Positions 1 through 40,948 of a stretch of 40,948 bases of DNA are shown here, in pieces. The position numbers and the translations under genes were made by a program. Below the pieces are notes generated by a model, which did no database searches, was not told the DNA's origin, and saw only the letters and a list, made by a program, of their open reading frames with translations. Position 1 is the first letter of the stretch. The number at the start of each line of letters is the position of its first letter. This DNA is from Oerskovia merdavium (GTDB lineage Bacteria; Actinomycetota; Actinomycetes; Actinomycetales; Cellulomonadaceae): positions 1 through 40,948 of the forward strand of contig NZ_JACSQF010000028.1 in assembly GCF_014836755.1 (NCBI RefSeq), given 5' to 3'.

Positions 1-110
1 GAGGCAAGAGCCGGCCTTCAGCCCCACGCCCCCCCCGGCACCGATTGGGCTTCGGCCAGAAGCACACAGGCGGGCAAGCCCAGGCGGGCGCCAACCCAGG
101 GCGGGCGGGC
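1..110. other. Window edge, no gene seen
   Basis: GC-rich DNA with CGGGCGGGC-type repeats before the ISAs1 remnant. No credible reading frame, hairpin or promoter was seen. It may be further decayed IS or flank sequence. Confidence 0.4.
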
Positions 111-436
111 TCACGAGCTGAGCGCCCGGTCAAGCTGATCGGGGTCCACCATCGCGGCGACCCGGCAGAACGTCGCGGCCGACGGCACCCGCCGCACGAC
201 CCCGACCGCGTCCAACAGGTCCACGTCCAGGTCAGCAGCGACCTCCGCGATCTCGACGAACGTGCGCGCCCCGCAACACGTCGCGAGCAACGCCCACGCC
301 GACCACGCGGGTCCGCCACCGCGTCCAACGCCGCCATCAGACCATCGAGCTGCCCACGCAGCACGCGCTCACGCGCCGTGGGCTGGTCAAGAACAGCAAG
401 GACAGGCGAAGATACATGCACGGGCGCGGCTCCCAC
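111..436 (-). pseudogene. ISAs1-family transposase N-terminal fragment, frameshifted
   Basis: Conceptual minus-strand translation gives VLAVLDQPTARERVL and AALDAVADPRG in one frame. A second frame continues with GARTFVEIAEVAADLD and PSAATFCRVAAMVDPDQLD and stops at 111. This is the N-terminal region associated with DDE_Tnp_1 in ISAs1 (H-repeat) transposases, whose next motifs include the catalytic DDE. A frameshift lies near 305-312 (the two parts differ in codon phase), and nothing of the catalytic domain remains. The GTG at 436 is a possible original start; an in-frame stop lies just upstream at 449-451. It is non-functional. Confidence 0.7.
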
Positions 437-559
437 AGGTTCTGGACATCAGGCGTAGACACCCAGATCATCCACCACCCCTGGGGCCGCGCCCGCCAAC
501 GCATCCCCGCAGGTCACACCCCCTGCACAATCCCCCAGATCAACTTTGCAATCGCCCTG
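111..559 (-). mobile_element. ISAs1-family insertion sequence, 5' remnant
   Basis: Decayed left part of an ISAs1-family element: the N-terminal third of the transposase (111-436) plus the upstream end. The terminal CCCTG at 555-559, read as CAGGG on the minus strand, fits the usual ISAs1 terminus. It abuts DUF6573-like coding sequence from about 560, so the element appears to have inserted in that gene and later lost its catalytic part and other end. The exact right boundary and the lost half are inferred; no second inverted repeat is visible in the window. Confidence 0.6.
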
Positions 560-650
560 GGACTCAACCCCGCCTGCGCGACGTCTTGTGGATGGCCTAC
601 CGCTCGGCCCGCACAAATGGGTCTGCTGCACGGGTGGGTGACAGTTCGTT

Positions 651-1529
651 TCAGGCGGCGAGTGCGACCTGAGTGGTCATGATGGTCTCGTATTCGATGG
701 GGGTCAATCGGCCGAGGCGGGTTTGTCTGCGGCGGCGGTGGTAGGTGCGTTCGATCCAGGTGATGATCGCCAGTCGGAGCTCGGTTCGGGTGGTCCAGCG
801 GCGCCGGTCCAGGACGTTCTTCTGCAGCAGGGAGAAGAAGCTCTCCATGGCGGCGTTGTCACCGGCTGAGGCGACCTGGCCCATGGACCCGATCAGGCCG
901 TGGTGGGTGAGTTCACGCAGGAATTTTCGGGATCGAAATTGACTTCCTCGGTCGGAATGCACCACGCAGCCGGCCACGACGGCGCCGCGTCGTTGGACTG
1001 CTGAGCGCAGGGCATCGACCGCGAGGCGGGCTTGCATGCGGTCGCTGATGGAGTAGCCCACGATCCGGTTCGAGTACACGTCCTTGATCGCGCACAGGTA
1101 GACCTTGCCCTCGGCGGTGGGGTGCTCGGTGATGTCGGTCAGCCACAGCTCGTTGGGGGCGCTGGCGGTGAAGTCGCGCTCGACGAGGTCGTCGTGGGCG
1201 GGTGGTCCTGGCTTCTTACCGTTCTTGCCGCGCTTCTTCCCGAACACGCTCCACCAGCGTCCATCGCGGCAGATCCGCCAGATCGTGCGGTCTGCTGCGA
1301 CATGGCCTGCGTCGCGGGCCTCGTCGCCCAGAAGCCGGTACCCGAACTCCGGGTCGTCGACGTGGGCGTCGAAGAGGGCGTTCGCCAGGTACGCCTGGCG
1401 TAGTTCCAGGGCGGTCACCGGCGCCGCCAGCCACCGGTAGTACGGCGCTCTGGCAAGCTTGAGAACCCGGCAGGTCACCGCGACAGGGATCCCGTCAGCG
1501 GCAAGGTCACGGACCAGCGGGTAGCTCAT
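651..1529 (-). CDS. IS3-family transposase OrfB (DDE integrase domain)
   Basis: 292-aa catalytic half of an IS3 transposase. The N-terminal HTH_21-like region (ALFDAHVDDPEFGYRLL) leads into an rve/DDE integrase core. Catalytic acidic residues sit in LWLTDITEH, VVHSDRGSQFRS and NAAMESFFSLLQKNVLDRR, and the C-terminal TPIEYETIM is the usual IS3 end. Its start overlaps the orfA stop by four bases, as expected for expression by programmed -1 frameshifting into OrfAB. Length and motifs are complete, so function is likely intact. Confidence 0.93.
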   Translation of the reverse strand: MSYPLVRDLAADGIPVAVTCRVLKLARAPYYRWLAAPVTALELRQAYLANALFDAHVDDPEFGYRLLGDEARDAGHVAADRTIWRICRDGRWWSVFGKKRGKNGKKPGPPAHDDLVERDFTASAPNELWLTDITEHPTAEGKVYLCAIKDVYSNRIVGYSISDRMQARLAVDALRSAVQRRGAVVAGCVVHSDRGSQFRSRKFLRELTHHGLIGSMGQVASAGDNAAMESFFSLLQKNVLDRRRWTTRTELRLAIITWIERTYHRRRRQTRLGRLTPIEYETIMTTQVALAA

Positions 1530-1813
1530 TTTCCCGGCAGATGGGCCTGCGCGAAGTAGGCCGCCGCGCGGCGTAGCACCTCGTTCTCCTGCTCGAGGAG
1601 CCGCACCCGCTTCTTGGCCTCACGCAGCTCAGCAGACTCAGCCGCGCTCACGCCGGGGCGCTTGCCGTCCTCGACGTCGGCGGCCTGGAGCCAGTTGCGC
1701 AGGCACGAGTCGGAGATACCAAAGTCCTTGGCGATCTGAGCGATCGGTGCCTCGCCGCGCCGAGCGACAGCCACGACATCGTCGCGGAACTCCTTGGGAT
1801 GACGTTTGGGCAT
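1526..1813 (-). CDS. IS3-family transposase OrfA (HTH)
   Basis: 95-aa DNA-binding half of the IS3 transposase. MPKRHPKEFRDDVVAVARRG leads into an HTH (IAQIAKDFGISDSCLRNWL), followed by a leucine-zipper-like coiled coil (AELREAKKRVRLLEQENEVL). The ATG at 1813 is preferred over one further upstream because family members start at this MPKR/K-type motif and GAAGGATGTTGACC precedes it. OrfA binds the terminal repeats and, fused to OrfB by frameshifting, carries out transposition. Confidence 0.9.
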   Translation of the reverse strand: MPKRHPKEFRDDVVAVARRGEAPIAQIAKDFGISDSCLRNWLQAADVEDGKRPGVSAAESAELREAKKRVRLLEQENEVLRRAAAYFAQAHLPGK

Positions 1814-2032
1814 GGTCAACATCCTTCCAGCAGCGCCCGCAGGCACCACAAGTCAGGTGTCACCAACCCGTGCAGCAGACCCAATCCAGGGCGGCGACGG
1901 GTCGACTTCCGCGTGCTGCGGGTGCGCAACCAGGCCGGAGCGAGCACGGCCCTTCCTGTGACGCTGTCGCTCGAGCTAGACGCTGGTGACACTGGAGAGC
2001 CCGTCGCGACGGTGATGCTTCCTGAAGAGGAT

Positions 2033-2102
2033 TAAAGCCTGTCGAACAACCTCCGTGAGGGTGCCGGCAGCGTCCTTCTCGGAGGTTGTTCGACAGGCTT
2101 TA
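2033..2102. repeat. Perfect 23-bp inverted repeat, unexplained
   Basis: Arms 2033-2055 and 2080-2102 are perfect complements (core AAGCCTGTCGAACAACC) around a 24-base spacer. The left arm begins at the stop codon of the DUF6573 remnant. There is no T-run, so it is not a classical terminator. It may be a remnant of a mobile element or a recombination site. Confidence 0.75.
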
Positions 2103-2179
2103 GACGACAGCTCGACCCTGCACCGCGCCCCGACACCGAAGACCCGCAGTTGTCGCCTCGGCCCTCTCTGACCGCCCCC

Positions 2180-2219
2180 ACGGCGCCCCTGCACCCCCCA
2201 CCGGGTGCGGGGGCGCCGT
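2180..2219. repeat. GGCGCC-family long hairpin, copy 1
   Basis: ACGGCGCCCCTGCACCC pairs with GGGTGCGGGGGCGCCGT. It is one of six related hairpins in the window (also at 7017, 9064, 38522, 39207 and 40591). It could act as a bidirectional terminator between the DUF6573 remnant and the ABC operon. The stretch before it (2103-2140) also resembles the region just downstream of the HTH gene at 9133. Confidence 0.7.
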
Positions 2220-2287
2220 CATGCTCACCGGCCCGCCACGTCGACCCCGAGTACGCGGTCCTGCCGGTCACGGCTCCGGCCTGAAGG

Positions 2288-2311
2288 GCTGTTCACTCTC
2301 CCGAGAACAGC
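2288..2311 (-). terminator. Weak hairpin after the ABC operon
   Basis: GCTGTTC and GAACAGC pair across a 10-base loop, 60 bases beyond the permease stop. There is no T-run. It is a possible terminator of the minus-strand operon; nothing else is seen in 2220-2372. Confidence 0.3.
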
Positions 2312-2372
2312 TAGGACGCGATTCGCAACGGCACCTTCGCCAGGGGCATCCCCCCAGCCGTGTCCAAGTCTC

Positions 2373-3461
2373 CTACGGCGTGCGAAGGACTCGCACGGGA
2401 TCTGCTCTCGCGGCTGCGAGGGCAGGCGGTATTGAAGCGATGGTTGCGGCGAGAAGAGACAGCGTAGCGGTCCCGATGAGAAACACCGCCGGAGGCGTCG
2501 TAGCCCAGGTCGCGCCGGCTAGTGCCCCGATCGCGGTCCCGAGTATCGCCCCGGTGCCCGCTGCGGCGGCAGTTTGCGTCATGATCAGAAGCGCAACTGC
2601 CTGCCTGGAGGCCCCCAACGCTCGTCGCCGCCCAAGATCGGACCGACGCACGAGGACGTCTGCCGACACAACCATCACCGTCAGGACAGCACCGCCCGAC
2701 AAGACGATAAGCAGAAGGTTCCCCGCGAAGGTACCGAGGTCCTCACCGACGCTGTCCTGGAGGCCGGCGAGGATGTCAGGTGCCTGGACGGAGACGTCAT
2801 TGAGCGCCGCGGGAGCGACGATGCTCAGTGCGATCTGCTGCACCCGGGCGACATCGCGTCCGGGTTCGGAGGTCACATAGAGCGTTCGCGCGACATCGGC
2901 GGTGGTCGCCGCAGCTACGACGCCGCTCTCGAGCTCAGGCACCGCGCCGCGCGTACGGAACGTTCCGACGACAGCCCACTGGCGAGAACCCGCGTCGACC
3001 GAGCCGGTCGAGGACGTGAACCCGAGCACATCGACCAACGCGGACGAGATGAGTGCCTCACCCGGCCGGGGCCATCGGCCTGACTCGAGCTCAACGAGGG
3101 AATCCGGATCGCCGACCACTGCCCAAAGAGGTATCTTCACACCGCCTTGGCCCTGGTTCGTTGCAGTCACGTCGCGCGGCGACGTCAGGGCTGCGGCTCC
3201 CGTGACTGAGTCCAGTGCTGCAACCGAGCCGACGACCGCAGCGCCGAAGAGGCCCTGATCACGAGTATCTGTGACGGTCAGCAGTCGAGCGCCCGCGGAC
3301 TCGAGCCTTCCTTGGACCTGTGCTTGCGCAGCTGAGGTACGGCCGACAGTAAGGACCGTGGTCAAGCACATCGCTGCGACAAGCAAGACCACCAGGAGCG
3401 TCGGCACGGGCCGGCGAATACTGGCGACCAGGGCTTCACGAACCAGCGCCATCGGTTTCAT
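2373..3461 (-). CDS. ABC transporter permease, FtsX/MacB-like
   Basis: 362-aa integral membrane protein. It has a TM segment near residues 17-40 (TLLVVLLVAAMCLTTVLTV), a large extracytoplasmic domain of about 200 residues, then three TM segments (LLLIVLSGGAVLTVMVVSA; TAAAAGTGAILGTAIGALAG; VFLIGTATLSLLAATIASI). It ends in ALAAARADPVRVLRTP, typical of FtsX-domain permeases. The ATPase gene ends 8 bases upstream, so the two should form one MacB-type mechanotransmission or export complex. The cargo is probably the secreted peptide at the head of the operon or a toxic compound. Substrate is inferred from context only. Confidence 0.88.
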   Translation of the reverse strand: MKPMALVREALVASIRRPVPTLLVVLLVAAMCLTTVLTVGRTSAAQAQVQGRLESAGARLLTVTDTRDQGLFGAAVVGSVAALDSVTGAAALTSPRDVTATNQGQGGVKIPLWAVVGDPDSLVELESGRWPRPGEALISSALVDVLGFTSSTGSVDAGSRQWAVVGTFRTRGAVPELESGVVAAATTADVARTLYVTSEPGRDVARVQQIALSIVAPAALNDVSVQAPDILAGLQDSVGEDLGTFAGNLLLIVLSGGAVLTVMVVSADVLVRRSDLGRRRALGASRQAVALLIMTQTAAAAGTGAILGTAIGALAGATWATTPPAVFLIGTATLSLLAATIASIPPALAAARADPVRVLRTP

Positions 3462-3468
3462 CGCATCC

Positions 3469-4104
3469 TCACAGCGCTAGCACGTGATCGGCGTGGTCCA
3501 CGACGAAGGGGTCGTGGGTAGCGATCACGGTCGTCACCCCCTTCGCAGCGGTGCGGAGCGCATCTAGCACTGTTGCAGCGTTCTCACGGTCCAGATTTCC
3601 CGTCGGCTCGTCCGCAAGCAGAACGCCCGGCTCGTTCACGAGCGCGCGGGCGACCGCTACGCGCTGAGCCTGTCCACCGGAGATCTCGCCCGGACGATGG
3701 TCGGCGCGTTCTCCCACGCCAAGCTGGTCAAGTAGATCTCGCGCACGCTCGAGCGCGCTCTTTCGCGCTCTGCCTGCGTAGAGGGCGGGTTCCAAGACCG
3801 AGTCGAGGATCGTCCTCGTTGGGTCCAGGCTCGCATCCTGGAAGACGAACCCAATGCTGTGGGCGCGCAACGCGGAGCGGGCCGCATCCGGGAGCCTGCC
3901 GACATCAGCCCCATCAAGGCGAACCGCACCGGATGTCGGGGCGAGCAAGAGACCGACGATGTAGAGGAGCGTCGACTTCCCGCGCCCCGATCCGCCAGTG
4001 ATCGCGGTCATCTCACCAGGCGTGAAGTGATGAGTCAGCCCGTCGAAGAGCTCCCCCGAGCGACCGCGGTACATGAAGGACAAGTTCTCAACCGAGAGAT
4101 TCAC
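3469..4104 (-). CDS. ABC transporter ATP-binding protein, MacB/LolD-like
   Basis: 211-aa nucleotide-binding subunit. Walker A is ITGGSGRGKSTLL, the signature motif is ISGGQAQRVAVARAL, Walker B is VLLADEPTGNLD, and the H-loop is VIATHD. The NBD-only length is right for a MacB/LolD-type ATPase pairing with the separate FtsX permease downstream. Its ATG overlaps the stop of the upstream gene by four bases (ATGA), so it is translationally coupled. The arginine inside Walker A (SGRGKS) is slightly unusual but the invariant residues are intact. Confidence 0.92.
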   Translation of the reverse strand: MNLSVENLSFMYRGRSGELFDGLTHHFTPGEMTAITGGSGRGKSTLLYIVGLLLAPTSGAVRLDGADVGRLPDAARSALRAHSIGFVFQDASLDPTRTILDSVLEPALYAGRARKSALERARDLLDQLGVGERADHRPGEISGGQAQRVAVARALVNEPGVLLADEPTGNLDRENAATVLDALRTAAKGVTTVIATHDPFVVDHADHVLAL

Positions 4105-5258
4105 GTGGCACTGTCCGGGCTGAAACTCGCCGCTCCGACCTTCACTTCCTGCCCGATCTCCAGCCCTTCGACGACAGCAATGCCCTGCGCTGAGCTTAGG
4201 AGCTTCACCGGCGCCTGTGATCCATCGCGAAGTTCGACATAGGCAGAGCCATCCTGAGCGGTGATGACCGCCGCAGTGGGGACGCTGGGCCCGGTCACCT
4301 CGGGGACGATCACCGCTTCCCCGCGGAGCGTTGTGCGTTCAGCCGCTGGAAGGAGATCGCAGAGGTCGCCACACACGGAACCCCCGTCGGCCCCCTGTAG
4401 CGTGAGCACGGTCATGCCGCTCTCGTCCTGCCTCGATTCTGAGACACGGGCACCCCACCTTTGATCCTCAAAGAGAACACGGATGAGGGTCTCGGGCGCT
4501 ACCAGCTTTGCCTGCTCCTCAGAGAGAACCACCTCGAAAACCAGGTCGCCGGTGGTAGCGAACACGGACTGCTCTCCACCAGCAAGGAGAGCACCCAGCG
4601 CGATGTCGTCACCGATGCGGATCGCTGCCGGAAGTGTCGGAACGGCGACAAGCGTGCCGCGCGGCACGATGCCGGTTCGTTCAACTCCGACTGATCGCTG
4701 CCACACACGCACGGCCTCGCGCGTCGTCGCCCGGAACACGCCGTCCGGTTCGTGGTCCAGCAAACCCAACCCCTGCAGCATCTGCTGAAGCTGCTCGACA
4801 TCGGCGCCCTTGACGCCTACGTCGAGGTCTCGGTAGAAGGGCACGTCTCCCTCGGCCGCACGGACGCCGACTCCGTCAACGGCGTAGAGCAGGTCGCCAG
4901 GCCGGACGTCGGCCGCCCCGACTTCTGTAACGACACCAGGGAGAAGGTTCGTCGCAACCGCACGGGCAGGTTGCGAGAGCGTCACCCCGACTCCAATAGA
5001 CCGCCCGACACTCGACTCGACGACTGTCGCCATCGTAGGGACATCCGCACCCTCCGATGTCGGCCGCACGTCCGGAGGCGTCGTGACACGTCCCGCCCAC
5101 CACCCCAGCACGACGGCAAGAACGAGCAGCGCGGCCCAGAGGCCGACCTTGCCAATTCGCCTGATGTTCGGCTTCCGTGCATCCTTTAACGCTCTACTCC
5201 GTGCCACAGCTGTCTGGGCCACCTCAGTCGATCGCAGGGTAGAGGTCCGGCGCATCAT
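4101..5258 (-). CDS. Membrane-anchored peptidoglycan-binding adaptor-like protein
   Basis: About 385 aa. An N-terminal TM anchor (VGLWAALLVLAVVLGWWAG) is followed by an extracytoplasmic part. This contains a PG_binding_1 domain (DVGVKGADVEQLQQMLQGLG, then DGVFRATTREAVRVWQ) and a C-terminal region resembling periplasmic-adaptor/HlyD beta domains (ATTGDLVFEVVLSEEQAKL). Proteins of this layout lie next to MacB-type ATPase/permease pairs in Gram-positive bacteria and probably link the transporter to the cell wall. The start is uncertain. ATG 5258 or 5255 overlaps the lipoprotein gene by about 30 bases, while a GTG near 5218 follows the lipoprotein stop but lacks a clear ribosome binding site. Confidence 0.8.
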   Translation of the reverse strand: MMRRTSTLRSTEVAQTAVARSRALKDARKPNIRRIGKVGLWAALLVLAVVLGWWAGRVTTPPDVRPTSEGADVPTMATVVESSVGRSIGVGVTLSQPARAVATNLLPGVVTEVGAADVRPGDLLYAVDGVGVRAAEGDVPFYRDLDVGVKGADVEQLQQMLQGLGLLDHEPDGVFRATTREAVRVWQRSVGVERTGIVPRGTLVAVPTLPAAIRIGDDIALGALLAGGEQSVFATTGDLVFEVVLSEEQAKLVAPETLIRVLFEDQRWGARVSESRQDESGMTVLTLQGADGGSVCGDLCDLLPAAERTTLRGEAVIVPEVTGPSVPTAAVITAQDGSAYVELRDGSQAPVKLLSSAQGIAVVEGLEIGQEVKVGAASFSPDSAT

Positions 5259-5931
5259 GTGGGCACTTCTCATAGAGAAGATCGAGCGCTGTGGAATCGG
5301 CTCCTGACGTCGCGTCAATAACGAACGGATCCCAAGCGCCAGCGGCCGCATAGTACTGACCTAGCCAGGTCTGCAAAGACGGCGGCTCAGGTACCTCGAA
5401 CCCTTCCGCACGTACGCACGGCATCACAGTCTCCACGAGATGGGTGTACTGCATCTCGGCACGGACACGCGGCAACTTGCCCTGCGTCCGCGGATCGGTC
5501 GGGTACTGCGCAGCGCACACATACGCGGCCTGGTTGACGATATCTCCCTGCTCGGGCGGCACGTCGTCGAAGTAGACCCCGCCCTGTCCGCCCAGCCTCG
5601 CCCCGATGCCTTCGTCGGCGAGGCAGTCGACCTGCGCCTGCGCCCACTGGTCCTGCGCGACGAATCGCACGAGCTCAGTCCCCGGCGGCGCCTCGACCCC
5701 ATACTGCTCAGCCAGACCTGGGAGGCCCGCCTCATAGAGCGCGATCAATGACTTCCGGTCCTGGGCCCAGTCGTCGCCCTCGGGAGGAACCCCGGCGAGA
5801 GACTCCTCCCCACTGGTGGGGTCCACGTCTTCGGAGACGTCAGGTCCCGAGCAGGCACCCGCGATCGCAACGATCACTGTGATCAGGGCAATCGACCGGA
5901 GCGCCCGCGGACGCCAGCGGGGCTCAGACGC
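5224..5931 (-). CDS. Secreted lipoprotein of the ABC cassette
   Basis: About 235 aa. From the GTG at 5931 the protein begins with a basic N-region, a hydrophobic core (SIALITVIVAIAGAC) and a lipobox ending in AGAC, so it should be a lipoprotein anchored outside the membrane. The mature part is acidic with scattered cysteines (QAQVDCLADEGIG, AAYVCAAQYP, ETVMPCVRAEG, YEKCPHDAPD), suggesting disulfides. I do not recognise the family. The GTG overlaps the stop of the Cys-rich peptide gene, which argues for coupled translation and a shared role, for example immunity to, or processing or uptake of, that peptide. The longer in-frame extension upstream is not supported. Confidence 0.75.
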   Translation of the reverse strand, partial: ASEPRWRPRALRSIALITVIVAIAGACSGPDVSEDVDPTSGEESLAGVPPEGDDWAQDRKSLIALYEAGLPGLAEQYGVEAPPGTELVRFVAQDQWAQAQVDCLADEGIGARLGGQGGVYFDDVPPEQGDIVNQAAYVCAAQYPTDPRTQGKLPRVRAEMQYTHLVETVMPCVRAEGFEVPEPPSLQTWLGQYYAAAGAWDPFVIDATSGADSTALDLLYEKCPHDAPDLYPAID

Positions 5932-6253
5932 CACAGGCCACCCCGGACGGGCAGTAGCACGATGCGGCGTGCGAGACAAAGACACCAGAGGTGCCCATGG
6001 ACGCGATGCGCGTCCCCGCCGAAATCGCCCCAGACCAGCTGTGCGCACCGCTCGTGCTCCACGAAACCTTCACAACGTTGTCGATGCGGTAGGTAACGTC
6101 TCCGGTCGTGTTCGAGCTCATCGAGCACCGATAGTTGGTGCCACACGAGAGGTTCTTGGACCACCCCTCTGCGGCCATCGCCGTCCCCGGAACAGCGAAT
6201 AGCATGGATCCGGCAAGTGCAACTGCCACCAGCATGGCGCGGTACTTTCTCAT
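5924..6253 (-). CDS. Small secreted Cys-rich protein (candidate bacteriocin or signal)
   Basis: 109 aa with a clear signal peptide (MLVAVALAGSMLFAVPGTAMA, cleavage after AMA). The mature part is about 81 aa and starts AEGWSKNLSCGTNYRCSM. It has five cysteines, two near the N-terminus and three in the tail SCYCPSGVAC, with Ser/Thr-rich sequence between. No enzyme motif is visible. It heads a five-gene operon with a lipoprotein, a wall-binding membrane protein and a MacB-like ABC pair. That organisation resembles lactococcin-972-type bacteriocin loci, although the sequence is not recognisably lactococcin 972. ATG 6253 is preceded by GAAGAGGGCTGAGCG. Confidence 0.75.
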   Translation of the reverse strand: MRKYRAMLVAVALAGSMLFAVPGTAMAAEGWSKNLSCGTNYRCSMSSNTTGDVTYRIDNVVKVSWSTSGAHSWSGAISAGTRIASMGTSGVFVSHAASCYCPSGVACGV

Positions 6254-6309
6254 CGCTCAGCCCTCTTCTCCTGCGGCGAAGAACCCAAGCGCCCCCCCGC
6301 CTGGGCCGA

Positions 6310-6339
6310 ATGCTACTCAACTCGGCCAGGATCGTCCAA
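6310..6339 (-). promoter_or_regulatory. Candidate promoter of the ABC/peptide operon
   Basis: On the minus strand TTGGAC (6334-6339) and TAGCAT (6310-6315) are separated by 18 bases, about 55 bases upstream of the peptide start. The ISL3 fragment ends about 40 bases further upstream, so the element could also influence this promoter. Confidence 0.5.
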
Positions 6340-6380
6340 TGAATGCGAGGGACTCAGATGCGGGCTTGTGCTTGTTTGAG

Positions 6381-6868
6381 GGCTCATCGCAGATGAGGGT
6401 GTAGTGCGGGTCTGAACCCGCCGGCTTCGAGGAGCGACCTCGCGATGTAGTGGGTGAGGTTGCGGAAGCCGAGGGCGGAGCCGCGGAGGTGTTCGAGGCG
6501 ACCGTTGATCGCTTCTGTGGGGCCGTTGCTGGTGCCGGGGCGGTCGAAGAACGCCAGCACGTCAGCCGCTCGCTTCTTGAGGGTTCGTCCGAGGGTGACG
6601 AGCTCGCTCAGGGCCGCCGGGACCCCGCCGCTCAGGGAGTCGATGACTGCGGTCATGAGCGCGCGGCCTTGGGTGTGGTCCCGGTGGCGGTAGGCGGCGA
6701 TCATGCGTTGGTAGATGCCCCAGGTCGCTTCGACCTCGACGTGTTCCTCGGTCGCGAACAGTGCCTTCAGGCGTGCGCGTTGGTTGTCGGTGAGCAGGTT
6801 GTCGCCGGTGTGCAGGGCGGGCGCGGTAGAGCGGGTCGTTCTTTCGGCCGCGGTGGCCCCCCCAAGAA
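6381..6868 (-). mobile_element. ISL3-family insertion sequence, 3' remnant
   Basis: C-terminal part of an ISL3 transposase with a terminal GGCTCATCGCAGATGAG at 6381-6397 that fits an ISL3-type end. The other end is missing. Beyond about 6868 the sequence becomes a duplicate of the putative relaxase tail found at 40.6-40.8 kb. Confidence 0.65.
6384..6868 (-). pseudogene. ISL3-family transposase C-terminal fragment, frameshifted
   Basis: The minus strand encodes GHRGRKNDPLYRAR in one frame. A second frame carries LHTGDNLLTDNQRARLKALF, then GIYQRMIAAYRHRDH, RTLKKRAADVLAFFDRPGTS, NGPTEAINGRLEHLRGSA and FRNLTHYIARSLLEAGG. This is the C-terminal half of a DDE_Tnp_ISL3 transposase, including the TEAIN region around the last catalytic glutamate. 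The two frames meet near 6808-6815, apparently through a small deletion, and the N-terminal half is absent. It is not functional. Confidence 0.8.
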
Positions 6869-6869
6869 G

Positions 6870-6978
6870 CCCTCGGGTGCCCTTGAGCCCCCAGCACCCC
6901 ACACGCCCCACAAGAGCCCACAGAACGCGCGAGAAGGGCACGCGCGAGGGCGCAGGGGTCGACAACGGCCCTAGCCTG
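6870..6978 (+). pseudogene. Duplicate of the putative relaxase C-terminal tail
   Basis: Read on the plus strand the DNA encodes a P/A/R-rich tail ending ARARAQGSTTALA and a stop at 6976-6978. The protein ending at 40669 on the minus strand has QARAGAQGSTTALA. The similarity continues through the following non-coding bases to the hairpin at 7017. Only the tail is present, joined at its 5' side to the ISL3 remnant, so this is a rearrangement scar rather than a gene. Confidence 0.65.
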
Positions 6979-7016
6979 ACGCCACGCGGCCCCCGTCACC
7001 CTCCCCCGGCACGACG

Positions 7017-7056
7017 ACGGCGCCCCCACACCCCGAAGGGGGTGCAGGAGCGCCGT
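7017..7056. repeat. GGCGCC-family long hairpin, copy 2
   Basis: ACGGCGCCCCCACACCC pairs with GGGTGCAGGAGCGCCGT with a few mismatches. It lies 48 bases beyond the stop of the lipoprotein gene at 7105, so it could terminate the protease operon. It is also part of the repeat shared with 40.58-40.71 kb. Confidence 0.7.
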
Positions 7057-7104
7057 GGAGGGCCGTCAGAGCGTCAGAGGGAGGCCGTGCCCCAGATGAA
7101 ACGC

Positions 7105-7461
7105 TTACTGGGACGTTCCTTCCAAAGTAACCTCACCGCTCTTGAGCCGGTCAACAATGCAATCGGCGAGATCCACCGCATCCTCATGACTGACCGACTC
7201 ACCCAGCGTCACCGTAGCGTGCGACGACGGCAGATCAGCACTTTGGATCGATGATCCGATTTCGAGGTCGGACTCCTCGACGCACGTATACCAGTCACCA
7301 TCGCCCTCAAGGACAGCAATGGTCCAGGGTGCTGCAAGACCATCACTCTTATCCGTTAGGGAAGCCGATGAATCGCTCTGAGCGCAGGCAGATAGGGCTG
7401 TGCTGGCACACACGGTCGTGAGCAACACTCGCAGCGCCAGGGCGCGACGTGAAAACTCCAC
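7105..7461 (-). CDS. Small lipoprotein next to the secreted protease
   Basis: About 118 aa from the GTG at 7461, chosen because TTGGAGG lies 6-8 bases upstream. A signal sequence (LALRVLLTTVCASTALSAC) ends in the lipobox LSAC, and the mature protein of about 94 aa is acidic (SDGLAAPWTIAVLEGDGDWY; SHEDAVDLADCIVDRLKSG). It has two cysteines (TCVEES, ADCIVD). The family is unknown to me. It is encoded directly after the S1 protease on the same strand, separated by a strong hairpin, so it may be a partner or inhibitor expressed at lower level. Confidence 0.7.
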   Translation of the reverse strand: MEFSRRALALRVLLTTVCASTALSACAQSDSSASLTDKSDGLAAPWTIAVLEGDGDWYTCVEESDLEIGSSIQSADLPSSHATVTLGESVSHEDAVDLADCIVDRLKSGEVTLEGTSQ

Positions 7462-7478
7462 AGATAGCCTCCAAGGAG

Positions 7479-7510
7479 GTCGCGGGGCGCGGCTTCGCGC
7501 GCCCCGCGAC
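7479..7510 (-). terminator. Strong 13-bp hairpin between protease and lipoprotein genes
   Basis: GTCGCGGGGCGCG (7479-7491) and its complement (7498-7510) enclose GCTTCG. It sits immediately after the protease stop and overlaps the approach to the lipoprotein ribosome binding site. It probably acts as a partial terminator or attenuator, or as an mRNA 3' stabiliser. Confidence 0.7.
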
Positions 7511-7514
7511 ATTG

Positions 7515-8807
7515 TTAGGATGTGGGGACGTACCATCCGAGAACGGCCGCAATGGTGTTCACAGAGACAGTAACCACTGTCGGACTGCAAGCGCGCGTGC
7601 TACTACCTGCAACTCCCGTACAAACGGGTGGTGCATCTGCCGGAATCGCAGAGATGATACCTACAGCATAACGCTTGAGTCCGGTGCTGGTGTTGACGAG
7701 TTGGTACCCGGGGCCCCCGCTGTCACCGTTACCAGCGGCAGGAGTGCCTGCATTGTTGACCGTGACAAATCCTGTGACGGATGTTAGATCACCGCCAAGG
7801 TTGTAGTTGATGCTCGGTTCCACGACGATGTTCCCGCATACCAGGCCGCTGAACGAACCGCTGTAGCAGAGCTCCTGGCCGACATAGTGATTCGCCACTC
7901 CGTTGATCTGCGCATAGACACTTGCGTTCCACGCGTTCATCCAGATGTACGGGTTCGAGAAGCCAGATTCCATGATCGCACCATCATAGGGAGTGGTGCG
8001 CTGAGTGATGGGCCCCCAGGGGTAGGCATATGTTCCGTCGCTTGAGATCCACTGCGATCCTGTCGCGCCGCAGTGCGCGGCGAACATCATTCCGTGCTTA
8101 CTCGGATCGTTGAGCTTGCGAACGGCAAACCCAGACGTGCAGTTGCCCGTAATGAACGGGTCCGAGAACCGGGATATTCTTGCACCACCAAAGTGGTATC
8201 CGGTGTCGGTCTGACGGCTGTTTGCACCGATGTATCCGCCATCGGAAACCCTAATGGGGATACCCTCAACGGAGGACTGAGAACTTCGAGCCTTGGCTTT
8301 CGGCGGCGTAGCGGAGGTGACGTTGACATACGAAGCATCCTTCGGAATGCTCACCGAGGTGACAGATGAATCCTCTTTGAGGATCCGTTGTGCCAGGTCT
8401 CGCACCGCTCCAGGCTCGAGGGGGGTCTGCGCGATTTCGACCGGAACAGCGGGCTCGCGGTCGAGAATCTGTTGCAACTCGTTGGTCACCGCACCGTGCC
8501 AGTGGACGATAATCTTGTCACGCTCGAGGGTGACTTCCGCGGATGCGAACTGCGAGTCATCAGCGAGTGCGCCTGTGAGTTCGGAGGCGAGTCGTGCCAT
8601 GTTCTCGTCGACCGGAGGCGCGGTAAGAACCTTGGCATCAGCGTCGGTTACGTTCTCAGATGAGACGGTCTCGGCCTGTGTTGGACTGGGAGGTGAAGAG
8701 AGTGGAGTTTCAGTTGTACCCTGCGCTGTCGCGACGAGCGTTGCGCTCAACAGCACAGCGAGAGCTCCTGCTGCGCTGCTGCGCCTCAAGATCGGACTTC
8801 TTGACAT
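7515..8807 (-). CDS. Secreted chymotrypsin-fold (S1) serine protease
   Basis: 430 aa with a signal peptide (AAGALAVLLSATLVATAQG), a pro-region of roughly 150 residues and a trypsin/alpha-lytic-like catalytic domain. The triad is visible: His245 in MMFAAHCG, Asp275 in TPYDGAIM and Ser363 in GNGDSGGPGY. Cysteines (FITGNCTSG/AAHCG; ELCYSG/LVCGN; PVCTG/RACSP) are placed for disulfides. The pro-region is typical of actinobacterial proteases that are autoactivated after export. ATG 8807 follows AGGGGAC. The gene has lower GC than the transfer genes, which suggests recent acquisition. Possible roles are nutrient release or maturation of another secreted plasmid protein. Confidence 0.92.
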   Translation of the reverse strand: MSRSPILRRSSAAGALAVLLSATLVATAQGTTETPLSSPPSPTQAETVSSENVTDADAKVLTAPPVDENMARLASELTGALADDSQFASAEVTLERDKIIVHWHGAVTNELQQILDREPAVPVEIAQTPLEPGAVRDLAQRILKEDSSVTSVSIPKDASYVNVTSATPPKAKARSSQSSVEGIPIRVSDGGYIGANSRQTDTGYHFGGARISRFSDPFITGNCTSGFAVRKLNDPSKHGMMFAAHCGATGSQWISSDGTYAYPWGPITQRTTPYDGAIMESGFSNPYIWMNAWNASVYAQINGVANHYVGQELCYSGSFSGLVCGNIVVEPSINYNLGGDLTSVTGFVTVNNAGTPAAGNGDSGGPGYQLVNTSTGLKRYAVGIISAIPADAPPVCTGVAGSSTRACSPTVVTVSVNTIAAVLGWYVPTS

Positions 8808-9063
8808 ACTTGTCCCCTATCATCTTGTCAGTGATGATCACACGCGACCGTCATTGGCCACGCACGCGCAGCCTGGCATATATAACTTCTGTCGGCCATT
8901 GCGACGCGCGGTCGCGCTGAGAACCTTTGGCCCTCGTGCAAAATGCCGCACCCATGGTGTCCCCTTATGCACCGCGAGATCGTCTCTGCGGTCGGTCGCC
9001 TTCGTTCGCCGAGCATCCGACCGAAATCCCATGGGTTGGCGGTTTCCACGCGCGACATGAACG
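8808..9063. other. Intergenic region upstream of the protease
   Basis: About 255 bases with no convincing gene. Short minus-strand reading frames here lack start signals and family resemblance. The protease promoter should lie in 8820-8900, where an AT-rich TTATATATG (minus strand) occurs near 8880; I cannot assign -35/-10 boxes with confidence. Confidence 0.4.
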
Positions 9064-9102
9064 ACGGAGCCCCTGCACCCGATGGGGCGCTGGGGGCTCC
9101 GT
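9064..9102. repeat. GGCGCC-family long hairpin, copy 3 (divergent)
   Basis: ACGGAGCCCCTGCACCC pairs with GGGCGCTGGGGGCTCCGT around GATG, with mismatches. It lies about 30 bases after the HTH gene stop and probably terminates the toxin/HTH operon. It differs from the other copies by GGAGCC in place of GGCGCC, changed in both arms so the pairing is kept. Confidence 0.7.
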
Positions 9103-9132
9103 GTCGGGACGTGGTGCGAGGTCGAGCTGTCG

Positions 9133-9576
9133 TCAGGCCGTCGGCTTGAACGGTTCGAGGGCGCGCGCCTGGACTACCCAGGTCTTGCCGACCTTGGTGC
9201 CGGGCAGCGACCCGGACTCGAGGCGCTGCAAGACCGCCTGCCGGCTCACGTCGAGTTCCTCGGCGGCCTCGGTCACGGACACGAGCTCGGGCATGGGGTC
9301 GAGCCCGTTGCGCTGGTCGAATTCGGCGGTCGGCAAGACCTCGAGCGCGAGCACGTCGGCGCCGTCGAGGGCTGCGCGCACGGCACCGGTCTCGGCGATC
9401 GCGAGTGCGGTCGTGGCGGCCTGGCGCAGCGACTCGGCGGGCAGGGTGATTTCGGCTGCGACGTGGCCGCGTGCGCCCCGCGAGACGGCGGGGTGGTAGT
9501 CGACCAGGGCGTCGACGAGCTCGTCGTCGTCGCCGCTGCGGGTCGCCCACTCGATGTGGGCGTTGTACTCGGTCAT
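9133..9576 (-). CDS. HTH partner (antitoxin candidate) of the HicA-like protein
   Basis: 147 aa. The N-terminal 90 residues are an alpha/beta-type domain (HVAAEITLPAESLRQAATTA). The C-terminal part is an excisionase/MerR-like HTH_17 (VSVTEAAEELDVSRQAVLQR, then LESGSLPGTKVGKTWV). Proteins of this layout pair with short HicA-like ORFs in actinobacteria. The HTH would let it bind and repress its own promoter while neutralising the toxin. It is 82 bases downstream of the hicA-like gene on the same strand, with its own ribosome binding site (AGAGAGG). Alternatively it is only a transcriptional regulator. Confidence 0.72.
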   Translation of the reverse strand: MTEYNAHIEWATRSGDDDELVDALVDYHPAVSRGARGHVAAEITLPAESLRQAATTALAIAETGAVRAALDGADVLALEVLPTAEFDQRNGLDPMPELVSVTEAAEELDVSRQAVLQRLESGSLPGTKVGKTWVVQARALEPFKPTA

Positions 9577-9658
9577 GGTGTGCCTCTCTTTCGTTGGGAC
9601 GGTGCAAGATGGAAGGTCCCGGGTGGGAGGTGCTTACCTCACCTCCCACCCGGCCTAC

Positions 9659-9865
9659 TCACCCCCGAGGGGGCCAGCGGAACCCGCGACGCTTGAGCGG
9701 GGCCAGCGCGTTCCGCAGGCTGCGGAAGTCGCTCGGCGTTCCCGAGAAGGTCGTGACCTTCTCCCCGTCCCGCGTGTAGATCTCGGGGTGACCCTTCCGG
9801 TTGATGACTACGACGTAGCCAGCCTTCGTGATCGCCTGCAAGACCTTCCTGAGGTCCTTATCCAT
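9659..9865 (-). CDS. hicA: HicA-like mRNA interferase toxin candidate
   Basis: 68 aa. MDKDLRKVLQAITKAGYVVV is the usual HicA N-terminal helix and strand. The region where HicA has its catalytic His (G-S/H-H) here reads NRKGHPEIYTRDGEKVTTFS with one histidine. The segment FRSLRNALAPLKRRGF matches the last helix. HicA cleaves mRNA and is blocked by its partner. Start ATG 9865 follows a good GGGGAGGTG site. First position in the operon, before the HTH gene, is the normal hicAB order. The divergent active-site segment leaves activity open. Confidence 0.65.
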   Translation of the reverse strand: MDKDLRKVLQAITKAGYVVVINRKGHPEIYTRDGEKVTTFSGTPSDFRSLRNALAPLKRRGFRWPPRG

Positions 9866-9897
9866 CTTTCACCTCCCCTGTTCTATTGACAAGACAA

Positions 9898-9926
9898 ACC
9901 ATACCCGGCGCCTTGCTGATTAGCAA
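9898..9926 (-). promoter_or_regulatory. Promoter and palindromic operator of the HicA-like operon
   Basis: On the minus strand TTGCTA (9921-9926), 17 bases, TATGGT (9898-9903). The inverted repeat TTGCT-GATT-AGCAA (9913-9926) overlaps the -35 box, so binding there would repress. Autoregulation by the HTH partner is the likely use. Confidence 0.65.
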
Positions 9927-10007
9927 GTCGGGTGTGAGAGCGGGCCCGGTCAGAGTCGCGGACCTCTTGCGCTCTCTAGCTCGAGTCCGCTCGATCAAGG
10001 GGGGCGC

Positions 10008-10385
10008 TCACCCAGGCCCGACGTCGACCTCAGCCAGGCTGGAGCTCACGGAAGCCACCGGCACAGCCACAACCCCCACGGGGACCAGGGCTCCGTCCGG
10101 CCCTGGCGCGAGACGCACCACGAGCTCGAACCCTCCGAGCACGCTGGACGCGGCGGGAGCCGATACTGCCACCGGGCCGGGATCGGGAGCGGCCGGAGCC
10201 GACACCGCAGGAGCCGGGCCGGGCAACGCCTGGTCCAGCCGCGCCCCGCGACTCTCCCCCATTCCCACAAGCACAGCCACGACGAGCACACCGATACCTG
10301 CGAGGACCGTGCGCCACAGCTTCTTACCCAGGATCGCCACGCGTCCCGACTTCACTTCCGGCTCAGCGGCCTGATTCGTCACCAT
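10008..10385 (-). CDS. Small single-pass membrane protein, Ala/Pro-rich
   Basis: 125 aa. A short cytoplasmic N-terminus (VKSGRVAILGKKLW) is followed by one TM segment (TVLAGIGVLVVAVLVGMG). An Ala/Pro-rich linker (PGPAPAVSAPAAPDPGPVAV) and a short V-rich segment (GFELVVRLAPGPDGALVPVG) follow. It looks like an exported or membrane-anchored plasmid protein. No family is recognised. ATG 10385 lacks a clear ribosome binding site, so the start is tentative. Confidence 0.6.
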   Translation of the reverse strand: MVTNQAAEPEVKSGRVAILGKKLWRTVLAGIGVLVVAVLVGMGESRGARLDQALPGPAPAVSAPAAPDPGPVAVSAPAASSVLGGFELVVRLAPGPDGALVPVGVVAVPVASVSSSLAEVDVGPG

Positions 10386-10850
10386 GACCGACGTTTTGCC
10401 ACAACTACCCGGATAGCGTCGCGGCCTTCTGCACCCCCGGCCCTTCGACGCGTTTGTGGCATCCCCCTGGGTCGCTGAGCTGGGGCCGTCGAGGATGCAT
10501 CGGGTCGAGCGCCTGAGACGTGGCGATGCTCGTGGAGTGTGGGGGCGGGTGCGGTGCGCGCGGTTTTCATGGCACCAGGCTGCGGAGCCTGTCACGTCAC
10601 CCTGGCGGCGGTTGGTCTGAGTCAGGTTCACACCTTGGGCTATGCACAGCTCCCCGCTGCCATATGCAGGTGCGAGCGGGTGAATCGGCGTCGAGCTCGT
10701 GCCGATGTTTAACCCGTTAAAGGTCGCGCGGGGGGTGGGTGGCCCCTGACGACCAGCATGGTTCTCCGGGGCCACCCTCGCCGCGAGCCTACCCGTCAGG
10801 GCCCGCCTCAGAGAACCTGGTTTCGAACATATGTTCGATAGAATCGAACA
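10386..10850. other. Intergenic region with hairpin and palindromes
   Basis: Between divergent genes. It holds a near-palindrome TTTAACCCGTTAAA at about 10708-10721 and a hairpin 10738-10746/10768-10776 (GGTGGCCCC/GGGGCCACC). It also carries the first copy of a 21-bp direct repeat (10447-10467) that recurs at 11218-11238, and the LexA box at 10823. No gene is credible here. Confidence 0.5.
10823..10845 (+). promoter_or_regulatory. LexA (SOS) box and leaderless promoter
   Basis: TCGAACATATGTTCGA (10823-10838) is a perfect palindrome and matches the actinobacterial LexA consensus TCGAAC-N4-GTTCGA. A -10-like TAGAAT follows at 10840-10845, six bases before the GTG start at 10851. Transcription would therefore begin at or next to the start codon. 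LexA bound here would cover the -35 region. Confidence 0.85.
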
Positions 10851-11102
10851 GTGGTCGACCAGGTTCCCCTTCGCGCAGCAGCTCGCGGCATCCCGATGCA
10901 AGCGGTCGGAAGCCGGGTCGTTCGACCTGAGACCGCGCTCCCGGTTCGAGCGTGGATCGTCACAGCCCAGGGGCGAGACATCGAGGTCGACGGCGAGGCC
11001 GTCGCATGGACCGACCGAGCGGTGAACGTCCGCTACTACGACGAGCACGGGCGCGAGGGGTTCGCGTGGGTGTGGGCCTCGGCAGTCGTCCGGCGCTCGT
11101 GA
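10851..11102 (+). CDS. LexA-controlled small plasmid protein
   Basis: 83 aa, GTG start at 10851. The second half is a compact conserved-looking domain (RAWIVTAQGRDIEVDGEAVA; VRYYDEHGREGFAWVWASAV) with many aromatics and a basic end, plausibly a small beta-barrel. I know similar short proteins on actinobacterial mobile elements but not a function. It is the only plus-strand gene between 9 and 31 kb. Its SOS-type promoter suggests induction on DNA damage or on single-stranded DNA entry during conjugation. Confidence 0.72.
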   Translation: MVDQVPLRAAARGIPMQAVGSRVVRPETALPVRAWIVTAQGRDIEVDGEAVAWTDRAVNVRYYDEHGREGFAWVWASAVVRRS

Positions 11103-11114
11103 GGGCAAAAGGGT

Positions 11115-11149
11115 GCCCCCGCGCAGAAAGGGGGAATCTGCGCGGGGGC
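11115..11149. terminator. 13-bp hairpin terminator after the LexA-box gene
   Basis: GCCCCCGCGCAGA (11115-11127) pairs perfectly with 11137-11149 across AAGGGGGAA. It lies 13 bases after the stop at 11102. There is no T-run, as is common in high-GC hosts. Confidence 0.75.
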
Positions 11150-11267
11150 GGTTGCTTGCTAGCGAGTGCCACCCTACCGAGCGCTCGAGCTGACGCCTAA
11201 CATGCCGCGCTCGTCGTGACGCGTCTGTGGCGTCCCCCATCCCGGGCCAGGCCGCGAGCGCCGGGGC

Positions 11268-12659
11268 TCAGAGGAAGGCGCGGTCGACGGTGACGCATTT
11301 TTGGGCGGCGTAGGGGCGTTGGGAGATGGGGAGCCAGCCGGGATCGGTGCGGGTCTTGAGTCGGGGGGTTCCGTCGTCGTCGCGGTCGAGCATGTGGGGG
11401 CCTGCGTTGGTCCAGGTGTTCTGTGCTCGGGTCTCGCACCAGAGGGCGAGGCGGGATTCTCGGGGGAGGCTTGAGCGGTGGGTCCACCATGCGCGCTTTT
11501 CGCCGTAGGGGCCGAACTGGTGGCCTTCTGAGTGGGCGATGGTGTCGTGGACGGCGCGGAAGACGTCGTTGGCGAGCATTCGGCGTCGGGTGCCGTCGGG
11601 CATGGTGACAGTGACTTGTCGGGCCATCGGGTGATCTGGGGGCAGGGCGCCCTCGGTGGTCTGGGAGACGTCGGTGCGGAAGTAGTAGAGGTGCTTGTTG
11701 TCGCGGACGTCTGCGAGCATCTCGGCGCTGTTGGCGTAGGGCTGTTCGGTGTCGCCGTGCCAGGGCTCGAAGCTGTAGCCGGCCTTGGTGAGGACGTCCC
11801 ATTGTTGGCCGACGTGCTGGCGGAAGACGCGGTAGCTGCGGGCGACCTTGGGGTTGGTCGGGTCGTGCTCGGCGGCGTCGTAGGCCAGGGCTGCGGCGAT
11901 GTCGTCGCGCTCGGTCAGGTGCGGGATGGGCTGGCGTGGGGGGATGCCGTGCTCGGCGGCGTAGTTCTGCCGGAGCATCTGAATTTCCTTCACCGGGGTG
12001 TGTGCCAGGTGTCGCTCGTTCTTCTCGATGAACTCGACGTTGGCGCGGTCCTCGGTGCCGCCGCCGAGGCGGGCTTGGAGGACGGCGAGGGCGTTCGAGC
12101 CGAGGGGCATGTCTTGGGTGGAGGCGACCTCTAGGCGTCCGTCGTAGACGCGTCCGGCTGGGAATCCGGCATCTCGGAGTGAGGTCAGGGCGTCGTCGGC
12201 GTCGACGTCGCCGGACCCGAAGCCGTACACGACGTCTGCGCCGTCCTTGTCGTAGAACCCGACCATCACGGAGTCCTGGTTGTAGCGTCCGGCGACTTCT
12301 CCGGCCCAGGCTCGGATGTCGTCGGGGGTGTCGGCGCGGACTCGGTAGGCGGCGGCGGGTTCGCTGTCGCCTTCCCAGAGGCCAGCGGCGCGGCGTTCGT
12401 CGACGAGCTCGACGCCGTGGCGTTCGGCGGCGGCTCGGATGGACTCGTCGTACTCGACCCATTCGTCGGTGTCGTAGTAGCTGGGGCGCGAGCTCATGGC
12501 CATGAGGTCGGTGGACTCGGGCCGGTAGGGGGTGGCGCCGATGAAGGCTTCTACGGCCTCGGTGGCGCGTTCGTGGCGGTCGGTGGCGCGCTTGGCGCGG
12601 CGGGCGGCTGGGCTACAGCCGGGGCAGCGTCGACCGCCCTCGATCTTGTCTCGGCACAT
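11268..12659 (-). CDS. Plasmid/phage-type conserved protein with Cys-motif N-terminus
   Basis: 463 aa, last gene of the transfer operon. It begins MCRDKIEGGRRCPGCSP, a short Cys-rich start seen on many actinobacterial mobile-element proteins. A middle region of about 200 residues includes SVMVGFYDKDGADVVYGFGS. The C-terminal region has AYDAAEHDPTNPKVARSYR, FEPWHGDTEQPYANSAEML, DNKHLYYF, FRAVHDTIAHSEGHQFGPYG and WCETRAQNTW. That His/Glu-rich C-terminal block recurs in phage and plasmid polyvalent proteins. The clustered H-D-H-E-H-E-E could bind metal. Function unknown; a role in the recipient cell is possible. Confidence 0.7.
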   Translation of the reverse strand: MCRDKIEGGRRCPGCSPAARRAKRATDRHERATEAVEAFIGATPYRPESTDLMAMSSRPSYYDTDEWVEYDESIRAAAERHGVELVDERRAAGLWEGDSEPAAAYRVRADTPDDIRAWAGEVAGRYNQDSVMVGFYDKDGADVVYGFGSGDVDADDALTSLRDAGFPAGRVYDGRLEVASTQDMPLGSNALAVLQARLGGGTEDRANVEFIEKNERHLAHTPVKEIQMLRQNYAAEHGIPPRQPIPHLTERDDIAAALAYDAAEHDPTNPKVARSYRVFRQHVGQQWDVLTKAGYSFEPWHGDTEQPYANSAEMLADVRDNKHLYYFRTDVSQTTEGALPPDHPMARQVTVTMPDGTRRRMLANDVFRAVHDTIAHSEGHQFGPYGEKRAWWTHRSSLPRESRLALWCETRAQNTWTNAGPHMLDRDDDGTPRLKTRTDPGWLPISQRPYAAQKCVTVDRAFL

Positions 12660-12668
12660 TCGGGGACG

Positions 12669-12890
12669 TCAGGGCAGGCGCGGGCTCGACGTCGGTAGAA
12701 GGATCGCGGTGCCCGGGGCGGGGTTGGCTGAGGGGAACGTGGGACGCTCGGTGGCGTCCTGGGTGTTCTCCTGGTCGGCGGCTATCGCCTGGGCCATCAG
12801 GTCGCGGAACTCGTCGGAGCTCAGGGCGCGCACGGCATCGGCGTCTGTCGGGTCGACCTCGCGGTCTCCGACTGTGAACGTACGTGTCAT
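12669..12890 (-). CDS. Small acidic hypothetical protein of the transfer operon
   Basis: 73 aa from ATG 12890, chosen for AGAGGGGGAAGC just upstream. MTRTFTVGDREVDPTDADAV, then LSSDEFRDLMAQAIAADQ, suggests one short beta hairpin and two helices. The acidic, disordered tail ends PTSSPRLP. No family is recognised. It sits 9 bases upstream of the 463-aa gene start. Confidence 0.55.
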   Translation of the reverse strand: MTRTFTVGDREVDPTDADAVRALSSDEFRDLMAQAIAADQENTQDATERPTFPSANPAPGTAILLPTSSPRLP

Positions 12891-12993
12891 CGTGCTTCCC
12901 CCTCTTCTGTGCTGGCCATCGTAGCTGTGGGATCGCCCTGGGGTGTCCCGTTTGCCCGAGTGTTGAACTTCCTGCGGAACTCGCAAGGCGGGT

Positions 12994-13026
12994 GCAGAGA
13001 GGGACCGGAGAACGGTCCCTCTCTGC
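12994..13026 (-). terminator. 14-bp hairpin inside the transfer operon
   Basis: GCAGAGAGGGACCG (12994-13007) pairs perfectly with 13013-13026 around GAGAA. It lies just after the two-TM protein gene (stop at 13033), so the last two genes may be expressed at reduced level or from their own promoter. Confidence 0.75.
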
Positions 13027-13032
13027 TGGACA

Positions 13033-13290
13033 TCATGCCTGTGAAGGCGCCGGGCCGTTGGCTCGGCGCATGGCCCAGCGCACGATGAGAAGCGTTGGGA
13101 TTGCAGCGCCGAGCGCGGCCAGCATGAAGAACGTCAGTGCCCAAGCCTGCCCGGCCTCGAGCAGGATCGGCAGGGCGCTGTGAGGGTTCGTGTTGAGGAA
13201 GTTCTGGACGAGTGCGAGAACGCCCGCGAAGACCACGAAGCCAGCGAGGGCGGGCGTCATCTCGGTAATGATCCGGCGTGTGACCGTCAT
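13033..13290 (-). CDS. Small two-TM membrane protein
   Basis: 85 aa. MTVTRRIITEM is followed by a TM segment (PALAGFVVFAGVLALVQNFL) and, after a short loop, another (AWALTFFMLAALGAAIPTLL), ending in basic RWAMRRANG. GGAGATGTAACCC precedes the ATG. Its place in the transfer operon suggests a structural or accessory part of the mating channel, but no family is recognised. Confidence 0.62.
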   Translation of the reverse strand: MTVTRRIITEMTPALAGFVVFAGVLALVQNFLNTNPHSALPILLEAGQAWALTFFMLAALGAAIPTLLIVRWAMRRANGPAPSQA

Positions 13291-13327
13291 GGGTTACATC
13301 TCCTTTGTTGGGTGTATGGCGGTTCGG

Positions 13328-13633
13328 TTAGTCGTCATGGCGTTCGAGCTCGGCGGGGGTGAGGGGGCGCACGTACCGGCGTCCGGCGTCGTCGGCCTGG
13401 AGGTCGTCGCGCCCCTCGGGGGACGGCAGGCGTAGGGCGAGCACGAGAGCGCCCACGGGGTCCTGGCGCACGGCGTCGGCGGCGTAGGCCAGGTCAGGCT
13501 CGGTCAGGGCGTGGTGGGGCACCTGGTAGACGGTGACCAGGACTTGCTCTGCGAGCTCGCGCGCGTAGGCGTCGGACTCGACGAGTGCGGCGAGGTCGGC
13601 GGCGGTGCTGCGAGCGGGCTCGGGGGTACTCAT
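13328..13633 (-). CDS. Hypothetical protein of the transfer operon
   Basis: 101 aa, soluble and acidic. Helical segments DLAALVESDAYARELAEQVL and DLAYAADAVRQDPVGALVLA are followed by a basic-acidic C-terminus (YVRPLTPAELERHDD). Its ATG overlaps the stop of the upstream two-TM gene by four bases, so the two are coupled. No known domain is apparent. Confidence 0.6.
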   Translation of the reverse strand: MSTPEPARSTAADLAALVESDAYARELAEQVLVTVYQVPHHALTEPDLAYAADAVRQDPVGALVLALRLPSPEGRDDLQADDAGRRYVRPLTPAELERHDD

Positions 13634-13938
13634 CGTGCCCCTGCCGCCGCCAACTTGGCCTTGGCCTTGCGCCTGCGGCTCAGCGAGACGAGTGCGACGA
13701 CGAGCACGAAGAACGGCACGAGCAGGACGCCCAAGCCGATGAGGTCGATGCTGTCCACGGACCCGATGACGGGGAGCTCGGCAACCTCTCCGGCCTTGAG
13801 GTCAGTCCATGTTGCGTCGACCCACGGGCGGATCTTCACGGCCCACAGCCGTTGCAGGCCCATCACGCCGATGATGACGGCGATCAGGTAGGAAATCTCG
13901 GTCCAGGTGTCGCTCTGGCCTTGCTGCTGACCGCTCAT
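13630..13938 (-). CDS. Two-TM membrane protein at the head of a sub-operon
   Basis: 102 aa from ATG 13938, preceded by GAAGGGGGACC. TM segments are EISYLIAVIIGVMGLQRLW and LIGLGVLLVPFFVLVVALV, with a basic tail (SRRRKAKAKL). Directly upstream lies a GCTAGC operator array (13985-14012), so this gene probably has its own regulated promoter, independent of the main transfer promoter. No family is recognised. Confidence 0.6.
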   Translation of the reverse strand: MSGQQQGQSDTWTEISYLIAVIIGVMGLQRLWAVKIRPWVDATWTDLKAGEVAELPVIGSVDSIDLIGLGVLLVPFFVLVVALVSLSRRRKAKAKLAAAGAR

Positions 13939-13984
13939 CGGTCCCCCTTCATGTCTGACTCGGGCACTCCGAGCCACCACCGAT

Positions 13985-14012
13985 GCTAGCAGAGTGCTAG
14001 CGATCTGCTACG
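13985..14012 (-). promoter_or_regulatory. GCTAGC phased operator array A
   Basis: Half-sites GCTAGC (13985), GCTAGC (13996) and GCTACG (14007) are spaced 11 bp apart, 47 bases upstream of the gene starting at 13938. Minus-strand TAGCAT at 13983-13988 could be its -10 box. One of nine such arrays in the window. Confidence 0.7.
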
Positions 14013-14694
14013 AGTAGATGAACAGGCGGTGCAGCGGCACCGGCTGCGAGCGCCCGTCTGTCTCGTAGAGAACTTGGGTGAGCCAGTAGTGCTCGGGTTG
14101 CATGAGTCGGACGGTGATTTCACCGTCGATGTCGACGGGCTCACTGACGGCGATCCACCAGGACCAGGCGCCGGGCTCGTGCTGGAGGCGGACGGTGCGC
14201 CCGGTGAGGGCTCCGGCCTCGCGTGCGGGGCGGGGGCGGCGCATGGGGGGTTCGGTGAGGGAGCTGCGTACGCCGTCGAGCCAGGAGAGGGCTCCGGGGG
14301 TGGCTTGGGGGGCGGGGGACGCTATGGGTGCGTCGTCGTCGCTGCTGGGGGCTATGGCGTCGCGGTAGGCCCAGGCGTGGGCGAGGGGCCACCACTGCAT
14401 GGTGATGCCTGCGCGGGGGAAGGTCTTGGCGAGCCAGTAGGCGAAGGGGGCGGCGATGCCCAGGGCCTCGTGGGTCTCGCCTTGGCCGGGCAGGGTGGTC
14501 GAGCTGCGGTCGGTGCGGGCGAGTATCTGGCCGTCGATGAAGTACTTGCCGGGCAGGCCGATGGTCAGTTCGTCGCCGGTTGCGAGGTCGGGGATGTAGC
14601 GCGCGGGGATCGCGTGGCGGTCAGGCGGGGCCTGGGTCTGCCACGCGATGTCCGGGATGCGGAAGAACTCGGCGCCCCACGTGTCATCGCTCAT
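14008..14694 (-). CDS. Conserved-looking hypothetical protein of the transfer operon
   Basis: 228 aa from ATG 14694, which overlaps the stop of the lytic protein gene (ATGA). The sequence is rich in Trp and Tyr (AEFFRIPDIAWQTQAPPDRH; WWPLAHAWAYRDA; EPGAWSWWIAVSEPVDIDGE; MQPEHYWLTQVLYET). The C-terminal third looks like a small beta domain. There is no TM or signal peptide, so it should be cytoplasmic. I do not recognise the family; coupling to the VirB1-like gene suggests a role in mating-channel assembly. Confidence 0.65.
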   Translation of the reverse strand: MSDDTWGAEFFRIPDIAWQTQAPPDRHAIPARYIPDLATGDELTIGLPGKYFIDGQILARTDRSSTTLPGQGETHEALGIAAPFAYWLAKTFPRAGITMQWWPLAHAWAYRDAIAPSSDDDAPIASPAPQATPGALSWLDGVRSSLTEPPMRRPRPAREAGALTGRTVRLQHEPGAWSWWIAVSEPVDIDGEITVRLMQPEHYWLTQVLYETDGRSQPVPLHRLFIYS

Positions 14695-16022
14695 CGGGAC
14701 CATGCTCGCAGGTCGACGCCTCGCTCTGCCATGAACGTCACGGGGTTGAGGGGTTGGCCGTTGACGCGGGTCTCGAGGTGGAAGTGGGCGGCGGTGCCGA
14801 CGCCGGTAGCTCCTGAGAGGGCGATGCGCTGTCCGCCCTCGATGGTGTCGCCGGGCTTGACGAGCGCCTGGGACAGGTGGAGGTACCAGGTTTCGATCCC
14901 GTCAGCGTGGGTCAGGATGACGACGAGCCCGCCGCCGCCCATCCACGAGACCTTCTTGACGATGCCGTTGCTCGCGGCGACCACGGGGGTGCCGGTGGCG
15001 GCGCGGAAGTCGGTTCCTTCGTGCAGGCGCCAGGTGTTGTAGACGGGGTGGAAGCGCATTCCGAACTCGGAGTTGATGCGGCTCTTGAGGGGTGCGGTCC
15101 ACTCCCCTGCTGGGATCGTGACGCCGGGGTCGGTGGGGGTGGTGGTGTCCCCGGTGCTGGCGAGCTGGTAGTTCGCGTTGCAGAACGAGTCGATGTCGAC
15201 GCCTGCGGAGCGGTACTGGTCGGCGGTGAAGACGGTCTCGCCCTCGGTGCCCGTGCCGGGGTTCGTTCCGGTGCCGGGCAGGGTGGGGGTCGTGGGGCCC
15301 GGGGCTGTGGTGCCCTCGAGGGCGTTGACGATGGTCGTTGCTCGGGTCTCGTGCTTGGCGTAGGCGTCGGGGAAGCCGGAGACCTGGACCTTCTGAGCTG
15401 CGACGGTGAGGGCCATCTGCTCCCATCCTGCGATGTCGAGCAGGCCGCGCGGGGATGCCTTGCCGGTGGCGGGGTTGAAGTGCGGGGAGTTGGGTCCGCC
15501 GAAGAACGCGCGGGCCGCGAAGTCGGGGGTGGTGACCTGTTCGACGGTGCCCCAGCCCTGGGAGGGGCGCTGCTGGAAGAGGCCCTGGGAGTCGCGGTCG
15601 CCGTGGTTGAGGTTCTTGAGCTGGGATTCCTGGAGTGCGGTGGCGATGGCGATGATGAGCCCGCGTGTGGGGACCCCTGCGGCCTTGCCAGCGGCGATGA
15701 TCGCGCGGGCGTTGGCGATCTTCTCGCCGTCGTTGGGGCCGAAGCCCTCGACGTCGCCGCCCGTCGGGATCTGGGGGGCCTGGTCGAGCGCTGGGGGCAC
15801 GTACAGGGAGGAATCCACGCTGAACCCGATGGCTCGGCAGGCGTTCGAGGCGTTGTTGTTCTCTTCTTGGGCTGAGACGTTCGAGGCGATTCCGCCCGCC
15901 ATGATGAAGACGGCGGTCATCATCAGCGCGAACGCGCCGACGAGCTTGGGCCAGTTCGCCTTGAGCCACGAGATTGCCTGGGCCTTGAGCCAGTTCCCGG
16001 CTGCTACGAGTACAGCTTCCAT
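14691..16022 (-). CDS. VirB1-like cell-wall hydrolase, transglycosylase-like plus M23 peptidase
   Basis: 443 aa. A TM anchor (LVGAFALMMTAVFIMAGGIA) leads to a lysozyme-like domain (IIAIATALQESQLKNLNHGD; SQGLFQQRPSQGWG), with Glu in ALQES as the likely catalytic residue. After a Thr/Pro-rich linker comes a LytM/M23 domain with zinc ligands in RLHEGTDFRA (about residue 336) and AAHFHLE (about residue 410). It should open peptidoglycan locally for the conjugation channel. ATG 16022 follows GGGAGGAATCCACTC; the longer upstream extension is rejected. Two-domain hydrolases of this kind are standard in Gram-positive type IV systems. Confidence 0.92.
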   Translation of the reverse strand: MEAVLVAAGNWLKAQAISWLKANWPKLVGAFALMMTAVFIMAGGIASNVSAQEENNNASNACRAIGFSVDSSLYVPPALDQAPQIPTGGDVEGFGPNDGEKIANARAIIAAGKAAGVPTRGLIIAIATALQESQLKNLNHGDRDSQGLFQQRPSQGWGTVEQVTTPDFAARAFFGGPNSPHFNPATGKASPRGLLDIAGWEQMALTVAAQKVQVSGFPDAYAKHETRATTIVNALEGTTAPGPTTPTLPGTGTNPGTGTEGETVFTADQYRSAGVDIDSFCNANYQLASTGDTTTPTDPGVTIPAGEWTAPLKSRINSEFGMRFHPVYNTWRLHEGTDFRAATGTPVVAASNGIVKKVSWMGGGGLVVILTHADGIETWYLHLSQALVKPGDTIEGGQRIALSGATGVGTAAHFHLETRVNGQPLNPVTFMAERGVDLRAWSR

Positions 16023-16053
16023 GAGTGGATTCCTCCCTTCTTGGGTCGGTGGG

Positions 16054-16671
16054 TCAGGTGGTCGGCTGGACGTCGTTGACGAGCCAGACGTCCTTGTCGG
16101 CGTCGAGCTCGACGAACACGCGGACGTGGGTACCGGTGGTGGGGACGTCGAAGACGCCTGCCTCGGCGTTGATCGCGATATCCAGGGGCTCTCCGGCAAC
16201 GGTCACGTCGGGGGTGTTGGCCGGTTCGGTGTCCTGGAGCCGGTCGTACAGCCTGTCCGTGACCAGGGGCCGGACCCCGGCGCGCCAGCTCTCGACGCCC
16301 AGGTCTGGGCGAGCCCAGGCCGCGACGAACTCGGCTGCCGCTTCTGCGGCCGCCACGCTCGGGTTCGTCTCGGCGGGGTTGGTCTCGTAGGCGTCGTGGT
16401 TGCCGCTGTCGTGGACGGCTTCCTCGTCCTCACTCCAGGGGCCGAGAGGGCTCGAACTGGGCCACCCGTCGGGGGATGCCGCGCTGGCGGCGTCCCCCGT
16501 CCCCGCCGTCTCGGTGACGGCGGGTGCGGGCTCAGCGGCGGCGGGGGCGGTGTCGTTGCCGTTGACCTCACCGGCGATGACGACCAGGGCCAGGAAGGCC
16601 CCGATCACAGAGAACAGGCGCCACGGGGAGTGCAGCGGCCAGCGGACGATGGGAGCGATGACGTGCCACAT
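16054..16671 (-). CDS. VirB8/TcpC-like membrane protein
   Basis: 205 aa. It has a short cytoplasmic N-terminus, one TM (LFSVIGAFLALVVIAGEV), an Ala/Ser-rich linker and an extracytoplasmic domain. The domain starts AAAEAAAEFVAAWARPDLGV and includes VRPLVTDRLYDRLQD, PLDIAINAEAGVFDVP and RVFVELDADKDVWLVNDV. The layout (one TM plus an NTF2-like fold ending in a strand) is that of VirB8/TcpC channel proteins. Homology is inferred from architecture and position. Its ATG abuts the stop of the VirB6-like gene. Confidence 0.68.
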   Translation of the reverse strand: MWHVIAPIVRWPLHSPWRLFSVIGAFLALVVIAGEVNGNDTAPAAAEPAPAVTETAGTGDAASAASPDGWPSSSPLGPWSEDEEAVHDSGNHDAYETNPAETNPSVAAAEAAAEFVAAWARPDLGVESWRAGVRPLVTDRLYDRLQDTEPANTPDVTVAGEPLDIAINAEAGVFDVPTTGTHVRVFVELDADKDVWLVNDVQPTT

Positions 16672-18857
16672 CAGTAGTCCTCCTGCGCGTTGTCGAGCGA
16701 GTGCGTGGTGCTGGCGCCGTCAGGGCGCCAGATGACGAAGACCTCTTCCCCGTCGACGACCTGAACGTTCGCCTGGGAGATGCCCTCGGGAACACGCTCG
16801 TCGGCGCGCATGATCTGGACCGGGGCAGAGAGGTCGGCCTCGGGCGAGGTCGCCACGTACTCCTTGCGAGCTCGCACACCCTCGGTGCTGGCCTCTGCCG
16901 TGATCGCCGCACGCTCGGAGGGGTCCGAGGTGATCGCGGCGTGCGGGCGGTCGGCGGCGTACACCGGGGAGGGCACGGGTGCGGCCACGAGCTCGGGCCG
17001 GTTCGTCCCGGTCAGCGCGTGACGCCCCTGTGGTGTCCCCTCGATGGCTCCAGCGAAGGTGGGCCGGTTCCCGGCCCGGTTTGCCGGGACGTCCTGGCGT
17101 CGCGAGCCCGCTACCGAGACGTCCTGACCTCCATGAGCCACGACGTCCCTTCCAGGGCGTGAGCCCACGGGCAGGTACTTGAGGTTGGGGTCGACCCATC
17201 GCGCCGGCCCCTCGTCCGCCACAGGTTGCGTTGGCTTGGGCGGAGGGGTGGGGTCCGGCACGGGGGGCGTGTCGGCAACCGGTCGGTTGGCGTCCTCGGC
17301 GGCGTCGCCAACTCCACCGGCAACCGCACGGCGGGTGAACATCGAGTTGAGCTTGGCCCGGCCCAGCGCCTTCACGAATCCCAGCCCTGGCACCGAGCTC
17401 TTGGGCTTGAGCAGCTTGAACAGCAAGATCGGCATCATCATGGCGATGATGAACTTCAGGCCCCAGGCCATCTCGGACTTGAGGACTGCCGTCACCATCG
17501 AGATATTGACCAGCGCAGCGAGCCAGAACAGGACGCCGAACAGGATGATCCGCGCGACCTGGCCCACGGTGGCGATGACCCATCCTCGAGCGACCTCGAG
17601 CATCCCGAACACCCCGAGCGCGGGAACCAGCGGGATGAACAGGCGCGTTGCCCCGTAGGCGACCACGACGAACACCCCAGCAACGAGCAGGAACGGCATC
17701 GTGACGGCGATCTGGAGACCGACCGTGAAGGCCGCATCCCAGCGCCCAGCCTGGCCGGTGAGCTGACGGTATGCCGTGGCGTCCTCGGACTCGACCGACG
17801 CTGCGGTCTTGACCCACAGGTCCTTCTTGGCGTCGATGATGGCCTTGCCCTGGCCCTTGGGGTCAGCCTCGACGGTCGCAGCCTCAGCCCACGTCAGGTG
17901 GGATGCGCGGAACAGGTCCGGGCCGTAGGTCGTCGCGAGCGTGCTCGTCGACGAGCCGAGCGTGCCTTCCAGCCAGGCGTCATAGAGCGTGTTGCGGTTG
18001 ATGACGTCCATCTGCTGATTCAGCGCCCGGGTCGCCGCCGACATCTCAGCGGCTTCCTGGCCTGCCCCGGGCTGGATCGGCTCCTGGGTGACCGGCCCGT
18101 CTCCCGGCTGGGGGACGTAGGTGCCCGAAGCTCGAGCAGAAGTCGTGACCGTCTCCTGAATGAGACCGTCGACTGCCTGGGCCGAGCTCACGGGGTAGCT
18201 CATGATGTACGTCGCCGCGATCAGCACCACCAGCGCCCAGCCGGTCGACGTGATCGCCTTGGAGATGTCCGCACGCGAAGCTGCGATCAGCACGCCCGCC
18301 GCGACCAGAACGAGCACCGGCGTGAACCAGGGACCGAAGAACCCCTTCTTCACCATGTCGGTTGCCGAGGTGATCGCACCGTCGAGCGGGCTCAGCCAGG
18401 TGGGGGTGACCACGAAGTTCAGGGACGAGTGCGTCAGCGCGTTCGTGCTGGCCGACGTCGCCAGCATGAAGTTCGAGGCGCCCGTCATCATGTTCGTGCC
18501 CCACCCGGAACCGGTCAGGCACCCCGTGTCGTAGTCGACCCACTTGTACGAGTAGCCGTACACGTCGGAGATGGTGACGTTCGGGTCAGAGAACGGGTCG
18601 CCCGTGACGCCCACAGCCTCGTTCTCCGCGGTCCACGGGTTGTCGACGCCCACGAACGGCTTGGGAGCGAGCTTGCCGGGAAGGCCAGCAGAGGGGCGAG
18701 CAGGCTCGGGAGCAGGGGCGCACGCCTTCATGGGCATGATGCCCCCGACAGGGGCCGCGCTCGCGCTCAGGGCGGGGCCGGCGAGGACCAAGCCAGCCCC
18801 GACCGCGATGGTTGCCAGGACGCGAGTCGCTCGCGCCGGGAGTCGCAGCGTGCGCAT
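16671..18857 (-). CDS. VirB6/TrbL-like polytopic transfer protein
   Basis: 728 aa with a signal peptide (VGAGLVLAGPALSASAAP), an extracytoplasmic segment and at least six TM segments (PVLVLVAAGVLIAAS; WALVVLIAATYIM; AVTMPFLLVAGVFVVVAYGA; LVPALGVFGMLEV; IILFGVLFWLAALVNISMVT; FIIAMMMPILLFKLL). A cytoplasmic, proline-rich tail of about 250 residues follows (PVPDPTPPPKPTQP). This matches the large channel component of actinobacterial type IV systems (VirB6/TrbL-like). Start and upstream stop overlap (TGATG), so it is coupled to the VirB4 gene. Confidence 0.82.
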   Translation of the reverse strand: MRTLRLPARATRVLATIAVGAGLVLAGPALSASAAPVGGIMPMKACAPAPEPARPSAGLPGKLAPKPFVGVDNPWTAENEAVGVTGDPFSDPNVTISDVYGYSYKWVDYDTGCLTGSGWGTNMMTGASNFMLATSASTNALTHSSLNFVVTPTWLSPLDGAITSATDMVKKGFFGPWFTPVLVLVAAGVLIAASRADISKAITSTGWALVVLIAATYIMSYPVSSAQAVDGLIQETVTTSARASGTYVPQPGDGPVTQEPIQPGAGQEAAEMSAATRALNQQMDVINRNTLYDAWLEGTLGSSTSTLATTYGPDLFRASHLTWAEAATVEADPKGQGKAIIDAKKDLWVKTAASVESEDATAYRQLTGQAGRWDAAFTVGLQIAVTMPFLLVAGVFVVVAYGATRLFIPLVPALGVFGMLEVARGWVIATVGQVARIILFGVLFWLAALVNISMVTAVLKSEMAWGLKFIIAMMMPILLFKLLKPKSSVPGLGFVKALGRAKLNSMFTRRAVAGGVGDAAEDANRPVADTPPVPDPTPPPKPTQPVADEGPARWVDPNLKYLPVGSRPGRDVVAHGGQDVSVAGSRRQDVPANRAGNRPTFAGAIEGTPQGRHALTGTNRPELVAAPVPSPVYAADRPHAAITSDPSERAAITAEASTEGVRARKEYVATSPEADLSAPVQIMRADERVPEGISQANVQVVDGEEVFVIWRPDGASTTHSLDNAQEDY

Positions 18858-21577
18858 CAGGCCACCCCCGCTTCCTCGAGCTCGCGTTCCTCAGCGACCT
18901 GGAGCGCGCGGCGCTTGGTCGGGTCGGCGGTCGTGTTGAGCGCTGCCGACAGGCCCTCGTGGTTGGTGAAGTCGACGCGGATTCGCTCGACGCCACCGCG
19001 CCCGCCGTCGCCGCCCATGCCGTCGCGGAAGATGAACTCTCGCGGGGTACCGGTGGTCATCGAGCGGCGCGGCCTCATGCTCAGGCGCCCGAACGTCTCT
19101 TCGTACCCGACGCCGGTCGGCAGGCCGAGCAGTCGGCAGTTCTCCTTCTGTGCGTCGGCGTCGGTGGTCTTGCCGACGAACGCGGCGCCGACGAAGTTGT
19201 TGATCTTCTGCCCCAGGACGTTGCTCGCGTTCTGCGTCGAGAGCAGTGCCGAGATGTTGTGCTTGCGGGTGTCGGTGGCGATCTTCTGGACGAGCGTGGC
19301 ACCGGTCGAGACCTTGGTGATTTCGTGCACCTCATCGAGCGCGACGCCCTTGCGCTCGTGCTGGTCGGCCCGGTAGACCCCGCGCAGCGCGGACCATGCA
19401 GCCAGGTTCAGGATGGGGCGGCTCATCAGCTCGTCGTAGGACCATTCCTCGACGGCCTTGGTCTCGCTGATCTGGGCCAAGCCCTTGAGGCTGTAGATCG
19501 TCAGGCGGGCCTCGGTCTGGTTCTCGCCCCGGTTGCCCGAGTGCGGGGTGGCGAAGAACAGTCGGCTGAGCTCGCGCTCCTTGGCCTCCTGGAGACGGGA
19601 GTGGACCGTGGCCGTCACGGGGTCCCCGTGCTCGCCCACACCACGAGCGCGCAGCGCGATCAGCACGGCCTCGATGGTGGAGTGGGGGCGGGCCTCAGCC
19701 GCCGAGATGGCGTCGCGCAGGACGCTCTGGACGTCCTCACGAGCCGCCGTCGCGGGCGGCAGGCACCAACGCAGCGTGTCGTAGGTCAGGTCTCGACGCT
19801 GGGCCTCGGCCGCGCTCTTGGCGAGCCTCCACGCGGTGTCGGGGTCCTTCTCGCGGCGGAACCACTCGCGCTGGGGCTCGGGCACGAGCGCGTAGGGGTT
19901 CAGGGCGCCGGGCTCGGAGTTGAGCAGGTTGACGGCCTTGGACACGCCCTTGAACTCCGGGAGGTCGGCCAGCGCCGTGAGGCGTCCCGAGGGGTCCATG
20001 ACCGTCCAGGTGACGCCCTGTGCGGCGGTCTTGTAGACGATGCCGCCCATGAGGAAGGACTTGCCCGCGCCGAGCCCGCCGACACAGGGGACCAGGCCCG
20101 AGCCCTCGACGACCTCGGGGCCGTACCAGGGGTCCCAGGTGACGGCGCGCTCTGCGAAGCCTGCGGTGTAGCCGATGAGCACCCCGCGCTTGTCGCCAAC
20201 CTCGGCGGTCGCGGCGGGCACGCCTGCGGCGAACTTGAGGATGGGCATACGGCGGGTGTGGCCGGAGTTGGCCAGGGGCTCGCCGGGGACGAACTCGCGA
20301 GCGAGTCGGTACTGGTCGAACTCGCGCTCGAGCTTGATGCCGGGCTTGTAGAGGGTCTGGACGGCCTTGGCGCGGGCCAGGGCCTCTTCCTCGGTGCGGC
20401 CTGAGACCGCGATGCGGAACCAGCCGCGCACGCGGGTAGAGAGGCCGTCGAAGCCCGAACGCATCTCGTCTTCCACCTCGGAGGCGCGCGCGGCCTGGCG
20501 TGCGAGCTGGCGCGGGGGCTCCTTGCTGTGGTCCTTGACGTAGTGGTCGATCTGGGAGTTGATCCGGTCGGCCAGCTTGTTCATCTCGCGGGCGGTGTCC
20601 TCGGGACGTCGCACGTCGATGCGGAAGGACCACTCGACCGGGAAGCGGAGCTTGTCGGTCTTGGCGATCCAGGGCTCTTCCTTCTCGGGGATGAACATCT
20701 CTCCCATGCGGCCCACGGTCAGCACGACCACGTGGCGGCGGATCGGGCCGTCTCCCTGGGAGGAATCGACGCGCACCGACTGAGCCAGGGGCTCGGCGCT
20801 CCACTCCACGCCAGCGCTGAACTCGTCCAGGTCGTCCTTCTCCCAGGCGAATTCCTCCACGGTGTCCTGGGCCGGGACGGGGCATCCGAGGGCGAAGGAC
20901 CGGGCCAGCAACCACGCCATGTCGTTGCCGACAGCGGGCACGGCCTCGATGCCGGGACCGGCCATGATGGCGTCGGTCTCGTCGAGCTTGGCCTGGAGGG
21001 CCTCGAGCTCGCGGCGGGCGACGTCGGAGACGATGCGCGAGGCCACGTCGACCACGGCAGAGCGGGTGCCCATGTCGACGCCGAAGTAGACGAGCTTGTC
21101 GGACTGCATCCGGTTGCGGAGCTGGAGCTGATCGCGCTCGAGGATGGCCTGGAAGCCCTTGGTGGGGGCCGGGCTGTTCTCCCATGCCGCCTGAGCCCAC
21201 GTCGCGACGGGGTAGGGGCGGGTCGTGATGCGTCCGTAGATCGTGCGGCCCACGAGCTCAGCGACCTGGGCCGCGTGCGTGGTGATGAGCCCTTCCCCGT
21301 CAGCGACGGAGCGGAAGGACCACATCTGCGGGTCCAGGACGTACCAAGCGATCATGCGCTTGTCGGTGAAGGTGACGTGGTTGGCCACTCGCGAGAGCGC
21401 CCAGCCCATCGCGGCACCGCGAGGCTTGGGAACGTCCGGGTGGGCGGCGCGGCGGCTCTTGCCCTTGAGGCGGTCCCCGGTCGCCTCTTCCTCGCTCGGG
21501 TCGTAGTCGATGACGACGGGCTCGTCGTCGGTCGTGGTCTTGTTCTTGCCGAACAGGCCCTTGAGGTTGACGTGCAT
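18857..21577 (-). CDS. virB4: VirB4-family conjugation ATPase
   Basis: 906 aa. The N-terminal region (ALSRVANHVTFTDKRMIAWY; RFPVEWSFRIDVRRPEDT) corresponds to the VirB4 CagE/TrbE-like half. The C-terminal half is a P-loop ATPase with Walker A VGGLGAGKSFLMGG near residue 500 and Walker B KGVALDEVHEI near residue 744, plus a later ALLSTQNASNVLGQKINNF segment as in VirB4/TraC motors. It should energise channel assembly and transfer at the inner face of the membrane. The ATG follows AAGGGGGAGTGAA. Length and motifs are complete. Confidence 0.9.
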   Translation of the reverse strand: MHVNLKGLFGKNKTTTDDEPVVIDYDPSEEEATGDRLKGKSRRAAHPDVPKPRGAAMGWALSRVANHVTFTDKRMIAWYVLDPQMWSFRSVADGEGLITTHAAQVAELVGRTIYGRITTRPYPVATWAQAAWENSPAPTKGFQAILERDQLQLRNRMQSDKLVYFGVDMGTRSAVVDVASRIVSDVARRELEALQAKLDETDAIMAGPGIEAVPAVGNDMAWLLARSFALGCPVPAQDTVEEFAWEKDDLDEFSAGVEWSAEPLAQSVRVDSSQGDGPIRRHVVVLTVGRMGEMFIPEKEEPWIAKTDKLRFPVEWSFRIDVRRPEDTAREMNKLADRINSQIDHYVKDHSKEPPRQLARQAARASEVEDEMRSGFDGLSTRVRGWFRIAVSGRTEEEALARAKAVQTLYKPGIKLEREFDQYRLAREFVPGEPLANSGHTRRMPILKFAAGVPAATAEVGDKRGVLIGYTAGFAERAVTWDPWYGPEVVEGSGLVPCVGGLGAGKSFLMGGIVYKTAAQGVTWTVMDPSGRLTALADLPEFKGVSKAVNLLNSEPGALNPYALVPEPQREWFRREKDPDTAWRLAKSAAEAQRRDLTYDTLRWCLPPATAAREDVQSVLRDAISAAEARPHSTIEAVLIALRARGVGEHGDPVTATVHSRLQEAKERELSRLFFATPHSGNRGENQTEARLTIYSLKGLAQISETKAVEEWSYDELMSRPILNLAAWSALRGVYRADQHERKGVALDEVHEITKVSTGATLVQKIATDTRKHNISALLSTQNASNVLGQKINNFVGAAFVGKTTDADAQKENCRLLGLPTGVGYEETFGRLSMRPRRSMTTGTPREFIFRDGMGGDGGRGGVERIRVDFTNHEGLSAALNTTADPTKRRALQVAEERELEEAGVA

Positions 21578-21578
21578 T

Positions 21579-22013
21579 TCACTCCCCCTTGCTCACGGCG
21601 GCGCGGTTGGCGTACGAGCGCCAGCGGCGACGACCCTGGGGCAGCTCGTGAGCGTCCCCGATTCGAGTGGTGCGGGCCTTGAAGGCCCGAGTGTTCTTGC
21701 TGCGGTCCCCACGGAGAGGCGCGCGACGTGCGGTGAGCTCGTGTCCGAGCGTCGAGAGCAGTACCGGGATCGGTCGCTCTTGGTTCGTGTGGTCGACGAT
21801 CCATCCCGTCAGCCAGATGGTCCCGAGGACCAGAAGGCCGACCGGAAGCAAGCTGTAGCCGATCCCGGTACGGGCCAAGAAGGCCAGGCCCAGGAGGAAC
21901 ACGAACGGGCCGACCAGGATTGCGCGGTAGCGGAAGCGACCGATGTACCGCCCGGGAGGGCCCAGGTACGTCTGGTCGACGTCGTAGATCTCGTCATCGT
22001 CTGGAAGGCGCAC
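21579..22013 (-). CDS. Two-TM transfer protein (VirB3/PrgI-like position)
   Basis: 144 aa. After a soluble start (DIYD-type acidic stretch, DQTYLGPPGRYIGRF) come two close TM segments (AILVGPFVFLLGLAFLA; GYSLLPVGLLVLGTIWLTGW). A basic cytoplasmic tail follows (LTARRAPLRGDRSKNTRAFK). It lies directly between the VirB2-like and VirB4 genes, which is the usual place of VirB3/PrgI proteins. The assignment rests on size, topology and position. Confidence 0.65.
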   Translation of the reverse strand: MRLPDDDEIYDVDQTYLGPPGRYIGRFRYRAILVGPFVFLLGLAFLARTGIGYSLLPVGLLVLGTIWLTGWIVDHTNQERPIPVLLSTLGHELTARRAPLRGDRSKNTRAFKARTTRIGDAHELPQGRRRWRSYANRAAVSKGE

Positions 22014-22031
22014 GGTGTGTTCCTCCCCTGC

Positions 22032-22256
22032 TCAGGCCCGGAAGAGGGACACGAGCCAGGTGCCGAGGTCCTTACCGGCGCCGGTCGTGGCCAGGGCCAG
22101 GATCGCGAGGCCGAGGGCGACGCAGACGAGCATGGTGACGATCTTGGAGATGTTGCCGTTCTTGCCGGCCCACAGGGCGCCCGCCGCGATGACGAGAAGG
22201 ATGACCGGGATGATGTTGTCCTGAATCCACGTGGACAGCCCGCCAGTTCCGAACAT
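22032..22256 (-). CDS. Small two-TM protein, VirB2-like pilin candidate
   Basis: 74 aa with two hydrophobic segments (IIPVILLVIAAGALWAG; IVTMLVCVALGLAILALA) joined by a short basic loop (KNGNISK), ending LGTWLVSLFRA. This is the topology of VirB2/TrbC-type prepilins that line conjugation channels, although no long signal peptide is seen. It is the first gene of the transfer operon; TACCTCC (AGGAGGTA on the sense strand) lies seven bases upstream. Confidence 0.68.
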   Translation of the reverse strand: MFGTGGLSTWIQDNIIPVILLVIAAGALWAGKNGNISKIVTMLVCVALGLAILALATTGAGKDLGTWLVSLFRA

Positions 22257-22325
22257 GTTCTTACCTCCTGAGTGATCCGCATAAGTGCGGGTGTGGCGTG
22301 CAACGTGTTACACGGTACACGAGTT

Positions 22326-22353
22326 GTTAGGGAATTGCTAGCAAGTTGCTACG
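22326..22353 (-). promoter_or_regulatory. GCTAGC phased operator array B, transfer-operon promoter region
   Basis: Half-sites GTTAGG (22326), GCTAGC (22337) and GCTACG (22348) are spaced 11 bp apart. They lie 70-97 bases upstream of the VirB2-like start. An inverted repeat CGTGT/ACACG lies between at 22304-22321. The array is well placed to repress the whole transfer operon. 22354-22494 holds nothing else recognisable. Confidence 0.72.
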
Positions 22354-22494
22354 AGGCCCCCTGAGTCGCACCGTGGCGGCTACCCGAGCCCCGAAGGATC
22401 GTTGGAATTGCGCGCCTCAAGGCGCCTGTGGGCATGCTCGTACACGCCGCCCCCTGACTGTCGAACCAGTGCCCCCACGGCCTGCACCATATGG

Positions 22495-24642
22495 CTAGGG
22501 CCTGACCACGGGAACGGTCTCGTCGTCGCGCAGACTCAGGACACCGAGCTCGTCGCCGGGCACCGTCCGGTAGGTCAGCGCCAGGTACTCGGGGTCCTGG
22601 TCGTCCGGGTCGACCGACTCGACGACGGCCACGACCGGCCCGTCGTCCGAGTCGACGAGGATGCGTGCGCCGTTCTCGAGCTCGGTCGCCGGTCGCTCGT
22701 CGGCCTCGGGCATCCGCTCCGGTGCGGCAGGCAGCTCGAGGACGGGTTCTGTGGTGCCCGGCATGTCCCCCATGTCGGGGGACACTACAGGCGCGTCATC
22801 GACGGTGGGGGCGTCGTCCACGCCCGCCAATTCCTCAAGCTCGGCGGGCTCGTCGTCGCGGACCTCGACCGCGCCGGGCGCCGCGTCGGGCAGCGGGACC
22901 CCGAGGCCCTCGAGGATGGCACGGTCGGCAAGCGAGAGGCCCGCAACGACCTTCGGCGTCCAGAACACCTGGGCGTGCTCGGGCTGAACACCCATCGACG
23001 GGGAGACCCACGCACGACCGGGGTAGGACTCGAGTCCGCTCGTGGCGATGCGCGAGTTGAAGACCTGTTCGGAGGCGACGGGCTCGAGGTTTCGCAGTGC
23101 GATGCGCACCGAGAACTGGAGACGCGCGGACGTCGAGAGCCAGGATGCATCGGCCTGCTGGGTGGCCAGGATGACGTGCACGCGGGCCTCACGGCCCAGG
23201 CGCAGAATCGACCGCAGGGACTTCATCACCGGGTGCTCGGAGCCGGTACCGGCAACCCCGTTCTCTTCCTTGTACTTGGCCTTGCCCTTGGTCATCCAAT
23301 ATTCGTTGAGGACTTCCGCGAACTCCTGGCCCTCGTCGATCACAAGGACAACCGGGTCGATCTGGTCGCGAGAAACCTGCCCGGATCGCAGGTCGCGATA
23401 GCGGGCCATCATGTCCGCATGGACGTTCTCGACGGCCTGAATCATCTCTTCCGGTTCGCTGGCCGGAGGCAACACGCCAGGCACTGCGTCAATACCCATC
23501 AGACCGACGTACTTGGGATCGACCGGGGTCACCTTCACGTGATCGGGAAGCCCAGTGAGAATCGTCATCAGGAGGACCGACTTACCACCACCGGTGCCAC
23601 CGACGATGAGCATGTGGGGTAGCGGCTCGTCCATGTCCCATGCGGCAATTCCACCGCCGCGAAGCTGGGCGAACTCGATGACCATAGGCTTCGTCGGATT
23701 GCGCGGCGGGCGGGGAATGCGTGAGGGGAGCTCGGCCAGGCGCTCGATGCGCGCCCGGTCGTTAGCGGTGTCCCAGGTGGCCGTGATGGTGAAGCCGAGC
23801 GCGGTTTGCAGCGCAGCGGCGATGCGCCCTCGGAAAGGAATTGCGGCGATGCGGTTCGCGCGAGCGGCGGGCCAGGAGAATTCCACTCCCTCGATGCGGC
23901 CCGATTCTCCCCGGTCGATCTTGTCGACCCTGGCGCCGGGCAACATGCTTCCCAGGACGTCGCCCAGGCGGGTCGTCGCTTCGTCCTGGGCAACCGGTGC
24001 AGCAACCTCGGCTCGAGCGGTGATGAGGGCGGTCCCCGGGCTCCAGGTGATCGTCACGGGCGCGCCGAGCCGACCGCTGACAAGGGCCTCGAGCTCACCG
24101 GTCTTCTTGGTGTCGGGAGTCATGCTCTGGGGGTAGCGCCAGGCCACCGGGAGGGCGGCGACGTCCGCCGCGCGCCACTTCGGGGTGAGTAGCTTGTCGG
24201 GGGTTCGCTGGTCGCTCGTGGCGGGGCCGAGAGCCTGCCCGAGCCACACCAGGCGCCGGGCGATGTTGGCGCGTCGGGCGAGCTCACGCGCGCCAAGGAT
24301 GCCGACCACAACAGCCACCACCGACAGAGCGACGGCGGCGACCTTCCATCCGGCGAGCCAGCCGCCTCCAGCGCATAGCACGGTGCACGTCGCGAACAGC
24401 GCGAAGCCCCGGCCGCGGCCAAGCCAGCTCCCCAGCGATAGCGCCCATAGCCCCAGGGCGACGGCGGCGATTTCGACGGCGAGCTCGTCGCGCGTGAAGG
24501 CACGGCCAGCTACGACGACCGCGAGCACCAGAGCGCCCCAACCTGCGACGAGCGCGGGCCGAATCCCGGCCCAGGCGTCGGGTACTGGTAGGTGCCTGAG
24601 CTCTCGGCTGGTGATTGTGGAAGCGGTCTGTGTCGTACTCAT
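22495..24642 (-). CDS. FtsK/SpoIIIE-type DNA translocase (TraB/TcpA-like coupling protein)
   Basis: 715 aa from ATG 24642, preceded by AGCAGGGGGACACC. The N-terminal membrane segments include PALVAGWGALVLAVVVAG, AVEIAAVALGLWALSLG and VAAVALSVVAVVVGILGA. A middle domain is followed by an FtsK motor with Walker A IVGGTGGGKSVLLM near residue 350 and Walker B PVVLVIDEGQ near residue 433. HVILATQQADASWL is the usual sensor region. An acidic tail of about 100 residues follows. In a system with VirB4 and a relaxase it is likely the coupling protein (TcpA type) that pumps DNA into the channel. Confidence 0.88.
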   Translation of the reverse strand: MSTTQTASTITSRELRHLPVPDAWAGIRPALVAGWGALVLAVVVAGRAFTRDELAVEIAAVALGLWALSLGSWLGRGRGFALFATCTVLCAGGGWLAGWKVAAVALSVVAVVVGILGARELARRANIARRLVWLGQALGPATSDQRTPDKLLTPKWRAADVAALPVAWRYPQSMTPDTKKTGELEALVSGRLGAPVTITWSPGTALITARAEVAAPVAQDEATTRLGDVLGSMLPGARVDKIDRGESGRIEGVEFSWPAARANRIAAIPFRGRIAAALQTALGFTITATWDTANDRARIERLAELPSRIPRPPRNPTKPMVIEFAQLRGGGIAAWDMDEPLPHMLIVGGTGGGKSVLLMTILTGLPDHVKVTPVDPKYVGLMGIDAVPGVLPPASEPEEMIQAVENVHADMMARYRDLRSGQVSRDQIDPVVLVIDEGQEFAEVLNEYWMTKGKAKYKEENGVAGTGSEHPVMKSLRSILRLGREARVHVILATQQADASWLSTSARLQFSVRIALRNLEPVASEQVFNSRIATSGLESYPGRAWVSPSMGVQPEHAQVFWTPKVVAGLSLADRAILEGLGVPLPDAAPGAVEVRDDEPAELEELAGVDDAPTVDDAPVVSPDMGDMPGTTEPVLELPAAPERMPEADERPATELENGARILVDSDDGPVVAVVESVDPDDQDPEYLALTYRTVPGDELGVLSLRDDETVPVVRP

Positions 24643-24701
24643 GGTGTCCCCCTGCTGGTCCTGTGTTCGGCGCGCCGGGTGGGCTCTCGCTTGCCCGTCG
24701 C

Positions 24702-24759
24702 TTGACAACCCGGTTAGGCTGGCCGTGCTGCGTCGACGTAGGAGAAAGCGGGCACGGCC
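24702..24759 (+). ncRNA. Candidate structured RNA element, copy 1
   Basis: TTGACA (24702), eight bases, TAGGCT (24715), then an 8-bp stem GGCCGTGC (24721-24728) with GCACGGCC (24752-24759) around a 23-base loop containing TCGACGTAGGAG and AAGCGG. Copy 2 at 32909 keeps the loop nearly unchanged while stem positions change in pairs. It lies in the gap between the small HTH gene and the coupling ATPase gene, antisense to both. Strand is inferred from the TTGAC/TANGCT boxes. Confidence 0.6.
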
Positions 24760-24793
24760 CGCCCCTCCGGATCGTCTTCCCTCTCGGTCGCTC

Positions 24794-25084
24794 TTACTCT
24801 TGCTGGCCGTGCTCTTCGAGGAAGCGCCGGGCCTCTTCCACGGTAGTGAAGGGGCGTCGACCCTCCCGCTGAATCACGGCGATCAGGCTCTTTGAGACGC
24901 CTAGGTCGTGAGCGACCGAGCCGAGCGTGGCACCGGGGGTCTCGAGCATCGCCCGCACCTCCGCATCACGCTCGGCCCGTGCGCCGCGCTCTTCGTCTGC
25001 CGCCCTCTTCATCCGTTCGATGGCCCCTCGGGCACGGTCGCGGTGCTGGGCGTACTGGTCACTCTCAGGCATCCCCACACCCAT
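24794..25084 (-). CDS. Small HTH protein with coiled-coil start
   Basis: 96 aa. A charged helical N-terminal half (HRDRARGAIERMKRAADEER; ARAERDAEVRAML) precedes an HTH (GATLGSVAHDLGVSKSLIAV) and a C-terminal helix pair (FTTVEEARRFLEEHGQQE). The same plan is seen in the 79-aa protein at 31135, suggesting distant paralogy. It follows the partition genes with a 33-base gap and may belong to the par transcript. A later ATG at 25072 is equally possible. Candidate plasmid regulator. Confidence 0.68.
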   Translation of the reverse strand: MGVGMPESDQYAQHRDRARGAIERMKRAADEERGARAERDAEVRAMLETPGATLGSVAHDLGVSKSLIAVIQREGRRPFTTVEEARRFLEEHGQQE

Positions 25085-25117
25085 TCTGTGAGCGTGTAGG
25101 GCAGTGCACGCGCACGG

Positions 25118-25609
25118 CTACTTGGCGGTGTCGAAGTACGCCGCGAGGGCGTCGGCCAGGACGTCGTTCAGCCCGCGCTCAACACCCTTGGCGCGTGCCT
25201 CGGATACGTCCGCCTTCACCGCGAGCTTGAGCTCTTCGGGCAGGTACACCCACGCCACCAGCCCCTCGGTGACGACCTGCTCGACGGTGCGGCTCTCGCC
25301 GCGCATCTTGGCTTCGTTCACCTGGGTAGCGATGGTGTTCTTGAGGTCGAGCGGCACGCGGGTGTTGAGCTGGTCCTTGACCGGCCCAGCGGCGCGAGTC
25401 ACGCGCACGACCTCGGGAGCCCCCTCCTTCTTGGCGGCGGGGGTGCGCGTCGCAGGCTTGCGGGGCGCAGCCGCCGCAGGCTTGCGCGTGCTGGGCTTGC
25501 GCGCGGGCTTGGCCGGGGTCGCTGGGGCCTCAGGCTCGGGGTTGACCGAGGGGTGAACCTCGACGCCGCTCGCGCCAACAAGGTTCTTCCAGTCGGGCTT
25601 GGTGCTCAT
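25118..25609 (-). CDS. ParB-like ribbon-helix-helix centromere-binding protein
   Basis: 163 aa. The N-terminal tail is disordered and rich in Ala, Lys and Pro (PATPAKPARKPSTRKPAAAA). From about residue 78, QLNTRVPLDLKNTIATQVNE then ESRTVEQVVTEGLVAWV has the strand-helix-turn-helix of RHH proteins (ParG, omega). A second helical part follows. RHH partition proteins bind phased short repeats at centromeres and promoters, and their tail stimulates ParA. The gene overlaps parA by four bases. I infer that this protein may bind the GCTAGC arrays. Confidence 0.75.
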   Translation of the reverse strand: MSTKPDWKNLVGASGVEVHPSVNPEPEAPATPAKPARKPSTRKPAAAAPRKPATRTPAAKKEGAPEVVRVTRAAGPVKDQLNTRVPLDLKNTIATQVNEAKMRGESRTVEQVVTEGLVAWVYLPEELKLAVKADVSEARAKGVERGLNDVLADALAAYFDTAK

Positions 25610-26262
25610 TTCGTGTCTCCCTCGGTGTCGATGATTTCTTGCAGAAGATTGGGAAATACCCCGAGCGAACGGGGCACAGTACCGAATGATTCGTTGTACG
25701 CGATGGCGGACGGCACTTCGGTTTTCAGAACCGGGATACCCTGCTCTTCAATGTTCTCTCGCACCTCACGACGGATTCGGGTCCGACCGAGAACCTGGGT
25801 AAAGAGCACCGAGAGCTCGAACGGTCGTTCGTCGTGGACCGCCGCCGCAATCTGCAACGTCGGATAGAGGGAAACTACCTCCATCATCGACGGGCGTAGC
25901 GGAATAATGAATCGGTTGGCAGATCGCATTGCATCCGCGAGTGCATCTTGCGCGTGGGGCCCGGTGTCAATGACCAGGTGCGCATCATCGGGGATAGCGC
26001 GCTTGACGAAATCTGCGAGGCGTTCGCCGGAGTCATGTTCCCAGCGCGCGACCTTGAGGTTCTGGGGCCAGTCGTTTGCTGCGAGCTTGGCCCAGACCGT
26101 TGCCGAGTCGTTTGTGGCGTCAGCGTCGATCAGGTACACCGTGTCATAGGCGAATCGACGAGCCATCGAGAGGGCAAGACCGACCGAGCATGTGGTCTTG
26201 CTGGTGCCGCCCTTTCGGTGCCCAAAGGCGACCCGTAGAGGTCGGGTTGGTTGGCGAACCAT
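25606..26262 (-). CDS. parA: ParA-family partition ATPase
   Basis: 218 aa. The deviant Walker A KGGTSKTT lies at residues 17-24, VYLIDADATNDSATVW is the second motif and HLVIDTGPH the Walker B region. The short type-Ib-like length, without an N-terminal HTH, fits pairing with a small RHH partner rather than a classical ParB. It should segregate plasmid copies along the nucleoid. The start follows AAGGGGAAACACACG, just downstream of an operator array at 26311-26375, so partition proteins probably repress their own promoter. Confidence 0.9.
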   Translation of the reverse strand: MVRQPTRPLRVAFGHRKGGTSKTTCSVGLALSMARRFAYDTVYLIDADATNDSATVWAKLAANDWPQNLKVARWEHDSGERLADFVKRAIPDDAHLVIDTGPHAQDALADAMRSANRFIIPLRPSMMEVVSLYPTLQIAAAVHDERPFELSVLFTQVLGRTRIRREVRENIEEQGIPVLKTEVPSAIAYNESFGTVPRSLGVFPNLLQEIIDTEGDTK

Positions 26263-26310
26263 CGTGTGTTTCCCCTTTGTCTGCGTTCGCGCCAGCGTCC
26301 CGTTCGGACT

Positions 26311-26375
26311 GCTAGCAAGTTGCTAACTTTTCCGAGCCTAGCATGGCTGGCCGATTTGGCTAGCAGGTTGCTACG
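26311..26375 (-). promoter_or_regulatory. GCTAGC phased operator array C, par promoter region
   Basis: Two pairs of half-sites spaced 11 bp: GCTAGC 26311 with GCTAAC 26322, and GCTAGC 26359 with GCTACG 26370. CCTAGC lies between at about 26337. Minus-strand TAGGCT in the middle may be a -10 box. The array lies between the upstream membrane-protein gene and parA, and could serve as operator and partition site. Confidence 0.72.
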
Positions 26376-27021
26376 ACGCAGCGGCGGGGTCCCACGTCAT
26401 CTTGGTACCGAGCAGACCGGGCTTGCCGGTGGGCTTGAGCTTGATCGCTTCGGGGTGCCCTTCCTGGGCCTTGGCGACGTCGGCGGCGTAGGTCTTGGCC
26501 AGGCTGTTCCCTGCCGCACGGAGGGTGATGCGCACGCCCTGGGAGCGGGCGACCGGGAGAAGGCCGGCGAGTACAGCGACGCGCAGGCCAGCGGCGTCGG
26601 CGCCGGGAAGCTTCACGTGCTGGTCGACCGTCCACGTCCCTCGCCGGGTGCTCGTCAAGCGAATCATCGCGTCTGCGTTCGGGCTGAGGTAGAGCATCTG
26701 GTGACCTCGGGCGCCGTGGCTCGCGTAGATCGCGAACGGGAGAGCGACCAGGAAGAGCAGGCCGAACCAGAGCATGATCTGGTCCGTCAGCGGGGCGCCG
26801 CCCTCGGCAACACGACGTACAGGCCCCGCTGCGTAGAGCAGGCAGACACCGGGGAGCAGGGCGCGCCGTGCCCAGGTGCGTACGGGGTTCTTGGTGGTCA
26901 TGCGGGGCCAGAGCACCGACCACCGGAAGCCGGACCAGGACAGGCGGCAGCGCTCAGCGCGGGTGAGGTCCCCGCGTAGTCCAATGCTGGCGGCGGTCGG
27001 GAGGGGGACACGCGTGGCCAT
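26371..27021 (-). CDS. Membrane protein upstream of parA
   Basis: 216 aa from ATG 27021, chosen because AAGGGATC lies seven bases upstream. One or two TM segments (ALLPGVCLLYAAGPV; IMLWFGLLFLVALPFAIYA) precede a soluble C-terminal domain. That domain includes MLYLSPNADAMIRLTST, TWTVDQHVKLPGADAAGLRV, RITLRAAGNSLAKTYAADVA and LLGTKMTWDP. The C-terminal part resembles a small GNAT-like or alpha/beta fold only loosely. No family is recognised. It is separated from the replication operon by a strong hairpin. Confidence 0.6.
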   Translation of the reverse strand: MATRVPLPTAASIGLRGDLTRAERCRLSWSGFRWSVLWPRMTTKNPVRTWARRALLPGVCLLYAAGPVRRVAEGGAPLTDQIMLWFGLLFLVALPFAIYASHGARGHQMLYLSPNADAMIRLTSTRRGTWTVDQHVKLPGADAAGLRVAVLAGLLPVARSQGVRITLRAAGNSLAKTYAADVAKAQEGHPEAIKLKPTGKPGLLGTKMTWDPAAAS

Positions 27022-27052
27022 GAGCTGATCCCTTGCGGTCGTGAACATGGAA

Positions 27053-27093
27053 GGACCTAGCCGGTTGCGATCGAGGCGCAACCGGCTAGGTCC
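27053..27093 (-). terminator. 17-bp hairpin terminator of the replication operon
   Basis: GGACCTAGCCGGTTGCG (27053-27069) pairs perfectly with 27077-27093 around ATCGAGG. It lies 13 bases beyond the stop at 27106. It is the strongest terminator-like structure on this strand. Confidence 0.85.
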
Positions 27094-27105
27094 GGGGACG
27101 TCTGG

Positions 27106-27798
27106 CTAGAACTTCTTCTCGTCGCGGTGGCTGTAGACCGTCATGTTGACGTCGGTGATGACGACGCCGGACGCCTCAAGATCCGCGTAGCGGTGCTCGA
27201 CCTGGGTCTTGAGCCAGGCCATCGGGTCAGACTCGAACTCGCGTGAGCGGCCCAGCACGGCGGATACCTGGTAGCCGTGCTTGGAGCCCACTTCCATGCT
27301 GTGCCCGTTGGAGAGGGTGACGTTGAACTTGACCTTGCGCCGGTCCCAGCGCTGGCCCTTGGCCGCTGAGCGCAGCCGGGCAATCATCGTGGCGTTCGCC
27401 TTGGCACGGCCCTTGGCGTCCTTGGTCTTGGGCGCCGTGAACTCGTACAGGCGCGCGCCGTCCGTCAGGGGGGTCATGCGCTCGGTGAACTTCCCGCGCT
27501 TGGGCCGGGGGGCTTCCTCGGGCACGCGGGTGGCTTCCTCGGAGCCCTCAGGGGCGCGCACGGGTACGAGGTGCCCGCTGCGGTCGCGGCGGCGCGGCGG
27601 GGGCGCCGTGACGCGCCCCCGCTCGTGCAGCTCGGTCACCGCGTGGCGGTACGCCTCCCCCGCGCTCTCGCCCGAGAGGACCTTGCGCACCATCCTCGGG
27701 GAACGGTCGATCATGCGTGCGAGCTCGGCCACGCTGACGCCCTGGGCGCGCTGGTCGCGGAGCATGTCGGCCACGCTGAGTTCTTCGTCCGGCCTCAT
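27106..27798 (-). CDS. HTH DNA-binding protein, last gene of the replication operon
   Basis: 230 aa. An N-terminal HTH (LRDQRAQGVSVAELARMIDR, then SPRMVRKVLSGESAG) is followed by a basic Arg/Pro linker. The C-terminal domain of about 130 residues (FTERMTPLTDGARLYEFTAP; KVKFNVTLSNGHSMEVGSKH; VVITDVNMTVYSHRDEKKF) is not one I recognise. Its start overlaps the upstream stop (ATGA) after GGGAGG. It may bind plasmid origin or operator DNA and is a second candidate for a plasmid regulator. Confidence 0.7.
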   Translation of the reverse strand: MRPDEELSVADMLRDQRAQGVSVAELARMIDRSPRMVRKVLSGESAGEAYRHAVTELHERGRVTAPPPRRRDRSGHLVPVRAPEGSEEATRVPEEAPRPKRGKFTERMTPLTDGARLYEFTAPKTKDAKGRAKANATMIARLRSAAKGQRWDRRKVKFNVTLSNGHSMEVGSKHGYQVSAVLGRSREFESDPMAWLKTQVEHRYADLEASGVVITDVNMTVYSHRDEKKF

Positions 27799-29390
27799 AC
27801 GTCGGCCTCCCAGCCCGGCACGCCCACGGCCTCAGCCTTGGCGCGCAGCACGTTGCGTTCGTCGGCCCGGCGCGGGGTGGGGACGTTCTGCAGAACGCCC
27901 TTGAGGCGCAGGCGCCCAACCTTGCCGTCGTCCCCGCCGCCCTGAGCGGTGGGCAGTGCCCAGCTCGGGACCACGGTCGAGTAGATCGCGTCACCGTTGA
28001 TCCCCAGGACGGTGCTGGGGTCCATCGACAGGACCCCGCCCGAGACCCCCGCGAGGCCGGTCGGCCCGCGCAGCACGCGGGCACGTGCCCGGCCCCAGAC
28101 CTGAGCGGCGAGCTCGGGCCGGTAGTAGGGCAGGGTCCGCTCGGTGTGCGGACGTCCGGGCTGTTCATAGGTCCAGGCGTCCCCGAACCTCTTGATGGTG
28201 TGCACGTAGTCAGCGGGGACGTCGCGGGCCGACCAGACGGTGACCGTGCGGCCCTTGATGCGTGAGGCGAAGTTGCCGATGGTCTGAATGAGCATCGAGC
28301 GCAGCGCGGCGGCAGCCGCGCGGCGGACCTCGGGCTCGGCGTCGGGCGCGGCGTTGACGCGCTCGCGAGCTCGGACCATCCGGTCAGCGAACGTGTCGAG
28401 CACACGAGCCTTGGTGAACTCGACGGCCTCCAGCGGGTGCACGATCCACCCGGCGTCGCGGGCGATCTTGATTTCGGCGCCGTCGGCCCAGGTCTCCCAG
28501 GTCGTGCCGGGCTGGTTCGGGTAGTGCCAGCCTGCCGAGACCTCTTCGTGCTTGACCCCGAACAGGCCCACGTGGTGCCAGTCGCCGGGGACCGTCACGC
28601 GGACCTTGAACCGCGCTCGAGCGTAGGGGTCGAGCTCGAGCAGGTCGGCGGCGTGCGAGCCGGTCAGGCGCCTAGCCGGCCCCGTCCCGAGCTCACGGCA
28701 GACACCCGCGTACATGAAGCGTCCATCGACGTAGGAGAACGTCTCCAGGGTCGGGGTCGCCTCGGCGTCGACGAGCGGCAGGCAGGCCCCGCAGTCGCAC
28801 CGGTCGGGGCCGGTCGTCAGGTGCTCGATGCGGTGCTGGCCCGACGTCAGGTGGAGCTCTTCGGCGATGTCGCCGGGGAGCGTCGGGGGGTCGATGCTCT
28901 TGGGCAGCGACAGCGCCCAGGCGTTCGCGCCGGTACCTGCCGGGGTGAGGAACATGACGGCGCCAGGCACAGCCTCGGCCAGCGCGGTGCCTGTCAGGGT
29001 CCAGGCGTCGCGGGCCTGGGTCGGGGTGAGCTCGTCGAGCCCGAACCACTCTTCGGCGGTGCGAACCTCGAGCTCCTGTCCCGAGACGTCGTGCGTGAAC
29101 CGTCCCGTGACGGGCTTGTTGAGCCAGTGCCCGCCCGGGGTCCATCCCGGGGTGCGGACGATGAGCCAGTGAGCCTTTCCGGGGGCGACCTCGGGGACCT
29201 TGCCCGTGAGCATGATCCGCTCAGCGCCGAGCGCCTGGGCCGTGTCGAGCAGGTCGGTCAGGTTCGGGTTCTTGCGGCGCTCTCCGATCTTGGGGCGCAC
29301 GGTCGAGCCGTTGTCGGTGATGCCCCGACCGGTCTTGAAGTCCAGCCACACCGTGCGCTTCTGGCGCGGGGTCCAGACGGTCGGCCTCAT
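27795..29390 (-). CDS. Large replication-operon protein, possible polymerase-like
   Basis: 531 aa from ATG 29390, which overlaps the whiB stop and follows GAGAGGAC. The start is VWTPRQKRTVWLDFKTGRGI. A pair of cysteines occurs in DRCDCGACLP. Later blocks are RFKVRVTVPGDWHHVGLFGV, RSMLIQTIGNFASRIKGR and SMDPSTVLGINGDAIYST. The last two are reminiscent of family-B DNA polymerase motif B (K-x3-N-x-YG) and motif C (D-T-D), but the key residues are not clear. The gene sits between a WhiB-like gene and an HTH gene downstream of repA, so a replication role is likely. The polymerase idea is tentative. Confidence 0.6.
   Translation of the reverse strand: MRPTVWTPRQKRTVWLDFKTGRGITDNGSTVRPKIGERRKNPNLTDLLDTAQALGAERIMLTGKVPEVAPGKAHWLIVRTPGWTPGGHWLNKPVTGRFTHDVSGQELEVRTAEEWFGLDELTPTQARDAWTLTGTALAEAVPGAVMFLTPAGTGANAWALSLPKSIDPPTLPGDIAEELHLTSGQHRIEHLTTGPDRCDCGACLPLVDAEATPTLETFSYVDGRFMYAGVCRELGTGPARRLTGSHAADLLELDPYARARFKVRVTVPGDWHHVGLFGVKHEEVSAGWHYPNQPGTTWETWADGAEIKIARDAGWIVHPLEAVEFTKARVLDTFADRMVRARERVNAAPDAEPEVRRAAAAALRSMLIQTIGNFASRIKGRTVTVWSARDVPADYVHTIKRFGDAWTYEQPGRPHTERTLPYYRPELAAQVWGRARARVLRGPTGLAGVSGGVLSMDPSTVLGINGDAIYSTVVPSWALPTAQGGGDDGKVGRLRLKGVLQNVPTPRRADERNVLRAKAEAVGVPGWEADV
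28724..28737 (-). promoter_or_regulatory. 14-nt match to the loop of the structured RNA (possible antisense target)
   Basis: CATCGACGTAGGAG on the plus strand here is identical to the loop of the RNA element copy 2 (32938-32951) and differs at one base from copy 1. A plus-strand RNA would therefore pair perfectly over 14 nt with the minus-strand mRNA of the replication-operon protein. It may be coincidence. Confidence 0.3.
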
Positions 29391-29803
29391 GCTGCGATGT
29401 CCTCTCGGGTCAGGTCTGCCAGGGTCACGCGGGGGTTCTTGGCGCGGGGACGGACCCACGCGCCGCCCGCGATGCCCTCGAACGCGGGTTCGTCGTCCAG
29501 CCACGTCCGGCACTCGGCCAGCACGGGGCACTGAGCGCACCGCTCGAGCGCACCGCGTGCCTGGGCCTCGGTGCTCGGGCTGGTGGTCTCGGGGGCCGTT
29601 GCGCAGGCCGCGAACAGCGGCCAGCGCTCGGGGTCGATGATGGGCGCGCCGACGATGCGGAGCAGGTCCGCCGTCGTCACCTCGTCCGGTGCGGTGTCGT
29701 GGGTCGGCTGGGGGCCGTGCGTAAGCTCGTCGCGCAGCTCGGCCACGAGCTCGAGGCGCCCCTGGGGCGTCAGAACGCGCTCGTCCATCGTCACGGCGCT
29801 CAC
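29387..29803 (-). CDS. WhiB-family iron-sulfur protein
   Basis: 138 aa. The WhiB core near the C-terminus has four cysteines (WPLFAACATAPE; ERCAQCPVLAECRTWL), followed by FEGIAGGAWVRPRAK, equivalent to the G-[VI]-W-G-G beta turn and basic tail. WhiB proteins bind a 4Fe-4S cluster and regulate transcription through the sigma factor. The N-terminal 60 residues are an unusual helical extension. The GTG at 29803 overlaps the repA stop (GTGA) and fits the coupling of this operon; an ATG at 29788 is the alternative. Confidence 0.82.
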   Translation of the reverse strand: MSAVTMDERVLTPQGRLELVAELRDELTHGPQPTHDTAPDEVTTADLLRIVGAPIIDPERWPLFAACATAPETTSPSTEAQARGALERCAQCPVLAECRTWLDDEPAFEGIAGGAWVRPRAKNPRVTLADLTREDIAA

Positions 29804-30753
29804 TTGCCGAGCTCGCGGGCCGCGCGGCGCGCGACGTGGGGAGCGGACGGGAGGAGCTTGAGCCCCTTGTCCTCGATGACCACGCGGGCGGCCGGATAGA
29901 GGGTGGTGACCTCGGCCAAGTGGCCGACGAACGCCTCCTTGAACTTCCGGGTGCGGCTGTACTGCCCGCCGAACTGGAGCTCGAGAAGTTCCCACGGGAT
30001 GAGGGTCTGGCCCTTGAGGTAGCTCATCCGGTACGTCAACCAGGTGTAGATGTCGAGACGCATAGGCGAGCCCTGGAGCGCCTTCATCGCGCGCAGGTCG
30101 ACGGGGACCGGGGCCGTGACGATGGACTCGAAGAACGGCTCACTGAGCGTGATCGTGTTGTTCCAGAGCGCACCCTGTTCTGGGTCGTTGCCGTCGCGGT
30201 CGGGAAGCCAGAGCTCGAACGATGAGGCCACGTTGAAGTTCTCGCCCTGAACCCACTGCCCAGCGTCGTAGCGGTCAAAGCGCTGGTGCTGCATCGTCGA
30301 TCCGACGAGGCGGTGCACCTGTTCCTTGAGACGACGCCCGTCCGCTCCGCTCCTGCCCATCCCGACCTTCGCCAAGAACTCGTTCAGGCTTCCGCCCATG
30401 TCGAGCCGGGGGCTCTGGGTGCGGACTGCCTCGGTGGCCATCCACGTCATGAGGTATCGCGGGATGACGCCGAACGGGTAGCCGTCGCGGGTCGAGCCGT
30501 CCGGGTTGATGAGGGCCGCTGGACGGACGATCAGAACCTCGTTCCCGTTGCGCCGTTCCCAGCGGGAGACGTCGCCCGGGTCGCGGTAGGGCAAGGCGAG
30601 CTGTGCCCAGATGCGGGCCTGGAAGCCAACCGTTCCCGCCGAGAGGGCATCCTCGCGCTCGATGGCCAGGGCGTCGTCCAGAAGACGCTTCTGCTTGGGC
30701 GTGATGACGAGCTCAACCTTCGCCCCGTCGCTCTTCGTCTGGCGCTCACTCAT
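29800..30753 (-). CDS. repA: Plasmid replication initiator RepA
   Basis: 317 aa. The order of blocks fits the plasmid-encoded RepA family (PF04796-like): PFGVIPRYLMTWMATEAVRT, LNEFLAKVGMGRSGADGRRL, RLVGSTMQHQRF, SMRLDIYTWLTYRMSYLKG-like (PMRLDIYTWLTYRM) and the basic C-terminal KGLKLLPSAPHV. These proteins bind iterons and open the origin; five iterons lie 0.7 kb upstream at 31454-31668. ATG 30753 overlaps the stop of an 18-codon leader reading frame, so repA translation is probably coupled to it. The two codons further upstream (MV) are not needed. Confidence 0.88.
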   Translation of the reverse strand: MSERQTKSDGAKVELVITPKQKRLLDDALAIEREDALSAGTVGFQARIWAQLALPYRDPGDVSRWERRNGNEVLIVRPAALINPDGSTRDGYPFGVIPRYLMTWMATEAVRTQSPRLDMGGSLNEFLAKVGMGRSGADGRRLKEQVHRLVGSTMQHQRFDRYDAGQWVQGENFNVASSFELWLPDRDGNDPEQGALWNNTITLSEPFFESIVTAPVPVDLRAMKALQGSPMRLDIYTWLTYRMSYLKGQTLIPWELLELQFGGQYSRTRKFKEAFVGHLAEVTTLYPAARVVIEDKGLKLLPSAPHVARRAARELGK

Positions 30754-30802
30754 GACCAATCACCGCCTGGCGGCTATCGTTGACCCTGAGAGTCTGGGAC
30801 AT
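30746..30802 (-). CDS. Leader peptide coupled to repA
   Basis: 18 codons, MSQTLRVNDSRQAVIGHE. ATG 30802 is preceded by GAGAGAAGG at a normal distance. Its stop (30746-30748) overlaps the repA start, so ribosomes finishing the leader could restart on repA. The layout resembles tap-repA or repB-repA coupling in iteron and IncB-type plasmids. The ribosome binding site lies within the span of the predicted antisense RNA. A 28-codon version starting inside the hairpin is possible but less likely. Confidence 0.65.
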   Translation of the reverse strand: MSQTLRVNDSRQAVIGHE

Positions 30803-30861
30803 CACACACCTTCTCTCTCGCGGGGCACCCATGGATTCCAAGCCGGTGGGTGCCCCTTTTT
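30785..30861 (+). ncRNA. Candidate countertranscript RNA against the repA leader
   Basis: On the plus strand ATGACC (30752) and TATCGT (30775-30780) are 17 bases apart. About 80 bases later a classical terminator follows: GGGGCACCCA (30822-30831) with TGGGTGCCCC (30847-30856), then TTTTT. This RNA would be fully antisense to the repA leader, including the leader-peptide ribosome binding site. No plus-strand gene precedes it, so the T-run needs another explanation, and a copy-number RNA is the simplest. Confidence 0.6.
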
Positions 30862-30878
30862 CATGCTGTCGAGATGAC

Positions 30879-30907
30879 ACGCTAGGCCCGATCAGAACCG
30901 GAGTCAA
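30879..30907 (-). promoter_or_regulatory. repA promoter
   Basis: Minus-strand TTGACT (30902-30907), 17 bases, TAGCGT (30879-30884). Transcription would start near 30872 and give a leader of about 70 bases before the coupled leader peptide. It is the best sigma-70-like match in this region. Confidence 0.72.
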
Positions 30908-31134
30908 CAGCCTGTTTACTTCTGCGTGTCGCGGACGCCCTTCGCGTGACCCGCCGAACCGCACTGCGGAACTAGGCCAACGTCCGACCTGAGCCCTTGG
31001 TCGTCTAGCTGCCTTGGATCGGGCTGCATCGCCGCGCCACAGGGTCCCCGTCAGCCACGCAGGAGCCTTGCTAGACGGTAGGCAGGAACCGATGCACACT
31101 GACCGTCAATACCCCTTGACCACCTGAGGATCAA

Positions 31135-31374
31135 ATGCCACTCCCCCGGACTCCAGCCACCCACACCGACGAGAGCGACGTTCGCGAGCACGCGCGCCGC
31201 GTCTCTCAGGAGATGGCTGAAGCCGAGGCGCGCATGGACGCCCTCAGGGACGAGCGCGCCGCCATCATCCGCGAGCTACGAAACGCCGGAGCGACATGGC
31301 TCAACGTGGCCGACGTCCTCGGCGTGACCAAGCAGCGCGCGCACAAGCTCGGTCGGGATCACGACATCCCCTAG
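31135..31374 (+). CDS. Small HTH protein beside the origin
   Basis: 79 aa. A charged helix (VREHARRVSQEMAEAEARMD; LRDERAAIIRELR) precedes an HTH (GATWLNVADVLGVTKQRAHK) and a short end. The plan is like that of the 96-aa protein at 24794. GAGGATCAA precedes the ATG. Its stop codon TAG lies inside the first half-site of operator array D, next to the iterons. It is divergent from repA and may regulate repA or replication. Confidence 0.75.
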   Translation: MPLPRTPATHTDESDVREHARRVSQEMAEAEARMDALRDERAAIIRELRNAGATWLNVADVLGVTKQRAHKLGRDHDIP

Positions 31375-31409
31375 CGTTTTGCTAGCAGACTGCTAGTTTA
31401 GTGCCTAGC
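31370..31409. promoter_or_regulatory. GCTAGC phased operator array D, next to the origin
   Basis: Half-sites CCTAGC (31370), GCTAGC (31381), GCTAGT (31392) and CCTAGC (31404) are spaced 11-12 bp apart. The array starts in the stop codon of the small HTH gene and ends 45 bases before the first iteron, so a bound protein could affect origin use. Confidence 0.7.
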
Positions 31410-31453
31410 GTGCGTCTCGGCGGGGTTCAGGGTGTGGATGACGCAAGTTGTCC

Positions 31454-31668
31454 ACGTGCATCTAGGGGCGCACGCGAATGACCCATGCGCGTACCACTGC
31501 CTGGGTACGTGCATTTAGGGGCGCTCTGAGCGTCTGCGCAGGTCAGGCCACGTGCATTTAGGGGCGCCGGGTGACGCGGGTCACGCCCAAACCGGGCCTA
31601 ACTGGACGTACGTCCAACTGCTGTCCACGTGCATCTTGGGGCGGGGGGGTACGTGCATTTAGGGGCGC
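31454..31668 (+). repeat. Replication origin: five iterons
   Basis: Direct repeats of ACGTGCATYTAGGGGCGC start at 31454, 31507, 31550, 31627 and 31651. The third and fifth share the full 18-bp core with the second; the fourth is ACGTGCATCTTGGGGCGG. Two are preceded by TTGTCCACG or CTGTCCACG, one base off a DnaA box (TTGTCCACA). Spacing is irregular (53, 43, 77 and 24 bases). Beside repA this is the expected RepA-binding origin. The less GC-rich stretch at 31705-31760, with two CCCCTGTAG words, may be the unwinding region. Confidence 0.88.
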
Positions 31669-32158
31669 ACCTCCCTGCATCGTTGCAGGTCAGCACGCGT
31701 TTTTGGGCCTCCCCCTGTAGTTCTATTCCCCTGTAGAAAGATCTCCAGTAGTTGTCTGGTCCGGTCCTGTGGATCGGGGGACAGAGCTCCGAGCGCAAGC
31801 GCTCGACGAAACTGCGTGCGAACCCTGGTCAGGCCCTCCAGGGCTGTCCCTGCCTCCTAGCATCCTGCTAGGTCTCGTTGAGGTACTTGGCTCGTCCCCG
31901 ACCCGTCCTGGTTCTCGAGGATGGATCGTCGCTTTGGTCTTGGCATGGGCTGAGAGACGAAAGAGCAGCCCAGACGACACGAGGGGGCTCGGGCTCGTGT
32001 ACGGCTCTCTGAGGGCTGCAAGGAGCCGCGAGCGCCGTCGGGTCGTCTGGAGGCTCTGACGGGCCCGTACGGGCTGGTGGGGGGTGTTGCCGGGGTTGTC
32101 TTGGGTTCACCCGCTGGTGGGGTTCGCTGAGGCGGCGTGGGTCGCTACGGTTCCGCTC
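31669..32158. other. Non-coding flank of the origin
   Basis: About 490 bases without a credible gene. It holds the less GC-rich 31705-31760 stretch and the palindrome CCTAGCATCCTGCTAGG (31856-31872). Before the next gene there is a weak promoter: TTCGCT, 17 bases, TACGGT at about 32146-32151, seven bases before the ATG at 32159. Confidence 0.5.
31856..31872. promoter_or_regulatory. Palindromic CTAGC site
   Basis: CCTAGCATCCTGCTAGG is a perfect inverted repeat around TCC. It uses the same CTAGC half-site as the phased arrays, but here as an inverted pair. It lies 190 bases beyond the last iteron. Confidence 0.5.
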
Positions 32159-32884
32159 ATGCGTCCCTACCCGCTGGCCCAGAGCTTGAATCCTGACTTG
32201 CCGGATGTGTTGCTGCACATGACGGGCAGGCACGGTGAGCGGCACAGCTCGTTGCTCAGTGCCATTGCGGAGATGAGTCCAGCGTCGCGGCTCGGGTCGA
32301 TCTTGGACATGCGGACCTTGTGGGCATCGAACACGTTCGATACCTGGTGCCCGGTCGTGTGCTTCACGCAGACGACGCGGCGGGCGATGGCCAGTCTCAA
32401 TGGGCGGCGGTTCGATGGTGTGGGGATCGCGTTTCATGTTCAGCCGGTGTTCGACGAGGGCGGGGGGCCCGCGCTCTACGTTCGTGGTGACGAGTACGAC
32501 GAGCTCCACGGGAGTCCCACGCTCTCGGTTCAGGCGCGCTCTCGGATGGTGAGGTACTGGCCTGGCGCTCGTCCGGCGCAAGACACCGATCCACCTTTGC
32601 CGCGGAGCCTGAGTGGGATCAGCGAGTGGCTCCACGAGCGGGAGTGGCGGCTGCCGCGCCCAGCGTCGGTGACGGGGGATTGGGGGTGGAAGTTCCAACC
32701 AGAACACGTCGCGTTTGTGCTCGTGCCCAACGCGACCGTCCTTCAAGAGCTGATCACCGATCTAGGCCAACGGCGGGCAGCAAACGGTACCGATCACACC
32801 TGGCTCAAGGGTGTACCTGTGGCGTCCATCGTCGGGTCGGAGTGGGTGTTCAAAGAGGGGTTGGACGTCGCGGCTTGGACGTGA
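32159..32884 (+). CDS. AbiGi-like candidate abortive-infection protein
   Basis: 241 aa from ATG 32159, probably a leaderless transcript since no ribosome binding site is seen. Visible blocks are DVLLHMTGRHGERHSSLLSA, CPVVCFTQTTRRAM, FDGVGIAFHVQPVF with GGPALYVRG, and SEWLHEREWRLP. A V-CFT segment, a G-GI-F segment, a P-LYV segment and a late EREWR are the landmarks of AbiGi-type proteins. No TM or signal peptide. The gene stands alone between the origin and the second RNA element, in the position of an accessory defence gene. The family call is from motif memory and should be checked. Confidence 0.55.
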   Translation: MRPYPLAQSLNPDLPDVLLHMTGRHGERHSSLLSAIAEMSPASRLGSILDMRTLWASNTFDTWCPVVCFTQTTRRAMASLNGRRFDGVGIAFHVQPVFDEGGGPALYVRGDEYDELHGSPTLSVQARSRMVRYWPGARPAQDTDPPLPRSLSGISEWLHEREWRLPRPASVTGDWGWKFQPEHVAFVLVPNATVLQELITDLGQRRAANGTDHTWLKGVPVASIVGSEWVFKEGLDVAAWT

Positions 32885-32908
32885 GTTCGGAGTTCTGGGG
32901 GTCTCTGT

Positions 32909-32967
32909 TTGACTCCCCTGGGTACGCTAGCCGCACTGCATCGACGTAGGAGTAAGCGGGTGCGGCT
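32909..32967 (+). ncRNA. Candidate structured RNA element, copy 2
   Basis: TTGACT (32909), eight bases, TACGCT (32923), then stem AGCCGCAC (32929-32936) with GTGCGGCT (32960-32967) and loop TGCATCGACGTAGGAGTAAG plus CGG. Compared with copy 1 at 24702, the stem differs at three positions and each change is matched in the other arm; the loop differs at two of 23 bases. Downstream, a TCGTCTTC word is also shared. It lies between convergent genes (AbiGi-like and GNAT). Confidence 0.6.
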
Positions 32968-32986
32968 GGCTTGCCCTGGTTCGTCT

Positions 32987-33715
32987 TCACCTCGATGGTG
33001 TGGGGCTCGTGGGCTGGGCTCGAACGGTCCAGGGGCTCGGGCCGAGAGTGCGCGCGAAGTAGCGTGCGCCGGGGGTGGGTGTGATGCTCCACTGTCTGCC
33101 TGCGACCCCGAGTAGGAGCGCCTCTCCGGGCGTGAAGACCTCGAAGCCTTGCGACTCGTAGAAGCGTTCTAGCTCGACGTCCTGTGCGTCGCACTGACCG
33201 TGCATGAGCCGGAACCCGCCCGTCGTGAACAGCCCCCGGGTTCGCCTCAGGAGTGCGGCGCCGATGCCCTGGCCCTGGTGTGAGGGCAGCACCGCGAGTG
33301 TGTGGAGCTGGGTCGCGGCGAGCATGAGCCCGACACCGTGTTTCGCCGTCGCGGGGTCCTCGGAGTAGGCGAGCTCTGCGAGGTCTGGGGGCGGGCCGAA
33401 GTCGGCCATCGCGACGACGCTCCCGTCCTCGGCCTGGGCCACCAGGAGGCCGTGCAAGCCCCACACGAGGCTTTCCAGGTAGGGCGCCTGGGTAGCGCGA
33501 GCTCGGAGCCCCTGGGCACCTGTTCGTGGGATGTCGACGAGGAACGCCGAGAAGACCGGATCGTTCATGAACTCGGGTATCGGCGCCGCGGTCCCCGCGA
33601 CCTCGCACAGCTCGGTGATGCGGGCGAAGCTGTCGGTGGGCCGGTAGAACCGGATGGTGGTCTGGGCCGGGCCGCTCACCCCGCGAACGAGCCTGGGCAG
33701 GTTGGTCTCAGGCAC
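32987..33715 (-). CDS. GNAT-family N-acetyltransferase 1
   Basis: 242 aa, GTG start. The C-terminal GNAT domain shows the acetyl-CoA loop LAVLPSHQGQGIGAALLRR followed by FTTGGFRLMHGQCDAQDVEL and FYESQGFEVF. The N-terminal 80 residues (TTIRFYRPTDSFARITELCE) belong to the same fold family with an extension. It is a paralogue of the next gene, with the same starting motif (V-x-G-x-A-Q-x-TIRF) and the same C-terminal layout. Substrate unknown. Possible roles are detoxification, modification of a macromolecule or a toxin; no antitoxin is seen next to it. Confidence 0.82.
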   Translation of the reverse strand: MPETNLPRLVRGVSGPAQTTIRFYRPTDSFARITELCEVAGTAAPIPEFMNDPVFSAFLVDIPRTGAQGLRARATQAPYLESLVWGLHGLLVAQAEDGSVVAMADFGPPPDLAELAYSEDPATAKHGVGLMLAATQLHTLAVLPSHQGQGIGAALLRRTRGLFTTGGFRLMHGQCDAQDVELERFYESQGFEVFTPGEALLLGVAGRQWSITPTPGARYFARTLGPSPWTVRAQPTSPTPSR

Positions 33716-33824
33716 AGCGACTCACTTTCGACGATGAGCGGACGGGAACTCGGAGCGTAGGCCCGCGTGGCCCGGGCCGTGAACCAGGCCCGGCCCACGC
33801 GGCCCACGGCCCGGGCCGTGGGGC

Positions 33825-34571
33825 CTAGCCGCCGAGAATGTACCTGGCGTCCTTGGCCCGCAGCGGCAACGTGTAGCTGGGGCGCAGCGACCGGGCGAAG
33901 GTGCGTTCTCCCTCGGGCGGATATATGGCGTAGGGGTCCCCGATGAGAAGTCCCATGCGTAGGGCGTCGTTGGGCCCGAAGACCTCGAAGCCGCGCGCGG
34001 TGTAGAAGCGCTCGAGGTCGGCGTCATCGGCCTTGCAGTCGCCATAGAAGATCGTGAACCCCCCGGCTGTGTAGAGCTCTCGTGCTTGCTTGACCAGGGA
34101 TGCGCCGATCCCCCGGCCCTGGGCTTCGGTGGCCACGGCTAGGGCGTTGAGTCGGGCGATGCGCGGTATGAGGGTGGCCGCGAGGCGTTGCTCGTCGTGG
34201 CTGCCGGTGACGGTCAGGGTCAGAAGCTCGCTCGGCGGGCTCAGGAGCGCCAGCCCGACGAGCCCCCCGTCCGCGTCCTCAGCGACGAGAGCACCTGATG
34301 CGCCCAGGTGGGCCTGTAGAACCCCCAGGCCCGGGGTGTCGAGGAACCTGCGGAAGCCGACCGGCCCGGTGCTGTGGAAGTTCTGGAGCGCGGCGCCGGT
34401 GGTGAAGAGGTCTCGAAGTGCGTCCGGCTCCGGCACCTCACCGTCGATGAGCTCGTGCAACTCGCTGAGCCGGGCCTGGTCATCGGTGGGCCGCATGAAC
34501 CGGATGGTGACCTGGGCCGACCCGCGCACACGCACGCCCCGGGCCAGGTCAGGGGACTTCTTGGGGGGCAT
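33825..34571 (-). CDS. GNAT-family N-acetyltransferase 2
   Basis: 248 aa. The acetyl-CoA loop is LAVATEAQGRGIGASLVKQ, followed by YTAGGFTIFYGDCKADDADL and FYTARGFEVFGPNDAL. The N-terminus (VRVRGSAQVTIRFMRPTDDQ) parallels GNAT 1, and the C-terminal RTFARSLRPSY matches its ARYFARTLGPS. ATG 34571 follows GAGAGAGCG. The pair clearly arose by duplication but has diverged well, so the two probably act on different substrates or as a heteromer. A GCCCGGGCC-rich spacer of 109 bases separates them. Confidence 0.83.
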   Translation of the reverse strand: MPPKKSPDLARGVRVRGSAQVTIRFMRPTDDQARLSELHELIDGEVPEPDALRDLFTTGAALQNFHSTGPVGFRRFLDTPGLGVLQAHLGASGALVAEDADGGLVGLALLSPPSELLTLTVTGSHDEQRLAATLIPRIARLNALAVATEAQGRGIGASLVKQARELYTAGGFTIFYGDCKADDADLERFYTARGFEVFGPNDALRMGLLIGDPYAIYPPEGERTFARSLRPSYTLPLRAKDARYILGG

Positions 34572-34907
34572 CGTCGCTCTCTCTCGACCAGGGGCCGGCG
34601 CGGGCCGGCTAGTGGCTGGCTAGGTACTCGGAGGCTAGTCCGGCCCGCCCCGGCCCGGACCTCGTGGCCCGGGTGAACCACGGCTCGGCCCAGCCCGGGC
34701 CACCTGAGCCGGGCCAGGCCGCGAGCGTCGTCGAGTCCGGCCCAGGACGGCAGGACGGCAGGACGGCCCGGTTCAGGGCGTCGATGGGCAAGGCCCCCAC
34801 GGTTCGCCGCGGGGGCCTTTCGTGCGTCCTGGCCCGGTGCACCGTGGGCCGAAGCGTGCCGTTGGGAGAACCGGCCCGGCGCTCGCGGCCCGGGCCGTGG
34901 GCCGGGG
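34572..34907. other. GC-rich intergenic region
   Basis: About 335 bases dense in GGCCC/GGGCC words, with a tandem CAGGACGG near 34745-34765 and the hairpin at 34790-34819. No gene is credible. Confidence 0.5.
34790..34819 (+). terminator. Hairpin terminator
   Basis: AAGGCCCCCACGG pairs with CCGCGGGGGCCTT around TTCG with one mismatch; a short T-run follows on the plus strand. It may insulate the small-gene series from upstream read-through. Confidence 0.65.
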
Positions 34908-34971
34908 TTGTGCGGCCCGGTTCCCGTGTGTACTCTGAACTTGCTAGCACATGCTAGCAACTTGCTAGCAG
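34908..34971 (+). promoter_or_regulatory. Promoter and GCTAGC array F
   Basis: TTGTGC (34908), 17 bases, TACTCT (34931-34936). GCTAGC half-sites follow at 34943, 34953 and 34964, that is 10 and 11 bp apart, covering the expected transcription start. The DUF6573 start is at 34989. Confidence 0.78.
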
Positions 34972-34988
34972 TACCGAAGGGGAACGAC

Positions 34989-35387
34989 ATGGACGACATG
35001 ATGACCGAGATTTTCGGCCCGGTGATCCACGGCTACAGCCGCGAGAAGGCCCTGCGGGACGGCGAACTCGTCGACGTCGGGGACGACCTCGCCCGCGAGG
35101 TGACCCGCCAGTTCCCGCTCGCGCTCACCCGGGCCGCGCACGAGGAAGCCGTGGCCTGGAACCACGGCCCGCACCAGGACGAGACCGGACGGCTCCGGGA
35201 CGTCCTGCACATGGCCCGGCGCTCGATGCTCACCAACCCGGGCCGCGAGCGCGCCGACTTCCGCGTCCTGCGGGTGCCCAACCGGCCCGGGGCGACGCGG
35301 GCGCTGGCCCTGACGCTCTCGGTCGTGATCGGCCCCGGCGACGACGGGAACCCCGTCATCACGGTGATGCTCCCCGACGAGGACTGA
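34989..35387 (+). CDS. DUF6573-family protein
   Basis: 132 aa from ATG 34989 after GAAGGGGAACGAC. The conserved order is FGPVIHGYSREKALRDGELV, DLAREVTRQFPLALTRAAH, HQDETGRLRDVLHMA, DFRVLRVPNRPG and PVITVMLPDED. DUF6573 proteins are frequent on actinobacterial plasmids and phages; their function is not known to me. A dead paralogue lies at 560-2035. This intact copy heads the plus-strand series of small genes under operator array F. Confidence 0.85.
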   Translation: MDDMMTEIFGPVIHGYSREKALRDGELVDVGDDLAREVTRQFPLALTRAAHEEAVAWNHGPHQDETGRLRDVLHMARRSMLTNPGRERADFRVLRVPNRPGATRALALTLSVVIGPGDDGNPVITVMLPDED

Positions 35388-35450
35388 CCACCAACCACCC
35401 CGGGTGCCCAGCGCGAGCGGGGCACCCACCCACCGGTAAGGAGAACGACC

Positions 35451-35777
35451 GTGAGCGACAACTACCAGGACCTGCCCATCGAGAACCTGACCTACCTGGA
35501 CGGGTGGCTCAACCTCGCCTACGAGCGCCGACGCCAGGGCCTGCCCGGGCTCGACGCATCCGTGCGGCCCAACCCGAACGGCCCGGGCGTCGTGGTCCGG
35601 GTCTACTCCCCCGCCGACGTCGAGGAAACCCGCGCCCTGATCGCCGCGGCCCAGGACACCCGCGCGCGGGCCATCGAGAACCGCGCGGCCCGGGCCGTGG
35701 AGGGCGAGCCCGCCCCCACCCCGCGCTGGGCCGGACCCACCCCCGCCCGGCGCCTGCGAGCCGCGAGCCGCCGCTGA
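35451..35777 (+). CDS. Small hypothetical protein after DUF6573
   Basis: 108 aa, GTG start after AAGGAGAACGACC. It begins YQDLPIENLTYLDGWLNLAY with a helical first half. A segment VVVRVYSPADVEETRALIAA follows, then a basic Arg/Ala-rich tail (RRLRAASRR). A small hairpin (35402-35427) separates it from the DUF6573 stop. No family is recognised; cotranscription with DUF6573 is likely. Confidence 0.65.
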   Translation: MSDNYQDLPIENLTYLDGWLNLAYERRRQGLPGLDASVRPNPNGPGVVVRVYSPADVEETRALIAAAQDTRARAIENRAARAVEGEPAPTPRWAGPTPARRLRAASRR

Positions 35778-35828
35778 CCCGGCCCACGGGCCAACGGCCC
35801 GGCCCGCATCCGGGCCAGCGGCCCACAC

Positions 35829-35861
35829 AAGACCCCCCGGGGAACGTCCCCGGGGGGTCTT
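35829..35861 (+). terminator. 14-bp hairpin terminator
   Basis: AAGACCCCCCGGGG (35829-35842) pairs perfectly with 35848-35861 around AACGT. Ends the transcript of the DUF6573 pair. Confidence 0.85.
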
Positions 35862-36018
35862 CTCGCGCTCGAGCTCGAAGCCGCGAGCGCCGACCAACAC
35901 CCCCGCCCTGGCCCGCACCGGCCCGGCCCACCGACCCACGGCCCAGCCCCGGCGCCAGCGGCCCGGGCCGTGGGTCGGGCGTGGCCCGGGCCGGGAGGAA
36001 ACACGTCCGCGCGTGAGG

Positions 36019-36081
36019 TTGTGCTAGCAATGGCTAGCGTGTAACTTCGTACTTGCTAGCAAACCGCTAGCGCTTGCTAGT
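36019..36081 (+). promoter_or_regulatory. Promoter and GCTAGC array G
   Basis: TTGTGC (36019), 17 bases, TAACTT (36042-36047). Half-sites GCTAGC lie at 36023, 36033, 36055 and 36066, with GCTAGT at 36076, spaced 10-11 bp or about two turns apart. It is the largest array, with sites in the spacer as well as downstream. Confidence 0.8.
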
Positions 36082-36097
36082 CAAAGGGGAATCTGAC

Positions 36098-36334
36098 ATG
36101 CGCAAGACCCGTTCCGTCCTGGCCTTCTGCCGACGTTCCGACCTCGAGCTGTTCGTGGCGATCAACGGCGACACCGCCCCCGCCGAGCGCGACAAGGCCC
36201 GCCGCAACGTGCTCATCGACCCGCGTACCGGCCTGACGTCCCACGGCGAGGGCGCGGGCGCCCCGGACGTGGCCCACCGCCTGCGGGCCGAGTCCCACGC
36301 CGTGCGCGTCGAGCGACTGACCCGCTCGGCCTGA
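36098..36334 (+). CDS. Small hypothetical protein
   Basis: 78 aa from ATG 36098 after AAAGGGGAATCTGAC. It contains RKTRSVLAFCRRSDLELFVA and RNVLIDPRTGLTSHGEG and is basic overall. No TM or known domain. It is directly under array G. An inverted repeat GCTGGCCCA/TGGGCCAGC (36343-36362) follows its stop. Confidence 0.62.
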   Translation: MRKTRSVLAFCRRSDLELFVAINGDTAPAERDKARRNVLIDPRTGLTSHGEGAGAPDVAHRLRAESHAVRVERLTRSA

Positions 36335-36442
36335 GCCCGCCCGCTGGCCCACCTGGGCCAGCGACTCGCGGCCCAGGCGGGCCGCACCCGAACAGCCCGG
36401 CCCGGCGCCACGCGCCAGCCCCAGAACACCAGGAGATGAGTC

Positions 36443-37546
36443 ATGGCGAACACCGCCACCGCCGCCCCGGCCCGCAAGGGCCTGCGAGCTCGGTTCACCC
36501 ACAAGCGGCCCACCGACGCCGCGAGCGCCGAGGACTTCGGTCCCGAGTACTACGGCAAGCCCCCGCGCCCCTGGCCCGTGGTCCTGCTGGCCCTGCCCGC
36601 CTACGTCGCGATCTGGGGCGGATGGGTCGAGCTCGGGAGGATGTGCGGGTTCGGCCCGGTCAATCTCCTTCCCGGGATCGGTGACGGGCTCGTCGTCGAC
36701 CTGGCGATCACGCTCCCGTTCGGCATGGAGGTCTACGCCGCCTATGCCATGAGTACCTGGCTGTCCAAGAAGCCGGTCCACCCCACGGCGCGGAAGTTCG
36801 CCATGTGGTCGTCCATCGCGGCCCTGGTCCTGGGCTCGCTCGGCCAGGTGGCCTACCACCTGCTCGTCGCGTTCGGAATCACGGTCGCCCCGTGGGGGGT
36901 CGTGGTCGCGGTGGCCTGCCTGCCGGTTGCCGTCGTCGGGATGGGCGCCGCACTGGCCCACCTGCGCACCGGCCACGGCCCGGCCCGGCCCGCCGCTCCC
37001 CCGGCCCCTGCCGCACCCGAGGCGTCCCCCGCCGAGCCTGTCCCGGCCCCGACGCCCGTCGTCGAGCTCGAGCCCGTCCCGGTCGTCTACTCCCCCACCG
37101 AGCCTGTCCCGGCCCCGACGCCCGTCGTCGAGCTCGAGCCCGTCCCGGTCGTCTACTCCCCCACCGAGCCCGTCCCGGCCCCGGTGCCCGTCCCGGTCAT
37201 CGTCGACGAGGCCCCCGAGCTCGAGCCCGCCACGGTGGCCCGCCCGACCCGTCCCGCCGCGGCAGCCACCGACCCCGCCAGCCCGGCCCGCGTGACCCGC
37301 GTAGGCCGCACCCCCCGCACCCGCCAGGAGGCCATCGCAGCCCGCAACGCCCTCATCTACGAATGGGCCAAGAACCCGGCCATGTCCCACCGGGACATCG
37401 AGCGAGAGACCGGCATCCCCAAGGCGACCGTGACCCGCGTCCTGGCAGCCAAGAAGCGCGAGGACGAGGCCCAGGAGCCCCAGGCCCCCCAGGCGCTCGC
37501 AGAGCCCGCCGAGCGCGCCTTCACGGGCGAGCTTCTGACCGTCTGA
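36443..37546 (+). CDS. Spd/DUF2637-like membrane protein with tandem repeats and HTH tail
   Basis: 367 aa. Four TM segments lie in residues about 45-170 (WPVVLLALPAYVAIWGGWVE; GIGDGLVVDLAITLPFGMEV; SSIAALVLGSLGQVAYHLLV; GVVVAVACLPVAVVGMGAAL), resembling DUF2637/Spd spread proteins of actinomycete plasmids. A Pro/Val/Glu-rich linker contains a 22-residue unit repeated twice plus a partial third. The C-terminus has an HTH (KNPAMSHRDIERETGIPKAT). ATG 36443 follows CCAGGAGATGAGTC. It may link the membrane to plasmid DNA during spread or partition. Confidence 0.78.
   Translation: MANTATAAPARKGLRARFTHKRPTDAASAEDFGPEYYGKPPRPWPVVLLALPAYVAIWGGWVELGRMCGFGPVNLLPGIGDGLVVDLAITLPFGMEVYAAYAMSTWLSKKPVHPTARKFAMWSSIAALVLGSLGQVAYHLLVAFGITVAPWGVVVAVACLPVAVVGMGAALAHLRTGHGPARPAAPPAPAAPEASPAEPVPAPTPVVELEPVPVVYSPTEPVPAPTPVVELEPVPVVYSPTEPVPAPVPVPVIVDEAPELEPATVARPTRPAAAATDPASPARVTRVGRTPRTRQEAIAARNALIYEWAKNPAMSHRDIERETGIPKATVTRVLAAKKREDEAQEPQAPQALAEPAERAFTGELLTV
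37034..37180 (+). repeat. 66-bp tandem repeat, 2.2 copies
   Basis: Units start at 37034, 37100 and 37166 (partial). The first two are identical over 66 bases and encode EPVPAPTPVVELEPVPVVYS plus PT. Identity at third codon positions indicates a recent duplication. Confidence 0.9.
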
Positions 37547-37559
37547 CGCGCCCCTCAGC

Positions 37560-37597
37560 GCCCCGGGCGCCCTGTCTCAGCACAGGGCGCCCGGGGC
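37560..37597 (+). terminator. 16-bp hairpin terminator
   Basis: GCCCCGGGCGCCCTGT (37560-37575) pairs perfectly with 37582-37597 around CTCAGC, 13 bases after the Spd-like stop. Confidence 0.88.
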
Positions 37598-37661
37598 TTG
37601 TGCGTGCCCGAGGACTCGTGTAACTTCGTACTTGCTAGCAACACGCTAGCAACTTGCTAGC
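37598..37661 (+). promoter_or_regulatory. Promoter and GCTAGC array H
   Basis: TTGTGC (37598), 17 bases, TAACTT (37621-37626), followed by GCTAGC at 37634, 37645 and 37656, exactly 11 bp apart. The -35 box begins at the foot of the preceding terminator. The gene starts at 37679. Confidence 0.82.
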
Positions 37662-37678
37662 AGGACCGAAGGGGAATC

Positions 37679-38095
37679 ATGAACACCACGACCACCACCC
37701 GGACGCACGTCCCGCGCGTCGCACGCTGGAGCGAGGACCGCGCCAAGTTCGCACAGCCCACCGACTTCCACGAGGGGGCCACCCCCAGCGGGCTCTACAT
37801 CTGGGACGCCACCCGCCGCGTGGACCTCACCTCCACGGCCCCCGGCGCCCGCCAGGCCCGCACCCAGCGCTTCGAGCACGGCACGATCCTCGGCGCGCTG
37901 AGCGACCACATCGACCACCTGCCCGACAACGACCCGCGCACCCTGACCGCAGAAGCCGCCTACGAGCTCGTGCTCTCCGACCTCGAGACCGGCACGTCCC
38001 TCGCGGCCTGGCCCACGATGCGCCGCATCGTCGAGCACGCCCTGACCCAGATGCTCGGAGTCCCGGCTATCAGCACCGAGTGGCCCGAGTTCTAG
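37679..38095 (+). CDS. Hypothetical plasmid protein
   Basis: 138 aa, start after CCGAAGGGGAATC. A Thr-rich start is followed by VARWSEDRAKFAQPTDFHEG, GLYIWDATRRVDLTS, LGALSDHIDHLPDNDPRTLT and YELVLSDLETGTSLAAWPTM. It looks soluble and globular. No family is recognised. It is the first gene under array H. Confidence 0.68.
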   Translation: MNTTTTTRTHVPRVARWSEDRAKFAQPTDFHEGATPSGLYIWDATRRVDLTSTAPGARQARTQRFEHGTILGALSDHIDHLPDNDPRTLTAEAAYELVLSDLETGTSLAAWPTMRRIVEHALTQMLGVPAISTEWPEF

Positions 38096-38101
38096 CCGAC
38101 C

Positions 38102-38134
38102 GCCCCAGGGGCTTCCCACGGGAGGCCCTGGGGC
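38102..38134 (+). terminator. Hairpin after the 138-aa gene
   Basis: GCCCCAGGGGCTTCC pairs with GGAGGCCCTGGGGC, with a small bulge, around CACG. It starts 7 bases after the stop. Confidence 0.65.
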
Positions 38135-38195
38135 CCACACCCGGCGCCCAGCTCGCGCCCACGCCGACCACCCAGCGCCACCGAAGGGGACCCAC

Positions 38196-38498
38196 ATGTT
38201 CATGCTCGACGAGATGACCAGCGACACCCAGGCCGCAGCCCTGCACGGCGAGGCCCGCCACAGCGACCACGCGCACCAGCTCGCGCTCGCGGTCGGCGGC
38301 TACTCCCCCGGGCTCAGCGGCTCGCTCGTGGACGGCGACGAGGCCGTCAAGGTCTCCCACGCCTTCATGGCCACCGTCCAGCGCATCGGCGCCGACCTCA
38401 TCGCCCAGCACCGCGCCGGGACCATCCACCTCCCCGACCACCCCGACGCCCTCCGGCTCGTCGCCTACCTCAGCGGCTCACTCGACCAGTACCTCTGA
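38196..38498 (+). CDS. Hypothetical plasmid protein
   Basis: 100 aa, start after CCGAAGGGGACCCAC. Mostly helical, with AAALHGEARHSDHAHQLALA, VSHAFMATVQRIGADLIAQH and DALRLVAYLSGSLDQYL. His-rich near the start. No known domain. It shares the leader-RBS word CCGAAGGGG with neighbouring genes and ends 23 bases before hairpin copy 4. Confidence 0.65.
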   Translation: MFMLDEMTSDTQAAALHGEARHSDHAHQLALAVGGYSPGLSGSLVDGDEAVKVSHAFMATVQRIGADLIAQHRAGTIHLPDHPDALRLVAYLSGSLDQYL

Positions 38499-38521
38499 GC
38501 GACCAACCCCGACCCGCCCCG

Positions 38522-38556
38522 CGGCGCCCCCGCACCCACCAGGTGCAGGGGCGCCG
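38522..38556. repeat. GGCGCC-family long hairpin, copy 4
   Basis: CGGCGCCCCCGCACC pairs with GGTGCAGGGGCGCCG around CACCA. It probably terminates the preceding gene. Confidence 0.8.
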
Positions 38557-38602
38557 TCGTCATGCCCGGACCACCACCACGCACGGATCGAGAGAACCGG
38601 CC

Positions 38603-38708
38603 CCGGCGCTCGCGGCCCGTGTTCGCATGTGCGCTGTCGACGCTCGAGCTCGAAGGCCAGCTAGAGGATCACCGCGACGTTCGCGCAGGTCAGCAAGGGG
38701 ACGCAATG
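38603..38708 (+). repeat. Duplicated leader-like segment, copy 1
   Basis: Runs from CCGGCGCTCG to GCAGGTCAGCAAGGGGACGC plus AATG at 38705-38708. It aligns with 39253-39346. The end looks like a ribosome binding site and start codon, but no conserved gene follows, so it may be the leader of a lost gene. Confidence 0.55.
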
Positions 38709-38736
38709 TGCGCGGCACACCGCCAAGCGCCAGAGG

Positions 38737-38794
38737 TTGCCAGTGCGACATCCCATCTATATAGTTGCTAGCAAGTGGCTAGCTATCGACTAGC
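38737..38794 (+). promoter_or_regulatory. Promoter and GCTAGC array I
   Basis: TTGCCA (38737), 17 bases, TATAGT (38760-38765), followed by GCTAGC (38767), GCTAGC (38778) and ACTAGC (38789), 11 bp apart. The gene starts at 38815 after CCGAAGGGG. Confidence 0.8.
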
Positions 38795-38814
38795 AGAAAC
38801 CGAAGGGGTACATC

Positions 38815-39186
38815 ATGACCGCGAACCGCACCCGGCTCGAGGCAGGCGTCTACCGCGTGGACGCCGAACTCGTGACGCAGTGGATCGAGCGCGACGAGTT
38901 CGAGACCCCTGAGCGCCGGTGGGTCGTGCGCCCCGACGAGTTCCTGGGTGCGTCGACCGCCTGGCTCTCGTTCTTCCCGACGCTGGCCCGGGCCGTCGAG
39001 GCAGTCGAGGCGTTCAACGACGGTGCCACCGCCGCCACCAGCGACCACCACCACGACCGCCGCCACCCCGACGCCGACGTCCTCGCGTCGATGCCCGACG
39101 CGTTCCAGAGCGGCTACCGCGAGACCTGGGAAGCCCTGGAGGGCGACGAGATGGCCCAGCAGGCAGAGCGCAGCCGGGGCGCCTGA
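38815..39186 (+). CDS. Hypothetical plasmid protein
   Basis: 123 aa. TRLEAGVYRVDAELVTQWIE, FETPERRWVVRPDEFLGAST and FFPTLARAVEAVEAFN suggest a small alpha/beta domain. A His/Asp cluster (SDHHHDRRHPDADV) and an acidic helix (YRETWEALEGDEMAQQ) follow. The His cluster might bind metal. No family is recognised. It is under array I and ends just before hairpin copy 5. Confidence 0.66.
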   Translation: MTANRTRLEAGVYRVDAELVTQWIERDEFETPERRWVVRPDEFLGASTAWLSFFPTLARAVEAVEAFNDGATAATSDHHHDRRHPDADVLASMPDAFQSGYRETWEALEGDEMAQQAERSRGA

Positions 39187-39206
39187 GCTCGCGACGTCGA
39201 CCATCT

Positions 39207-39244
39207 ACGGCGCCCCTGCACCCCACCGGGTGCAGGGGCGCCGT
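39207..39244. repeat. GGCGCC-family long hairpin, copy 5 (perfect)
   Basis: ACGGCGCCCCTGCACCC (39207-39223) and GGGTGCAGGGGCGCCGT (39228-39244) are perfect complements around CACC. It marks the left edge of the secreted-protein module. Confidence 0.85.
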
Positions 39245-39252
39245 CGCCATTT

Positions 39253-39346
39253 CCGGCGCTCGAGCTCGTGTGTGGGCGCTGTCGAAGTTCGAAGCACGAA
39301 GGAGGATCGTCGAGACGTTTCCGCAGGTCAGCCAAGGGACACCATG
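39253..39346 (+). repeat. Duplicated leader-like segment, copy 2
   Basis: Aligns with 38603-38708, ending CCGCAGGTCAGCCAAGGGAC plus ACCATG. The downstream frame is not conserved between copies. Beyond it, a weak promoter (TACGTT near 39431) may serve the secreted protein gene. Confidence 0.55.
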
Positions 39347-39484
39347 CACGCGACAACCGAGACAGGTAGGAGGCGCGCGCAGTGTCACTTTGGGCCAGTT
39401 TGGCCAAGTGTGAGCCTCGGGCAACTGTGCTACGTTGGCCGCGTTGCGCACTGAGGCGCAACAACCACAAAGTATGGGGGGACC

Positions 39485-40213
39485 ATGCAAGGTAAATCGC
39501 TCGCAGCCGCGCTGTCCGTAGCGCTTATCGCAGTTGCGCCCACAGCGGCAACTGCACTGCCAACAGGTTCATCTGACACAACGCCAGCAAGCGCATCTGG
39601 TGATGTGCTTAACACCAACCCTGACTACCTGGTTCTTTACCCAGAGGACGGTCTCGAGGAGGGTGGCGCCACCTTCTATCCCACGGGTGAACTCGACGAG
39701 GACACAGTCGTCGTGATCGCAGACGCAGATGGTAGCCTTCCCGGCGACATCTCGGAAGCGCAGCTCCAGAGCATGCTCTCGTCGCGTTCGCCGGCAGCCG
39801 TATCGGCGGCCCTGGGGATCCAGGGAGCAACCGAGAACGGCCAAGCACCTCTGGCGGCTCGGACATCAGACATCACCCCCTATGCTGCGCACACCTGGAC
39901 CGCTGGCGTTTCGTGGTCGGGCGCCTTCACTGGAGGAAGCATCTGGGGGTACGACAGCTCGGCGAAGGTGTCCTACGTCTTCAACGTCACGCCGGGAACC
40001 AACCAGAAGGCTGCTGGACAGGGTCTCGGGTATTACAGCGGCTACAACGGTAGCGAATTCGGCATGTGGGCGAAGTGGTATGGCGTCGGAATTGCTTCCG
40101 ATGGCTCCGCAGGTGGTGCGACCGTCCCGTGGGGTAAAGTGATTGCAACGGCTCAGTTCAAGGGAAAGTCGATGGCGCCCCCCCAGGGTGCCAATGGTCA
40201 GTTCTCGCCGTGA
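39485..40213 (+). CDS. Secreted protein with pro-region
   Basis: 242 aa, start after GGGGGGACC. Signal peptide LAAALSVALIAVAPTAATA. An acidic pro-like region follows (LNTNPDYLVLYPEDGLEEGG; DEDTVVVIADADGSLPGDIS), then a C-terminal domain of about 110 residues rich in Gly, Trp and Tyr (HTWTAGVSWSGAFTGGSIWG; GLGYYSGYNGSEFGMWAKWY; ATVPWGKVIATAQFKG). That domain resembles no enzyme I know and could be a beta-rich bacteriocin or wall protein. Codon use is less GC-biased than in neighbouring plasmid genes. The next gene encodes a small membrane protein that could confer immunity. Confidence 0.78.
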   Translation: MQGKSLAAALSVALIAVAPTAATALPTGSSDTTPASASGDVLNTNPDYLVLYPEDGLEEGGATFYPTGELDEDTVVVIADADGSLPGDISEAQLQSMLSSRSPAAVSAALGIQGATENGQAPLAARTSDITPYAAHTWTAGVSWSGAFTGGSIWGYDSSAKVSYVFNVTPGTNQKAAGQGLGYYSGYNGSEFGMWAKWYGVGIASDGSAGGATVPWGKVIATAQFKGKSMAPPQGANGQFSP

Positions 40214-40267
40214 TCGAGCGGCCCCCGCCGACCATATGCTAGTACCAACCGGGAGAAGTGGCTGATC

Positions 40268-40558
40268 GTGCATCCGACTTCGAAGAAGTGCATTAAGTGG
40301 GCGGTGATTCTGATTGCCCTCGGAGCCTTCATGATGGTCTTCGTACCAGATATCGTCGCTGCTATGTCCGAGTGGTGGGGATTGAACGCCGCCGCGGGAG
40401 TCGTCGTGGTCAATTACGTACTGACCGCTGCAAGATGGACCATGTATCCCACTGCCGCATCACTCATTGGCGCCGCCGTCATCATCGAGACCTTCAAGGA
40501 AAGCCTTGGTAGGTCATCAGAGACCAACCCGACAGCGAAGCGGATGAGCGAGCAGTAG
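40268..40558 (+). CDS. Small membrane protein paired with the secreted protein (immunity candidate)
   Basis: 96 aa, GTG start after GGGAGAAG. Three hydrophobic stretches (WAVILIALGAFMMVFVPDIV; AAAGVVVVNYVLTAARW; TAASLIGAAVIIETF) are followed by a short polar tail (SLGRSSETNPTAKRM). It lies 54 bases downstream of the secreted protein gene and is bounded on its other side by hairpin copy 6. Small multi-TM proteins next to secreted antibacterial proteins often provide self-protection; here this is inference from position. Confidence 0.7.
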   Translation: MHPTSKKCIKWAVILIALGAFMMVFVPDIVAAMSEWWGLNAAAGVVVVNYVLTAARWTMYPTAASLIGAAVIIETFKESLGRSSETNPTAKRMSEQ

Positions 40559-40590
40559 CTCGTTTGTCGAGTTATTCTGACCGGCCCTCC

Positions 40591-40630
40591 GCGGCGCCCT
40601 TGCACCCCCTTCGGGGTGTGGGGGCGCCGT
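40591..40630. repeat. GGCGCC-family long hairpin, copy 6
   Basis: GCGGCGCCCTTGCACCCC pairs with GGGGTGTGGGGGCGCCGT, with G-T pairs. It lies between convergent genes and can serve both as terminator. It belongs to the 40577-40710 segment duplicated at 6950-7070. Confidence 0.75.
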
Positions 40631-40668
40631 CGTCGTGCCCGGGGGAGCGGCGTCGGGGCCGCGTGGCG

Positions 40669-40948
40669 TCAGGCTAGGGCCGTTGTCGACCCCTGCGCCC
40701 CCGCGCGTGCCTGTGGGGTTGGTTGCGGGGCTTGTGGGGGCTGTTGTGGGGGTCGTGGGGCAGGGGCCGGCTGTGCCTGGGTTCGGCGACGGGGCGCGGG
40801 CTCGACGACGGGCGCGGGCCACGCTCGAGCTCGAGCGTGGTTCGGGTGCGGCGAGCTCGTGGGCGGGGTGGGCTCGGTGGGGTCGTGGTCGACGTCGGGG
40901 GCTCGAGCTCGGGCGCGGGGTGGGGGACGCCTTGGGTGCGTCATGGGT
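40669..40948 (-). CDS. 3' end of a large gene with Pro/Ala/Arg-rich tail (relaxase candidate), partial
   Basis: At least 91 residues read off the window end, for example PTPPTSSPHPNHARARAWPA, RTQAQPAPAPRPPQQPPQAP and the terminal ARAGAQGSTTALA. Such low-complexity tails close large MobF/TraA relaxases on actinobacterial plasmids. A relaxase is otherwise missing from this transfer system, so it is the best guess, but no catalytic motif lies inside the window. The ATG near 40942 may be internal. The last codons and 3' flank are duplicated at 6.9 kb. Confidence 0.45.
   Translation of the reverse strand, partial: PMTHPRRPPPRARARAPDVDHDPTEPTPPTSSPHPNHARARAWPAPVVEPAPRRRTQAQPAPAPRPPQQPPQAPQPTPQARAGAQGSTTALA

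What the first reader, a model, noticed from the sequence alone, without database searches (positions are those of the whole stretch)
13985..38794. Plasmid-wide arrays of GCTAGC half-sites phased at 10-11 bp
At least nine intergenic sites (13985, 22326, 26311, 31370, 34943, 36023, 37634, 38767, plus the inverted pair at 31856) carry two to five GCTAGC-like hexamers, mostly exactly 10 or 11 bp apart, so they sit on one face of the helix. They lie at promoters of the transfer operon, parAB, the origin and the small-gene operons. Four plus-strand arrays follow a TTG(T/C)C(-type) -35, a 17-bp spacer and a TAnnnT -10, covering the start of transcription. This is the signature of one cooperative repressor. 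The RHH ParB-like protein at 25118 is my first candidate (omega/ParG proteins act this way); the HTH proteins at 24794, 27106 and 31135 are alternatives.
Basis: partly seen in the sequence, partly recalled or inferred. Interest (0 to 1): 0.78.

Follow-up and report, generated by a model that had tools for sequence, protein, structure and literature searches.

The report
Helix-phased operator arrays across a plasmid
A bacterial plasmid carries the same short DNA word, repeated every 10 to 11 bases (one helix turn), at many of its control regions, which suggests that one plasmid protein, most likely its partition protein, both sorts the plasmid into daughter cells and quiets its genes.

Summary
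The window (an Oerskovia plasmid contig) has 21 GCTAGC hexamers against 6.6 expected. All 13 exact pairs closer than 40 bp lie 10, 11, 21, 22, 32 or 33 bp apart, and none of the eight 10/11-bp pairs is in a gene I called. The site reads better as a palindrome, TTGCTAGCAA, two inverted AGCAA pentamers; all four perfect copies in the 4.49-Mb genome are on this contig. The window's three TTGTGC-17-TANNNT promoters each sit 7-8 bp before array sites. Arrays also lie at parA, the transfer operon and beside the origin.

Best explanation: operators, probably also centromere, of the plasmid's own ParB-like partition protein (25118-25609), acting as a global repressor. Support is comparative. A Clavibacter plasmid with related ParA and a weakly similar parA-adjacent gene has AGCAA arrays at exactly 11 bp (18 pairs at 11/22 bp, shuffles 0.015, in the 39.8 kb examined). 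Stretches of five other plasmids sharing the 27106/27795 genes have 0-1. The HTH rivals fit less well. No binding was tested, and the protein's fold is unconfirmed.

Closest analogues: StbA/stbDR of R388 and omega/parS of pSM19035. Separately, many phage replication-initiator genes carry the same phased word inside the gene.

The parts
13985..14012 (.). array: GCTAGC-11-GCTAGC-11-GCTACG, inside the transfer operon, just before the minus-strand gene 13630-13980
   Evidence: same spacing in sister contig, third site changed
22326..22353 (.). array GTTAGG-11-GCTAGC-11-GCTACG upstream of the minus-strand transfer operon (22256 downwards)
   Evidence: perfect decamer TTGCTAGCAA at 22335
26311..26375 (.). 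array of five sites (steps 11, 15, 22, 11; the 15 is off phase) in the parA-parB promoter region
31370..31409 (.). array CCTAGC-11-GCTAGC-11-GCTAGT (plus CCTAGC 12 bp on) next to the origin, overlapping the stop codon of 31135-31374
   Evidence: sister changes GCTAGT to GCTAGC
31856..31872 (.). pair CCTAGC-11-GCTAGG on the other side of the origin; second site GCTAGC in the sister
34943..34969 (+). array of three exact GCTAGC (10, 11 bp) in the leader of the DUF6573 gene
36023..36081 (+). array of five sites (10, 22, 11, 10) overlapping promoter and leader
37634..37661 (+). array of three exact GCTAGC (11, 11 bp) in the leader of 37679-38095
38767..38794 (+). array GCTAGC-11-GCTAGC-11-ACTAGC in the leader of 38815-39186
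34908..34936 (+). promoter TTGTGC-17-TACTCT
36019..36047 (+). promoter TTGTGC-17-TAACTT (two hexamers lie within -35 and spacer)
37598..37626 (+). promoter TTGTGC-17-TAACTT
38737..38765 (+). promoter-like TTGCCA-17-TATAGT
   Evidence: number of such matches no higher than in shuffles
25606..26262 (-). ParA ATPase, 218 aa, no room for an N-terminal DNA-binding domain
   Evidence: Pfam AAA_31 4.8e-8 at residues 11-59
25118..25609 (-). ParB-like protein, 163 aa, basic low-complexity N-terminus, two ribbon-helix-helix-like segments by eye; favoured binder of the arrays
   Evidence: overlaps parA by 4 bp; sequence; weak similarity to the Clavibacter parA-adjacent gene
24794..25084 (-). 96-aa HTH-like protein in the same operon; rival binder
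   Evidence: sequence; no match in plasmids or in L435 (best E 0.28)
31135..31374 (+). 79-aa coiled-coil/HTH-like protein beside the array at 31370; rival binder
   Evidence: phrog_686 8.6e-10; relatives in plasmid stretches without arrays
27106..27798 (-). 230-aa HTH-like protein; disfavoured as binder
   Evidence: 37-40% relatives in the six plasmids examined, five of them without arrays
29800..30759 (-). replication initiator RepA (RepA_C family)
   Evidence: PF04796 1.5e-23
31452..31677 (+). five origin iterons, core ACGTGCATYTWGGGGCG, unlike the GCTAGC arrays
34989..35387 (+). DUF6573 gene downstream of the 34943 array
   Evidence: PF20213 3e-19
18857..21577 (-). VirB4/TcpF-like transfer ATPase in the operon behind the 22326 array
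   Evidence: AAA_10 1.1e-18; TcpF model 2.4e-21 (below its cut-off)
22495..24708 (-). FtsK/SpoIIIE-type protein, same strand behind parA, 25118 and 24794
   Evidence: PF01580 6.1e-13

Best explanation
The arrays are operators, and at parA and the origin probably the centromere, of a single plasmid-encoded DNA-binding protein that is most likely the ParB-like partner of ParA (25118-25609). A dimer would bind one palindromic decamer TTGCTAGCAA (two inverted AGCAA half-sites). Dimers on neighbouring decamers one helical turn apart would stack on one face and bind cooperatively. At the four plus-strand units the array covers the start of transcription, so bound protein would block RNA polymerase or its escape. 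At parA it would give autoregulation and at the transfer operon it would hold transfer low. On this reading, entry into a new cell without the protein would give a burst of expression that then shuts itself off. Shown here: the arrays, phasing, promoter geometry, restriction to the plasmid, and the parallel in one related plasmid. Inferred: which protein binds, cooperativity, repression, centromere role.
For: Phasing and placement outside called genes. Promoter geometry. TTGCTAGCAA occurs 4 times in 4.49 Mb, all on this contig. ParA is short, with its ATPase domain starting at residue 11, and the array is in the promoter of parA-parB, whose genes overlap. Covariation: Clavibacter pCSL1 has ParA 40.7% identical, and its parA-adjacent gene is the best match of 25118 among the ORFs of the stretch (phmmer 7.7e-4, next 0.41). 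In the 39.8 kb of its 94.8 kb that I fetched, AGCAA has 11 pairs at 11 bp, 7 at 22 bp and none off phase; all 18 are intergenic, shuffle mean 0.015. AGCAA ranks first of all 5-mers there by phased minus off-phase pairs. Stretches (35-50 kb) of five other plasmids with 27106 and 27795 relatives have 0-1 such pairs at 11 bp. In two of three Streptomyces plasmids with the order ParA-x-FtsK, gene x matches Pfam centromere-binding ParB (PF18064), and one of the two matches PDB entry 3no7, so this gene position is that of a ParB.
Against: No binding data. 25118 has no Pfam hit, even cut to its C-terminal half. Its model is poor (pLDDT 54) and the fold search gave nothing usable. Similarity to the pCSL1 protein is weak: BLASTP E 0.002-0.03, and the C-terminal half alone does not beat shuffles (18.1 versus up to 21.2 bits). 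By BLASTP, 25118 scores better against an RHH-like protein of L438, a stretch without arrays (E 4e-5 over a region that includes the low-complexity part). Only one plasmid besides the sister supports covariation; the arrays seen there span about 10 kb, and AGCAA was looked at after over-represented words had been listed there. A Janibacter plasmid stretch with a partial relative of the pCSL1 protein has no arrays. In the six arrays that the sister covers, hexamers are not significantly more conserved than flanks (5/120 versus 33/498 changed, p 0.40; versus in-array spacers p 0.09). Seven of the eight exact pairs lie in four promoter-array units that look like copies of one another, so these are not independent events.
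Confidence: 0.55

Rival explanations
1. The arrays are operators of the small HTH-like protein 24794-25084, encoded in the same operon, not of the ParB-like protein.
For: Same strand and array-bearing promoter as parA-parB, HTH-like segment by eye, no match in the plasmid collection, so as restricted to this lineage as 25118.
Against: No relative in the pCSL1 stretch, which has the parallel arrays (best phmmer E 0.28).
Confidence: 0.16
2. The arrays are bound by 31135-31374, a coiled-coil/HTH-like protein that polymerises head to tail (in the manner of BldC or Xis, recalled), with its gene next to the 31370 array.
For: Adjacent to an array here; a 31135-like gene (phmmer 1.1e-3) also lies next to an array in pCSL1.
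Against: 31135-like genes are found in plasmid stretches without arrays (L436 3.6e-5, L438 2.5e-5, L440 1.2e-3). No array at its own promoter.
Confidence: 0.12
3. Another plasmid or host protein binds the arrays (27106, RepA, or a chromosomal factor).
For: 27106 has a weak HTH match at its N-terminus; the origin is flanked by arrays.
Against: 27106 relatives sit in all six plasmids examined, five without arrays. RepA has its own distinct iterons. The perfect decamer is absent from the rest of the genome.
Confidence: 0.12
4. The arrays act as RNA: neighbouring hexamers pair into hairpins in the leaders.
For: Self-complementary hexamers can pair; one leader of six folds well (z -2.99).
Against: The other five z-scores are -0.25 to -1.9 (the sixth stretch folded holds only the edge of an array). 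Arrays also lie beside the origin. Degenerate sites (GCTACG, GCTAAC, CCTAGC) do not keep pairing, and pairing would not need 10/11-bp phase.
Confidence: 0.04

Closest known systems
StbA and its direct repeats (stbDR), plasmid R388
   Same: Direct repeats at an 11-bp pitch (9 bp + 2) at the promoter of a segregation operon and, as 2-3 copies, at three other maintenance promoters; StbA represses its own, establishment and transfer promoters (PMC3098194, PMC3937220; passages read).
   Different: The repeat is a palindromic decamer here; a ParA with a ParB-like partner is present; no StbA-named family hit among the proteins scanned.
Omega (RHH ParB) and parS of pSM19035
   Same: RHH ParB sites overlap the promoters of several plasmid genes, including those of the partition proteins; two dimers bind adjacent repeats with high affinity (PMC9499535; passages read).
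   Different: 7-bp non-palindromic contiguous repeats, 7-10 per site at six sites; here 2-5 palindromic sites at mostly 10/11 bp at nine places.
ParB of pCXC100 (CB_ParB_C, PDB 3no7; link of entry to plasmid recalled)
   Same: Type Ib ParB with a disordered N-terminus and RHH C-terminus, whose centromere has direct repeats only (PMC5016525; passages read). Its family occupies the same gene position in two related Streptomyces plasmids.
   Different: 25118 does not match CB_ParB_C.
Clavibacter sepedonicus plasmid pCSL1 (arrays found here; no literature search on them)
   Same: AGCAA pentamer, 11-bp pitch, arrays at parA and six other intergenic places of the stretch, related ParA.
   Different: AGCAA mostly in direct orientation rather than as inverted pairs.

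Membership tests
Type Ib ParABS partition system | ParA ATPase without N-terminal HTH | tested here: met
   218 aa, AAA_31 starts at residue 11
Type Ib ParABS partition system | small centromere-binding protein gene directly after parA | tested here: met
   25118-25609 overlaps 25606-26262 by 4 bp; that it binds a centromere is not shown
Type Ib ParABS partition system | centromere-binding protein has a disordered N-terminus and an RHH C-terminus | tested here: inconclusive
   low-complexity N-terminus and RHH-like pattern by eye, paired helices in a low-confidence model, no Pfam hit, fold search without usable match
Type Ib ParABS partition system | repeat array upstream of the par operon | tested here: met
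   five sites at 26311-26375, two of them exact hexamers
Type Ib ParABS partition system | protein binds the repeats and stabilises the plasmid | not testable with these tools
   needs bench work
StbA/stbDR system | StbA-family protein | tested here: inconclusive
   no StbA/TraK-named hit in the Pfam scans of window proteins; no direct comparison with StbA was made
StbA/stbDR system | about 11-bp-pitch repeats at the segregation operon and other plasmid promoters | tested here: met
RepA iterons | arrays are the origin iterons of RepA | tested here: not met
   a separate family of five iterons lies at 31452-31677
Phage O-like initiator with GCTAGC arrays | initiator N-terminal domain present in the window | tested here: not met
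   no motif in six frames; best hmmsearch E 4.4

The most novel reading that the evidence does not exclude
A lineage of actinobacterial partition proteins that act as global plasmid repressors through helix-phased AGCAA arrays. The pentamer and the 11-bp pitch are kept between distant plasmids, while the arrangement switches from direct AGCAA repeats (pCSL1) to inverted pairs that form a palindromic decamer (window). One protein would couple segregation, transfer, replication origin and accessory genes.
Probability: 0.37. Interest if true: 0.68.

Novelty: new variant of a known kind. Interest (0 to 1): 0.55.

Why it matters
Global repression by partition proteins is known from a few model plasmids, such as R388 and pSM19035. 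This would extend it to actinobacterial plasmids with a very regular operator code that can be read from sequence alone. It would also give a testable case of how a protein and its arrays evolve together (direct versus inverted AGCAA). The phased-pentamer count is simple and picked out a second plasmid among relatives chosen by protein similarity.

Tried and rejected
Whole-collection scans for GCTAGC triples. They gave no third plasmid that I recognised; I did not study the other 13 in depth.
Counting triples alone in viral contigs was uninformative: GCTAGC 52 versus control CGATCG 61. Flanking bases were informative: YGCTAGCR at all three sites in 31/52, against 5/61 for CGATCG and 7/28 for GCTAGC at 12/13 bp (20 of those 28 are 12/12).
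Cargo-gene relatives: ten plasmid-like contigs of the same family with 34989-like genes and five with 36443-like genes (12 contigs in all, stretches of 11-40 kb) have no 6-mer with 4 or more phased pairs above background, and none of the four candidate regulators by tblastn at 1e-3.
Relatives of 31135 or 25118 in viral contigs: none confirmed. Relatives of 25118 in plasmids or phages: none; in 396 order-level genomes, nine weak matches outside the own genome (E 2e-5 to 7e-4), which I take as low-complexity.
27106: 27 plasmid records match; I examined stretches of six.
RNA hairpins, RepA iterons and phage-type initiator: see membership and rivals.
Curtobacterium plasmids: the parA-promoter word TTACAGA recurs 7 and 10 times against 0.9 and 1.0 expected. 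This suggests a different repeated word there, but it is post hoc, and the two plasmids are related.
Papers: 8 searches. GCTAGC with operator, plasmid and repressor gave one unrelated paper. A search for the decamer as letters gave 763 papers; the 20 listed titles were not on plasmid regulation, and the rest were not seen. Phage iterons with GCTAGC gave one paper, not relevant. 'Not in print' is not claimed.
Full report
What the window is. The window is contig C20 of a 4.49-Mb genome. A same-genus genome holds a 31,979-base contig (G006:C28) that is 94-99% identical over long stretches; a record of the same length, Oerskovia douganii NZ_JACSPN010000035.1, appears. I therefore take the host as Oerskovia. 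The contig ends do not overlap, so closure is not shown. Genes: RepA 29800-30759 (RepA_C), ParA 25606-26262, an FtsK-type protein and a VirB4/TcpF-like ATPase with an M23 peptidase, and small plus-strand genes from 34989 on, one of them DUF6573.

The observation. Twenty-one GCTAGC hexamers occur where shuffles give 6.58. The 13 exact distances under 40 bp are 10, 11, 21, 22, 32 and 33 only, that is one, two or three helical turns. Eight exact pairs at 10/11 bp stand against a shuffle mean of 0.003, and against 0.08 for random placement in non-coding DNA; none lies in a gene that I called. One-mismatch hexamers follow the same phase. The base counts around 18 array hexamers give TTGCTAGCAA. All four perfect copies of this decamer in the genome lie in the window contig, against three copies of the reversed control word in the genome. 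GCTAGC and its overlaps are the only 6-mers in the window with at least 4 phased pairs and over four times the off-phase rate.

Where the arrays sit. Nine places: inside the transfer operon (13985), before the transfer operon (22326), at the parA promoter (26311-26375, five sites with one off-phase step of 15), on both sides of the origin (31370, 31856), and in four plus-strand promoter-leader units (34943, 36023, 37634, 38767). All three TTGTGC-17-TANNNT sites of the window lie in these units (0.02 expected), and the fourth unit has TTGCCA-17-TATAGT (a scan whose one match is no more than shuffles give). The first decamer core after the -10 begins 2 to 8 bp behind it, so the arrays cover the presumed start of transcription. 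The four units align over promoter, array and ribosome site and are probably copies of one cassette; seven of the eight exact pairs lie in them. The origin has its own five iterons, so the arrays are not RepA iterons.

Conservation. Six of the nine places lie in the part shared with the sister contig. There the arrays and nearly all hexamers are kept, but hexamers are not significantly more conserved than their surroundings (5 of 120 versus 33 of 498 positions changed, p 0.40). Two of the five core changes turn a degenerate site into GCTAGC. The sister is too close for more.

Cargo versus regulator. In the same bacterial family, relatives of the DUF6573 gene (ten contigs) and of 36443 (five contigs), twelve contigs in all, examined as stretches of 11-40 kb, show no comparable phased 6-mer and none of the four candidate regulators. 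The 140 bases printed upstream of the ten DUF6573 relatives show no such array. The arrays are thus a property of this plasmid, not of these genes.

Which protein. I asked which candidate travels with phased arrays. A 27106 match is found in 27 plasmid records. I fetched stretches of six; all six carry relatives of 27106 (37-40%) and 27795 (52-56%). One, Clavibacter pCSL1 (39.8 of 94.8 kb fetched), also has the closest ParA (40.7%). Its parA-adjacent gene is the best match of 25118 among its ORFs (phmmer 7.7e-4, next 0.41) and shares a DW-x-x-L stretch near the N-terminus (by eye). In this stretch AGCAA, the half-site of TTGCTAGCAA, has 11 same-strand pairs at 11 bp, 7 at 22, 3 at 33, 2 at 44 and none at any other distance from 6 to 44. 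Shuffles give 0.015 for 11 plus 22 bp. All 18 such pairs are intergenic, in seven clusters within about 10 kb, including the parA promoter and the region before the 27795 relative. AGCAA ranks first of all 5-mers there by phased minus off-phase pairs. I came to the word after listing over-represented words at the pCSL1 parA promoter and between its genes, so its choice is partly post hoc, though it is the window's own half-site. The other five stretches (L436-L440, 35-50 kb) have at most one pair at 11 bp, although they carry 27106 and, in three, 31135-like genes. 24794 has no relative in the pCSL1 stretch. The parA-adjacent protein is therefore the candidate that fits best.

Limits of that argument. 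One informative positive plasmid and five negatives. Protein similarity is weak (BLASTP E 0.002-0.03; the C-terminal half alone does not exceed shuffles). By BLASTP, 25118 matches an RHH-like protein of L438 better (E 4e-5, low-complexity part included), and L438 has no arrays. A Janibacter plasmid stretch with a partial relative of the pCSL1 protein has no arrays.

Is 25118 an RHH ParB? By eye it has a basic low-complexity N-terminus and two RHH-like segments. No Pfam RHH or ParB model matches, the single-sequence model is poor with paired helices, and its fold search has no match at E 0.001 or better. In three Streptomyces plasmids with the order ParA-x-FtsK, gene x belongs to PF18064, centromere-binding ParB, in two and to no family in one; one of the two matches PDB 3no7. 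Position supports ParB; the fold remains open.

Mechanism. A palindromic decamer on one helical face at 10/11-bp pitch suggests one dimer per decamer with contacts between neighbours (inference). At the leader arrays this would block transcription start or escape; at parA it would give autoregulation. R388 is the best-studied parallel: StbA binds 9-bp repeats spaced by two, present at its own and three other promoters, represses establishment and transfer promoters, and the plasmid network overshoots on entering new cells (PMC3098194, PMC3937220; passages read). Omega of pSM19035 controls several promoters through 7-bp repeats (PMC9499535; passages read).

Alternatives. RNA hairpins: only one of six stretches folds clearly better than shuffles, and arrays also lie outside leaders. 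Other binders are weighed in the rivals.

A separate phage result. IMG/VR contigs hold phased GCTAGC triples with YGCTAGCR at all sites in 31 of 52 stretches, against 14 of 118 in genomes, 7 of 28 at 12/13 bp and 5 of 61 for a control word. In seven of 52 the array lies inside a gene with an N-terminal motif around PPWIKLH; the five of these seven that I scanned match replication-protein families. Six of the 80 come from contigs already found by array; without them it is 41 of 74. Codons point to DNA-level constraint: of 45 of the 80 loci taken, 19 had the Ala-Ser motif looked for, 16 of them written GCTAGC. The likely reading is origin iterons inside the initiator gene. No relative of that domain is in the window, so this looks like convergence on the same word.

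Verdict. The arrays are real, confined to the plasmid as far as searched, and very probably binding sites of a plasmid protein (about 0.9). That this protein is the ParB-like 25118 is the best-supported reading (about 0.55). It is a new variant of a known kind: a partition protein as global repressor.

Noticed in passing
L355-L434 (IMG/VR), array mostly 100-320 bases into the gene: Phage replication-initiator genes with an N-terminal PPWIKLH domain carry phased GCTAGC pairs in or near the gene in 47 of 80 loci (41 of 74 without contigs already found by array), probably origin iterons; none at the off-phase distances counted.
   Followed up: partly
L435 (part of Clavibacter pCSL1) 19296-29533: AGCAA arrays at an exact 11-bp pitch in seven intergenic clusters; the other 55 kb of this plasmid was not looked at.
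   Followed up: partly
L436 37142, L440 41630-41652 and other intergenic places: In two related Curtobacterium plasmids the parA-promoter word TTACAGA recurs 7 and 10 times (0.9 and 1.0 expected), 5 of 7 and 9 of 10 intergenic, some copies 8 or 16 bp apart.
   Followed up: partly
34890-38820: Four promoter-array-ribosome-site units look like copies of one cassette placed before different genes.
   Followed up: partly
31452-31677: Five origin iterons with core ACGTGCATYTWGGGGCG beside RepA.
   Followed up: no
11158: A single good decamer TTGCTAGCGA next to an inverted repeat seen by eye; no phased partner.
   Followed up: no
36443-37546: Protein with a hydrophobic N-terminal part, a proline-rich middle and an HTH-like C-terminus, 42-69% identical over 140-349 residues to genes in five contigs of the same family.
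   Followed up: no
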